Shown one piece after another: positions 1-64,000 of a stretch of 64,000 nucleotides of DNA. Source of the stretch: Heterotrichella gracilis (Eukaryota; Sar; Xanthophyceae; Tribonematales; Xanthonemataceae); contig JAULBX010013207.1 in NCBI GenBank assembly GCA_032358255.1, positions 36,104-100,103 of the forward strand, read 5' to 3'. Positions within the stretch are counted from its first letter, which is position 1. The number at the start of each line of letters is the position of its first letter. A model generated the notes under the pieces. The model worked only from the letters and a program-made list of their open reading frames with translations, had not been told where the DNA came from and did no database searches. The position numbers and the translations under genes were made by a program.

Positions 1-40
1 GCCTGGAGTACCTCCTACCCTTCCTCTCTGGTGTCCAAAT

Positions 41-3000
41 CTAGGCCGCCCCCTCCGCCACCATCATCTCGTGGATCTCCTTCAAGCAGTGCGCGGCATC
101 CCTGAAGGATCGCCTGGCGCCATGGCCCGGCAGCACGTGCAGGAAGGGGTGGTGCATCATGGCGCGAACACTGGCCAGCTGGGTGTCAACATCGTACCAG
201 TTGACGGTCCTGCAGGGCGGGGTGGGTGCCGAGTGTTCAAGGGCATGCTGCATTTTACATGATAGAAGGTGGAGGGTGGCCCTAAACCCTTAACATTTAG
301 AGGGGTGGTGCACCATACCAGTGGACGTTCCTGCATTGGTGGGGGTGGCGACTGTTCAAGGGCATGTGCCTGGTCTATTTCTAGGAGGACTCCATGCGCG
401 TGCATTTCCATGATGGCAGGTGGACGGTGGCCATAAACCCCAAACCCTAAGCAGCCAGAGGGGTGGTGCTTCATGGCGAGGACACGTGTCAACTGGTACC
501 ATCCCCGGTAATCATGGCCAGGTTGGGATGATGCTACAGGCTGATGCAGCCGCCACATGTAAAAAATGGTCCTCAGATGATTTTAGGCTCGCCAAGACAG
601 AGATGGACGGCGGAGGCTGTGCACATTACCCCTATGAACACCTAAGCACCTAATCCACCAAAAACTCCTCACCTGAAGATGCTCATCCTGCCTAGGCGCT
701 GTGAGTATGCCAGGTGATCCCCTGTGAACATGGCCAGGGTGGGCTGGTGGTACAGCGTGATGCAGCCGCGGGTGTGGCCGGGGGTGAACAGGATTTTCAG
801 ATCCCCGTCGCCATTCGGCCAGTCCCAGGGCCCCTCGCCCTCCAGCTGGATCTCACAATCCCTGCACCAGACAATGAATTGTCACCCCCAGGATCCTTGC
901 TTCACCTTGTAGACCTGCTGATTACCGGTACATGATGCGGGTGGAGCCTAAGAGAGACGCGCGCGGTGCACATTTATCAAAAACAAATGCGGAAGTACGC
1001 ACATAATGCTCTGCATTCTGCACTTTACAGGACTAACAGCACGATGCAAGCTGATTGTGGCTGCAGAAGGAATATATCTTGCAACATACAGCACCAGCCT
1101 ACCCCCACAGTCTGTACGTACGTTGTGCCCTGGCGAGTGTTCGCCTCCAGCCTGTAGATGCTGCTCATGCTTTTGCATCGTTATGCATCACCCGCAGATG
1201 AAAATAGGCGAAAAAGTACAGATAGAGCTGAATGCAGCATTACGCAAGCCGCTGTAATCAGCGACACCTGCCAGGTGCGACGCAAAGCACAGCTTGCTTT
1301 CAACCTAAAGCCGCCACGTACATTGTGCCCTGGCGCTTGTTAGCCTCCAGCTTGTGGATGATGCGTGTGCAGCCCAGCGCCTGCGCCCACTGCGCGTGGT
1401 CGCTCACGTCGTCCCGGTGCGTGAGGAACATGTAGCGCACACCGCCCTGTGCCTGCAACAAAACCACAGGAAATGTAAGTGAAACTACAGAAAACAAAGA
1501 AGCAAAAGTGGAGAATTCTCCCATTAATTCTCCCATTCTCCCATTTGTGGTGGGTGGGAAACAGGTGATGCACATCGCCTGCAACAAAACCATACGATTG
1601 CCACAATGGGTTGCTACTGCACCTGATTAACCTGACCAAGATTGCTAGTGGTGTACGGTACCAGGGTGATTAGAGGACATGACTAACCTTTTCAGGATAT
1701 AATTTTGACATGACTAATTCCGATCTGTCATTGCAAATGACCACATCAGTTTGATGTACTCCATGTACCGATTTCGTTGTTGTAGATGCGTCATGACCAT
1801 CCAAGTTTGATGTACACTCGATGTACCAGCAGCACAGGCAATGCACTACAAATGGTGCATCTTGTTTACTATACCACGCTGGGTTTTCACCTGAAGGTTG
1901 ACAGGACCTGATTGACAGTGTGGCACCCACCTGATTTGATGCACCCAGTATGCAGGAATGATGTACATAATCTACAAGATCAGGCGCCTGTGCAGAAAAT
2001 CACGAGTCCCCAATTACGCCAGAGTACACAGTTCATGCGCTCGGGTGCAGTGACAGCGCACAAACCTCCGCACCATACACACTAGTCCATGCACCTAAGT
2101 TGATGGAGGATCTGGGAGGTGCACAGCATTGCTGATCCTCAAGAGATACAGGGTAGGGATCAAGGGGTTGAACGGCTAATGAAGGCAGCCCCCATCTACA
2201 GCTTCTGTGCAAGTTTAGGGTTTAGGGTTTGAAGGGCTATGAAGGGCAGACCCCACCTGTAGCTTCTGTGCTAGCTGGGGGTTGAATCGCGGCACGTCAA
2301 CCATAACATTCCCCCCTGGCCTCTGTACCAGGTAGGGGGTGGCGCCAAAGGACTTCTCCGAATGGAACCCAAGGTGGAAAACCCCTGGCAAGCCCTCAAC
2401 GGGGAGGGGGAAGCTGTCGTGCGCTGCTTTCAGCTCGCCCTTGTCGCGATTGGACACGTGGATGGAATACCTGCAGGCAGTGTCCTTAAGGCTTAATGTA
2501 TACCTATATCAAGCAAAACCTAAGATTACCCTACACTTTAGCACCTTGACAACCGTGAACCCTACAGCTGAGGTTGAAGACGCGGATTTAAATAACCTGC
2601 ACAGCCATGCAGGTTATTTCTCATGGGTTCTGTGAAGTGCAATCCTCTCCCCCCTCAGCCTGGGCGGAGAGGATTGCACTTCAGTTACTCTGCAGGCAGG
2701 CTTATTAGAGGTTTAGGTTCAATGATTTAAACCCTAAACCCTACACATGCGTTTGGGCGTGTACATGCTGAACGGCCATGCAGGTACCATACTTGCAGCC
2801 TTGCTGGCGTATGCTAGCCATGTATGCGGTCAGGTACCACACATGCTGTCTGGAGTCCTACGCTGGCCATGTATAGGACCATAGTTCCATTGTACCAAAT
2901 TGATGTATGGCCTTCACCGGGTGCACCCATGGCCTTCACTACATGGACATGACTGCATTCTAGCGGTGGATGCGGCCATGTATTACCGCCATGCCTGACA

Positions 3001-4200
3001 AGCAATGTGAACAGTCAACTCCCAGTGTGTATGCTGGCCATGATGACACCAGCCCTACACTTTATCACATTGACCCATGCGGTCACAAAGGTCACAATGT
3101 ATGCTGGTGGTATTGCTGATGGTGCGGGACGGTGCCACTCTGTCACTGGCAGTCTGGTCAATGCAACAGCCTTCGAAACTCGTGAGCATGTGACAAGATT
3201 TGCATATATATAACGAGAGACCTCTGCAGCTGCGCAAGGTTAGTCAGGCGGCAGGCGGGGGGCAAGCAAGAGCGGGGCCATACACACCCACACTGGGTGC
3301 ATACACACTACAGCTATTTTAGCTACTTGCTAAGGAGTCACTTCGAAAATGGGTCAGAGAGGCCCTGGATACTCATTATGGTAGTTTACGCAATGCGGTT
3401 AACAGAACGTATGTATACTGCATACTGTATACACAGGTCGAACACACTGGTATAGAGTGCTGATACTGATACTCACGTTGGGCACGCCAGCAGTGCTTGC
3501 AACGCCTCTCGCCTGTCGTCTGGCGTTTGTGGCTGTCGCAGCACCGCCGATTGCCCACCGGCAGACTTGAAAAACTCTGGAGCCATCCAACGGCAGGTCG
3601 CGCAGTCTGGCAACAAAAGAAACGACAAGTGGGATGATCGGTGTTGGAAAACTGTAACAAAACACAGTTGAGTGCTGTGCTCTGTGTCGAGACCTCGACA
3701 AGACAGTACACTTGGCTTTGTTTCTCTTCGGTACACAAGAAACCGCTGATCACGGTATGCATGCATGGGCATAGAGCATGCAATACATATGCATGCATTG
3801 GCATTCGATACGCATGCATGCGTACAATCACAAACCTTGGACGCTTACAGGTAAAGCCATAATGAATAGTTTCGAAGCGACGAATCCATAAAACACCACC
3901 ACAGCAGTTCCAAACCGAATGAAGTGGGTCATCTTCAATGCACGAACATGCATGCACCTGCAAAAATTTACCGATACAAGAGTGGTCCACGAAGAAATCG
4001 CCCGAAACGTTCTCTGGTCGGGCTGCTCGCAGCTCTTGCCTCGACTGCGCGGTGTAAGCAGACACCGCCACCGCTTTGGGCCTTTTTATTGACCTTCGCT
4101 GAACGGAACTTGCGGGCAGATGCAAAGCACTGAACTGCCTCGCAAGACTCGAAGAACAGTCCATCGTCAACGTGACACCGGTTGCTTTTCGCGCCCACAT
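41..4200 (-). CDS. Plastid-type ferredoxin / metallo-beta-lactamase fusion protein
   Basis: Six exons on the minus strand: 4200-3972, 3606-3477, 2470-2257, 1452-1322, 861-673, 209-41, all phase-consistent, giving 353 aa with a TAG stop at 41-43. Residues 1-60 are Arg/Ser/Ala-rich, as in a chloroplast transit peptide. Residues 66-120 form a 4Fe-4S ferredoxin-like segment: FFVDHSCI, then DCATCRWMAPE, with Cys75, 78, 81 and a later Cys118. Residues 134-353 are a metallo-beta-lactamase fold: GFHSEKSFGATPYL, THRDD(203-206)..DH(209-210), FTPGHTRG with His264, FTGDHLA with Asp283/His284 and LPGHG with His327. This is the plant family typified by Arabidopsis At4g33540 (recalled). The substrate is not known; a plastid hydrolase or redox-linked enzyme is inferred. 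ATG at 4200 is the first in frame; the open frame continues upstream without another ATG. Introns hold copies of exon edges. Confidence 0.86.
145..540. repeat. Threefold tandem unit spanning the exon 6 acceptor of the MBL gene
   Basis: Three units begin with the same AGGGGTGGTGC word at 145, 301 and 459, about 157 bp apart. The first contains the start of the terminal exon and its acceptor. The second has lost part of the exon. The third keeps the exon text but has diverged. The unit ends carry CCCTAAACCC-like units. Confidence 0.8.
1110..1600. repeat. Copies of both edges of MBL exon 4 in flanking introns
   Basis: The exon 4 donor side (1311-1366) has a related copy at about 1112-1168, sharing TTGTGCCCTGGCG and GCCTCCAGC..GTAGATG. 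The exon 4 acceptor side (about 1449-1465, GCCTGCAACAAAACCA) recurs at about 1577-1592. Both copies lie in introns. Confidence 0.7.
2169..2290. repeat. Duplicated donor edge of MBL exon 3
   Basis: About 50 bp containing the exon 3 end and donor (2228-2280) is repeated at 2169-2220. The copies share GAAGGCAG, CCCC(A), AGCTTCTGTGC. Two TTTAGGG units sit exactly at the junction, at about 2215-2230. Confidence 0.75.
2591..2683. other. Two adjacent perfect hairpins in an intron
   Basis: The first is a 10-bp perfect stem, 2591-2600 with 2609-2618, with an 8-nt loop. The second is an 18-bp perfect stem, 2633-2650 with 2666-2683, with a 15-nt loop. Both lie in intron 2 of the MBL gene and are the longest perfect inverted repeats I noticed in the window. 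The second has the size of a small-RNA precursor stem, but nothing shows it is processed. Confidence 0.7.
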
Positions 4201-5974
4201 GAGGTTGAATAGAGCGGATGGAGCTGCAGATAGCTCTGCTGGGTTGTGGTGCAACAACTATATCGAGGTTGGTTCAATGGACTGGGCAGCAATGAATGCA
4301 CACCTCTCGAAGGACATGTGTTGTGTAGACTGGTTGTTTCCTCCATAGTACTTTCATAGCCCGAGGTGGGCATACAGCATGGACAGCCACTGGTGCCTCT
4401 GCGATAGGGTTATACCTGGATGAGGTAACCCCCTTATTTGTTAGCATGCTGCAGCACCACAACCGTAAAAAACCCTAAAACCAAAATTTACCCTAGCTGC
4501 ATCCCAGAGATCTCGAACCCCATTGCTGCACCAACCGGTTTGGCATTGGATAGCTGCAGCAGATGCCACCAGCACCAACTGAAGAGTAAAGTTACAGTGC
4601 AAGGCACTCGATGGCAAGCCGCCAGCGCTGCATTGCCAAGTCCAATGCTATGGGTGTACTATGCGACATGGCGAGGGATCTCCAGATCAAAGTCGTACCG
4701 AAGCCCTTCATAAAACCTCGGCAAGGGTTCCACGTTGAGGAATGCGGTCAAAATTTAAACCCTCAACCCTACCCACTCCTCCCCTGAGGCATCGTAACAC
4801 TGTCCTATGTTTTAGGCGTTTCACCAGGCATTAGTGTGGTTCCATTCTACCCATTCAGCTGCGGCTGCGGCTTGCTGAGGCATTGGGAGGAAACAAGGAT
4901 CAAAGGAGGTAAAAAAAGTGGATAAGGAAAATGCGGATTGATGAATGGAAAATGATGATAATGGAGCGACCGAAGGAAAGTAGTGAAAGGGCTCATGACC
5001 AAACTATCAATGGCAGCGCTGCGACAAAATTTCATCGACAAAATATACAGGTACAGGTAAAGGTTAATCAACAGCTGCATATAGGAGACTGCTGCATATT
5101 TTGGTAAGTGCAGGCTCACGTGCCAACCACCAGGTTGAAAGGGCCTGAAAGCCTGGAAAAATGGGGGTGGGGAGGGGGACATACAACCTATTGCCACAAG
5201 TGTACAACAACTATGCCACCTGAAGCCAACTGGGGATAAGTGTAGTGTCCAAAAACCCTAAACCCAGAACCTGAACCCTAGGATATTCCTGGTGCGTTCA
5301 TAAGCCGCAGGGATTTTGATACGAGGGGTGGTAAGTGGGGTGGAAGTGGTATATGGGCTCATGCACAACGTAGGACTGTTAATTTTGATCTAATGCAAAG
5401 CCTCACCCAAAACCCTTCAAAACAATATGTTAAACAATTGCTCCCCTTTCAGGGCACAGCTGGTGCAGAAATGTTGGTCATATAGGGGGGCGCAGCAAAA
5501 CTGCACCTGGGGTACTATACAGAAACGACGGCAGAAACGACAAAAGGATAAGGGTTGGTGTGCTCTTCATATGCAGTTGTCACAACTACATATGACTGAA
5601 TTCGAAACCAATTCAAACTCAGTTGACGAATATCAGTCTGCATTTTGAACTGAAGTAAAAAGGTGTGTTGCAGGAAAAGGATCGACATGCCTTTTTGTGC
5701 TAATATGCAATGATGAATGCCACACCATGCGCTTATTATCAAAAAAGGAATGTCGCGCTAGGCTACAGTGCCAAGTGATGCAGTGCGATGAGCTCACAAT
5801 CCCACAGGCAAGAGCAGAGGAAAAAACACAAATAACTCTATATTGATCGCTGGCTACCCCGCACAGCAGTTGCTGTGATAGTGGGTGCTCGCACACTGCT
5901 ACACTACCCAGGTACCATTTTATTTTCCAAGGCTGTGACTGCTTTTCAAGACCTTGTGCGGCCATCGATGTCCC
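4201..5974. other. Intergenic, upstream of MBL gene and downstream of AP2 gene
   Basis: About 1.8 kb with no recognisable coding block. It should hold the promoter of the MBL gene (to the left) and the 3' flank of the AP2 gene (to the right). A few CCCTAAACCC-like units occur near 4470, 4755 and 5255. The short open frames here have no codon pattern or homology that I can support. Confidence 0.5.
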
Positions 5975-6226
5975 TTAGCACGTGACCCCGCCCAGCTCCA
6001 GATTGCCAGATGGTAGTATGATAGCTGTGTGGGGATCACGCCCATCCCCGCATGGGACTAGTGCAGCTTGGGAAGCTTTGCCAGGGGACAATATTAGGGA
6101 TTCCAGTCCCCCTGCCATTGCTCCAATTGCTTGCAGTGGGGTCCATGCATTTGCCCCCCTCGCCTTGAACCCATCGACATCGGCTGAGTCACCCAAACAA
6201 ATTGTTGCATCTCCTGAGGCTTCCTT
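5975..6226 (-). CDS. Putative terminal exon of the AP2 gene (tentative)
   Basis: An open block of 84 codons follows a good acceptor (GGGGCAG) and ends in TAA at 5975-5977. It reads KEASGDATICLGDSADVDGF and continues to NLELGGVTC, with balanced composition and no low complexity, so it looks coding. No domain is recognised. It is the next plausible minus-strand stop downstream of the AP2 exons, and I attach it to that gene only by position. Possible exons between (about 6890-6982 and 6240-6620) could not be phased. It could instead be a separate small gene. Confidence 0.4.
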   Translation of the reverse strand, partial: KEASGDATICLGDSADVDGFKARGANAWTPLQAIGAMAGGLESLILSPGKASQAALVPCGDGRDPHTAIILPSGNLELGGVTC

Positions 6227-9186
6227 CTGCCCCTCAGCGGGTGCTGCGCTTGGTGGGTGGCGGCGGGTAGCGCACGATGGGTGGGCAGCGCTGGCGCTCG
6301 TGGGTGGGTGGCGGCGCTGGTGGTGGTGGGCGGCGCCGCGCATGGTGGGTGGTGGCGGTGCGGGCCATGGTTGATGGTGGCCATGACTGTGCTGCTAGTG
6401 CGGCTGATGGTGAGACTATGGGAAATGACTCCCCCTCCTCCACATCGCTCCCGTACTCCTCATCCCCTTGGCCCCCTCTTGATGCAACCCCGGGTGGGGG
6501 GTGGGGGTTGCAGCCACAGGGTGTGGATGCTCTCGCATCCCACACCCCCTCCACAGCAGCGGCGGTGTCCCACTGGTGGATGAAGCCAGGGTTTCTTCCA
6601 GGGTTTCTTGGAGACGTCCCCGCCGCTGCATTCATTTGGAGGAATGGAGGAATAATTTGGAGGATTATCTAATGGCTGCCTGATGGGTGGCTGCCACGTG
6701 CCGCACGTGCACCACCCGGCGCGTGAACTTGCCGCCCTAGGGTACATGTAGGAGGGCCATGCTGCTGGTGGTGGTGGTGACGCCGCGTGGGTCGTCGTGT
6801 GGGGCGGGTCAGCGGTGGTGGTGGTGGCGGTGGTGGTGGCATCCATCTAGTGGTGCAATAGGTGCAATGTGCCTCACCCATGGCCCCATGGAATGTCTCC
6901 AATGTCCTCTGCAGTAATGGTATCTGCGTGGCTGGGGCTGGTGCTGGTGTTCTGGGTGCCGTCCTTGCCGCTGCTTGTAGGGCGGTGCGGCATCTGCATT
7001 GTCAAGGGGGAAACTTCTCTCAGTTTCCGGTGTGGATGCGAGTGGACACAAAGAGGCCCCGTGCCTGTATTGCCTCGCCTCAACTATAAGGGCGTTGGCC
7101 AAAGGAGGGACAGGTCTGCTACAGCAAGATCCCGCACCAAGATTAGAAGCAGCACAGCAGAGCAATGTGCTTTGCAGAAGATTTTTACCTTCAGGTTCTC
7201 GTACTCGTTTTACACATATGATCTTGTCCCAGTAGCCCGCGCTGGACCCCTGGCCAAGCCCGATGCCACCCCAGGCATCGGCGCAGATGGCAGGGATGGC
7301 ACGGGCATGCCGAAGAGCACCCACCAATCATTTACAGTCCCCAGTACTGGTCAAAGGAGGGTGGGGGCAACATGCATGCAAAGCCCCTGGTGCTGGTGGC
7401 CACGACCCGCAAAAAAAGATAAAGGAGGATTTTGAAACACCTAAGGCTGCCAATGAAGCTGGATGGAGGGGCGGACCAAGGTGAGGCTGACAACACCAAG
7501 ACAAGAAAAGGGCACCGAGGCCAGCAAGGATAGCTAGACCAGTTTCAATTCTTGTGGGTGTTGATGGCATTCATTTGGGTTTTCGTTAGCAGCCGTGAGT
7601 GAAATGGCATCCTGCAGCAGGTGGTTACTAGGCTACCAGCAACACACACAGAGCAGGTGCCTGCCTAGACTGCCCTAAATGCCTTGCACCAGCCAGCCAT
7701 ATTCCTGGCAAAGTAGGCAAGGCTATGCCCGTCCCCGCACTGGTGGCTTCCATATATGGCCGTCTCCGCACTGGTGGCTTTCAGAGCAGCTCAAGCAAGG
7801 TTCACGTGGTGACGCAAGGTCAGCCCATGCGGCTCTGGGCCTTCTAAATACTAAATATCCCAATTTATTACATTACCCCATTGCCCGCAGCACGCCGCTA
7901 TGGGTGCACCCTCTATGCCGCCATGCACTTAATTGCCACTCCTCTTTGCTGCAGTTTGAACCCCTATCCCTCGACCCTTACTCGACCCTTCTCGCCCCCG
8001 GCAAATATAATTAATTTCAAAGTAACATAAGCCACATGGTCAGTGCAATTTTCATTTTACTCAGGCGCATGTTTGAGGACAGGGAGTGCATGCTTCTAAG
8101 ACCTAAAGGGGACAACCTAAAGGGGTCCAACCTGATTGTAATGATACTGGAAGGGAACTGATGATCTGAGGGGGAAAGTGAGGAATTGGCTCTTAGGCAG
8201 TCTGCCATTCTATCTCTCCTTGAACAAAAGTCCTCGGTTATAGATGAGGGAGAACAGCTGTGTACTTTTACTTTCTATTATGTATATTTTCTAACCATTA
8301 TATTATGGTTACACACCCACCAGCTTGTTTACAGCCAAGGGGAGCTAATTCATTTCTTTATTTTGTTTTACAATTAAATAATTTTGTGTGCACACATTTA
8401 TCAAACTGACTCACAGCAGCACCTGCCAGTGTGTAGCCTGCGGCACGCAATTTGTTACATTTTTTGTTATTTAAGTCTTTGGCAATTAAATCGATTGCCT
8501 CAAGACGTTTCTAAAAAGAGACAAGCGGTTAAGCCTGAATAAATCTGGCTAATGGCTGGAATGCCCATATGATAATTTATAATTATAATTTATTTTTTAT
8601 AATTTATAACGCAATTATGGAAGCCACCGCCCTGCAAATGGCCTCCTATTGCATATTATTTTATGGCCTTTTCATTTATGAGTAAATGCGAAATTGAATC
8701 ACCTCATACAGCAGCCTTTGCCCTGAGTATTCTTTATTATTTTGACTATTTACACCTTCGCCAGCTTTTCCACTGCGAACCTCCAAGTGACTTTCTGCAC
8801 AGGCCTCTCACTGTACATTATTGTTAATCATTTTGCACACGAGCTCATCAATAAATTACATAGATATGGATGATTAACAAGCCATGTTGTTGTACAGCAA
8901 CCTCTGCCAAAAAAACGTTACGACAGCCTTTTACTCTGCTTTAATTATTATTTTTACTTTAATTTTGCAAAATTTTCATATGCACCCACCAGCTTGTTCA
9001 CAGCAGCCTCTGCCCTGCAAATGGCCTCCTACACATTCTCAGGCACCCCACGCTCGGCATCCAACCACCCTCCGCCCAATGTGCGCCACAAGGGCAACTC
9101 TACCCCCTAATAAATTATAACGGCTTTTGAACTCTGCTTCGATTCAGTATTTTTTGGTGTTTTCGCAATTTTTCATACTCACGCAC
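6227..9186 (-). other. Probable 3' introns and unresolved exons of the AP2 gene
   Basis: The stretch contains several GC-rich blocks that could be exons of a disordered C-terminal region. One at about 6886-6982 follows a TGCAG acceptor, ends in GTGAGG and encodes a Ser/Thr-rich stretch. Another at about 6400-6620 encodes an acidic stretch with DEEYGSDVEEGESFP. Trinucleotide-rich tracts at 6280-6380 and 6760-6850 (CAC/ACC on the minus strand) give His/Thr/Pro-rich translations on several frames. The 7600-9100 part is AT-rich intron. I could not join these blocks with consistent phase. Confidence 0.35.
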
Positions 9187-9230
9187 CAGCTTGTCCACAG
9201 CAGCCTCTGCCCTGCGAATGGCCTCCTGCA
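8260..9230. repeat. Decayed copies of the AP2 exon 6 donor edge
   Basis: The exon end at about 9160-9230 (GCCTCTGCCCTGC, ATGGCCTCCT, CACCAGCTTGT) recurs with its AT-rich flank at about 8940-9035. More eroded versions lie at about 8270-8345, 8560-8670 and 8700-8800. All lie in the AT-rich intron downstream of the exon. Confidence 0.7.
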
Positions 9231-12200
9231 CCCGCCGCTTGGCATCAACCACCCAGGGACACTCCGGATCCCCACCGGTGGCCCCCTCGCCGCCTTCCGC
9301 CCGCCCCCAATGGGACAAAAGTGCGTGCGCTGCAGCTTGGCGGGACAGGTAGGCGCGCGTATCGGAGCTGGGGAAGTTGATGGCCCCGCCCCCGCCCTGG
9401 CCCTGTGCGGGGGGGTGAAAGCATTGATTAGAGTAGAGAAATTAGAAGAAAAAAATGGAATTTTGGAGGGTCAGGGCTGTCTGGCGCAAGGACTGTAGCC
9501 TGTACACTGGCTGGCACCATCTAATTAATGTGAAGTTACAAATGCGCCAGGCACAGCAACCATATCAAACACAGGCACCACAGCAAGCCAACTAGGCAGC
9601 CCCCGCAGCACCAATTTCAGTAAATCACAGCAGCCACCACACCACCGCCACAGCCACGGCAGCCATCACACCGCCACCACACACAGCAGCCACAGCCACC
9701 ACAGCATCTACACCATCCATCAACCCACCACCCATACACAGCAACCACCACAAGTGCCCACCGCTGCAACAAGGCCCAGCAGCTGCCAGAGGCTGTCTGG
9801 CGCAAGGACTGGATAGACTGGAGGCTGGCACGAGGTAATACAGCAACAAACATGCAAGGCACACTGTGGCAACCACGGTAAACACAGTCAACACAGAAAG
9901 CCAACCAATGCAGCCTCCGCTCCGCCAGCAGAGCAGGCCGCCACACCCATACATATATGTATATATACATATACGTATATACCCAGCAGTCACCCATAAA
10001 TATACGTATATACACAGCAGTCACCGCAGCAGCACAGCTGCGACCCCCACAGCGACACAGTAGGCACACCATCTAACCCATATATCAACCCACCACCCGT
10101 ACACAGCAGCCAGCGCAAGCGCAAATGCAGCCACCACAACTTCCTCTGCCACCACACCATCTACACCATCCATCAAACCCACCACCCGTACACAGCAGCC
10201 ACCACAACTTCCTCTGCCACCACACCATCTACACCATCCATCAAACTCACACCATCTACACCGCAACCACCGCAGTTGCCCACCGCTACAGCACGGCACA
10301 GCAGCTGCCACCACCGCAACAGCAGCCCACCACCACAGCCACCAACAACCGCAGCAACCACCACACACAGCACGGCATGCTCAGCACAATGGCCACAGGA
10401 GCCATAGCAGCCTTCAAAAAGGAACCCAAAACCTTTGTATATTCTATGTTAGGCTAGGGCGTACTAGGCGATATACTAGGCTAGGGGGGCGTACACCGGC
10501 ATCCAGTCCTAAAGGTATCATCCCCTCACCATGCCCTAGGCCAGTTGGGACTAGTGGCACAAGGGGGGCAAACAGCTAGAAGGCAAAGCTTTAGAGGGGG
10601 AGGGAGTCCCTGGGTTTATATGTTCACAATCCCCCCACACCCACTCCAGGCATACAGCCCTGACCACGGCGTCAGTCGCCACAGCTGCCTCCACTGGGGC
10701 GTACACATAGACTGGCGTAGCAATGCATGAATGGCGGGGGAAACAGTGGACGGAAGGGCACAATGCTCTTCTCTTCGTTTGATCCTCCTCCTTAACTAAC
10801 GCGCCTGTCCAAGGGCAGGCTGTGTAGATATTTATTTATATATGTATTTAGCAATACATGACCCATCAATCATGCCACCCAGGTCTTCCTTGCCTGTTGA
10901 AACACACACAATTAACTTTTGCAGGGGCCCAAAGGTTGAAATGATCAAAAAAGGGTGTGTCAAGCTTCATCCTAGGATTGACCAAGAAGGGCATTGCCCT
11001 AAATTCAATATTTGCTCCAAGGGGAACACACTCACCAGGCACATCATGGCCATGACATCAGCCGCCACAGCCGCCTCCACCGGGGTGTCAAAAGCACCCA
11101 GGCGGCACTCATGTGGGGGGTCAGAGGGCAGGCCGCGCGCAGCAGCCCCATCCCCCAGCGGCACCGCAGCGCACCACCCCGCCCGCCCGCGCTCGCGGCT
11201 CACATACCTGCGGCACAGGGGGTGTAGGGTTCAGTGTCTAGGGCTATTGGGGAACCCTTCAAAGGTGGTGCGCGAGAAACACGAGAGACGCGCATGCTGC
11301 GGCTACTGCAGTGCATAAAGGTTAGGGTCAGGGTTGAAGCTTAAGGTTCAGGCCACGCTCGGCAGCGGCGTTCCCCAGCGGCACCGCAGCGCACCACCCC
11401 GCCCGCCCCGCTTGCGACTCACATACCTGCGGCACAGGGGGTGCAGGGTTCAGTGTTTAGGGCTATTGGGGAACCCTTCAAAGGTGGTGCGCGAGAAATG
11501 CGAGAGATGTGCATGGCTGTGGTTACTGCGGTGCATGAAGTTTAGGGTCAGGGTTGAAGCTTAAGGTTTAGGCCACGCTCGGCAGCGGCGTTCCCCAGCG
11601 GCACTGCAGCGCACCACCCCGCCCGCCCCGCTTGCGACTCACATACCTGCGGCACAGGGGGTGCAGGGTTCAGGGGGAGGCTTTGGGGGCCTGGATTGGT
11701 GTGGTGGCTGCGCTTTTCAGGGCGTGGGGTGCGTGTGGGGTTGGGGCGCTGGATGCACTCGCAGCACTCGCAGCACCCATGCCTGTGCAGACAGACTTTG
11801 GGGGCAGGGGTTGTGGTGTCAGCCGCCTGACGTATGGGGAGTGAACACCTAGGCCATCAGTGCCTCAGGGTACATCCCGGGTACAGGGTGCATAAGTACA
11901 TTGTATACTGTGTGCGTGGTTAACAGTATGTTCTGTATGTTGTGCTGCATATGTGTGGCTGGCAGGGGGTGGCACCAAATAACTTGAATAGTATGCACTG
12001 CGAAGCTGAGGTGCGTGTGGTGTGCAGCTATGATGTGCTGATTTCTTATTGTTAGAAGATATACCATGCTGGCACTAGTCACATAATACATATTGTGCAG
12101 GGTAAATTGTACAGGCGACACCCAAAATTCAAGGATATTTTTTAAAACTAGTATTACATTTAATATAAAATAATATTATATAATTCAATTTAATTTCAAT

Positions 12201-15200
12201 TTAATGAAATATCTGATTTGCATTTATTTCTACGTTTTTTCAGTCATTGCAGGCACTTCCCTGCACCGTTTGGTCCTGTTTGTGCTTTGCCTGCTGCTGC
12301 TTGGTTCTACCCCCTCTGCTTCCGTTCCTTTCCCATTTTACCCATCTGCACTTTTCTCAGAGGCACTTCCTAGGGCCTAGTGAGCTGCACGCATGTCAGC
12401 CATATAGCCAGCTCTTTTCAGCAGAAAGCCCTAATGCCTTGTGCCAGCCACCCTATATATAAAAGCTAGCAAAGCCCTACCCTTGACCCGCCCAGGTCTG
12501 CTGAAACCGACACCAAAAAATTTAATAAATAAATATATCTACGCAGCCTGTCTAAACCCTAGGGCCACCAGGGTATCGGGCAACAAAAAGGGTACAGAAA
12601 GGGTACACGGGTATTGAAAGGGTACAGAAGGTAAACACATAGGGTACAACAAATAGGGTATGGGGTGTTGGGGGGCACAAAACAGGGTACAGAACGGGTA
12701 CGCAGAAGGGTGCAAAATAATGGTTTGGAGGCCACCCAAGGCGGCATGGGCTTACCTGGTCACTATGGTAACTAATTTCAAAATATAATATAATTAATCA
12801 GCATGCAAGGGTGTGATGTATGCATGCAAGGTAGCGATTGTAGTTCTATGCCCAAGGACTTTGACAGGTTGCACAAGAAGTCTGCCCCGCAACTTATATG
12901 CTAATTTCAAAATATAATATAATTATATTATAAAAATATATTATTATAATAAGCGTCTTACCTCACAGACCCCGCAAGAGGCGTACCTGAGCACAGCTGG
13001 GCGGCTTAACCTGTGCAAGCCTGAACGCATGCACTTGACTGGCTGCTGCAGAGGTCAGCTCACACCCAGACTCCATAGATATAAATGCCCCGGGTGTCCT
13101 TGTAACTTTGGCGCCGCGAAAAAATAAATAAATATAAATACACAGCTTATCTAATGTAGCCACTACATGCACACATCCACCAGCAACGGGGGTACAGGGT
13201 CATGCAGGGTATTTAGGGTTTACCAAAGGGTATGTAGGGTTTACCACGCACCGGTACCACCAGCGCCCCGCGCCCCGCTGCTTCACCGCCCTCCCATGCC
13301 CTCCACCCCTTCCCTCCACTTCCCACCCTGGCCCTCGCTTCCTCTTGCTCCCCTTGTTCTGCAGATGGGTGCGCGCCTTGTGCAGGGAAGCAAGGACCCG
13401 TGCCTCCGCTGCCTGGCGGGAGATGCCGAGGTCCTTAGCTAGGGTTTCCGCGGCCCACGCCACGTCCACTGCGGCGTTGCTGAGGGTAGGGGTTGACTTC
13501 CCCTTGGGGAAGTTTATCGCGCCTCCCTGCAAATGGGGAGGTCAGGGGCATGTCAGTAGGTTGGGAGATTGTATTCCATCAGCACAGCCATTTAAGCCAT
13601 GTCACACTTTTGCAACCCTCCCCTGGGCGCCCTGCCAGGCATCCACCATTACAGGACACACAGCATGCGCAAGCCACCTTTCACATCCACATTAAACCCC
13701 AAGGGTCAGCAACCTTTTGTATACTACGTCTACCCTAGGGCTACATGGGCTTCCAGTCACACACAAGCACCCCTCCCTGAGCGCCCCTCTACGCATCCAC
13801 CGCCACTGCTCCACCGCACTTGTTAGCTACAGTGGCTACTGCCGGAACCTGATTGGCCCCCATTGGACCAGAGACACACTTATGCACAGCACACACCCAA
13901 CAACCCCATCACTCGCCACGCCAATGACAACCCACTAAACCACACAGCCCACACAACCACCGAAGGGTTCCTAGGGTTTCTAGGGCTCCCAGCCGCACAC
14001 ACGCACCCCTCCCTGTGCCCCGCCAGGTAACCACCACCACACTACGACAACCCACACTCAAACCCAACAACCACCCAAGGGTTTTCAGGGTTTTCACGCA
14101 CCCCTCCCTGTGCGCCCCGCCAGGCATCCACCGCCACCGCCGCCTCAACAGCGCTGACTAGCTTGAGCTGGCACCGGATTGACCCAAGCTGTACCAGGGC
14201 TCTGTACCCATTGGCTCCCCAGGGGGACACACCACTGCAAGGGGGAGGAGAGGGGGGGGTGAGACTGGGTGGGGGGATGTGAGGGGATGCGGGATGGGGG
14301 GAGGGGCGCGCGGGGCAGTGGAGGGCATGTGAGGTCCCACCTGGAGTGGAGAGGGGCGGATGGGTGGGGGAATGGCCAGGGGTGGCGTGCACAGAGCGCG
14401 AATGATATGCCCGCACAAACCCTCCACCCACCCTCCGCACACGCACACACTGCCACCACCACCCATACCAGCGCATGGGCTCTTAACACACACACACATC
14501 AAGCAGCAAAACCTTTATAATTAGAAAATAAAACGTTAGTTTCACCACCGGCACCACCGCGGACACCCACCACCAGCAACTCACATGTCATGCGCTCTAA
14601 ACCCTAAACTCTATACCCTAAACCCTAAACTCACATGTACGTGCGCCCCTTGCCGCCCCTCCCCGCCCCCGGCGCCAGTCCCTGCCCTGCCTCTGGCCCC
14701 ATCCCCGGCCCAGCCAACTCCTGCGCCATCAAAATATTCAAATAAGTGAACAATAATATAAAGTGAATACATTAAATGAATAAGAAAGCGGACAAGCACG
14801 TGCACAGCCTGCGCAGCCAGTCCTTGAAGCATGGAAACAGCGTCTCACACCTTACATGCAGAACACAGGAAAAACAGCGTTTCCAAAGTAGTACAGAAAA
14901 GCACCCCCTACCATGTAATGCATCACCTGCACCATCATCTTCCCTTGCTGCAGAACCTCCAAATACTCCTCCTGGCTTCCCAAACCTAGGGCAGACAGCA
15001 GGGTGGGGGGGACCTTGGGGGCTGGAGCTCCAAACGGCACCAGCGCCATGCTATTTAGGGTCTGCGGGAGGGCTGCGGTTAGGGTTTCCATGGTGCCAAG
15101 CCCATCCCCTTGGTGGGTGTGCCGCGTCACGCCCGCGTGGGTCATCAGGGTAACGGGCTGCGCAGCCTCTCCACCCTCACCACCCCCACTGGTGGTGGTG

Positions 15201-16147
15201 GTGGTGGTGGTGGTGGTGGTCGTTGTGGTGGTGCGGGGGTGGGAGGTGCCCCCCACCCCCCTCTCCCTCTGCCATGCGTCGTATATCTCCCCCCCTGGCA
15301 GGTACCTAGGGTCACCAGTGGCCTCTGCACGCTCCAGCAGCACAGCCACGCACGCGCTGAAAACTGCCTCGTAGAGGTTTTCTGATCCCAGCTGGCCCCC
15401 GGGTTGGGTCCCCGTAGTCCCCGGTGCACCCGGGGAGGGGTTCTGGAGGGATGGGCTGCGAGGTGGGGTGGGGGTGCGGGTGGTTCTGATGGGGGGGAGG
15501 CCTGCGGGAATGCCCGCCACGGACTGTATGCTGGCAGCAACCCCTGGGGGGCGGTGCTGGTAGGGGACTAGCTGCCTGCTGTTGTCGATCCCGGGGGTTA
15601 GATGGCCATGGCTGGCAGCCAAATCTGGCAGGAATGGGTGCCCAGCTGCAGCCCTTGCGGCGGGGCATGGGAGGTCAGGGGTGCGAACCTGAGGCAGGGG
15701 GGCTCTGGTGATAGCTTGGGGCCACCCCATGGGAACCTGTGACGCCATCAGCCCCGGCCATGCTATCCCAGGGGCTGCTGATTGCTGGCCAAAAAGGCTG
15801 AACCTGTGCTCGTGCTGCACCAGCTGCTGTCCCCAGGTACTGACCACCCGTGGCCATATTCGTGGAAACCCTAAAAGGTTGCCGTAACTGTCACGGGGCA
15901 GGCGCATCCAGTCGTGCTGCCCTGTGCTGCTGAGCGCCGGGTGGGTGGGCCAGGGTTCGGTCCCCGAGGGGGCTTGGGGACTGTTGGGGTGCTGCTGGCG
16001 GGGGCACTGGGGGTGCGCGCTGGTGGGCGTGGCTGGGTTGTATGGTGGACGCTGCTCGCTCCGCCAGTGGGGATCGTCCCCCAGGGAGGGCCAGGGCTCG
16101 ATCCCCCCGTCGCACGCCGCAGACCGCTTGCCGGCACTGGTCATCAT
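9187..16147 (-). CDS. AP2/ERF-type transcription factor with two AP2 domains
   Basis: Exons: 16147-14912, 14720-14635, 14234-14102, 13526-13252, 11207-11036, 9402 to about 9187; phases agree through all joins. Exon 1 (412 aa) is a Pro/Gly/Ser-rich regulatory region with a run of about 14 Thr. AP2 domain 1 spans exons 2-4: GRTYI, GVSPWGANGYRALVQLG, VEAAVAVDAWRGA, and GGAINFP, which matches the NFP end of AP2 domains. AP2 domain 2 spans exons 5-6: YVSRERGRAGWCAAVPLG, CRLGAFDTPVEAAVAADV, then GGAINFP. The LGAFDTPxEAAxAxD block is diagnostic. Two AP2 repeats resemble the AP2 subfamily rather than single-domain ERFs. Exon 6 continues into a charged segment (VVDAKRRVQEAIRRAEAAV). A nuclear DNA-binding regulator is inferred. 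The 3' end is unresolved (see 5975-6226). Confidence 0.8.
9940..10260. repeat. Microsatellite and minisatellite in AP2 intron 5
   Basis: An ATATGTATAT-type tract runs from about 9952 to 10015. A 60-65 bp unit (ACAACTTCCTCTGCCACCAC, then ACCATCTACACCATCC) is repeated in tandem at about 10137-10250. The surrounding 9640-10380 is rich in CAGC/CCACC words. No exon was placed here. Confidence 0.65.
10640..10710 (-). pseudogene. Decayed copy of the AP2-2 exon 5 donor edge
   Basis: The minus-strand frame reads APVEAAVATDAV, close to TPVEAAVAADVM of exon 5 at 11036-11110, followed by a GT at the corresponding place. No matching acceptor precedes it, so I read it as an intronic copy and not a third AP2 domain. 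Confidence 0.6.
11140..11690. repeat. Tandem copies of the AP2 exon 5 acceptor edge
   Basis: A unit of about 220-245 bp holding the exon start (on the plus strand GCGCACCACCCCGCC, CTCACATACCTGCGGCAC) and its intron flank occurs at about 11150, 11365 and 11590. Copies 2 and 3 have a one-base deletion against the exon, which shifts the frame. Their acceptor sequences remain intact. Confidence 0.8.
12560..12690. repeat. GGGTACA-rich short repeat in an AP2 intron
   Basis: The word AGGGTACA and close variants recur about ten times between 12570 and 12690. A nearby AT-rich block (TTTCAAAATATAATATAATT) is present twice, at about 12777 and 12906. No coding signal was seen. Confidence 0.6.
13608..14135. 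repeat. Four copies of the AP2 exon 3 donor edge
   Basis: The exon 3 end (14096-14135, plus-strand ACCCCTCCCTGTGC, CCGCCAGGCATCCACC) recurs at about 13996-14036, 13757-13812 and 13612-13650 with growing divergence. All copies lie in intron 3. Confidence 0.75.
15188..15235. repeat. GGT/ACC trinucleotide run coding poly-Thr
   Basis: About 14 ACC/ACA/ACG codons in succession in exon 1 of the AP2 gene. The antisense translation gives a spurious poly-Val frame. Confidence 0.85.
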
Positions 16148-18355
16148 GATTCGGATGGGTTACCCTGGGGTATGGGTTCGATCGATCAGGATGCTATCGC
16201 GTGGTGCCGAAGCTGGGACCGGGCTGGATATGGCTGTGGCAGGCCAGCTGATGTCGCTGCCGTCAAGCTTGGCTACTTGATGGTGGGATATATTGGGTGG
16301 GAAAGGAGGTGTTCTACCGGTGTGTCGTCAGGACCCGCATGGCCCCTTCGAGATCTGCACATGTGGGGCGGTTGTCACGGCTACACAGGCACTGCATCGG
16401 TGGAGCAAAGCGAGATAGGTACACGGAGGAAGTAGCTTGGCTATTGGTGGCACACCTCGCCGCGAGCACTGTACACCGTCAACGTACCAGTGGTGACCGT
16501 ACAGGTTCCTGATGACAGGTATACGCAAAGGTAACGGGCTATTAGCATGGCCTATACCGGCTCCGAACTACTCAGGTTTCACTGGAACGTGCTCATCGCC
16601 ACCCCGGGGTTCCGTACCACCACAGGTCCGGCTGTGACGTTCGAATGTGCCAAGAAAGCAAAGCAGTACGGGGCATTAACGATCGTCACCACAAAGTACG
16701 CTGCTTTTGTCACTGATAGCGCGGCAGGGCTTGCCGCGTATATCGATAACGGAGAAGGGCAGGGCACATAGACACATTCCCGGGTTCTTAGGTCTGGTTG
16801 AGTGTCGATGCCAAACGCCAGGAGAGAGGTGAGCATGCATGCGACCTACGCAGTGTGACAGTGTTCGACGCGTTGTCTCGGGTTTTGTTACCTGAGAGTT
16901 GACGGCAACGCGCGGGATGGGCATCCCGAGCCCGGCGATGCATGGTGGGCAGAGCATTGCAGCGCGCACAGTGAGTTTTGAGTACAACCGACTTCTACCA
17001 CTGTCTTTTGTGCCCCAGCAGGCGAGTCGGTCCGAGGCTCCAGTCCAAGAGACCAACTTGCCAGTTCGCATTATCTGGCAGCTCCAGTCGAGGAGACCAA
17101 CATGGTACAATATGGTGATCAGCTTTTGGATCAAACCAAGATGTCCATTTATTATTTAATTTGACATCCTCGCGTTCAGTTGCAATAGCAAAAAGCTACT
17201 ACCCCTTGTTCTCGTACTCAATCAGATCGCCATACGATCATAACTAATTCACGGCAACAAAATCACACTAGGTTTCCACAGGTATTCGTACCAGCAAAAA
17301 CGTACCAGCAAAGCAGAATTGTACCGTTTAGAAACGTAATCCCACCTCGACTGACGTACCACAGGAAGCGAGAGGTTTCAAGCACACTCTGCGGGACACC
17401 TCGATGGCACAAAACATCGCCGCACTATCGCCGCAGCTATCGCTAGCGACCCGAGTGTATTTTCTGTTGTTATGGCCACTTGCATCTTGATCGCTGCGGT
17501 TTTGTCACGATTGTCCTCACGTGAATTATAAACCCTTGCGTGTATATACGAGAGCCGTTTGGGTTGGTAGCCAGTGGGTTGTGGGGGTCTTGTGCCATAT
17601 GCAAGCGGTGGCAACCGCTCAAGCCAATGTTTCACCATGTAATATGACGACAAGTTTTTATTGCCGAGTTGAAGCGTCATGTTGTTCTCCACCCTGGGTG
17701 CCCTGCCATGGTTCCGTAACCCTGTGCGTGACACAAGCAGCGGTGTAGGTAGGGTACGGCTGTTGCATATCTCCCGTAGAAGGCTGCTTTTAAGAGGGCC
17801 TTTGGTACCGGTACTTGGTTCTACCGTGAGAGTGTTATAACGCTGACCCATCTACCCCGCACATGGCGCCAACTTGCCACGACCGTGCAGTCCCTCATGA
17901 GCATATAATAACCGCTGAGCGTACAAATGCAGTGCTACGTGGTCAAGTTCATACATAATAATAATACAACCGGGTTGTTAATGCACCGGCAACCCGGTAC
18001 ACGGTTGGCTTGAAAGCTAATTGTTAAACAGTGTTAACCATCTGAGAAGCAAGTCGAATACAAACAGGGGAAAAGGACAAAAACCAAAACCTGCAATCAG
18101 CTGCAAACGGAAGTATGATCGTTCAGAACAATGTGCAGCCCACTCCCATACAAATCCCAAAAAAGGGTTTGGATAACCCTGTCCATGAATAGCATCAGAG
18201 CAAGCTGGTGCACACCTGTCACTGAGGAGAACTGTTGTGCACCAAATCGTTGAGCCACAGATCAGCAGTCAAGGCCACAAGAGTGTTGCAAGGGTTGCAA
18301 GGGTCTGCCTGCCCTCAAAACCCTAATTCTTATTAAGGTGGCCCAAACACAGCGC
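16148..18355. other. Intergenic, promoter side of the AP2 gene
   Basis: About 2.2 kb with no recognisable coding block. It lies upstream of the AP2 gene (left) and downstream of the TBC gene (right), both on the minus strand. It has almost no telomere-like units, unlike the introns. A short direct repeat (GCTCCAGTC, AGACCAAC) occurs at about 17037 and 17082, and GTACCAGCAAA is doubled at about 17290-17310. Confidence 0.5.
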
Positions 18356-21300
18356 TCACGCACGGGACATGGTGAGCAAGCCCCCCCCTACCACCCCCCA
18401 CCCCCCCGGTTCAGCACCAGCCTCCTCGAACTGCTCTTGCTTGAAGCATCCCACGTGGAACTGCACCGCAGATGTGAAACTGCATCGGCACCCATGACCA
18501 CCAGATATGCAGGCCCCGTCTCCCGCTCCAGCGCAAGCCCCCCCCGCTGGGCCCCAAACCCTTATGTAGGTTCCAGCGCCTCTGCCAACTCCAGTCCCCA
18601 GCACACACACCCTTGTAGGGTGTGCACGCGTGCCCCAGCCCGCCGCCATGCCCAGCCGCCGCCCGGCGGCTGGGCCAGCCGCCGCCGCCAGGAGCATGTC
18701 GGGACCGAAAGCTAGCAACTGGCGGTGCGGACCAACCCCACACACACTGGCCCTGGCAGCTGGACGCCGCAGCCCACCCAGCACCCACCAGCCCCTCTCT
18801 TCAGCGCTCCTCCCCCCGCGCCCACCTGCCCGCCGCCTCCGCCAACCCCGGCCCCACATCGAACGCCGCAGCGGCTGCCAGCAGCTGGTCGGGGGTGAAA
18901 TCCAGCGCCGCCAGGTGTCGCCCGTTGAGCGTTGCCAGCAGGTGCTCGAATGGCTGCGCCAGGAGCTGGTCCTGGGAGCATTGGAGTAGTGCCAGGCCCA
19001 CCTGGAACACCGCCTGTGGGGGGTTGGGGAGAGGGGTGGGTGAGACGGGGAGAAAGGGAGGGTGGGGGCTAATCACAATTCAAAAAATATGTGTATAATA
19101 TACGGTATGTGTATAGTGTAGGGGCTGAACCAACCTGCCCTGGCCAGCTGCAACAGAATGGCCCTTGCCACCCTTGGGTTAGGGTTAAGGGTTGCGCCCT
19201 GCCCCAGCCTGCCATAGCCACCAGCCCTGCCCCATGCTGCCCTCCCCACCACCCCGATTGCACATACATACCCTGCCAGCCCAGCACACTGGTGCGCCCA
19301 CCCCCGTCTTCACCCCACCACCACCACCGACGCACCTGTATGCCCGCCGCATCACCACCGCCGCAGCGCACCTGTATGCCTGCCACATCGCCACCACCAC
19401 CACCCCCACCGCCACCGCTGCGGCACACCTATATGCTCTCAACGCAGCCCACGCCTACCCCCCCAACCCCACCACCCGTCCGCCGTACGGCGCACCTGTA
19501 CTCCCTTGCACCATGACTACGTCCCACATGCGCAGCGGCAGGGTGTAGGCCATGAGCATGATGAACCACTGGCTGCAGTGCAAGCCCCTAAACCCTAAAC
19601 CTAAACCCCAAGCAGCCGCAGGGTGCAAGTGCAGTGCAGGTCCGTACTCCTTCCACCCAAATGCAAACCCAACCCCCCGATCACCCCCCACCCCACCCGC
19701 TGCGCACCTGTATCCCCTGCATCATCACCACGTCCCACACCCGCAGCAGCAGGTGCAGCGGCAGGGTGTAGGCCATGAGCGTGATGAACCACTGGCTGCA
19801 GTACAGGTGCGCGCTCACGTGCTCCCCCGCAAGGTGCGCGGCCAGGGGGGGCAGCCATTGGGCAACCAGGAAGTCAAACTGGGGGGGGGGCAGGGGGAGG
19901 GGAATGGGTCAGTGGCAGGCGGGGAGCATGTGGGGCTCAAACTGAGGACTGTGCGTGCACATTTCCAACAGCAGGCTTTGACCCTATGCCCAAGCGCACA
20001 CCCACTCCGCAGTCGAGGCCTGGCGAATGACGACCGCTGCCGCCGGACAAAAAAGAAGACACTGATTAAAAAACTAAAAAGGTGTCCATAGTACCCACTG
20101 ACCCATTCACTTGGTGGGACAAAGAGCTCTTGGCCATGCATGAAGAGCAGAATGATCAAGACATGCCGGGCAAAATATCGCAGGGACTTGCACCACGCCA
20201 CACTGGCCTGGCATGCTGGGCAGGCGGGAGGCCGCTGTGGGGGTATGCCACTGCATGTATGCAATAGACAGTGTCTGCGGCTGTGCAGGCGGAATATCCC
20301 CACCATGGCAGGAGCCCAAAAGCTCAAACCCGAGCCCTGCGCCCCACCCCACCCCACCTGGAAAATGAAAGCCGCCGCAGCAGCAGCCCCTCCTAACCTG
20401 CTGTGCCACCCCCCCTTGAGCAGCGCCACCGCCACAAACTCTACCCCCTAACCTCCTTAACCCTATGTGGTTTTCCTTCCTTGCATTCAAAGCCCCAAAA
20501 TCCGGTCCTACGCCTCACTCACACGCACCTGGAACATGCACAGCCTCAGCAGCGGCAGCCCCTCCTGGTACATCCCCTCCATTGGCGGGCTGTGCCGCTC
20601 CCCCTTGAGCAGCGCCACCAGGGTCCAGAAGGCATCCTCCTCGCTCATGTACAGCAGCAGCAGGCCCGCGATGAAGCCCATGCCCTGCACATACCCCACC
20701 TGCGGGGGTGGCCAAGAGACGGGTGAAGTGAAGGGGGGAGGGGAGAGGGGAGAGGGGGATGGGGAGAGGGGAGAGGGGCCCCTGGCTGTGCACGCTGAAG
20801 GTGTGAGCAATCCCCGTGTATTTTCAGCTTGCAAAGTTTGTGCACAAGGAGGAGAGAGAGAATCTTCCTCGCTCATGTCCAGCAGCAGCAGGCCCGGAAT
20901 GAAGCCCTTGCCCTGTATGTACCCCACCTGCGGGGGGGGTGAAGCGGCAGGGTGAAGGGAGGTGGTTGCGCCTGGTATGTTGCGTGCTGTGCAAGGGCGG
21001 GACTGCTAGTTGGCCAAGTTATAGGAACCCACGTAGCCGTCTGGCTATGGTGGGTTAAAGTGCTTGGTAGAGGCAGGTGGGACAGCATTATGCAAGAATG
21101 GGAGCTAGTTGCTGCGAATGGCTACCTTGCCATGGAGGTGGCCATCGAACGCCAGGTAGGCCTTGGAGCACGCTGAACAGGTAGGGCAAACCCTAAACCC
21201 TAAACGTTAACCAAGGTAGGAGCTAGTTGCTGCAGGCGGCACTTTGTCACTGCACGCCAGATAGGCCTTTTGTAGGGTTAAGGGTTTAGGGCCGGCACCC

Positions 21301-22693
21301 TGACATCGTACGCCAGGTAGATTGTTGAGGGGTTTAGGATTTAGGGCCGGCACCTTGTCTTCGTACGCCAGACAGGCGTTTTGTAGGGTTTAGGGTTTAG
21401 GGCCGGCACCTTGTCGTCGTACGCCAGGTATGCCTTGAGTACGTTGAACAGCGAGCGCTGCCCCGGCCCCTGCTGCTTGGAGTAGAACACGTGGTGCGGG
21501 TAGGTCCTGCTCAGGTCACGGACTATCTCCAAGTCCCGGTGGGTGGCTTCTTGCAGTACTAGCTGGTCAAACAGGCCTGCACAAACAGGGGAGGTGTGTG
21601 TGGGAGAAACCCTAAACCCTAACCAGGGTGCTTGGACAGGAACACCTTGGTTTCCTGCCCCTGTCACCCAGCTGTTGGGGACACTCCAGTCAGGCGGGGC
21701 TGGAAGGTGCCGTCGGTATGCAGTAAAGTTCTTCAGCACTAACCCCAACAGGATCTAAGCAGAAACGGTGTAAGCTTAAGGCTGAGCATCTGATGACCAT
21801 AGCCCAGCAAAGCAGTGTTGAGCTCTATTGCTGTCTAGGTGCAGGCAGGCTATGGTGCGAGCCACGCCAGTTCAACTGTGGCAGTTGGCAATAGTGGAAA
21901 GCCACTGCACTGCGTCCCACCTTCGTTTCGGAGGAGCATGTCTCGCCCTCCAGACAGCAGTTGCCAGGCCCTGCCACGCAGTTGGTCGGGAATCCCCGTC
22001 AACACCCGGCGTCGAACTGTGCCCTCGTTGGCAGACCGAAATTTGGCAAAATCAGCGATGCAGAGACCTGTGGCACGCAAGCGTCTGCCTTAAATATGAT
22101 TCCCTCGAGCCTACGTGTTGCAGAACTGGCAAGGGCTTGAGTGAGTGAGGTGAGGTGGGAGGTGACATCTTTGTGCATGCATGCGAGAAACCCTGACAGA
22201 TGCTATACAGTCACGATGCACAAGAACAGGCACCCTGAGGTCAAGATGCTGCTTGAAAAGTTCGCACTTAAGTGTGCATATTCTTACCAAGCATACTCCG
22301 CCACTCCGCGAGGCTGTGCTGCAGGTTTTCTGGGTGGTGTTGGGTTTCTGGGGTTTCAGCGCTTGTGGACCCATTCTGCCCGTCCCTCTCGTCATCGTCC
22401 AACTTGCTATTTCCCAGCAGAACAGTGGACGGAGACCTTCCACACCCATCAGTTGCACCAGCCAGGTCTGTTGCGAGCTGTCCTGACTTGGCCCTGGCAT
22501 CTGGAAGCTCCGCAGCACCTGATTTTGTGGAATTTGTGTGGAATTTCTTGAATAGCAGAATTACTTGGTCACACGACGCTGTGCGGCCCTGGACCGTGGT
22601 CTCCACCTGACAAGGGCTCGACGTGGTCATGGTGGCAGCCTGGCTGGACGCAGTGGCTCCTGACGCGCTGCTAGGTGGAGACCAAGCCTCCAT
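18356..22693 (-). CDS. TBC-domain Rab GTPase-activating protein
   Basis: Eight exons, all phase-consistent: 22693-22288, 22067-21921, 21576-21410, 20699-20529, 19878-19708, 19013-18826, 18752-18611, 18460-18356; 498 aa, TGA stop. The N-terminal 135 aa are Ser/Thr/Gln-rich. The TBC domain runs from about residue 155: [20 protein letters not shown], then [14 protein letters not shown] with the arginine finger at Arg208, [34 protein letters not shown] with the glutamine finger at Gln245, [26 protein letters not shown]. Both catalytic fingers are present, so it should accelerate GTP hydrolysis on a Rab protein in vesicle traffic. The partner Rab is unknown. The last two exons (82 aa after residue 416) are Ala/Gly-rich and less certain. 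It starts 807 bp from the divergent gene D. Confidence 0.9.
19325..19720. repeat. Copies of the TBC exon 5 donor edge
   Basis: A copy at about 19494-19600 encodes [14 protein letters not shown] then [10 protein letters not shown] on the minus strand, against [14 protein letters not shown] and [10 protein letters not shown] of the true exon 5. Shorter copies of the TACAG/GTGCG donor lie at about 19333 and 19369. Confidence 0.8.
20337..20935. repeat. Copies of both edges of TBC exon 4
   Basis: Upstream in transcription, 20862-20932 repeats the exon start: the frame reads [21 protein letters not shown] against [21 protein letters not shown], and the acceptor is intact. Downstream, about 20337-20440 repeats the exon end in decayed form ([14 protein letters not shown]). 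Confidence 0.85.
21120..21440. repeat. Five-copy series of the TBC exon 3 donor edge
   Basis: The exon 3 end (21400-21440) has copies at about 21345-21375, 21290-21320, 21235-21268 and 21118-21160, each holding GGC..ACC..TG..CGCCAG. The junctions contain TTGTAGGGTTTAGGGTTTAG-like telomeric units. Each copy keeps a GT at the donor position. Confidence 0.85.
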
Positions 22694-23499
22694 AGTCCTC
22701 AGCCCTGGTCAACATGCTGGTTACAGTGGCAGCTACATCACGGCGACAGCGACAGTCGATAGGTGGTACACTCAGGTCCGTCAAGAACCCTGGAACAAGT
22801 GCAATGGACACGAAATTAAAGGAACGTTTGACAAGCCGCGAAACCCTTTATATTGCATGCAGGGGGAAGTGGGGATTGCACATTTTGCTTTCAATCCCCA
22901 ACCTGTCATTGCCACTCCCCAGCTTTGAAGGCTCGACTGGAGGTGAAGGCTACAAAACAGTGAGAAGCAACCCACACGGGTTATTCCCGCCTGAAGCCGT
23001 GCAACCTGTCTTCCCACTGTTGCGTTTGGACAGATCGTGTTCTGAGCACTGCACTGCGCCATCCCCACGGCATCCTTCCTTCTGAGGGCTCAGATACGAA
23101 CGGTCTTTTACGAATAGAGCAGAACAGTAGCCTTTACACACCAGCTCACCTCGTGACATCACAACGAGGCTCTTATCAACGTTGTAACGCTGCTGGTGTG
23201 GCAAGCCAGTGGGTAGACCGTAGCAGCACCCTCGCTGAACCATAGCTTCCTCTCACAATGCTGGTGACATCGGCAAGGCTCGCAGACTGCCGTTCCGTGC
23301 AGGCGTCTACTTCCTGTCAGGTGTGTAGGATAACCATATCTGCTACCTGCATGTGTTGCCTTGTTGAGCTGGTTTGGTTCCGCAACAAGTGCGAAAGAAC
23401 CCTCTGGGCAACGTGGCTGGCCTGAAAGCCACAATGTGGCAAGAGGCACTGGGAGGTGGAGGAAACAGGTTGTTTCCTGTGGGCAAGCACTGTCTGTTA
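22694..23499. promoter_or_regulatory. Divergent intergenic region between TBC and SRPBCC genes
   Basis: About 0.8 kb between divergently transcribed genes C (minus) and D (plus, start tentative), so it should hold both promoters. I saw no convincing TATA box or named element. Confidence 0.4.
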
Positions 23500-26400
23500 A
23501 TGCTGTCAAATTGTACGGCTTCGGGATCTCCCAGCACAGCTGCTGTGGTATTCAAGGGTGTGGCATCAACACCCATGCCATGTGCCCTACTGCTCCTTGC
23601 ACAACCCAACAAGGGAGTGCAGATACGCAATTCACGTCTGTATGCTGCCAGACGCAGTGTTAACCTTCTGCCACAACTCCAGCCCTCCTCCACTCCCATT
23701 GCCATCCAAACAGCCTGCCACATGTGCATGAGCCTGGCAATATTTACCCTCCTCCTCCACCTCCCCTGCACCCTTTCCCACCTTGCCCCACAACCACACC
23801 ACCACCTTCGCAGTCCCTCCCCTGCGTGGCATCCCCCCGCCAGCAGCCACCCCACCGCAGACACCCCACCACCCTGTCAGCCAGGACCAGCCGAAACCCC
23901 GCACCCCGCGCCTTCTTCACCGGCGCAACCCAGCTGTCGGCAATCGCACCCACCAACGGGGCCAGGTGGACAGCGGCGCAATGGCTAGAGAACAGGTGAG
24001 TGAAGAAAAAGACTGGCCCATGCCATGTATGCACGCATAAGCAAGGCGCACACCAATGCGGCCAGGTCACCTGGCAGGTGGGCAGCGGCGCAACGGCTAG
24101 AGAACAGGTACCGTGAAAGGGAAATTGTCGCGCAGGCCATGTATGCATGCATATGCAACGCACGCACTAAGGGGTAAGGTGGACAGCAGCGCAATGGCTT
24201 GAAAAAAGGTAGGGCAAAGGGGTTGGTTCATGCCATGTATGCACGCATATGCAACGCACATGACTGGAATTTTTGGTGAGCTTTTTTACCATTGGCCACA
24301 AGTACTGTATTAATACACCAGGTTCAATAAGGCACACCACAGTAGCACCTTCGGCCGCAATCGTAACGCAGCTTTTCCCTCTCCTTTTGCAGTGCCGAGG
24401 CCGAGGTGCCTGTGCCCCTTGAGGAGGCCTGGCGCCTGTGGGAGGATCGGGAGCTCATCCCGCAGTGGATGCCCTGGATCAGCAGTGTGAAGGTGCAGGA
24501 GCAGGACACAACCATGTCACGGTGAGAGGCACAGCATGGTGAATTAGGGTTCTGTAGGGTTTTAGACTGGTTGCCGGGCTTAGCACCACATCTTTAGGGT
24601 GCAGGCGGAGGCCACAACCATGTCACGGTGAGGACCGTCATTAGGATTTCAGGTTAAGGATAGGGTTCAAATCACTCGGTCAAGGTGCAGGCGGGAGAAA
24701 CAATTGTGTCACGGTGAGGACCACATCAAGGTTTGCAGGCGGCCAACAGGGTTGCAGACCGGTGCTAGGGTTTCAGTCCGATGGTAGGGTTTTCCTTGGT
24801 GATAGGGCGTGGACCACCGTGTTAAGTGCAGATGAGAATATGTACGTTGGCAAAGCCACTATCATATCACTTAATGATGCAAAGCCCGCTGCAGTACTAC
24901 CTCATGGGATTATCACTGGGATTATCTGACATCAGTTCTCACCCTCCTGTGTTCCCTCCCCTTCCAGCTGGACCCTCTCCACCTACCAGTTCAACCGCCA
25001 GTGGCAGTTCTCGTGGCTGGCAAAGAACCTGACGCCCGTCAAGTACCAAAAGGTGAAACTTTAAACTCTCACCCTAGAACTTAAAGCCTTAACACTTCTC
25101 GTGCCTGGCAAAGAATCTGACGCCTGTCAAGTACCAACAGGTAAACCTATAATGGCTTTGCTACGGTGTTCGCAGCTGTGGTGCAACCCCATTTACCTAC
25201 AGCACGTTGTGTGCTGGTGGCCGATGGACATGTTCGGCATGCACTTGAATGCACACGCACAATATGAATGTGCGTATAGGGTGTACCGAGTGGTAAGTCA
25301 GGAAATCATGCTAATGTGTCAGTGGAACAGGTAAACCACTGAACGTAGAGTGGTACGTACATAAATAATACCTAAAAACCACCTTTTGCCATTTTCTAGA
25401 CAAGCTTTTTTGTTGTTGTTGGTTAACAAGGGAGTGCACGCTTCTTGCCTGGCACGGGGGGCTGACATGTGCATTGGGAAGGATGGGAATGGGTCACGGG
25501 CATGGGCATGTTGCTGAGGAGGGCCATCGCTGTCTTGGAGTCGGCTGTGCGAGCCCTGACCATGGCTGGGTTTGGCGGGTATGCATGTGTGATTCGTGTG
25601 CATGTTCTCGGTGCCAGGCATGGCCAAGTGCAGACATGTTTGCCCTTGAGCGTTTGCACAAGAATTACACATGCATACCCACCAACCCCGCCATGGGGAG
25701 GACTGCACAGCGGACTCCAACGCGTTGGTCACCCTTACCCACTGATCCTACCCCAGCACCCCCATTTGTAGTCGATGCTGCATGCCCTGCCATGTCCCAA
25801 GGGTTTTGGATTAAGGGTTCAGGGCGCGTACTTGCATCCAGCTGGTACAGTGTAGCCCACGCAGCCGATGTTGTATTCCAAATACCCCAGCAAGGTGGTT
25901 TAGGGTTCATATAGGTGCATGGGCATGCTGGGTGCGGCACGTCATGAGACTCAGACAAGCGCGGCGCGAGATGCCTTGCCATGCACTCGCCGCTAGCGTG
26001 GGTGGGTCAACCCTTGGTGAGGGTTTGGGCCACCTGTGTGCAGGCATGGTAGCTCCTACCCATACTGGCGCGGGCGGTAGAACAGCGATTCATCGTTGGA
26101 AATGAGTAAGAACATCGCAAGGACTCCTTGCCACCCGATATCGCTATCGACCACTTGTTCTCACCTTCCCTTCCACTGCCTGCAGATCCACTGGCGCTCG
26201 GTGGATGGCTCAGTGTCAGGCAGCATCGGATCTGCGATAGAGGTGCCAAACAGGCAAGTAGCAGGAACTAGCATGGGTACCTGCACTGCTAGTCTAGGCG
26301 TGACAGGGGTGAAGGCAGGATGCAGGGACCAGGGGAATGTGTGGTAGTGGAGTGGTTAGATGGACCCCAAACCCTAAATGCGGAAGGGCCTGGCTTCCCA

Positions 26401-27692
26401 ACAGCATGCATGTTTAATAGTAATTGAACCGGGTTGGAACCGCTTAATAGGGATGGAAACGTTTTCCATCCCATTTCCCCCACCCTACACCCGTGCAACA
26501 GGGCCAGATCCGCGTCCCACCCAACGAAATTACCAACCCTACGTTCAAACCCTTTGGGTTTAGGCCAGATCTGCCGGATAAGTTGCTAGATCACCCAAAA
26601 CCCTACAAATACCTGGGTTGTCTACAAAGCCTGTGACCCTGCCAAATCCTTTGCGTGCAGGGGCCAGATCCGCTTCTACCGCAAGACGCCCACCTCCTGC
26701 GGCGTGAAGCTCACAATATCCTACCAGGTGCCTGGCGGGCTGGCGCCTTTTGCAAACGTGCGCACCTTACACCCTACAATTTGCATCCTGCACGCCTGCC
26801 CTGTACCCTACATGCCATACCCCGCTTCATGGACCCTACACCCAGCACAAAAAGCACACCAGGGCACCATGAAATGTGCATGCTGCAGTATGCCCTGCAC
26901 ACCCTGGCGCTGGGTCCTACACGTCACACCCCATGTTATGCACCCTGCACCTGGCCACACCCCACTCACCAGCAGGCTACGCCCTGCACACCTGTAGACC
27001 CTGCATACTTTACCTCGCACCCCGCACCATCCACACCATGCACCGTACAGGCAGATCCTGGTGGGTCTTGAGCGATGTATGGATTTGTAAGCTGCGTCTG
27101 TGAGCCACAACCATGTGCACACGCAGCGCGCTGGGCGTGGGGGCCCGATTGCGCTGTTGTTGGGTTTCACATAAACACCTGGGAACTGATAGAAACATGG
27201 CGCATGGGCATGCGTGCCTCATAGCAAGGGGCATGGTGTGCAATCACACTCATTTACCCTATCTCAAAATCAGAGATGCTCCATTCTTAGACATCCAGTG
27301 CATCCTCTTAATCGTATTGATGCAACGCCTGATTGCCCCTTACCCCCATGTGCACCTCTCACTGCTGACATCACGCGGTTCCCCACCCTTGGCTGAGCCA
27401 CAATCATGTGCACTCAACAGTGAATGGGGGGCGCATGTCGACACTGCTGTGCAATTACACTGCAGGTGCACAGGCGTTCCATGCTCATCCAAACACCTCC
27501 TGCTCCTAGTCGTATCGATACATTACCTGATACCCTTCCTCCTCCATGTCACCTCTCACCACTGACCTCCTACGTTTCTCCCCCTCCCCGCAGCTGCTTA
27601 CCCCCCTTGTGGAGGGCATCCTTTCGGCAGACATGAAGCGATTCTCCGATTACGCCACACAGCGCACAGGCATGGCCTCAAAGGCGCAGTGA
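23500..27692 (+). CDS. SRPBCC (polyketide cyclase/dehydrase-like) protein, N terminus tentative
   Basis: Supported exons: one ending at 23995, 24393-24521, 24968-25052, 26186-26253, 26661-26757, 27594-27692 (TGA). Phases agree if the 26253 donor is GC (AG/GCAAGT). Core: AEAEVPVPLEEAWRLWEDRE, LIPQWMPWISSVKV, WTLSTYQFNRQWQFSWLAKN, IHWRSVDGS, GQIRFYRKTPTSCGVKLTIS, LLTPLVEGILSADMKRFSDY. This matches plant/algal plastid cyclase/dehydrase-family START-like proteins, which bind lipids or other hydrophobic ligands in a helix-grip fold; the ligand here is unknown. The first supported exon has no ATG in its frame. A possible start at 23500 opens a transit-like peptide (MLSNCTASGSPSTAAVVF, later RNSRLYAARRSV) in a different frame, so an intron must lie between them. 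Confidence 0.78.
23945..24255. repeat. Three tandem copies of an SRPBCC donor edge
   Basis: Units of 98-112 bp at about 23945, 24047 and 24160 each contain GCAGCGGCGCAAxGGCTxGA, a GT donor and CCATGTATGCA. The donors are AACAG/GTGAGT, AACAG/GTACCG and AAAAG/GTAGGG, so the first is the strongest. Confidence 0.85.
24493..25141. repeat. Copied donor edges of two SRPBCC exons
   Basis: The end of exon 24393-24521 (GTGCAGG..CATGTCACGGTGAG) recurs at about 24599-24634 and 24684-24722. The end of exon 24968-25052 (GGCAAAGAA.CTGACGCC.GT) recurs at about 25098-25142 with an intact donor. Confidence 0.85.
26493..27600. repeat. Copied acceptor edges of the last two SRPBCC exons
   Basis: AGGGCCAGATCCGC of exon 26661 recurs at about 26500 and, eroded, at 26560. 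The region before exon 27594 (GAGCCACAA.CATGTGCAC, then TGATGC..CCTGAT, CACCTCTCAC.CTGAC) is present twice about 200-310 bp apart, from about 27098 and about 27400. Confidence 0.65.
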
Positions 27693-29442
27693 TGCCAGAA
27701 ATCACAGAATAAACGACAAGCCCGCCGCAGTTTGATAGGAGTAAGGCAGCTATCGTGCAGAGCATTTTTCATCCCGGAGAGGCTTGCAATCTCAAAGGCG
27801 CAGTGACAGGGATGGAGCGAACCCTCGTTCCGCTTTTTTCCCTGTCCACCCGTCTGCCTCCAAAGCATGGCATGAGCTGGTGGTGGGCCTGTCGGCTTGA
27901 TTTTTTTCTTGCAATCATGATTTTGACAGGAGGGAACTAGGGTTCAGCTGGAATAAGGGTTTTAACCATGCGCGTTCAGCATGCTGCTTTGGGCACCACT
28001 GCTTGGCAAGGGTTTTGACTGATATCCAGCTAGGTTTTATCTAGGGTTTGGCGGCGCATGCTGCACAACGTTCAGCCAGCACACTGGCGGGCTAGGGCTC
28101 AGCTGGTGTACAGCTAGGGCCCAGCTAGGGTATAGGTAGAGATGTGGAGGGGGACAGTGGCCAGCACTTTCCACCCTGGTATATGCAGCAAGCTGGCATA
28201 GCCAGGAGGGCGCAGCTGACATGTCTAGGGTTTGGCTAGGGTTTCTAGCGAGGGCCATCCCCGACTGGCAAGGAGCGTTGGTGAGGACAGTGGGTTTATC
28301 TGCAGAGATGGTGTAGAATTTGTTTTTGGGCTGTTGTGTGGAGGCTTGGTGTATGGTTTAGGTTTATGAACTGGTGCTCAGGGGCTGTCTGGCGCAGCAT
28401 TTGTAGGCGCGGTGCGCTGGGAGAGGATGGGGGTAGGGTGTGTGGAGGGTTTCGCTGTACAGCGCACCGCCCCGCCTCGGCCAAGGACTTGAGGTTTGTA
28501 CATCATTTTTTTTGTCAACGTGCACTGCGGTTTGTTTGATCAATGTTTTCGCTCCGGTAGTTGCTACATGCATATTACAATAGGCTAGCAGGATGAGTCC
28601 ATCTTTTCTCATCAGAACTGATGGTGCACATGCCATCCAGCACTGGACAGGCTGAGCCTTTTTGCTTGTACAATGTCATGCATGAATTTTCTGGCCAGTG
28701 AAGGTGGCACAGGATGTTACGATGGGCCATGGCTGAGCAATGATTGTCCGTCGATAGTCTCATGAAATTCAATTATCATCAGTGACACATGAAGGTGGCC
28801 AGTACTCGTAGCCCCCATTCATTTTGTAAGAACATCTTCTTGAACCTCAGGTTGGGCTGGAAATAGTCTATAGATATCCACATAAAAGTCTTCACAATGA
28901 GGCTTGCCAATCATTGCAACTGTTGCGGACATTGCAATGTCCGCTGATAATAAACACAACATATCATGAAATGCACATGTCGTGTCGCATTGGACTCCAG
29001 AATCTGAGGCAAGGCGAGACAAAAGGAAAAAGGGAATGAATCCAGCGCGCTCAGTAGGCGAATAGTATTATGCCAAGTCTTGGAGGCTTAAAGTCCATGC
29101 AAGATAAATGCCTATGTGAAATTTAAAAAATTTCACGTCAAAGTTGCCCCCGTCTGCGTGCAGTGCAAATTTCCGGCAATAGGAGAATTTCGTAAAGCAC
29201 CAATGATGTTCTCATCCAAACGCAGAGAACCCACACTAGCTTGAGGCATCCCAGGTCCAACTTTGGCAGCCACACATGCCCCTTGTTTAGGATACCAAAT
29301 AACCTCAGCGCCACCGTTGGCAAACATATAACATCCTTGCTTCTAAAGGGCATCAGTGGATTCAGAGGACTCCATTGCGAGCGCACAAAACCCTTACTTA
29401 GGGTACCGGTGGATTAAGAGGTCGAGACCCTTGCTTAGGGTT
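27693..29442. other. Convergent intergenic region after the SRPBCC gene
   Basis: About 1.75 kb between the 3' ends of genes D and E. No coding block is supported. It contains a 20-bp perfect palindrome at 28925-28944 (GCGGACATTGCAATGTCCGC) and a 21-bp inverted repeat at 29116-29136. Confidence 0.5.
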
Positions 29443-31648
29443 TCAGCACGCCACCTCAGCGCAGAAGTGCATGCCAGCCACGCAGTGTCCGTCCACGGGG
29501 CAGCCGTAGCAGTGCTGCGGGGGTGGGGTGGGGGGTGTGACAGTCAGGAGGGGGCTGTGCGGCACCACGGAGAGGGGTAGGGGGCCCTGTGAGGGCAACA
29601 GGGAAAAGAGGGGGTTCATGTGTAGGCAAAAACCCTAAAACCCTACAACCCAGGGGGCTGTGCGGCACCAGGGAGAGGGGCAGGGGGCCCTATGAAGGCA
29701 ACGGGCGAAGGGGAGGGGTTATGCGAGGGCAATTTTTATGTTTCAAAACCCTAAAACCCTTAAACCCAGGGAGAGGGGCCCTGTGAGGGCAACGGGGAAA
29801 ATGGGAAGGGTGTCAGGGTTATGTGATGCAAAACCCTGACACCCTTCAAACCCAAAACCCAGGGAGAAATGGCAGGGGACCTGTGAAAGCAACAAGGGGA
29901 CAGGGTGGAATATTTCTAAGAAAGAAATAAGAAAAAACAGAACGCCTCCACAAGCTGCGGCACACTACCAACCAGAATTGTGTTTAATTAAGGGCACCGG
30001 ATGCGGGGTTGGGGAGGGGGGGGTATGTGAGGGCCACTGGGGTAGAGGAAGGGGTGCGTGAGCAGGTGGCTATATGAGATTGAGAGGTTGGGGGGTGGGG
30101 TGGGAAGGCACACCCTAGACCAACACCACTGACGATGATGACTCATTGGCATGTGACAAAGAGCATAGGTTGCTGGCGGTCGCTGCGTTTGAGGCTAGGC
30201 GGCTTTGCGTGGCACAGATGTTGTTGCAGCACCGGGGCACGCATGGCAACAGCTGTTTCAGTCGAAGCCGCAAAAACCTCAAACGCTCGCAACTGTCAGC
30301 AAACTACGTTCTTTATCACATGCCAGTTAAGCACCATTGCCAGTGGTATCGGCCGGCAAAACCTGTACTTTAGATCATAGCGTCATGAAAGTTTAGGGTT
30401 TTTAGGGTTTTTGGGTTTTAGGGTGTTGCTCACCAGGTCGCATGTGTCCAGTGTCACCGAGGGGCTGGCAGTCTCCACGGGGGCCTGAATCTGCACCAAG
30501 TTTGGCTCATTTGGGATGGCCACAAACTGCGCAGGGCAAGTGTAGGAGGGGATGCGCCACAGGCCATGCACCAAATTTGGAATTGTGGGCCACACCCAGG
30601 TGATTGTGCCCCCCTTGCAGACGGTCACATTTGGGTAGATGTTGCCCAGGCCCCAGGGGTCGATTTTCACGGCGTTCTGGCATCCCGAAGGGCCAGGGGA
30701 TTCTGAACCGGCTTGCGTGCCTGCCTGCGCCTGCGTGCCTGCCTGCGCCTGTGTGGTGGAGCCTACGGGGCGGGAACGAGGGTTTGGTCAATTTTTTGGT
30801 TCCAGAGCTGCCCGGGGCTGGGCATTTCAAGGGCAGCACCCTGTCCATGGTTTAGCGTTTAGGTTTTACAGTGTAGGGTGTTTCCCAGATCCCAGGGGTC
30901 GATATATAGGGTGTGGCATCCTGAACAATCCTGCGTTGTGGAGCCTGCGGGGAGGGAAAGGAGGGGTCATTTCAGTATCATTTTCCACTGGAGGGCGGAG
31001 GCGGGGGCAAACCCCGTGTAATGCTGTGCATCTCAGAGGTGGACGCCTGTCTAGAGTTTAGAGTTTACAGTATAAGGTGTGCCATCCTGGTGGAGGCGGG
31101 GACAGCATGCGCTTGCGTTGAGGAACTCCATGAGGTGCCCTCCAAGGGCTCAGCTGCACCAGCATTGGCTCTGGCACTCACAGGCAATTAAACTTTACGC
31201 ACGGTACATGCACCTACTAGACTAGTACTACTGTGACCCCATATTGCTACCTTTGAGGAAAGGTCAATCTTTAGGCTAGCATGCGTGTACTAGTGTGCAT
31301 GTGCAGAACATCTGAGACAGGGTTCAGGAACTGCAGACAGGGTTAGCTCAACCTTTACTACGAGTATGTTCCATGCATACATACATGTCAAACCCCAAAG
31401 GCTTGTACACATCAAATGGGGCACACTAGCGTTGCTCATTCGCCAGGTGGATCACAGGGCGAAAGATGGTCGTGCACTGCACTGAGAGGTCAACCAAGTC
31501 CAGCCGGTTCCGTCAGTGTCCCTCACGCACCATTAGAGCCGAGATAATTACCCCCACCCTGGGGCTGTGCGAGGGCGCCCCCCACCACCGCCGCCACCGC
31601 CACCAGGGCCACCAGGAACCCGGTCCTGTTGCTCGAAAGGGTCTGCAT
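29443..31648 (-). CDS. Secreted phytocyanin-like cupredoxin 1
   Basis: Exons 31648-31552, 30762-30434, 29514-29443; 165 aa, TGA at 29443-29445. Residues 1-27 are a signal peptide (MQTLSSNRTGFLVALVAVAA, ending ALA-Q). A short Gln/Ala/Gly/Thr linker follows. The cupredoxin core is VKIDPWGLGNIYPNVTVCKG, GTITWVW, HGLWRIPSYTC, and the copper-loop exon CYGCPVDGHCVAGMHFC. Predicted type 1 copper ligands are His98, Cys147, His152, Met157, with the C-x4-H-x4-M spacing of phytocyanins. The role is extracellular or cell-wall electron transfer by analogy; the partner is unknown. Genes G and H are paralogues with the same three-exon plan. Decayed copies of the exon 2 acceptor lie at about 30885-30965 and 31060-31110. 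Confidence 0.83.
30880..31110. repeat. Eroded copies of the cupredoxin 1 exon 2 acceptor edge
   Basis: The first copy shares CCCAGGGGTCGAT, GGCATCC and TGTGGAGCCT.CGGGG with exon 2 and its acceptor (30640-30770), with a large internal loss. A second, shorter copy has GCCATCCTGGTGGAGGCGGGG. Confidence 0.65.
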
Positions 31649-32411
31649 GGTGGTGTGTGCTGCTGACAAAGAAGGTTGAACGCTGCTCCTGTGTCAACTT
31701 CGTGGGGATGGGTCAGTACTGTCGTCAAAGGCTAGGGCTTGTATCTTATAGTCAACGTTGGTTTGACCTTGGACACGTATGGCTACCAACAAACCAGGAA
31801 TGCTATGCCTCGACAAAAAGCGGCGACTTGCTTCAAGGCATCAGACTCCTTTCTGGTCCGGAACACTTGTTTGGCCACTTCTTTTAGATTGGGTATGCCT
31901 TGAAGCTCTGACGCTGCTTGCGAGAAGTGTACGAGTGTACGAGCCTCAAGACATCGGATGGGTTCCCCTCAGCCATGCCAATGCATGTGTTTCATCTGAT
32001 GTGGTCCAACTGGCAGGGTTCCCATCTGGAGGCAAATGCCATTTTTTTGAAAATTTAATTTGGCAGCTTTTTTCAAGTAAACTGCAAAGACAGCGGCAAA
32101 CGGCGACCGCTGTTAACAGGCTGAGCTGCACCAAGGAGGCAACACACAAGTCGTGTGTTGAACATGCTATGCTATGATACCCTATAACCTAAACATGCCC
32201 TAAACATGCTATGTCTCAATAAGGTATAACCTCAGTGTCATATCCGACTTCGGACTTGAAGAGATAATCCAGAGTTCTGACATGGCGTGGTTTGTAGTGT
32301 AATGTTGCTGTACAGTATGCTAGGACTGTCACAATGCAATGCCTGTTCAAAGTCCATGTGTGACCAAGTTGGACAGAGGTTGTTGAACAGAGGTTGCTGA
32401 ACAGAGGTTGA
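31649..32411. promoter_or_regulatory. Promoter side of cupredoxin 1
   Basis: About 0.76 kb upstream of gene E and downstream of gene F. No coding block was seen. At 32360-32412 an ACAGAGGTTG word is repeated three times. Confidence 0.4.
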
Positions 32412-33766
32412 TCATGTGCACTGCGCGTGGTCAATCCACAGCCTGAACATGTAATCTTTGTCCGGCTGTGCGTCGGTCCCCAACCAGTAGCCATTCCCCG
32501 GGATGACGTCTGGGCAGTAGGAGAATCCGCCGACATTATCGTTGGATGTCCTCACCATCTTCCATGCATACATCTGCCCGGCGTGAACTGGGGCAGAGGT
32601 GCCGGCAATGGTGAAAGACACCCTGCAAACCACGGATGGCGCTGGTAAAGTCTAACTTGCACACACCATGATTCACTGCAGTCTCCACAGCATGTGCTTC
32701 TGTTAAGTTGTCTACGTGTGGAATGGAATAACAAGGCATTTATTTTTACAAACGCCGTTGCCATATCTTCCCATGATGAAATCCTTCTTCCTGAACGAAG
32801 TTATGGGGCATCCTTTGGATGCCACACCTACTACCCTTAACATACACATCAATGCATGGCACTAGCGCATGCACCGGTGGGTCGATGGCCAATGATTTAC
32901 GCACCAATATGCAGACTGAGAGGGAGCAACATCCACCACATTGGAGGTGGCCAACAGGGTCCCTCCAGGGTTGTCAAGGTGCACCTCCAGCTTGTAGGAA
33001 ATGGGGAATTCTGCATCAGGCGTGACCCACACATTGATCTTGTTCACCTACAGGTTGGCCAGGGTGCTGAGCGGGGTGAAGGTCTGGCCGATGGCGTTAT
33101 TGATGGCAAGGCTCACGGAGTTGGGGCAGGTGACCACCACATCAAGCGCCGGACCTGTACATTGTGCAAACAAGGTTACCATTCTGTCATTGCTGAAATA
33201 TTAATTGCTGGATTAATGCTCAAGGGATTGGTCCAACAGTCTAATCAGCCCGGGTTGGCTCCCGCAAGAATGTGCCAAAATTCCTGTCACTTTTGAAAAT
33301 TCCGGTAATGCTGAAGGCACTGCTTAGGTGAAGCCTTGTCCTCGCCAATGGGGCACACTAAGCTAGGGGCCAGTGTGCACAAGTTCCCGTGGTGACTGCC
33401 CCCCCTCCCCCTTTACCCCTCCAGATACCCTAAACCCTCGTGACGCACACACACCCATGGCCATTGGTGTCACTACGGTAGCATTCAATTTGCTTAGCAG
33501 TAGAGGTTAGGCGAAATATGTGCATGCAAATGCACTAAGAGTTTTTGGGCTTTTGCTTTTGCCTCTTCTGCCTGTGCAATAAATGTGCCACCAGGGGGGC
33601 CCTCAATCCCCCATGCTGCAGTTTCCTGAGGGAACCCAGTTCAGGAAATGTGTCCTTACGCACCTCCTACCTCACTGCCGGGCTGTGCGAGGGCGCACCC
33701 CACCACCGCCGCCACCGCCACCAGGGCCACCAGGAAACCGGTCCTACGGCTCAACAGGTCGTGCAT
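32412..33766 (-). CDS. Secreted beta-sandwich protein with in-frame TAG or 69-nt optional intron
   Basis: Exons 33766-33676, 33154-32905, 32622-32412, phase-consistent, 183 residues plus an internal TAG codon at 33048-33050. Signal peptide MHDLLSRRTGFLVALVAVAA is nearly identical to that of gene E. The mature part (PALDVVVTCPNSVSLAINNA, QTFTPLSTLANL, VNKINVWVTPDAEF, YKLEVHLDNPGGTLLATS, VSFTIAGTSAPVHAGQMYAW, YWLGTDAQPDKDYMFRLW) resembles the bacterial-type extracellular beta-sandwich repeats that precede anchors; I cannot name the family with certainty. The TAG could be a true nonsense mutation, or positions 33116-33048 (GTGAGC...CTGTAG, 69 nt, divisible by 3) could be spliced out. The flanking amino-acid sequence reads well through the site, which favours a recent loss of Gln or similar. 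Confidence 0.65.
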
Positions 33767-34593
33767 GGATTGGGACGCTTACTGATGAGGTTGGGACGCT
33801 GCTCGGGACAGCTTTGTGTGATTTAATCAATCCCGATTTGGCAGAGGCAAAGTTTCGGGCTTGCAGGCAGCCACCGTTTGTGTCACCTTGCACAGTAAGT
33901 AAGGCTACCAACAAGCTTTTACACTCTGCAGCAACCTGGCGTCTTGCGCAAATATTCGTTCCTAAGGTAGGGCCTAGCTCGTAGAGTTGGTCCATGCCAT
34001 GCCTTGCAGGCTCTTTCGTAGGAGACTCGTTCGCTCAAGCCCTATGCAGCTATTTTGGTGCCATGTTGATGAATCATATAACCTTAGTGCCTACGAAGGA
34101 AACGGGCCTTGCAGTCAAATGTGATGTGATCCACCTGGCGAGGCTCGTGGTGCAATTGGCAACCCTAGCCTAGGGTTTCCGCTGTGCTTCCGTGTAGAGT
34201 GCGTACAGGCGCCTCGAAGCCGTGCACTTGCCAGTCGCCTCTATCCAGCGCACCATGTTGCCCTTACTCATGCCAGTGCTCTTTCGGACAGCCATGACTC
34301 CTCGTTCAAAATTCGCCCTGGGTCAACGGCAGGCCCTTGCGTATATACAGCTTTGTCCGGGGTGCTTCTGCTGCCTGTTTTGCATACACATGCACATATG
34401 CACAGTGCGACACTTAGTACTCACTAAGTTGACCCTGGTTTGATAGATATTCAGTGCAAATAGTCCTGGCGTTTATCCCAGTAGTAATCCTGCCCAAAAA
34501 CAACCTGTGGTCCGGGTGAACATCCCCTACCCTTCAGAATTTAACTTCAGTGCAGGAGGCTTTCACAGTGTTTTACACACATTAGGGCACGTC
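33767..34593. promoter_or_regulatory. Divergent intergenic region between secreted-protein genes F and G
   Basis: About 0.83 kb between two divergent secreted-protein genes, likely a shared promoter region. No named element is recognised. Confidence 0.4.
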
Positions 34594-37119
34594 ATGAAGA
34601 AGACGCAAGTCCTGTTGATCCTGGCGGCGGTGGCGGTGGCGGTGGCGGTGGCGGTGGCGGTGGCGGTGGGAGGCGCCCATGCACAGGGAGAAGGTATGTT
34701 GACACACAGTGTGTGGCCTCCTCCTCCAGGGGATTGGTCTACACCACCCAGGATTGCACTCCAGGCAATGATTGGGAAGATCTGTGTGGGTTGCAGTTGG
34801 CTCCGCAGAAACTTGGGAGTTGCAACCCACATGGTTTCAGAATATGCATACTTGGGGAAAGCAGTGGTTAGTGGCCATGGTGGCAACAGCACAAGCCCAC
34901 CAGCACACAAGACACGCACAAGCAAAGAAACAAGCACCACCCACTAACACAATCAATAGCTTGGGTAGAAGCTTAAATTCATGGTAGAACCATGCAGAGA
35001 GCGCTCCTAGGCCGCATCTATAATTACAAAATATGCATATGCATTAGCGCCGCTGGGCCCCCCCCGGGGCCATGCGCCTGGCTATTTGGCTCCCTCAATA
35101 GTACTGCTGTAGCATCCATCATGATGCATGACCAACTCGCGGCAATGCGTATTGAGGGCTTAGGTTTAGGGTTCAGGGTTTAGGGTTTCCATGCGCAGTG
35201 CCCATTGCCTGCAGCTGCACAGGAAACGCCATGCGTGTTACCTGTGGTGCCCTGGTGCGAGCCAGTGGCCCCCTAACTACGCCTCTGTGCGTTCCCTTCC
35301 TTCCTTTCTTTCTGCATGACCCTAAACACTAACCGTAAACCCTAAACCACATGTGCTACCCGTAGGACCAGACCCTGTCATTGACATCATTGCAACCCGA
35401 ATGTCTAGCAGTTGAAGTGGTGACTGCACGCAACTGCATGGTCCAATGGATTTTGCAGGCCGGTCCTCATGGTCCATTAAAAATTCTGAATATCTGCCTC
35501 TCCCTGCAGGGGGCACAAGGAGGGAGCCCATGATGGCCTCACCCCCACTCATAGCCCCAGCACCGCATTTGATCGCCCCCATTCCAGCCTCGGAGGCCCC
35601 CCGTGCCGGCCCCCCTGCAAATGGCGAGCGTGCCATTGTCATCAACCCCTGGACGGGCCCGGGGGTGAAATACCCAAATGTCACCATTTGCGTGGGGGGC
35701 ACAATTACCTGGGAGTGGCAGGCGGCCAACCCCCCCTTCCCACACGGTGTGTGGCGCACCCCCTCCTACAATTGCCCCCTGGAGTTTATGCAGAGCCGCA
35801 ATGCGCCGGATTTAAAGGAAATCGCGGCTGCCAGTAATGGCGGCCGTGCGTCTGTCACCATCCCATCCACTGGCCTGGTGCGCTGGGATACCCTAAAACT
35901 CTGAAACCCTAGTCTAGGGTTTTGCGGCCGCCATTGGCGGCTGCACATCTGTGACCCCCCCACCCCCTGGAATGGTGCGCTGGGAACCCTCAAAACCCTC
36001 TAGGGTCAGTAGAATCGGGGGTGCTAATATGTAAACCAGACATGTTTTTGTACGTTTACACGCCTGCTACATTCTAGGGTCTTGAAAATGCGCGTACATG
36101 CAAGGTTGCATGTTCAGCTAGAAGCGTTTCCAAGGATGCAGTTTGGGGTTTGCATACAGGTCTGGGGACGGACGCTTGTGTGGCTCAACCCTTGAACCTG
36201 CGCAACCACCCATTGAAACCCTTAGGGTAAATTGAAGCGACACCATGCCTGCTTCCACCTGAGTTCATGCCCAAACCGGTATTGCGTGGGCCAACTGGAA
36301 ATCAGTTGTGTGACTCCCTGTGCTAGTCGCTGGCAGGCGTAAAGTACTCTTGCCCGCAAAAAGCACAGGAATACAAGTGTGATTTACAGATGGCATACCC
36401 AAAATGCGTCTTTGGCATGCCCTCAAGCACTGGTGGAAGCAGACATGTTGGGACAGTTCAAGCTGATGTAATTTAGTTTAATTTAAAATTGAAATTAGAC
36501 AGATACGAACATAAATAATGCAACAAAAGGGACAAGAGCTTTCTAGCTTTAACTCGGGGCGCCAAAACCCTAGTCGGCCAGAAACACCTCTAGCCCAGGT
36601 TGCTTTTGATACTGAATGCTTCTCCTGACTCGTCGCCATCTCCTTCTTTCACTGACACCCCTTGTCCACCTTGCCCTTCCTCCATAGTACTGCTACACCT
36701 GCCCTTTGCGGGCCACTGTCATGCTTCCCCTGAACCAGCATTTCCCTCAACCGTTCACCGACATTATTTATCAATACCCCCTTTTCCCCTTGTGCCAGAG
36801 TACTGCTACGCCCACCCAGGGCCGGACCACTGCCATGCGCCCCCTGAGTCATTATCTCCTCCCATTCACTGAAACGCCGTCCTCCCCTTCTCCCTTAACC
36901 CCAAGTACTGCTACGCCTGCCCTGTGCCGGGCCGCTGCCAAAGCTTCCCTAGGAAAACAAATGCCCCTGCCAAGCAGCCTCTAATTCAGTATCTCCTGCC
37001 ACTCACTGACATGCCCTCACCCCCATATCCCCCCTGGCCCCCAGTACTGCTACGCCTGCCCTGTGCCGGGCCACTGCCAGGTGGGCATGCGCTTCTGTGC
37101 CCAGGCGGTCAACTGCTAA
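34594..37119 (+). CDS. Secreted phytocyanin-like cupredoxin 2
   Basis: Exons 34594-34693, 35510-35877, 37045-37119; 180 aa, TAA stop. The signal peptide has an unusual hydrophobic core of alternating Ala-Val built from a GCGGTG hexanucleotide repeat, ending GGAHA-Q. A Pro/Ala-rich linker (PPLIAPAPHLIAPIPAS) precedes the domain: VINPWTGPGVKYPNVTICVG, GTITWEWQ, PHGVWRTPSYNCP, and CYACPVPGHCQVGMRFC. Predicted copper ligands are His112, Cys161, His166, Met171. Same intron positions and phases (1, 0) as genes E and H. An extracellular electron-transfer role is inferred. Three decayed copies of the exon 3 acceptor lie upstream of exon 3 and several copies of the stop region lie downstream. Confidence 0.86.
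35915..35995. repeat. Copy of cupredoxin 2 exon 2 donor edge
   Basis: About 65 bp with GCGGC.GCCA, GGCGGC, TCTGT.ACC and TGGTGCGCTGGGA repeats the exon 2 end at 35823-35890. Confidence 0.7.
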
Positions 37120-37310
37120 ACCACGACACCCTTGGCAAGGGTTTTGGAGCAAGCTGCTGTTGCGCTCAGGCGGTCACCTGCTGAGCCACGATGGATACGC
37201 TCCTTGGGGTTTCACCTGCTAAACATCGAAGCCCTGATCAATTCACCCTGCGCAAGGGTTTAGAGCACGATTTTGTTAACTCGAGGTCACCTGCTGACAT
37301 GCTTGACAAG
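36640..37310. repeat. Tandem units around the cupredoxin 2 terminal exon
   Basis: Units of about 110-120 bp carry TAGTACTGCTAC or AAGTACTGCTAC plus TGCC..G.GCCGGGCC at 36686, 36799, 36904 and in the true exon at 37042. After the stop codon, the GGCGGTCAACTGCTAAACCACG word recurs as variants at about 37170, 37208 and 37285. Confidence 0.85.
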
Positions 37311-39131
37311 AGTTCAATCCTCATTGCATTCATATCAGGTACAAGGGTCCTGGCTGGTTGCACTGTCCTGGTGCAAGCACGGGACCCTCAACTCCGCCTA
37401 TGTGCGTTGCGTTGCCAAACGGCTTGCTTACTTCTTACTTACAAGTGACCTTGCCTTTTGTGATTAAGCTACGGTGGCCAGTTGAGGGTTTAGCAGGCCA
37501 TCATTGCCAACGGATGAGCAGCAATACCTACATAGGCGTTTGGGAACCACCCAGGTTTTGCTCCATGAAGCTGTGTTTGAGAGCCTGCTTCCAGGGTGCA
37601 GCAAACAGATACTAGCAGTATTTGCCTGCAGAGTACTGTATGCATGTTTATCACCTGACCTCGACTCTAGTATGCATCCAGGCATGCTACAACAGCGCAT
37701 TGCAAGTGGCAGACGGCCACATATGCATTGCCATGACCAATTGTGAAGCCAATGCTTCTCACATCAGCAAGACATGTTGAAAGTTAGTGTGTCGGCGTGT
37801 GCACCGGTGCAATGGTGCATTTTGTGTTCCAGCCAGTTTCCCGCATCCGAGGGTTTGTTGATGCACACATGCGCACTGACAAACGTTTTGGTCCCAGTGT
37901 CCAACGGATTGACAATAGGGTCCTGGTACGCATTCCATTAGGGTTTTTGTGGCGCACAGCCCAACATGGCACCAAGAATTTGCATGGCAGCACATTGTGA
38001 TAACAGCCCATGAGGCCCTCATGGGCCTCATGGAATGATTCCACACCGGGTGGAAGGGTCCCTTTGCACCTCCCTTTGTACTCAAATTGCTAATGGACCA
38101 GCCCTTGTAGCTTACCAAGGCATTCCACAAGGTGTTAACAATTATGCAGCAGATACTGATTGTGGTACATGACCACAGCGGCTTAAGATAGTGACTCAGA
38201 ATAGCCCATATCCAGGCTTGTGCTGCTTGAAACTGAATTGGCGCACAGCTGAATGAATCTGTGAGAGAGCAAATACAGTTCCTTGCCTTGACTGTAAGGT
38301 GCTGTATTTTTGTTTCAAATTGGGCTTGGATGTTACAACTTGTGACATGATGGCAATCTAGCGCCCATTGGACAACGTCATGCATACAACATGCGGCACT
38401 GCTAAATCATGCAAAGTGCCCCTATACAAAAACCTTGAACTCTAAACAGGATCCATAGGGTGGGGCTGTGCGAACGCCACATCTCCCAAGCCTTCAAGCA
38501 TAATATCGAATTGGCATGTCAAGCAACTGCATGCCATGCAAATGCCGGGTGTGCTGATGCATCGGCAGCGCAGGCAGAAACGCATGCATGTATATGCGGA
38601 TGGCTATCACTCAGGGACAGACAAGCGATCAAATCAGGGTTGGTGGAAACCACAGTGGCTGACACTACACTTGACCACATTATGTTATAAAAGGGATACT
38701 TGCACATGCAGCCGCAATCACAAAACAAAGCCTGGCAGCACACAACAGCAAAAGTACACAGCAAAAAGTTTCAAGGTGGGTGAACAAAGGCAAATTTCTT
38801 GGCAATAGATGGTACAGTGCTGCTGTGGTCAATAGCAAATTATGTCCATCACATGCGCAGCTGATCCAGATCGCAAGGCTTAACTACACCGATCATGAAT
38901 TCTACTCATAATTGAAGGCAGACATGTTCCATATTCTGGCACATCTCCAAACCCTAAAATAGGGTATGGCATGGTGCGCCAACCACTGCGCTTCACTGTT
39001 TTGACAAGTCACAAACCTTGCACAGCAGGCAAGCGTGCTGCCAGCAAACCCTTGCCTAGGATATTGCAAGTCATCCGTTGCACACCTCCACACAGCATCT
39101 TACTCCAAACCCTTGACTAGGGTATTGTGGT
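37120..39131. other. Convergent intergenic region between cupredoxins 2 and 3
   Basis: About 2 kb. A 208-codon open frame lies on the minus strand (38385-37759). It has no recognisable domain and an ordinary, Cys/His/Trp-rich composition, so I do not call it a gene. A near-perfect 9-bp inverted repeat (CCCATGAGG/CCTCATGGG) is at about 38017-38035. No telomere-like units were noticed in its central part. Confidence 0.45.
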
Positions 39132-40845
39132 TCAGCAGTTGACGGGCTGCACACAGAAGTGCATGCCTGCATCGCAGTGGCCCGGCACAGGGCAGGCGTA
39201 GCAGTACTGGGGACAAGGGAAAAAAAGGGGAGAGGGTGTGTCAGTATATGGGAGGAGATACTGAATCAGGGGGAGCATGCAGTGGCCTGGCACAGGGCCG
39301 GCGTAGCAGTGACTGGGGGCAAGGGGGGAATGTGGGGGTCAGCAATGCCACTCCAAGGGGAGCTCAGCAGCACCAGTCAAGGGGAGGCAAGAAAACACAT
39401 GTATTTTGCAGACGGGATATCAGGATAGGTAATCAGAAGCCCTGACTGCGCTACCAGAACCACAATCAAACTCATTAGTTTACAACAAAACTTCTGCAGA
39501 AAACATGCACATTTGCCACATTAGTCGCAGGGTGATGCACGGCAGAAACAAGCCTGTAGGGCATATGCTAGGCTACAGGGCAGCCCGGGATAACCTCTAG
39601 GATATGCACTAGGGTAACCCCTAGGGTTTTCATCTCACCTGCTCGCACTCGTCCACCACCTGCATGGCCTGGCTGCTGGTGCTGGGCGCGGCACTAGGGT
39701 ACACACTGGGGTGACCGCTAGGGTTCCAGCGCACCAGTAGGCAACGCACTAGGGTAATGGCTAGGGTCCCACCGCCTGAGTGGGTAGTAGGGTAAGCCCA
39801 TTAGGGTATCTGCTAGGGTTTTTAGCGCACCTGCTCACACTCGTCCACCACCTGCGTAGCCTGGCCGCTGCTGCTGGGCGCCGCAATCCTCTTCAGATCC
39901 GGCTCATTGGGGGACTCCACAAATGCCGTGGGGCACTTATACGTGGGGACCTTCCACAGCCCGTGCTGCAGCGCGGAGTTGGTGTTCCATTTCCAGGTGA
40001 TGGTGGCGTTGATGCACGCAGAGACATTGGGGTACATCACTCCGAGGGTCCAGGGGTCGATGGTGATGGAGGCCTGGCAGAGGGCAGGGGGGGTGGAGGT
40101 GGAGAGGGGGGTGACGGGTGTGACAGCGGTCCACTGGTCGCCGGCTGCGGGTGGGGGTGGGGGGGTGGGGGTGAGTGGCGGCTCATTCACGGTGGTTAGG
40201 CGCAGGCAAGGTGAGGCACATCCTTACCCTGATTGGGTGTGCAGGTGCACTGCAGTGGTTAGGGTTCAGGGTGTAGGGTTTTGCGATGTCGCCGGCTGCG
40301 GGTGGGGGATGGGGGGTGGGGGTGAGTGGTGGCTAATGATGGGTAGGGGCATGGTGGGTGCGGGTGCGCCGCGGCGGATGCATCAGGAAAAATTCTTACC
40401 TAGAGTGAAGTGCAGGCGCATGATTAGGGTACGGGGTTTATGGTTTGCAGTGGCGCATGGTGGTTGGACGCAGCGCAAGTGTGGATGGCAAGGAGGCATT
40501 ACCCTAAACCCCTATGGATGCATGTACGTGCATGAGGAGTTCTCCCACGCCCTCACCATCTGCGTGTGCTTTGTTGTGGAAATCAGGAGTGAGAGCAATC
40601 TGCCACTGAGTGTTGGATTAAGGCAAACCCACACAGGTTCACAGTCACCCAATCAGAGGTTGTCAATACCCACTTGTGGCCATTCCGGTCATCCCAGTGG
40701 TGCCGGTCTGTCCACCGCCACCAGTGGTAGCGCCACCACCGCCGCCCATCATGGTGTAGCCGCTGCCGTACTGCGCGTGGGCGCCACCAGCGGCCACCGC
40801 CACCACCAGCGCCACCACCAACACACAGACGCGTGCTTTGTTCAT
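39132..40845 (-). CDS. Secreted phytocyanin-like cupredoxin 3
   Basis: Exons 40845-40674, 40144-39831, 39206-39132; 186 aa, TGA stop. Signal peptide MNKARVCVLVVALVVAVAAG, ending AHA-Q. A Gly/Thr/Met-rich linker (residues 27-57) leads to the domain: ITIDPWTLGVMYPNVSACI, ATITWKWN, QHGLWKVPTYKCP, and CYACPVPGHCDAGMHFC. Predicted copper ligands are His118, Cys167, His172, Met177. Intron phases (1, 0) match genes E and G. An extracellular blue-copper protein is inferred; the redox partner is unknown. The opposite strand has a long open frame (39907-40875) that is a GC-rich shadow. Copies of the exon 2 donor, exon 2 acceptor and exon 3 acceptor lie in the introns. Confidence 0.86.
39275..40335. repeat. 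Copied exon edges of cupredoxin 3
   Basis: 39279-39318 repeats the exon 3 start. 39640-39696 repeats the exon 2 end (the frame still reads TSSQAMQVVDECEQ before GTGAG). 40285-40335 repeats the exon 2 acceptor (CGCCGGCTGCGGGTGGGGG). Confidence 0.8.
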
Positions 40846-42708
40846 GTTGGGGTTATTGGTCAACGGTCCCTGTGATGAGCAATAGCCTGTTTACCTCGGG
40901 GTTGCACAACCTCGTAACACGAGTTTCTCAAAAGTAGCCCTAGTCACGATGCCACAGACGACCACCCACGTTCTCAGCAAGGTAACGTCTTCAAGGTGTA
41001 TGGAGGCGCAAGCTGTGTTGTGTTCCGAACCACGCTGGGAGCCTCTTGAGCTGCTGTTATGGTGCGCTGAGACCAAGGTTGGGCGGTCGTTGCTGCCTAT
41101 CCCATGCATGTGTAACTTGCCAAAGGACGTGAGTCAGCATGGACAGCTACAAGGCCTGTTTGCAGCCTCAAACCCTCGCTGTTACCAATGTGGGGCCGCA
41201 GCATGAAGCTCTAGGTTCCCATGTACTAAGTAGTGACTTGCAATTTCACCCGTAGGCACACCACAATTCCCATGCATGTTGACGCAGCGCACGCGTACGT
41301 CAGCATAGTTAAGAAGACCCAAGTGTGCTCCACACGGGTGCTTGGAGGAGACTTTTACAGGCGCCAAGTTCCCACGCGCTGCGTAGGGATCTCTGATGCA
41401 ATCACGCACATACAAGGCTGGCACGTGGAATGTAATTTACTTTAGTGAGAAATCTCTAGTCTAGTCTAAGACCTAGACACCCCAGCTCCTTAAAAGCCCC
41501 ATTTGCCTTTTATCGCCACGACAGGGTTCATGTTTATACGGCTTTGAAAGTCGCAACCACCAAGCTAAGCTAGGTTTTATCAGGTGTTGTAAACCCTATA
41601 TTAGGGTCTTAAGGCCTACCAGACCTCCCCGGGATTCCATCAGATCTCACAAATCAGTTACTTTTGGAGGCCGCCCGCGGACAGCGGGGCGCTGGGCGGG
41701 CACTCGCCCTCTTCTTCAAACACCAAGTAGGCAGCAACCCACCCCCACATGCACGTGCATAGCACATGTGGCTCCATGTGCCTTGGAGGAAGGGAATACA
41801 GCTGGCCTCACCGTTTGCCTGGCGTGAGGTGCTGGGCAAAGCCTGAAACCTGTGCCTAAAGCGTTTGTTTTGCAGCAAACGGTCGAGTCTCCGGTTGTTA
41901 TGAAGGCTTACCCAGCTCGAGAGGGAATAGACGGTGTTGGCGGCACCTTTGACGGCCTTGGCCCCTGCTTTGACTCGATTTGTTGCCAAGGTGAAGACGT
42001 AACGGTAACCTCACAGACCACCCAGTGCAACGACTCCAGCGTTGCACCAACGTGCATAGTCTGCGAAGCTTACAGGTGCGCCCAAATGTGTGGATTGCTA
42101 GGACACAGCGTATACCACAGCAGTTTTGCTGTGGATCAGGTAGCGGTCACACACTGTCTATGCAGCCTTCACTTGTGCGGAAACAGGCTGTGATAGCAAC
42201 CTGGGGAAGGCTTGGATATGTCAAACAACGTGTTTAGGGTGCTGTGGCATTCCAGCATGCAAGGCTTTTGCTACCACACATTCTTGAAGCCTCAGGCTGA
42301 TCCATGCATGTGAATCCCCATTGCTGTGCACACACATGGGATTTCTCCAATGCTCAGTGGTGTCCCTCTAGTGTGTCTCATCCTCAGTAGAGTGAGTGGC
42401 TAGGTACCCTGGACCCCAAGTTGAAACAGTGCACACAGGCCCTTGCTGGTACCTTCAAAACCATGCTTGACATTGACAGGTTCTGTGCACTAACACACTG
42501 TGTCAGTGACAGAACAGAAAGGCACTCCAAGCGTCATGAGGGCAGCATATGCCCAGCACCAAAGGTGCCTGGCGTGGCATGAAGGCATGGCAGTTTGAAT
42601 CAAGCGGGTAGCAACAATCCTGTTCCCATGCGCAGGACTCCAAGCCTCCACAGGCAATTTCTCACCTCAAGGCCACCGCATCACCCCCGCCCCCGCCCAA
42701 ATCCACAC
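40846..42708. promoter_or_regulatory. Divergent intergenic region between cupredoxin 3 and gene I
   Basis: About 1.9 kb expected to hold two promoters. A minus-strand open frame at 41989-41654 (ATNRVKAGAKAVKGAANTVY, later LDRLLQNKRFRHRFQAL) looks partly coding and has a possible donor at about 41813, but it lacks an ATG and a recognised domain, so it is only a candidate small gene. Confidence 0.4.
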
Positions 42709-45088
42709 ATGGCGTGGGGACTTAAACTCCTCCTGGGGATTGCCCTGGTGGCTCTCATCCCCAGCTGCATGGCTGCCAGCCCCCGGCGCCAGCTGAAACA
42801 GGCCGTCAATTTCCCCTTGTCAACATTTGCACTCCCCACAGCCGCCTCCACGGGTGGGGGCTCGACCAGCACCAGCACCAGCACCAACATGGGTGGGGGT
42901 GGTGGGGGTGTCACCGGTGGGGGTTCCACCACCACCACCTCCACCCCCGGTGGGGGCGCATCAAGCTCAAGCTCCAGCAGCTCAACGGTGTGGTACCTTG
43001 AAACCCTAAACCTTAAACCCTGAACCCTATTGTCTAGGGCTTGGCACCAACATTGGCCTGGCCAGTCAGCTCTCCAGTGTGATGACCCTAAATTTTAAAC
43101 CCTAGACCCTGGCGCTCAATTGCCAATTGCCAGTCCGCAGCATCAGGGTCACAAATTCGATTTTCATTCTTCTGTCCCCCTCGTGCCTACAAATGGCATG
43201 ACCATCCCACGCAGCTCACCATATTCCCCTTTCCCCCCTTTTCCCCAGAACGGCGTAACCATCACCACACGCGGCCAAGCATTGGACAGGGCAAAGCTGC
43301 ACAGCAGTGAGCCAAACCCTAATCCCTGAACCCTAGACCCTGGTGCTTGATTGCCAGCCCCAACCATCAGGGCCACACAAAGTTCAGTTCTAATCTATTT
43401 TCATCCCTCTCTCCGCCCCCCTCTTGCCCAGAAAAGCCACCAGCACATCCCACACAGCTCACCATTCCACGATTTTCCCTTGTCCCTAGAATGGCTACCG
43501 TATCCTACGCAGCTCACCATTCACTCTTTTTCCTTGTCCCCAGAACGGCGTCACCATCACCACCCGCAGCCAGGCCACCCCCTCAGGCACGCAGCAGGTG
43601 ACAACCGTGGACACACCGGCAGGGTCGGCCACACTGCCAGACGTAGGTGAGAGGCGGCGGGTGGGGTGGGCTGGTGCCTGCATTGTCCTCCTTTAATGGG
43701 GGATCTGTACCAATACATTGATAAAGCCTTGAACAGCGCAGGGGGGTTGTATTTTGGTGGGGAGTTTAGGGTTTAGGGTTTAGGTGGGGGTTGGTTTGTT
43801 CATGTGCTGCGAGAGCTGTAGGGCCATCCACCAGTTGCAGTACGTTGGCTGGCTCGTCCGTCAAGGCAGAGTGGGCAGAGTGGGGGCATTCCATAGTGGG
43901 CCCACAGTGAGGGCAGATGAGGCGGTGGGTGCAGTGTGTCCGTTAGGTGCACCCCAACCATCTCCAGCCCAATTCCAGGTGATGCAAACATGGGGACCAT
44001 GTCACGCGTGCGCACAAAATCCCAAACCCTAGGGTTTGTTTTTTAAATAACACCCTGACCTCCCCTCGCAGACCACGTGACTGTCGCCACCACCACCGGC
44101 ACCAACGCCACCACCGGCCAACCACAAACCATCTACGTCATCCACCTGCCCAACGGCACAACCACCACCATCCCCCCCACCCCCTCCGGAGCAGCCTCCA
44201 TGTCAGCCCAACAGTCAGCAGTGGGGGGTGGGGGCCCGGCTGGTGGTGCGGCTGGTGGTGCGGCTGGTGGTGTGGCTGGTGGTGTGGCTGGTGGTGTGGC
44301 TGGTGGTGTGGCTGGTGGGATGGGGGCTGCAACCACCAGCCTCTTCCCCATCTCACCGTTTGTTGCAAACCAGGCGTCTGCTGCTGTGGAGATGGAAATG
44401 GCTCCCGCCCCAGCCCCGGGGCCCGAGGGCGCATTCATGGGGATGGATTATTTCGCCCCGGTGACGCTGATAGAAGGGGTGAGTAGACCCTTTCCTTGGT
44501 AGGTGGCGCATGGGGTAGTGTGTGGGGCTGCTTTCGGGACAGCGTTTTAATGTCTTTCCTATGGGTTAGGAATTTTCCCTTGCCTAACTTGCTGATCGGT
44601 AACCAGGCATCTAATGGGGGGCTGGGATTGCGGTAGGTTCCACCCTGGGACCTGAGGGTGCATTCGTGGGGATGGATAAACCATCATCTTCCTGGCAATC
44701 CTTGCAAAGAGGCCTGTCAATGTGCAATGAAGCCTGTCCCCTGTACTTCCTTGCGTGCAGGGTTTGGGTAGGTTTTAGCATGCAGATTTCAGCCCGTGTA
44801 CTGCATGGGGTGTGTTGGAAGCGGCGGTAATGGAGAGTGAGGGCCAATGCTCGTTGGTGTCCTGCCCTATAATGTGTTGCTGAGCGGGTGCTTTGGGTGC
44901 TGGGCTGGCACTGACCCCTGCTCCTGGACCGCCTGTGGGCAAACCCCCGACCTTCAACCCTAACTCTACACCCTACACCCTACACCCTATATTTCTACAT
45001 GCTGCAGGCAGCCTTGCTTGAAGCGCTCACCGATTACGTTGTCATGTGTGCATTGCAGGGGGAGGAGTACCCATCATCTGGCGCGTGA
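42709..45088 (+). CDS. Secreted Gly/Thr/Ser-rich repeat protein, function unknown
   Basis: Exons 42709-42987, 43544-43646, 44072-44478, 45059-45088; phase-consistent, 272 aa, TGA stop. Signal peptide MAWGLKLLLGIALVALIPSC, then low-complexity STST, GGGGG and TTTT tracts and a Ser run. The middle part has NGVTITTRSQA and VTVATTTGTNATTG, and YVIHLPNGTTTTIPP. Exon 3 carries six repeats of GGAA/GGVA built from GGTGGTGTGGCT units, and ends FAPVTLIEG. No enzyme domain is visible. Composition and secretion suggest a structural cell-wall or extracellular-matrix protein, but this is inference. The last 10-codon exon (GEEYPSSGA) is the least certain part. It lies next to the cupredoxins and shares their expression strand pattern only loosely. 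Confidence 0.62.
43190..43570. repeat. Three copies of the gene I exon 2 acceptor edge
   Basis: The block CGCAGCTCACCAT, T-rich tract, CCCCAG, AACGGCGT is present at about 43211-43275, 43454-43500 and 43508-43570 (true exon). The first copy reads NGVTITTRGQALDRAK with an intact acceptor and a possible GTGAGC donor at 43306, so it is a candidate alternative exon. Confidence 0.8.
44640..44680. repeat. Copy of gene I exon 3 donor edge
   Basis: GGGACCTGAGGGTGCATTCG then GGGGATGGAT repeats the exon 3 text at about 44420-44450 with few changes. Confidence 0.75.
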
Positions 45089-46720
45089 TCTCGATTGCTG
45101 CGCCAAGGTGAAGGTCATGGTGTCTGCATGGTCTGGAACCAGCTCAAGCAGCAACCTGATTTGCATGGAGGGAGCCAGCTGACCAGCGTGTGGAGGCAGC
45201 TAGAAAGAAGAAAGGATTAAAACAAAACGCCCCCACACCCGGCGTTTTTGGGCGCCGGGTGTTGCATGGTAGATGTCTGATGTTCCCTTTGTGCCTCAAG
45301 TTGTAGTGCAACACCCAATCCCTGTGGGCAGCAGAAGTAGATGCACTCAGCACCAGGGGGCCTGGGCATTGGCAGCTGGATCAAGAAGGTCCAGTTGGAA
45401 TTTGCGGAATGAAAATGCATTGGAAGTGTGGGTCAGATTAGTGGACAGGAAGAGGAGGCAGCTGTGGGGCGACATATATATGCTTTCTTTTGTGGCGTAT
45501 GTATGCTTTTTTCTGTTCATGTGCATGCTGTATTTTCTGGCGCAGTTTGGTATCGGTGGGGGTAATGACATGCCATGCTTGATATGATATCAAGCGGCTG
45601 GAGGTGATAGCAAATAGCAAATGCATGCTTGGTGAGAGCAATAGCAAATCATATGATATGTATATGCTACATTATTACAAGTGTTGGAACATTGGCTTGA
45701 ATTTTGTAATGTCCCGGTGTGCTGGGATTTTTGTGAGTGATCATTGGACAAGTTGTCTTGTTGGATGCATGGCTGTAGTGACTAATGTGTTGCCGATAGG
45801 GCAGCTTGGTGGGAAGGTGGCATGCGGGGTACCCTCGCGTTGTCGGCATTTTCCAAGGCTGACTTATTATCGTGCATGTTCAGCGTTAGGGCTGAGTAGT
45901 GTAATGCAGGCCAAACATGTGGGAGAGGCCTGGGATGTGCAACTGCAACCACTGCACTGCAACGCCTAGAACCGATTGGGAAGACTGCATGTGGCCACTG
46001 GCGTTACTTCCACATGGGCTGACTTGACCACGCAGTTTTCAGGTTTCCAGCAAGCAGTTTTCAGGTTTGCTTTCATCTGATCAAGACCTGAAAAAGGATG
46101 TACATTATCAGTGACAGGAGAGGGTTGCTTGGCAAAAAGCAAGAAACTGTGATGCTGTTTTGCTAGGGTTTCTCGCTAGCAAAGAACCCTACACAACCCT
46201 ATACAACTGAGCAGCCTGGCCACGGACCGCTCGAACGGTTCCTTTACAGCGTGGGGTGCTGCTGTGTGCGTTTTCCAACACAATTAGTTGCCGAGGATGG
46301 CCGTGTCAACGCACTACAACAGCGCTCTTGCTAGACCGAACTTGGTAACTCCTCTTTTGTGGAGCCACGTCATGGCAGTGGGTCCACGCTAGCAATCCAG
46401 TGATATGTGCGTGCACACAGCATGCTGAGCACAGAAGCTTTGCTCCTTCCGGTTCCCTTGTTGCATATCTATCAGGACTGCAAACAACCCAGGCGACCAA
46501 CACCTGCACTTTTTCAAGCTGTGAGCACTTTTTAGACCCAAGGGTGCTTCCCTATTCACCCTCCCGCAGCAAATCAGTCAACACCAGTCTGGCCAGGTAC
46601 AGCAACCAACTTGTTCAGTCCATCATCCTGGCCCGTTTCTGGCCCATCGCGGGCTGCCGTGCGCGCGGCCTCGTCTCGGCATCCGCCGCGCATGCCCCCT
46701 TCACCCCCCACACACCGGCC
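45089..46720. other. Intergenic region before the cryptochrome gene
   Basis: About 1.6 kb, presumed 3' flank of gene I and promoter of gene J. A strong hairpin (ACACCCGGCG, 8-nt loop, CGCCGGGTGT) lies at 45234-45261. The reading frame of cryptochrome exon 1 is open upstream to about 46400, but without another ATG. Confidence 0.5.
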
Positions 46721-49700
46721 ATGAAGAACTCCATAATATGGTTCAGGAAGGTAAATACCTGCACGCTGCAGTCAAATGAATTTCCCACTGCTGGGCGTAG
46801 GATGTGAGTTGATCAATTCCTATATACACCTTGCAGCCCCCATATGCATGCATTGTGCTAGGGTCTTCGCCTCCCCAATAACCCTAACACCTACTTCTCA
46901 AGCCATCAGAACCGCCGCCGAACCTTGGAGTAGGGTCCCCGCCTCCACGCGCAAAACCCTAAACCCTTGGCCCCCTAAACCACACAATCCTGAACCCCAA
47001 ACCCACTGTAGGGTCTTCGGCTGCACGACAACCCCGCCCTGCTGCGCAGCCTCCAGGGCACAGACCACCTGTACCCTATCTTCATACTGGACCCATGGTT
47101 CCTCACCCCTGACAGGTAAATACCCTAGTTAAGGGTAGGAATATCTCCACTGGACCCCAACTGGTGTCTCATGCCCCAGAGGTGAATACCCTTGCTAAAG
47201 AGGTTCACTGCTGGACCCAAGGTTCCTTGCATCAGATATGAGAATACCCTGATTAAGAGTGTTCCACTGCACTTGCACTTACAGTTACAGGGAAGGCTCC
47301 GGTACTGCAAAGCACCGAAACTGCACTTGAACACTGCTAGGGTTCCAACCCTATAAGAAAACTTCTAGAGCATTGAGCACTGCTGCTGCAATGGTTTACT
47401 CCACTTACGTCACAACTTGTGGAACCCAATTAACGATGTCAGCTACCGACTGACAATGGGTGGCAGCGCTCTGCACAACACTGAGACCTGGTCGATCACG
47501 GCGCATGTTTAGGGTTTCTGTGTGTGGCGTAGGGTCGGCACCAACCGCCTCAACTTCCTGTTGGAGAGCCTGGAGGATCTGAACAACAGGTGATCACATG
47601 GACTATACCCAAAGCCTTAGCCCTAAGATACTAAACCCTTTACAGATGTTCACATGTGCTTGTGAACCACATCGTATAGGGGTTTTACCACACACTGTAC
47701 CTGTCGATGAACGGGCATGGGAGTGGAATTTTTCACATTGGACTTTCACAATATATTACTTGTATTCTGTGTTTATATTTATCTATTCTTTGTGTGTAAA
47801 TTGCAGCTTCCGTGCGCGTGGATCCCGGCTACTTGTGTTGAGGGGCAAACCGGTGGAGGTGCTGCCACAGCTATTCAAGGTGAGGGGGTGGGGCAATGGT
47901 GGGGGTGGGGGTGTGGAGGTGTTTTGAGTTAACCTTGCATTGCCAGGCAGCCAGCTCGCAAAAAAATGGTGGCTATGTCTGGAGCCAGACGGAGGCCCTA
48001 CTTAAACCCTAATCAAGTCCTAGCGAAACCCTAACAAGCCCCACCCCTGCGCAGGATTGGTCCATCAGCCAGCTGTGCTTTGAGTCAGACACGGAGCCCT
48101 ACGCTGTTTCGCGTGATGCTGACGTGGCAAGGATGGCAGCGGAGGCGGGGGTGGAGGTGGTCACGTGCGTCAGCCACACGCTCTACGTGCGTGGCCAGGA
48201 ACCCTAATGAAACTCTAAGTGGCTACCCTAGCAATTCTTTTGCCTCTGCCCGTATGGATCTCTGCCTCGTCAAATACCCTAGTACTAGTCTACTAGTTTG
48301 TTTGTACTGCCAACCCAACCGAACCAAAAACCCTACCCTGTCCCACCCAGGACCCTAGCGAGCTGGTGGCTTGCAACAAGGGTAAGCTCCCCTTCACCAT
48401 GAAGGCATTCGAGGCCCATAATGAAACCCTTGACTCACCCTCGTGAAACCCTATCTCCCACCCCACAGGACCCTAAAGAGCTGGTGGCTCGCAACAAGGG
48501 CAAGCTTCCCCTCACCATGAAGGCATTCGAAAACCTGGTGGATGCTGTGGGACCACCGCCCGCCCCCGCCCCAGACCCCCCACCCACCCTCCCCCCGCCT
48601 GCCCCCGGCGCCTCCCGCTGCTCCCCTGAAGCCACTCAAGTGCCCACCCTGGCCGAGCTGGGCTACGCTGATGTTAGCACCACACCCTTCAAGGTGGGTG
48701 CAAAATATAGAGAAAAAGCATAAAAGTTATGCTGCCAGTCTTTGATCAGGGGGGTTGGATGAGGAAGCGGTGTCCATTGTCCAACCTCTTGCAAAGTGCA
48801 TGCCAGAAACGAAAATGGAGGTCTCCTGCTGTTCACTGCCTCACACCCTTCAAGGCGAGGAAACCCTTGCACACAACCCTAGCAAAATCGAAAGTTTTAC
48901 CAGGCAGGCAAAACAGCGCTTCAATGAAAACCAATAAAATCAACACTTAAAAAAACAAAATCCCCGCTGCGTATTCCTTTCCCAGGGGGGTGAGACTGCT
49001 GCGCTTGCTCGCATGGCTGACCAGCTATTGGACCACAAATGAAAAACCTCGAATTGCAACCCGATGACACATACATCTCATACCATGGCAGGGTTGCAAA
49101 AGAGCGCTCAATCCTCCAATTGTGTTTTCCTCTTCCAGGGGGGTGAAACTGCTGCACTGGCTCGCATGGCTGACCAACTATCCGACCACAAATGGGTGGC
49201 GGCATTCGAGAAACCAAAGGGGAACCCCGCTGCCCTCATCCGGCCAGCAACCACCGTGCTGTCGCCCTATCTCAAGTTTGGCTGCCTGTCTCCTCGCCTT
49301 TTCCACGCCAAATTGTTACAGGTGGGTAGGGAAAGCCCTAAAGAAACCCTAGAAAGGCGAAAATCCTGTGTTAACTCTGTTGCATAGAGTCCCAGCTTGT
49401 CAGAACAAAGGGCAATTAATATATATGAATAAGAATAAAATTTGTATTTACCGTATTTATTTATCGAATTCCAATTTTTTTCTCACTGCGGTGCAGATCT
49501 ACGCCTCGCATCCCAAGCACACCACCCCTCCCACCTCCCTGCGGGGCCAGCTGCTGTGGCGGGAGTTCTTCTACACAGTGGGGGCACACACACCCAACTT
49601 TGACCGAATGGAGGGGAACGCGATATGCAAGCAGATAGAGTGGGACGACGACCAGGAGTTTCTCAAGGCGTGGGAGGAGGCGCGCACCGGGTACCCTTGG

Positions 49701-51051
49701 TAAGGGTTTGGGGGAGGGTGGCGGGATATGTATGGTGCGTTGTCAGCAACTCATGAGAACGGAATAATGATGTGGATAAATATGTGATAATGAACCCTAC
49801 CTGGAACCCTCAAATCCTACAAAAACCCTATCCAAACCCTAATCAAAACCCTCCTCGCCCAGGATCAACGCCATCATGACCCACCTGCGGGAGAAAGGCT
49901 GGGTGCACGACCTGGCACGCATACCGCTTTTACCAGGTTTTATCCCCAAACTCTACAAAAGCCCTTTCCAAACCCTAATCGAAACCCTCCCCACCAGGAT
50001 CGACGCCATCATGACCCAGCTGCGGGAGCAGGGCTGGATGCACCACCTGGCACGCCACTCGGTTGCCTGCTTCCTCACAAGGGGGGATTTATACTGCTCT
50101 TGGGAGAGTGGGAGGGACACCTTTGATCGCCTGCTGATCGACGCAGATTGGTCCATCAACAATGCAAACTGGATGTGGCTGTCGGCTAGTGCATTTTTCA
50201 CGCAGTATTTCCGGGTGTATTCCCCCGCCACATTTGGCAAGAAATACGACCCTCAAGGGGAGTACATCAAGCATTTCTTGCCAGTGTTCAAGGTGGGTGG
50301 CTTTGGGTGGGGACAGCTGTACAGGCTTGTTAAGACCCCATAAAGTAATGTTACGTAAAATTGTACTGAGTATAACAATGATAGCTGTGTCAAGAATTGG
50401 CCGTTTTCAAATCTAAATCTTTTACATTTGTCTCTGACTCTGAATGTTGCCCCCCTTGGTGCAGGAATTCCCCGCAAAGTACATTTACGAGCCCTGGACC
50501 GCCCCCCTGGAGGTGCAGCGGCAGGCAGGGTGAGGCACATGCGCATGCATACACCCAGATACACTGGCGCGTGCAAATGCACTGTACGTGCGCATAATTT
50601 ATATGTCTGGCATTGAAGTAATATCACAGGTGACAGTCCATGCAGTAGTGACAGTCCATTATGCATTATTATTGCAAATGAATTATGCATGTTTGGCATG
50701 GACTGTCAGCTGTGAGAATTCGCTTCCTTTTGCCTGCGTTCCACACCCGTTGCCCCCTCTCCAGGTGCATCACCGGCCCAGTCATTGACCACTCCCGTCA
50801 GGGTTTCAACCACCCACCGTAGGGTTTTCACCCACCTGTTGCCCCCTTACCCCAGGTGCATCATTGGCAAGGACTATCCCCGCCCCATAGTGGACCACGC
50901 CACAGCGCTCAAGGCCAACATGGCGCGCATGAAGGAGGCGTACGCGGGGGCAAGGGAGGCAAAGGAGGGGGTGGCAGGGGAGGGGGCAGGGGCGAGCGGC
51001 GGAGGGGGCGGTGGTGCGGGGGGTGGGAGTGGGAGGAAGCGTAAGGCGTAA
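46721..51051 (+). CDS. Animal-type cryptochrome / (6-4) photolyase
   Basis: Eleven exons, all phase-consistent: 46721-46750, 47012-47115, 47533-47589, 47807-47879, 48055-48186, 48469-48693, 49139-49321, 49497-49699, 49998-50292, 50465-50529, 50856-51051; 520 aa. The photolyase domain begins [20 protein letters not shown] and has HPxF-type [28 protein letters not shown], an unusual Pro-rich insert (residues about 164-181), then the FAD domain: [54 protein letters not shown] with the two His (352, 356) needed by (6-4) photolyases, [35 protein letters not shown]. The Gly-rich tail ends GRKRKA, a possible nuclear signal. It binds FAD and senses blue light and/or repairs (6-4) photoproducts; algal relatives do both. 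Five or more exons have intronic edge copies. Confidence 0.94.
46855..47260. repeat. Copies of both edges of cryptochrome exon 2
   Basis: The acceptor edge (TAGGGTCTTCGGCTGC, 47009) has copies at about 46859 and 46932. The donor edge (ACTGGACCCATGGTTCCTCA..GGTAAATACCCT, 47086-47126) has copies at about 47150-47192 and 47212-47252. Confidence 0.8.
48351..48468 (+). pseudogene. Upstream copy of the cryptochrome exon 6 start
   Basis: After an intact CCCAG acceptor the frame reads [20 protein letters not shown], against [20 protein letters not shown] in true exon 6 at 48469. Then it diverges and no in-phase donor follows. Copy length is about 65 bp of exon plus intron flank. It could be spliced in by mistake. 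Confidence 0.85.
48980..49040 (+). pseudogene. Upstream copy of the cryptochrome exon 7 start
   Basis: After an intact TCCCAG acceptor it reads [18 protein letters not shown] then TGA; true exon 7 at 49139 reads [19 protein letters not shown]. The copy ends exactly at the stop, where the similarity also breaks. Confidence 0.88.
49800..50060 (+). repeat. Tandem copy of intron 8 end plus exon 9 start
   Basis: Both units contain CCAAACCCTAATC, AAACCCTCC, a CCAG acceptor and GATC.ACGCCATCATGACCCA. Copy 1 (49863-49922) reads [19 protein letters not shown] then goes off frame; copy 2 (true exon) reads [20 protein letters not shown]. Copy 1 has lost one of the catalytic His residues. Confidence 0.9.
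50755..50880 (+). repeat. Copy of the cryptochrome exon 11 start
   Basis: CTCCAG then GTGCATCACCGGC (50760-50776) repeats CCCCAG then GTGCATCATTGGC (50851-50868), about 92 bp apart. The copy frame reads [14 protein letters not shown] and has lost the DYPRP part. Confidence 0.75.
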
Positions 51052-53405
51052 AGCTTGGAAAGGGGTTTTGAGCGAAGGGGGGAGGGGGAGGAGAGGTCGG
51101 GGGTTGTATATTGCAGGTCTTGGTGGCGGGCCACCAGGAATTTCATTATACTTTGCACTAGCACTGCTACAAGGCCTGCTGAAACTATTTATAATCGGAT
51201 GCAATTACACTGAGGTTTGCAACCAAGCTTTCCGTGGTAGTATTGAGACATGCGAAATCTGTTTAGCGCTGACTGATCGCAGTCATATGATGCATGTTAT
51301 AAGCCGCGGATCATTGTTGACGACATGTACAATGCATGTCAATTGCATCCAGACCCAACAAGCCACGGCTGTCTATGCCCTTCCAGACCAGTAGTAATTG
51401 TTACATCTTTTTCCTTTTGTGACCCTCCAACAAATGCCTTGGGCGTACAAGCTTTAAATTTAAAGCTATCAAGTCTCGCTGCAAAACTGCATAGGCAAAA
51501 GACAGGGCCAGGTCTCAGCCACGTGTTATGTCATTGACTATTCAGCTGCCAGTGCATGGGTTTCAACTGTGCCATAATCAGTGGATCGCTGAATGTAAAG
51601 GTCCAACATCCACTCGTGTTCAGTATTACTAGCTAAGCAACTGATTGGAATGGGACACCAGTACTGGAAGGGCCTAGCGCCCATTGGCTGACAGCTAGCA
51701 GCCCAAAAGTACCTCCTGACGATGAAACAGCAGTGCTCAACGTTACAATTGCTTTGCGAGCCATGGATATTCAATTAAGTTAACTGCATTCTTAAGAGCT
51801 TGCTGGCAAGTGACAAGCTTGCTGGCAAGTGACAGCAATACAATACCTAAAGGGTATCGTGATGGCGTACCATTATTCCCTCACCCTCGACTACAGGAGC
51901 TACGCTAGCAGCTTATAATCACGGAGCACCGCGGAACCATAGGCTGCTAGTCAATTTGGTCAGCCCCAATGGAAAGACCATCTGACTACATAATCTACGG
52001 TCACATACTACTCTACTGTTTGACGATCACTGATTGCAGACCAAGCTCAAGTGAAAATCTTAGATTTCATTAATACTCTAATCATTTATCTAATTCAACT
52101 ACCTAATTTATCCTGAAGAAAAATCTAACTAGTTCACCAGGCCTGATTTATTGAAGTCTTGGACCAAGAATAGTTAACAATCTACATCTACACAAAGCTT
52201 GATAGGCAGGCAACAAGCATATCATACGGTAATCGATTGGATCCAACAAAAGCAAAGGATGAAAGGTGCGTGGCGGTGGACATCAACTTTTATTGATGGA
52301 AACTGCATGGAAAATACCCACCGACAGCCTGCTAAATCTGTGCGTTTTATCCCTGTTTTTTAAATTGTTGCAGACCCCACGTTTATACCACCATGCGTTC
52401 TGCTGCTCATCTAAATTCTGGCTGCTGGCTGTGTTCACACTATCCTCACTGCGATGATCATCAGTAAATCTATTGGCTGAACGTCTATCAGCGGGTATAG
52501 ACCAACTTGCTTGAACTTGCGTTTTTCATGCTGAGCATGCATTATCAAAGTAGAAATTGTGAAATCTTTGTATGAAAATACTTGGTTCCTGAACCCTGAC
52601 CCTGAGCTGTTTTGTTTGTGGAAAAATTCCGGAGACTTTGTTGCAGAACGGCTTCTAATGAAGAACTGTCACGCGGAGCAAGAATCCCTAGAGCACAAAA
52701 CAGCAAACAAACCCTACTCAAACCCCAACAATTACCCCCGCACCTCAGCGCAGACTAAATGTGTGTATATACTAAGGACGTGTGCTCAAACTGCTGCATG
52801 ATGGCTGAATTACGACCGCAGCTTGCATTTCATACGAAGCGCTTAGTCTGCTGCACGTGTGCTATAGAGTGTTTACGCAAGCCACGTGTGTAGATTCAAG
52901 AACGCATGGAAGGCTAGCCCCTACATCCTGGAGAAAACGCAAATGACAAAAACTGTGTTTGGAGGCTTGAAAATTATTTGATACAATGAGATCACAATGT
53001 TCTGCTGGTGGGCTCCGCCAATGGCAATTCTAGTAACCGTTAACCTTGGGCGACATATTATTGTGGAACCAACTAAAACAATAAAGTTGTGGTCCTGATC
53101 AAAGGCCTTTTAAAAACACACGGTGCCAACAGGGCATCACACTGCCTACAACAAGCAATGAAATTACGAGTGAGCCAGGCCCTGCAACACTCAAGAACTC
53201 CACAACCCACTCATCTCTCGTACTTGCACACTGCGTACTGTGCAATTGGCTATGCCATCAATAATGAAACTGTGATGCCAACCTCTCCCATCGATACTAA
53301 GGTGCAACGAGCGCATCCCTGTATGCTCACAGGAGGCTCCGCACAGCAATACGATAATTATTAACAGTTTTGCAACTTGCCAGCTGCAATCGAACCATCT
53401 CCTGC
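51052..53405. other. Convergent intergenic region between cryptochrome and KH genes
   Basis: About 2.35 kb, lower GC, no coding block supported. Almost no CCCTAAA/TTTAGGG units are seen. A direct repeat GCTTGCTGGCAAGTGACA is doubled at about 51799-51835. Confidence 0.5.
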
Positions 53406-56400
53406 TCACTGCGCCTTGGGCAAGGATGGTGAACGTGGGCTGGTGGCGATGGAACCATCCCCCACCTCACACTCTGAAGCGTGGGCACTGTCCATGGGGA
53501 CCGCAGCCTGCGCAGAGCTGCTGCCAGGATTGCTCCACACAGGCATTGAAGCCTGCTGCGCAGCCAGGTCTTGCATCATCTGTGCCAGATCGTGGCTGAG
53601 CGGGGTGGCAGCGGTGCCCATCATTGCCGGCATGCTACCCATGCGGTGGCCATGGCCCAGTGTGTCCGCCACCTGTGCTTGGAAGCCACCCATGCTTGGG
53701 CCGGCAAAATCAAAGGTCCTGCACAGTACATCACCGCCATCAGACAACTGACATGTAAAATAGTCTCCGGGTAAACTGCAATAAGGCACGCGTGATTTGA
53801 AGTTGGCAAGTTGCCCTTGTCATGTAATGCAACAATGCTACTTGGGACAGTCTGCCTCAGACATGGATCACACATACTGCACTCCAGAATTTCCTGCATT
53901 GTGCTTTCTCAATGACATGGTTACGCACCGGGTGTCCATCTGGTACATCTGGTCCTGGGATGGCACGGAGAAGCTGCGGGGAGCAGCAAAGCCAGATGAG
54001 CATCCCAGGGAGAAGTCTCCCGGCAGGGCCTGGCTGGGCATTGGTGCTGTGAAGGCGCCCAAGCCCATGCCAGGCACACTGCCCGATCCCTGGCGTGCCA
54101 GAGCTCCTCCAAATGCTGACATCCCCATCCCCTCCTGACCCATGTTATACATGTACTCATTGACAGCGCCTGAGCCATGCCTGGAGAGGGTTCCAAAGGG
54201 GGTCAATGCAGCAGGGGTCTGGTCCCCATGCAGGTACGTATACTGCCCAGCGGCGGACCTGCTGCGGGTGACGGTGGGGGTGGGATGGAAGCCCTGGCTG
54301 AGGGAAGGGTGCCTGACCAGGTTCAGATCCTGACCCAAGTGGTAGTTACCCATGCTGTGGGGTCCTGGAGGGGGGTTCATCCCATGCTGCGGGGTGCTGT
54401 AGCTGCGTGGACTCATGGCGCCAGAGCGGCCAAACATGACCTCATGCGCTGAACGCTCATTGCTGAAGGGGTTTTCCAGGTCGCAGTGTGCCTGGGAGTA
54501 CGCTGCAAAAGGAGATGACAGTGCTGGAGGCTGGAGCCCCTGGTCTGAGGTGGCAGCATCAGGATGCGGCGTGGTGGTAAATGGAGAGACGGGAGGCCTG
54601 CCATGACTGCCGCCAGATGACATGGCATTGTTGAGGGACCCATTGGTAACCGTCAGGGGGTTCTCATTGGAGAGCAGGGAAGACAGGTGTGCCATGAACT
54701 CCTGCTGGCTGACCATGCCATTGGTGGTGGGCAGGGTTGACTGGAGCTTGTTCAGTACCTGCACAGCAATAACTGGTGTTACACCATTGACAAGCTGCCA
54801 TGGCATGGCATGGCATTGCTGGAATTACAATGCAGATCAATGACACACATCTGTAATAGAGCTTGATGACAGTGTTCAGTCCAGGCGCAATGCGTGGATT
54901 AGCCGCTCTACTTCACAGTAATACACAGGGTTTTGGGAGGTGTGAAGATAACTTCTGTTAGAAAATAACCGCTGTTTCACAGGAGTTTTAAAAACAACAA
55001 ATAGCTACCTTGAAAGGTGGATATAGAATTAAAGAAATATACATGTATAGAAACACCACATGCAAGTTCAGCAGCAGCAGCAATACCCCTCCTCAGCGTA
55101 CCTCGTGTGCATTGAGCATGGGGGGGTGGGAGGATTGGTCCATGCTGACTGCCCCCCCTTCAGAAGACTCGCTCAAGCTGGTGCTGAAGGAGCACTGGGT
55201 GCCCAGGGTGGGGGTCACGCAAGGCTCATACCCTCCTCCGCTGAACTGGCGCAGCACGTCAGTCTTTGCCAGGGGCTTGGAGCGCGCGCGGTTGCCATTG
55301 CCCTGGGCGCTTGCAGGCGCTTCCGCGTGGTTGGCGCTCTTGACCAGCTGCACCAGCGTCAGAATGAATATGTAAATTATTTATAGAAACAAGAAAGATC
55401 CTCATATATGTTTTTCAAGTACTACCCACGATGATGACATTGATGAAAGAACGAAACAAAGAAACAAAGCGCCCCGCGCACGGCGGCATACCACAATCCA
55501 GCAATGGTGAAATGCACAGTATTACCCTTTTACAAAAAGCAGCCATGGAACAGGGGCCTCATTGAAAGAGACAGCTGTGGAAGTGCGGAAAAAACGGCGG
55601 GCATCGGAGGTTGGTCACCTGTCCCTACCTGCATCAATGCGGAGCCATTTGGACTGTTGTCGTCAGACAAGCCCATCCACGCAGCACCATTGCCCATGCT
55701 GTTAGGGTTGCCGTTCTGTGCCTGAACTCTGTTGAAAGGCTTGCTCCTGTACAAACAAACCATGTAACAGTTGTTAGACAATGTACATGACGTCATGCTG
55801 TTTACATGTCCATGCAATTGGAGGTTAGACACACCCTGGCATTCAGACCCAAGCCCAGCTTGAATACATGAATTCAGACACTGGGCAATTGCTGTACAAT
55901 GTGTCATCTACATTGATGACACATTTAGCACACAGCAAGTACTTGCTGTGCGCTGAACAATATTGGAGCCCCAGTTCAATACACCTACTATGCAGTGCAG
56001 CTGGTGGCTAGCAGCACAACCCTGGAAGTAGAATGTACTGGTACGTACACAGTGACAGCGCCATTTGTTGCTTAATGTTGCGATTACCCACCTGGAGTTG
56101 TTGCCCCTAATGGCTGCAGCATACGGCACCACCCGGCGCGGTGGTGGCTGGTAGCTGAAGTCCACACCATGGATGTGCTGCACCCTGCTCACGTACTGGC
56201 CGCAGTATGAGCCCTCGCACAGCTGCTTGTACCTGTCCACTGCATTGCAGATGATCTCCAGGCCGAGGACTATGGACCTGCTTCGCCCCTGGAGAACAAG
56301 GAAGAGCTGTTGTTAATAACCTGTCCTGCACAAATGTCACAGCCAAGTGAGCTACAGTACACAGATAATCTGGAAGTGAAACCGACTGCGTAGATATTTA

Positions 56401-57751
56401 TATAATTTATTTATATAAAAGGGACTGCTGCATTCAGTTGCCAGATGCTGCATCGATATGGGCAAACAGCCCCTGTGGACAGCGGCCATACCACAAAATT
56501 GCAGTTTGTGCACTGCGCCTTGGCAAGACCAACCATTACATATGTGGCATATAATTGAGGCCCTACCTCAACCACAAAGGTGCGCGTTGGCCTGTTGATC
56601 CCAGGTGCAGTGCACTCCGTCCAGGACTTGATTTCTGCACCTGTCTGCTTGGTGATGGCGCGCACACTCATACCTGCATCATGGTTGCTAATAAGTGTGA
56701 AGCTGGGGACGTTCTGGGTTAGTTTAAGCATGGTACTGCGGCCACTGCGTGTGCTTTACTAAGGCAGCAGCAGTCCAGCACCAGGCTGACAGCACAAGAC
56801 ATGAGATTGAATATATCAGGGCTAATATTAACCATCAAATGTACTGCACATTATTATGCCATGTACTGCCAGGGGTGTGTCATCTACCACAGCATGCCTT
56901 ACCTGATGGACCAATGACAAACCCCGCAGCAAGGAGCGTAATTCGTAGAAGCGCACCACTGCAACACAATGCTCATGCTTGTCAGGACCTTGTGCACAAC
57001 GGATGGCGCAACAAGACACCATGTCAAAACCCAGCCTTGGCAATGGTGCGAATATTCATTACAGCCATCAGCACTGCGCGTACCCTGAAGGTGCCCTCTC
57101 AGCCGCCACAATGCCCTGCTCCTCATCCTCGATGCCTTCACCTGACCTTCTAGGCCCTGCAGCAAGTAGACAGTCTCATTCTGATCCTGTGACCGCAATT
57201 TCAAGCAATTGCGTTCATGCCAAATCAATTCATGTTGGACGGCGCAAATTGGTGGCAACGCTTCAATGCCACTATACTCGCTGCGTCAGCCAGGGTTGCA
57301 ATGGCGTCAGTCATGTCTACTTTTCAGAACAGCCAGTTGACACATTCAATGTGAGTGCACCTCTGATACGAGATGACAAAAGGCGCCAGGCTGTTTTTCA
57401 GTCATCCACTTCATCCAATATGAATAGTTGACTGAAGTACATCATGTGATGCCAAGTTGTGATGCCAAGTTGAGCGTTCCTGACTCATCTAGCTGCGAGC
57501 TCACCGCTGGGCTGAACCCATTTGGAGGGTGTCCCTGGCATGCCACCAGTGTCCATGCCAGACATCACATTGTCAAGTGACAGGATGGAGGCGCCATCCC
57601 TAGTCAGCCTGTTGTAGGCTATGTGATCCAGCATGCCCTCCAGGGACATGGTGCAGCTGGCGTGCTGTGCTTGCCCAGAGCCTGGCACAGCCAGAGGGGT
57701 ACTTGGCCCACCAGGTAGGACGTTGAAGCTCCCCATGCTCATCATGGTCAT
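53406..57751 (-). CDS. KH-domain RNA-binding protein with long Ser/Gly/Gln/Met-rich tail
   Basis: Nine exons, all phase-consistent: 57751-57505, 57156-57084, 56958-56903, 56673-56567, 56288-56092, 55746-55629, 55347-55102, 54758-53929, 53718-53406; 728 aa, TGA stop. A single type-I KH domain lies at about residues 108-185: ALLRITLLAAGFVIGPSG with the GxxG loop GPSG at 123-126, then MSVRAITKQTGAEIKSWTEC, INRPTRTFVVEG, SIVLGLEIICNAVDRYKQL. The last ~450 residues are disordered-looking (LGQDLNLVRHPSLSQGF, GMGMSAFGGALARQGSGS, DLAQMMQDLAAQQAS). KH domains bind single-stranded RNA, so a post-transcriptional regulator is inferred; the targets are unknown. The ATG at 57751 follows an acceptor-like CAG, so a further 5' exon is possible. 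Unlike its neighbours this gene has few telomere-like units and no clear exon-edge copies. Confidence 0.84.
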
Positions 57752-60700
57752 GGCTGAGTGGCACCTGCAAGTTGCAACCAAGTCGGTGACCAAGTTGGGG
57801 CTCAATATCTGCAGGATGAGCAGCCAACTTGGACAAGTACTGCCAGGGAAAGACACGAGAATGGTTATGGGTGAAGGAGTTGCCATTCTTCAGCTTCAAG
57901 TGGTGGTGAAGCTTTGTGACTATGAGGGTGACCCAAGGCGCCAAGTTTGAACCTTCTAGTTAGAACGTTTAATGGGATGCTTTTGGGTTCAGCAGCTATT
58001 CCACACCAGAGTCAAAACAGCTTGCTCAACTGCTGAAGGAGTTGCAGCGAAGGTTCTAGACCACTGGCTCTTGATAGGTTTACACACAGTGCCAAGCATG
58101 AGGGGATTTTCAAGCCTGGTGTCCACGCCTCCTGAAACCCCACAACTCCATCGTGCCTCACCTGACGCTTTGTGTCAACGCCCAGATGAACGTTGGTGAA
58201 ACGTGCACAACCTGCAGAATCAAGGCTCTCCTTACCAACTGTTGGGCGGCCCCAGTGACCGTAGTGCATGAACGCTTCTATGCTCGTTGAACTACGCCGT
58301 GACAAGCTCAGCTCAGCACGAGGGTTGCAACTGCTCAGTGAGATACTACTTGCCTTGTTTCACATCCAGCACAATCCCAGTTCTTCAGCCTTATTGAGCT
58401 ACCGAGTTGGGCAACCGTGGGTGACCCGACCGTCCAGCTTTAAACAGTGAAAGCAGCCACTCACTTTCAGCAATATACTGCTGAGAACGGCCCCTAAAGG
58501 TACATCCCCGCTGCTTTGGTCCTTCAGCAAGCGTAATTGTGTTTAAAATGGACCTCCTATGGCTTTCAAATAGCTCGTTCTGTCCTTCTACTCTACAACA
58601 CCATCTTCAATTTGGGCCGCAGACATCTTGTAACGGCTCAGCACCGAGTCACCTTGTGGATGAGTGGTTGGCTGGCACAATTGGGTCCAGCCCATTCAAA
58701 CGGCTGACCTGCAGCATCCCCAAGTGGGCAGTGCAAATGGGGACAATGATTATCCCTGTTGAAGGCACACAAGATGAGATGACAACATCATTTGTCAGTG
58801 ACTAACGTGCAGTACAACGGTCCGTATGCATGTTACTAACGAGCAGATGCACTGAAGTTGACCTTCATTTTGAACACTTCCTGCCAGGGAGAACGCACCA
58901 ATTGCCCCGAGAACGTGTCCCCTCTGGCTGGGATCCAGGCTGGGTGGCCTACTAGCAAGTAGGCGACTCGTGCACTTTATGATAAGGGCTTCACTATAAC
59001 CTCTCCGCGGGAGAGAGGGGGGGCGTGCCGTGCGAGGTCTCTTCGGGTTACCAGCACTGGGATGCACGTTGGCACTTTTCATGCACTGGGGATACAAATC
59101 GGCACTTTTGATCCCAGGGATGTACCCTCGTAGGGACGCTGTAATCAAGAAACCGCTACTCAGGAAAATCGCGGTTCTAACTTTGCTATTGCTGTGCCGT
59201 AGCCTTCCAGGCTAGCGGCCGCCGGTGCCCGCCGCCCGCTCGCCTAATACGGCACGCCAAAAAGGGGTCCGCATGCCCCTTGAGCAGGGCATCACGAGCT
59301 CATGCGCTTGATGATTTGAATGCCCATTTTTAATGCACACTCATGTCAGGTTGAGCATTGTGTGTGGCACTATCAACGGCTGTTGGCACATGTCAATGTC
59401 ACATATTGAAACGGGAATGAGTGTTTTGGAAGTTTCAAACTGTGTCGAGGGATGCCCAAGGCAATAAGACGGAGCTACAGTGTACAGGGAGAGGCCCCAT
59501 GTGCCACAGGCTTACAACGAATTCTATTAGCGCCGGGGCACTTCTGCCACCCGCACATCCCCCATGAATACTGTTACAGTACAGTACTAAATTGTTTTTT
59601 TTAACAAAGATGAAGCGGAGAGCAGCATATGCTAATGATTTCACAGCTCTGGAATGCACATACTTGCTCACTACAATCATTGGTTTAGGGTTTCCAGCTG
59701 TGAAGCCACCAGCAAGGGGTCACAGGTACCCATGCAGCAGCAGGCCATGGTCAAGTTTTTGTGTTGATGTTAGTTGGGTGCATCATGCCATCGGATGAGC
59801 ATGTGTTGCAGGCTGAGGGGTCACAGCATGGATGTATAGCGCTCAAGCCACATTCAATCACAGCAGTGCCGACCAAGTCACGCAAGACTTTGGATAAAGA
59901 ACCACATGTGGCGAGAACCACATCATGCGGCGCAGCGCCTAGTGTGGACCCTGAGGCTGAATGCAGCGCTTGCAATAGCACCATGGCGACACTGCAATTC
60001 AAATTTGTGGATGAGCAGCGCTTGGTCAAAGAGGACACTGTCAGAAGGCAAGAATCAGTCTTGCGTTGACACTGCCGCAATGGCATACATTGCGCGTACG
60101 CTCTTATCAATGTTCAGATTTAATAAATTTTCATATTTAATAACATTCATTATCAAGAATTCATTACACAGTGACTGCGCGCACGTCATTACGCATGGCG
60201 TGCCCACAGGGGACATATGGTGAGCAGCCATTTACGTTTGCAGCTTCTCTTATTACAGTAATCAGAAACACCTTGGCGATTACACCTGTTGAATTGGACT
60301 TCCTTGTTGTAGTTGAGAATCACAGTAATTCAGCTGAGTAAGCACAAACTTGACAGCGATACGCGGGCCTGGCAGGTCAATTCAATAACATACCAGCTCG
60401 TAGCATATTACGTGGCGGCCACGTAAACACACAGGCAGCAGTGCTGCAGCCTGCAAGAAAAATTAATTGCAAACCAGCTTGAACGCAAAATCAGTACCTT
60501 GCAAATAGTTGCCCCCCTGCACAAAATCAAATCAAATCAAATCAAATCTGTGCAAGCGCCTCCTCATGGAACAAGAGACATGCTGGAAGCACTGGCAGCA
60601 CCGCTGTGCGTTTCCATGGCCAGGTTAAAAAACATTGCTAGTTGGAGTGCGTCACTAGTGGACCGCAACAGGCTCCATTAGACTACTGATAAACCACGCA

Positions 60701-60943
60701 TGATCTTATACAGGCCATGATGCAGCAATTCAAAAGATGCCTGTGGCGTCGCTACAGCGTCGCTCTGCGCTGCCCTAAAACACACAGGCTGGCATTTGCT
60801 GCTTCTGTTGACATCTAACTACCCCGCTGAAGCTGCACCACACTCACTCAGCACCCTACCTCCCTGGCGCATTGCTGCGCCCGGCCTCCAGAAAATGGGG
60901 TCGATCGCATTCCAAAAATGTGGCCCCAAATGCCGCAGTCCCC
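57752..60943. other. Intergenic, promoter side of the KH gene
   Basis: About 3.2 kb. No recognised gene. A plus-strand frame at 59761-60069 (102 aa, containing VDPEAECSACNSTMATLQFK) looks plausible but has no domain or splice support. An (AAATC)n microsatellite of about five units lies at 60523-60548. A short GC-rich hairpin (CTCTCC-GCG-GGAGAG) is near 59000-59015. Confidence 0.45.
60523..60548. repeat. AAATC microsatellite
   Basis: About five consecutive AAATC units, seen directly. Confidence 0.9.
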
Positions 60944-63900
60944 TCACATATTCATAATATCCACATCTCCCAAATCGAACCCCATACCCCCGAAGGGTCC
61001 CCCCTGCTGCATCATCCCCCCAAATCCCCCTAGCCCCATCATGGGCCCCGGGTGCATGTCATTGATGCCTCCGTGGGGGTACAGCATTTGGCCAGGGGCC
61101 ATATCCATGTCCCCCATCATCGGCATCGAATTGCTCCCCATCATGGGCCCAGGGCCCATATTCATCGGCCCCGGCCCCACCCCCACCATCGGCCCCGGCG
61201 CCGCATTATTGCCCCTGCCCCCCAAGACCGCCGCCGCCATGTCATACCGGTGACCATCCCACACATTATCGTCCTCACCTGGCCAGCACTTTCGGACGCA
61301 GTCATGGCGCACCATGATCCTCACCGCAGGAGTGGTCTTGTTGTGCGACAGCTGGCCGATCCCCGGCCGGAAAAAGGCCTGTCCCCGGCACAGCTGGGTG
61401 TCGTTGAACACGGTGACGTATCCCGGGGGCACGACCGTCCCAGGGGGCACAATCAGGATGATGATGCGGGGGTGGAAGCCCGCTGCGTGCATCACAAACT
61501 TGTCCGCCAGGGCGTTGTTCTTGCCAAAGGGGGGGTTGAGGCCGATCACCAAGGATTCACCGGGTGCGCCCATGTCTGTGGAGAGGGAGGGGGAAGGGGT
61601 GGCGTTGGCATGGAGTCTGGGGGTGGGCGAGGGGCATATTGGGATGAGTGAATTACAATGTACAATGCGTAAAATAATACTGCGGCATTGCCAAAGGGGG
61701 GGTTGAGGCCAATCACCAGGGATTCACCGGGTGCGCCCATGTCAGTGGAAAGGGGGGTGGGGGTTAGGAGGTGAAGGATCAGGGCGGTGAGTGGTGAGTG
61801 GTGAGGGGGTTGAGGGTGGGGGGGTGGGGGGCCCGGGAAGAAAATGGACAATTGCAATTTGCAAGGGGTGTCAGGGGTGAGGGGCTGATGGGGGTTGTGC
61901 AGGGAAACGTGTGATTGCAACTACAATTACATTTTCAATCGGAGGGCAACACACTACCCCTGCCCTGAGAATACCAGCATGCGAGGTGTCATACCTGCTC
62001 TTGCATAAAAAAACCCACAGGGTCGTTGCCATCACTCGAACCCTAGCCAAGGGTACCAACCCCTGGCAGCGTAAACCCTAGCCTAGGGTTACCTTCACGC
62101 CTCCTGTCGAACCAGCTCTTGCACCACAGGTCCGACAGGTCGTTGGCTATTATTTAAACCCTACCCAAGGGTAACACCACAGCGTACACCCTAGCCTAGG
62201 GTTACCTTCACGCCTCGTGTCGAACCAGCTCTTGCAGCGGAAGTCTGACAGGTCATTGGCTGTCACAATGTCGAAAGCCAGCCCATGCACTACAAAGCCA
62301 TCCCTTGCACACGCTTGCTTCACCAGGGGAACAAACTGCAAATGGGGGAGAGGGGAGGGTGACACGTTGTCACACCTCGCAAGTGGGTAGAGCCACATTA
62401 GCGGAGGAGGGAGCAAGGGTGAGCAGGTAACCCACCTGTACGAACAGAAACCCTAACCCCCAACCCCTACAGAGGTGAGCAGGGTTTTATGTGCTACTTT
62501 AATTGGCCCACAGCTCAAGTCCTCAATTCTACCCTAAGCCCTACATAAACCCCTCATCAGGGTGCCGGCCTCGCCACAACCGCCCTGCAGCTGAGGCCCA
62601 CCATCGAATTCCCTGAAGCCCGTAGTCTAGGGTTTAGAACACAAACCCTGCGCAACACCCTGATAGGAATTTGGCCCCCTTCTCGTCTGCCCTACAGCTT
62701 GAGTCTAGGGTTAGGAAATAACCGCTGCACAAAACCCTGATCAGGGTTTGGGCGCTGCCTCGTTTGCCCCGCAGCTGATGAAGTCCACTATGGTATCCCC
62801 CAAACCCTAGGGTTTAGAGCAGAAACCCTGCACAAACCCCTGATCAGGGTTTGGACCTCACCTCGTTTGCCCCGCAGCTGAAGTCCACTATTGTATCCCC
62901 TGCGCGCATGAATGGCACCAGCCACTGCACCACGCGGTGCAGGTGCCCCGGAATGGTGAAATGGCGGCCAAAGGAGGTGTACCTGGGGGTGAACCAAGAA
63001 TAATTATTCAACATTTTGAACACAGAAATTGATCAATGAGATGTTGATCAGGTGGTATGCAAAAGGTGAAATGGCGGCCAAAGGACGTGTCCCTGGGGAT
63101 AATCTGAGGATTATGTAAACACAAAAGACGCCACTCCAGCCCATGCATACTGTCTTTCACTGGAAATGGCATCATCTCAGCCCTTGTACCTGATCACCTC
63201 CCGCACAATTGCCATGCAAACACTCGCTTAACAGCCCCGCCTGCACCTCTGGAATTTGCCATCCACTACATCCCCAACCCAAATCCCGACTGCAATCCAC
63301 TATGCGCACCCGTCCTTGACCGTGAAGGGCATCATGACAGTGCGCAGCGCGTCCTCGTATCGCCATAAGTCCCGCAGGAACTCCGCAGACATGAGCATGG
63401 ACGCCATGTGGGGGTTGGCGGCGGCGCCCTGCACCGTGCTGCGCATGGCGTCCAACCGTTCCTGCAATCAGGTTAGATTGAAGTATAATCAGGTGTGATC
63501 AGGTTGGACTGAGGTGGGCAACATTTGAGGCATTTTGGGTTTGTCAGGCAGCTGTGCCACAGGTGTACAAATTATACTGTTATTGGTGTTTGCACACCCT
63601 CATTGCGCCCTGCCGCTTCTATGAACATGCGGCCTGGCATTCAACCGCTCCTGTGATCAGGTTGGATTAGGTGTAGCTGGATTGGGGTTGATAGTTTGCA
63701 TCGGGATTGAGCATGATCTTCAATTACATCAAAACCCTAAAGTGGTGCATCCCATACCCTTCCCATTGCCTTTACCACAAATACCATATACCCTAAATAA
63801 AGGTTTGGCACATACCTTTTCCACAGTCTTCCTCATGGCAGAGTTGTAGGGCTCTGGCTTGTTGGTGGCTCGGGTCACTGAATCGACTGTGATCACCTCT

Positions 63901-64000
63901 TCAGCAGCAGCAAACAGCGCATCGATCATCTCCCTGGTTCTGACCATGTCCACCAGTGGCGCCTCGAGCGGGGGTGGGGGGGGGGGGGGGGCGGGGGGCG
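60944..64000 (-). CDS. EDM2-like protein, C-terminal methyltransferase-fold part (5' end outside window)
   Basis: Exons (minus): beyond window to 63816, 63461-63310, 62982-62862, 62335-62206, 61575-60944; joins phase-consistent; TGA at 60944-60946. It encodes EVITVDSVTRATNKP, LDAMRSTVQGAAANPHMASM, YTSFGRHFTIPGHLHRVVQW then DTIVDFSCGANEFVPLVKQA (SAM-binding-like motif), LSDFRCKSWFDTRRE, and GESLVIGLNPPFGKNNALAD (NPPF as in N6-type methyltransferases), then HPRIIILIVPPGT. This order matches the C-terminal region of plant EDM2 (recalled). The last ~90 residues are Gly/Pro/Met-rich (GPMNMGPGPMMG, GFGGMMQQGG). In Arabidopsis EDM2 acts in chromatin and in the processing of transcripts with repeat-bearing introns; whether the domain is catalytic is not established. 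PHD fingers would lie upstream, beyond 64000. Confidence 0.86.
61670..62240. repeat. Copied exon edges in the EDM2-like gene
   Basis: 61685-61750 repeats the last-exon start (frame MGAPGESLVIGLNPPFGN) with its acceptor side. The exon 62335-62206 donor edge is repeated at about 62080-62140, with AGCCTAGGGTTACCTTCACG shared at both junctions, and in more eroded form at about 61985-62045. Confidence 0.85.
62540..63100. repeat. Four copies of the donor edge of the SAM-motif exon, plus an acceptor copy
   Basis: CTCGTTTGCCCCGCAGCTGA (62862) has copies at about 62760 (near identical), 62680 (TCGTCTGCCCTACAGCTTGA) and 62565 (more diverged), separated by CCCTAGGGTTTAGA-type units. The exon start (GTGAAATGGCGGCCAAAGGA) recurs at 63067-63090. 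Confidence 0.85.
63595..63670. repeat. Copy of the EDM2-like exon 63461 acceptor edge
   Basis: GCGGCCTGGCATTCAACCGC then TCCTGTGATCAGGTTGGATT repeats the sequence at about 63440-63480. Confidence 0.75.

Follow-up and report, generated by a model that had tools for sequence, protein, structure and literature searches.

Copies of exon borders inside the adjoining introns in a 64-kb window of Heterotrichella gracilis

Duplications within genes occur commonly among eukaryotes (as cited in PMC4974935), and one that crosses a gene's internal borders has been described in potato, where a tandem duplication in the single gene RdRp runs over an intron-exon boundary (PMC4974935). A related idea, the Rogers/Hellsten model, holds that the duplication of an exonic segment bearing AGGT gives rise to a new intron (PMC4974935; for proto-splice-site duplication, PMC2891723), while introners add intron sequence in many genes (PMC9860276). 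On the side of DNA repair, small tandem duplications are described as arising where breaks with 3′ overhangs are filled in through 53BP1-Shieldin-CST and Pol alpha-primase (PMC8355091). The lengthening of introns without mobile elements is poorly explained, and a bias of duplication toward splice junctions would offer a concrete and countable route to it. It would also contradict the usual view that small duplications are spread evenly over a gene. The window analysed here, a single stretch of 64 kb, contains direct copies that lie close together and include a predicted junction, as boundary-crossing intragenic duplication implies, and it does so at many of its exon edges.

Exon-edge copies in the curated genes

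Ninety-nine splice junctions were curated by hand on the basis of the reading frame and of GT/GC-AG sites, with homology as a further guide in some genes and lacking in several; the splice sites are predicted and the genes were partly labelled by eye. The tested set within the 64-kb window consists of the 98 edges that bound 49 curated introns in 12 genes. Introns whose boundaries could not be fixed never entered it, and gene-finder models were overridden manually where the predicted mini-exons were copies. Scanning 18 translated stretches, which make up part of the six frames, against Pfam named a TBC, a ferredoxin-domain and a photolyase/cryptochrome gene. The eye labels “AP2”, “EDM2” and “KH” gave no Pfam match above cut-off and are tags only, as are SER7, PC4 and PC4b; the scan of the PC6-tagged paralogue was without a match above cut-off, and one viral-contig scan with a protein of the window found no relative.

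Each edge, taken as 40 nt of exon plus 40 nt of intron, was compared with its own intron. Matches were found for 25 of the 98 edges (13 donor, 12 acceptor), against 0/98 for reverse-complemented edges, 0/98 for shuffled ones (best of three shuffles) and 0/98 when every edge was set against one random intron of another gene. Chance is excluded as the source of these matches. Self-comparison of the window (bits at least 34) yielded 72 direct and no inverted repeat pairs at distances below 800 bp, and three shuffled windows yielded no pairs. The copy table was drawn up with wider windows (60+60 nt) and holds 44 copies, six of which are one-sided and were excluded before the spanning counts. The remaining 38 span the junction and occur at 28 of the 98 edges, in 24 introns and 10 of the 12 genes, with one to three per edge, all inside the adjoining intron. 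The initial annotation, made by eye, had reported at least 25 exon-edge copies within their own introns and a graded series among them, and both observations are borne out, overall identities running from 74 to 96% (74–88% in 27 of the 38). The least diverged lie within 11,129–11,673, 61,521–61,760 and 40,137–40,337. The units of about 50–250 bp that it gave compare with somewhat wider offsets of 86–485 bp (median 172) for the 35 distinct repeat pairs, three of them copy-to-copy. Only 6 of the 35 offsets are divisible by three, a weak shortage. It had also remarked that copies of acceptor edges are upstream of the exon and copies of donor edges downstream of it; this arrangement is largely dictated by the need for a whole exon, which only the copy next to the exon body provides.

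The animal-like cryptochrome gene on the forward strand (46721–51051; 11 curated exons in a frame-consistent model, matching 5zm0/6fn0) carries four acceptor-edge copies. They lie at 48328–48408 (exon starting at 48469; AG retained, 52/58 identities on the exon side), at 48968–49041 (exon starting at 49139), at 49808–49920 (exon starting at 49998; a near-contiguous unit, X 113 and spacer 23) and, as a short copy, at 50744–50772 (exon starting at 50856). On the reverse strand, the last exon of a ferredoxin-domain/metallo-beta-lactamase-like gene (starting at 209; Fer4_13 8.1e-15, Lactamase_B below its cut-off) has an acceptor-edge copy at 316–366. The same strand has donor-edge copies at 1116–1164 (exon ending at 1322) and 10637–10702 (exon ending at 11036; GT lost), two acceptor-edge copies with a 220-bp period at 11373–11673 (exon starting at 11207), and three graded donor-edge copies at 13612–14040 (exon ending at 14102). 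The reverse-strand TBC exons, with a RabGAP-TBC match, have three donor-edge copies at 19313–19542 (exon ending at 19708), one at 20326–20394 (exon ending at 20529), an acceptor-edge copy at 20868–20960 (exon starting at 20699), and donor-edge copies in units of about 56 bp at 21145–21409 (exon ending at 21410), spanning at 21239–21319 and one-sided at 21145–21180.

Forward-strand donor-edge copies come in pairs at 24075–24260, beside the exon ending at 23995 of a polyketide-cyclase-like gene (Polyketide_cyc 3.7e-16), and at 24598–24732 (exon ending at 24521), and singly at 25113–25152 (exon ending at 25052). A reverse-strand acceptor-edge copy at 30930–30958 (exon starting at 30762) belongs to a gene resembling the copper-protein-like gene at 34.6–37.1k. 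On the forward strand, a plastocyanin-like gene (Copper-bind 2e-4, just above cut-off) has a donor-edge copy at 35948–35999 (exon ending at 35877), and three acceptor-edge copies occupy 36686–36940 (exon starting at 37045), the outermost of which, 36686–36721, was not counted as spanning because its intron side is too short. The inverted paralogue of the 34.6–37.1k gene, on the reverse strand, has an acceptor-edge copy at 39275–39325 (exon starting at 39206); on that strand there follow a donor-edge copy at 39607–39693 (exon ending at 39831) and an acceptor-edge copy at 40288–40337 (exon starting at 40144). An acceptor-edge copy at 43204–43280 (exon starting at 43544) is on the forward strand. 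The last group is again on the reverse strand: acceptor-edge copies at 61688–61760 (exon starting at 61575; AG lost), 63062–63098 (exon starting at 62982) and 63632–63668 (exon starting at 63461), a donor-edge copy at 62039–62145 (exon ending at 62206), and three graded donor-edge copies at 62536–62800 (exon ending at 62862), in all of which the GT is changed (GC, AA, GC). No copies were found in two of the curated genes, one of which contributes the two edges of a single tested intron. The other, at about 53.4–57.8k on the reverse strand, has six curated introns (53719–57504) and 0/12 edges copied, and serves as an internal negative.

Junction bias and its possible explanations

The copies probably arose because short segments straddling a junction, about 30–220 bp long, were duplicated locally again and again. 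In this window one copy stays the working edge and the other lies in the adjoining intron, where it drifts neutrally, and where an edge has several copies they make up a graded series. Duplications within exons would mostly break the protein. Wholly intronic or intergenic duplications would be tolerable, yet few or none were found, so it is at junctions that the events (or their survival) appear to be concentrated. Raw intron-internal windows match in 28 of 257 cases, 18 of them from a single gene (reverse complements: 3/257). The figure of 28/257 falls to 15/200 once edge-derived copies are masked and to 6/183 when the low-complexity intron at 9,403–11,035 is also left out, and intergenic windows match in 0/174. 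In this window, intron-internal copies are therefore less common than edge copies, contrary to the equal abundance that the initial annotation had named, for the whole genome, as refuting its view. In three homology-supported genes alone the contrast is 10/40 edges versus 1/77 internal windows (p = 8e-5). Matching also falls off into the exon, from 20/98 for its last 40 nt to 3/90 one step deeper and 0/78 at the next. Intron-internal repeats are present in the low-complexity intron at 9.4–11.0k, in an array at 29.7–29.8k and in a few more places; within curated exons the repeat list holds short ones only.

These figures bear directly on uniform-rate tandem duplication, in which duplications fall everywhere and edge copies stay recognisable about twice as long since one partner is a conserved exon. 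Exon halves of edges do match more than intron halves (20 versus 7 of 98), as differential decay predicts. In simulations, which assume indel rates, unit lengths and priors, an earlier version with fewer statistics gave uniform duplication mean edge:internal ratios of 0.34–0.52 over five settings. In the next, the observed ratio of about 2.3 was attained under three of the six uniform settings, each of them an old pulse, but with edge match rates of 0.07–0.15 rather than 0.26. The first fit, on fewer statistics and unmasked data, accepted 2/1465 uniform and 23/1500 biased runs at d < 6, or 0/1465 and 15/1500 without the low-complexity intron. With all statistics, d < 10 was reached by 0/1088 uniform runs (best 17.0) versus 3/1124 biased ones, and d < 20 by 1 versus 35. 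Above all, 169 of the 1088 uniform runs fit the edge statistics including copy divergence, and these predict 10–99 internal matches per 183 (observed 6) and 12–108 intergenic matches per 174 (observed 0). Because every edge-matching uniform run over-predicts both classes, the junction bias looks real in this window, boundary-spanning copies exceeding what uniform tandem duplication and neutral decay would leave; the uniform process is disfavoured here and we regard it as unlikely. The biased runs, too, rarely fit all statistics, and real copies reach less deeply into the exon than simulated ones (−60/−20 ratio 0.15 versus 0.58–0.65).

Selection could instead keep the copies for a splicing role, as decoy or alternative splice sites, mini-exons or points of recursive splicing. 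The presence of copies in most of the curated genes and the AG kept in 16 of 17 acceptor copies would suit such a role, which we consider quite improbable: exon-side identity is 0.91 in acceptor copies and 0.85 in donor copies, so that AG retention, and GT retention in 16 of 21 donor copies (5 lost, 2 of them to GC), are about what flank identity predicts, and the splice dinucleotides are not conserved above their flanks. An impression gained by eye, that AG was kept unusually often (about 24/25 acceptors, as against about 13/20 donors), did not survive these alignments. Mismatches are also nearly even across codon positions (0.124/0.104/0.136), and since neither measure departs from neutral expectation the copies drift neutrally. 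The fossil splice-site copies left behind in this way would challenge the spliceosome.

Insertion of an introner-like or other mobile element with a long target-site duplication at the exon edge (X-S-X, where S is the insert) draws on the spacers. In 28 of the 35 copies measured, the spacer and the outer intron flank of the copy show no homology (z < 1), three copies with spacers under 15 nt having been dropped and several of the 35 rows sharing a repeat pair, so that not all are independent. Plain tandem duplication does not predict this, and the word “tandem” in the initial annotation is not fully borne out; some sets are contiguous or have little spacer, and these in turn speak against an insert. 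Telomere-like motifs, denser in introns (5.2/kb) than in intergenic DNA (2.4/kb) or exons (0.56/kb), could also point to insertion; against it, the listing of the 70 strongest distant matches in the window shows no spacer that recurs, its entries being simple repeats or telomere-like motifs, copper-protein-like genes that are related, signal-peptide exons that resemble one another, and a small number of short near-noise matches. We judge mobile insertion very unlikely. Assembly artefact can hardly be the answer: nothing direct favours it, although the most similar copies (11.1–11.7k, about 93%) could be suspected, and mis-assembly does not make copies at 74–88% identity, as most of these are, nor copy units that are homologous between two inverted paralogues.

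Possible origin at junctions and contribution to intron length

For junction-straddling duplication, the preference for junctions would, as our best guess, come from break-and-fill-in repair: at junctions, forks may stall or the DNA may break in a staggered fashion, and fill-in or template switching during repair would then leave duplications, some with a spacer and some without. Possible triggers of the process are the C-run-rich acceptor tracts and the telomere-like AACCCT/AGGGTT motifs of the flanking intron. C-runs are more numerous at acceptor edges that have copies than at those that have none (3.8 versus 1.85; p = 0.004, uncorrected; p = 0.059 within genes), and G-runs at donor edges show no association (p = 0.57). 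AACCCT/AGGGTT occurs in the 60-nt intron flank of 13/28 copy edges versus 14/70 others (p = 0.012, uncorrected; within-gene permutation p = 0.010), a contrast that weakens to p = 0.049 once the copy-free gene is left out; the alternative spelling ACCCTA/TAGGGT (p = 0.08) and motif presence per intron (p = 0.19) are not significant. Both trigger associations are weak. It is conceivable, and we put it forward tentatively, that a specific mutational process has its hotspots at junctions, for example fill-in after DNA breaks or forks stall at C-rich splice tracts and telomere-like motifs, and that introns grow stepwise by copying their own exon borders. If so, the splicing architecture would seed its own DNA expansion.

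The net effect would be longer introns and an unchanged protein. Introns with edge matches are indeed longer (median 556 versus 344.5 bp, 21 versus 28 introns, p = 0.003), with the proviso that longer introns also offer more room. Recognisable copies make up 9.6% of the 26,301 curated intron bases, and the span from edge to farthest copy, spacers included, 24.9%. The suggestion that this could be a main route of intron growth thus finds partial support.

Comparison with known systems

The 2009 survey of internal gene duplication by Gao and Lynch is not known to treat an edge-biased build-up of decaying intronic copies. Searches of open-licence literature, together with passages of PMC6330051, PMC10400597, PMC4974935, PMC2891723 and PMC8355091, turned up no account of exon-border copies accumulating in introns with a bias toward edges. 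The mutational route of CST and Pol alpha-primase would fit, since it too makes small duplications from staggered breaks; it differs in having been shown at Cas9-induced breaks, and in the text searched the word intron is absent and no link to algae was noticed (PMC8355091). Introners copy themselves between genes (PMC9860276), whereas no such family appears among the matches listed for the window. The Rogers/Hellsten model shares with our case a small intragenic duplication, but by reasoning it predicts likeness between donor and acceptor within one intron. Intron gain by AGGT duplication was accordingly looked for and not seen, donor and acceptor edges being homologous in 0/49 introns (score at least 26; control 0.11 per 49), a count from which old events may have decayed beyond detection. 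Closest is potato RdRp, where the duplicated unit likewise consists of an intron end and the start of the next exon, and where, as described, a new intron arose through a cryptic exonic donor (PMC4974935). In the window, by contrast, the exon-intron structure is apparently unchanged and the copy lies inside the intron, at 28 of 98 edges. The initial annotation's statement that no named system describes the pattern therefore holds in part: boundary-crossing duplication is already known from single cases, and it is its recurrent, junction-centred build-up that is new.

Genes of the window

The GC content of the window is about 54%, and CpG dinucleotides occur roughly half as often as expected. 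Its clearest gene encodes an animal-like cryptochrome (46,721-51,051, + strand). Among solved structures its best relatives are 5zm0 and 6fn0, both from Chlamydomonas, and the probable assignment of the window to a green alga depends on this. Homology also supports a TBC RabGAP gene (about 18-22k, -), a ferredoxin-domain gene (0-4.2k, -) in which metallo-beta-lactamase matches stay below the cut-off, and a polyketide-cyclase-like gene (about 23.9-27.7k, +) with a probable GC-AG intron at 26,254 (+; CAG|GCAAGT). A plastocyanin-like gene (34.6-37.1k, +) is weakly supported (Copper-bind, 2e-4), and an inverted paralogue (39.1-40.9k, -) is recognized by its similarity to it. AP2, EDM2, KH and SER7 are our own labels for further genes, without Pfam support. 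All results concern this one window; the splice sites are hand-curated predictions, and homology support is lacking for several genes.

Short tandem repeats lie in predicted coding sequence, by our reading, at 44,238-44,318 (12 bp units), 30,714-30,755 (18 bp) and 34,626-34,669 (6 bp). In a 1.6 kb low-complexity intron (9,403-11,035, -) lies a field of CCACCACAGCA-type repeats, whose tandem units of 68 bp are imperfect.

Exon edges and their copies

Self-BLAST of the window (bits >=34) yields 72 direct and no inverted repeat pairs less than 800 bp apart; in three shuffled windows no pair at such distances appears. The curated set comprises 99 junctions, and its 49 introns have a median length of 417 bp. 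When each edge is taken as 40 exon plus 40 intron nucleotides, 25 of the 98 edge windows match their own intron, against 0/98 for the reverse complement, 0/98 in the best of three shuffles, and 0/98 when each window is compared with a single intron drawn at random from a different gene. Larger windows reveal 44 copies, 38 of which cross the junction (21 donor, 17 acceptor) at an overall identity of 74-96%, spread over 28 edges, 24 introns and 10 of the 12 genes. The repetition of exon edges within their own introns, as proposed in the initial annotation, is thus confirmed; among exons backed by homology it is well illustrated by the acceptor copies of the cryptochrome gene (48,328; 48,968; 49,808; +) and the donor copies of the TBC gene (19,454; 20,326; -). 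Acceptor copies do lie upstream and donor copies downstream, a placement that is largely forced because a full exon survives only through whichever copy remains attached to the exon body.

The plastocyanin-like gene (34,600-37,100, +) and its paralogue (39,100-40,900, -) have homologous acceptor-copy units in common, which makes it probable that one copy or more arose before the gene was duplicated.

Edge copies are also commoner in the window than intron-internal ones. The raw internal count is 28 of 257 80-bp windows (3/257 for the reverse complement). The AP2-tagged gene contributes 18 of these 28, and many of the 28 are edge copies matching one another or fall in the low-complexity intron. 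Masking edge-derived copies leaves 15/200, and leaving out that intron as well leaves 6/183, one of which (11,292-11,371) is a spacer within an array of edge copies. For intergenic windows (eight blocks, 14.2 kb) the count is 0/174. Restricted to the three genes best supported by homology, the counts are 10/40 for edges vs 1/77 for internal windows (p = 8e-5). Of 66 exon-interior windows, 3 match a neighbouring intron, and each of the 3 begins 40 nt from an edge. Probes of 40 nt show a sharp peak at the exon end: on the exon side 20/98 for the last 40 nt, 3/90 at 40-80 nt and 0/78 at 80-120 nt; on the intron side 6/98 for the first 40 nt, then about 3-6%.

Could uniform tandem duplication produce such a peak, with exon conservation merely keeping exon-side copies recognizable for longer? 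This main deflating reading was simulated as uniform tandem duplication in which the copies drift neutrally and acquire indels while the exon is conserved, and is disfavoured here. Edge statistics and copy divergence are fitted (distance to the observed statistics d < 12) by 169 of 1088 uniform runs, but every one predicts at least 10 internal matches (scaled to 183 windows; observed 6) and at least 12 intergenic ones (scaled to 174; observed 0). With all statistics included, d < 10 is reached by 0/1088 uniform vs 3/1124 edge-biased runs, and 17 biased runs reach d < 15, all of them with non-edge duplications suppressed by 0.79-0.99. The uniform run nearest to the data is an old pulse (d = 17.0), in which exon-half and intron-half matches are too rare; old pulses can attain the observed edge:internal ratio, but then give too few edge matches. 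With fewer statistics, 2 of 1465 uniform runs came close. Because simulated uniform duplication overpredicts internal and intergenic matches, edge bias is accepted for this window, with caution: the simulations rest on assumed values for unit length and indel rate and on priors and tolerances of our choice, and real copies reach less deeply into the exon (ratio 0.15) than simulated copies do (0.58-0.65).

Anatomy, possible origin and fate of the copies

The description of the copies as tandem finds incomplete support. The set in the AP2-tagged gene is contiguous (duplicated unit X = 220, spacer 0), that of the cryptochrome nearly so (X = 113, spacer 23), and by eye the 36.7-37.0k array appears to consist of head-to-tail units. 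However, in 28 of 35 copies measured no homology is seen between the spacer and the outer intron flank of the copy (mean z 0.18), so that pure head-to-tail duplication is insufficient; filler added during duplication, or flanks lost later, would be required besides. In 3/35 copies the spacer resembles the exon-side flank, the copy or array extending beyond its aligned part.

Two modest sequence signals, chosen among several features and with uncorrected p values, accompany the copies: C-runs at acceptors (3.8 with copies vs 1.85 without, p = 0.004; 0.02 without the copy-free gene, 0.059 within genes) and AACCCT/AGGGTT motifs (13/28 edges with copies vs 14/70 others, p = 0.012; within genes 0.010). 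G-runs at donors show no association with copies, and neither a second spelling of the telomere-like motif at copy-bearing edges (p = 0.08) nor motif presence per intron (p = 0.19) is significant. The copy-free gene (53,719-57,504, -; six curated introns, 0 edge copies) has few telomere-like motifs (1.7/kb) and acceptors that look C-run-poor by eye.

AACCCT/AGGGTT hexamers occur at 5.2/kb in introns (137 in 26,301 bp), 2.4/kb in intergenic DNA and 0.56/kb in exons, with 29 in the first 50 bp after donors (12.8 expected). Head-to-head telomere-like palindromes (e.g. ACCCTAG..CTAGGGT) were seen by eye in introns, between or beside edge copies, at 62,060-62,210, 62,800-62,830 and 35,890-35,930. 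A 27-29 bp palindrome-bearing stretch at 34,158-34,186 recurs at 86-89% in 62,067-62,093 and 62,178-62,206, the intron part of two edge-copy units, and is the nearest thing to a sequence common to distant loci. In the portion consulted, PMC8355091 attributes small tandem duplications at Cas9-induced breaks to CST-guided Pol alpha-primase fill-in of staggered breaks; as it places such fill-in at telomeres as well, a possible connection with the telomere-like intron motifs is an attractive hypothesis.

Once formed, the copies drift neutrally, like junk. Exon-part mismatches are near-even over the three codon positions (0.124, 0.104, 0.136; frame picked by codon score), and splice dinucleotides (AG 16/17, GT 16/21 kept) change at about the rate of their surroundings. 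Offsets are divisible by three in only 6/35 repeat pairs, which weakly suggests selection on the products of mis-splicing. The idea of a main route of intron growth is supported in part: of 26,301 intron bases, 2,521 (9.6%) belong to recognizable copies, and the span from edge to farthest copy takes up 24.9%. Introns with edge matches have a median length of 556 bp vs 344.5 bp without, although more room in longer introns is also a possible cause.

Relation to known systems

For this one window, the divergence of the copies is the sole check against mis-assembly. The AGGT model of intron gain, in which the two edges of an intron should resemble each other, finds no support here (resemblance in 0/49 introns). 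Nothing points to introners, since the 70 strongest distant matches listed include no spacer common to different genes. For the recurrent junction-centred accumulation feeding intron length, no description was found in the excerpts of the literature searched. Boundary-crossing duplication is itself a known event type: in the part of PMC4974935 consulted, a duplication across an intron-exon boundary of potato RdRp gave rise to a new intron, and it is in this crossing of the boundary that the two cases are alike.
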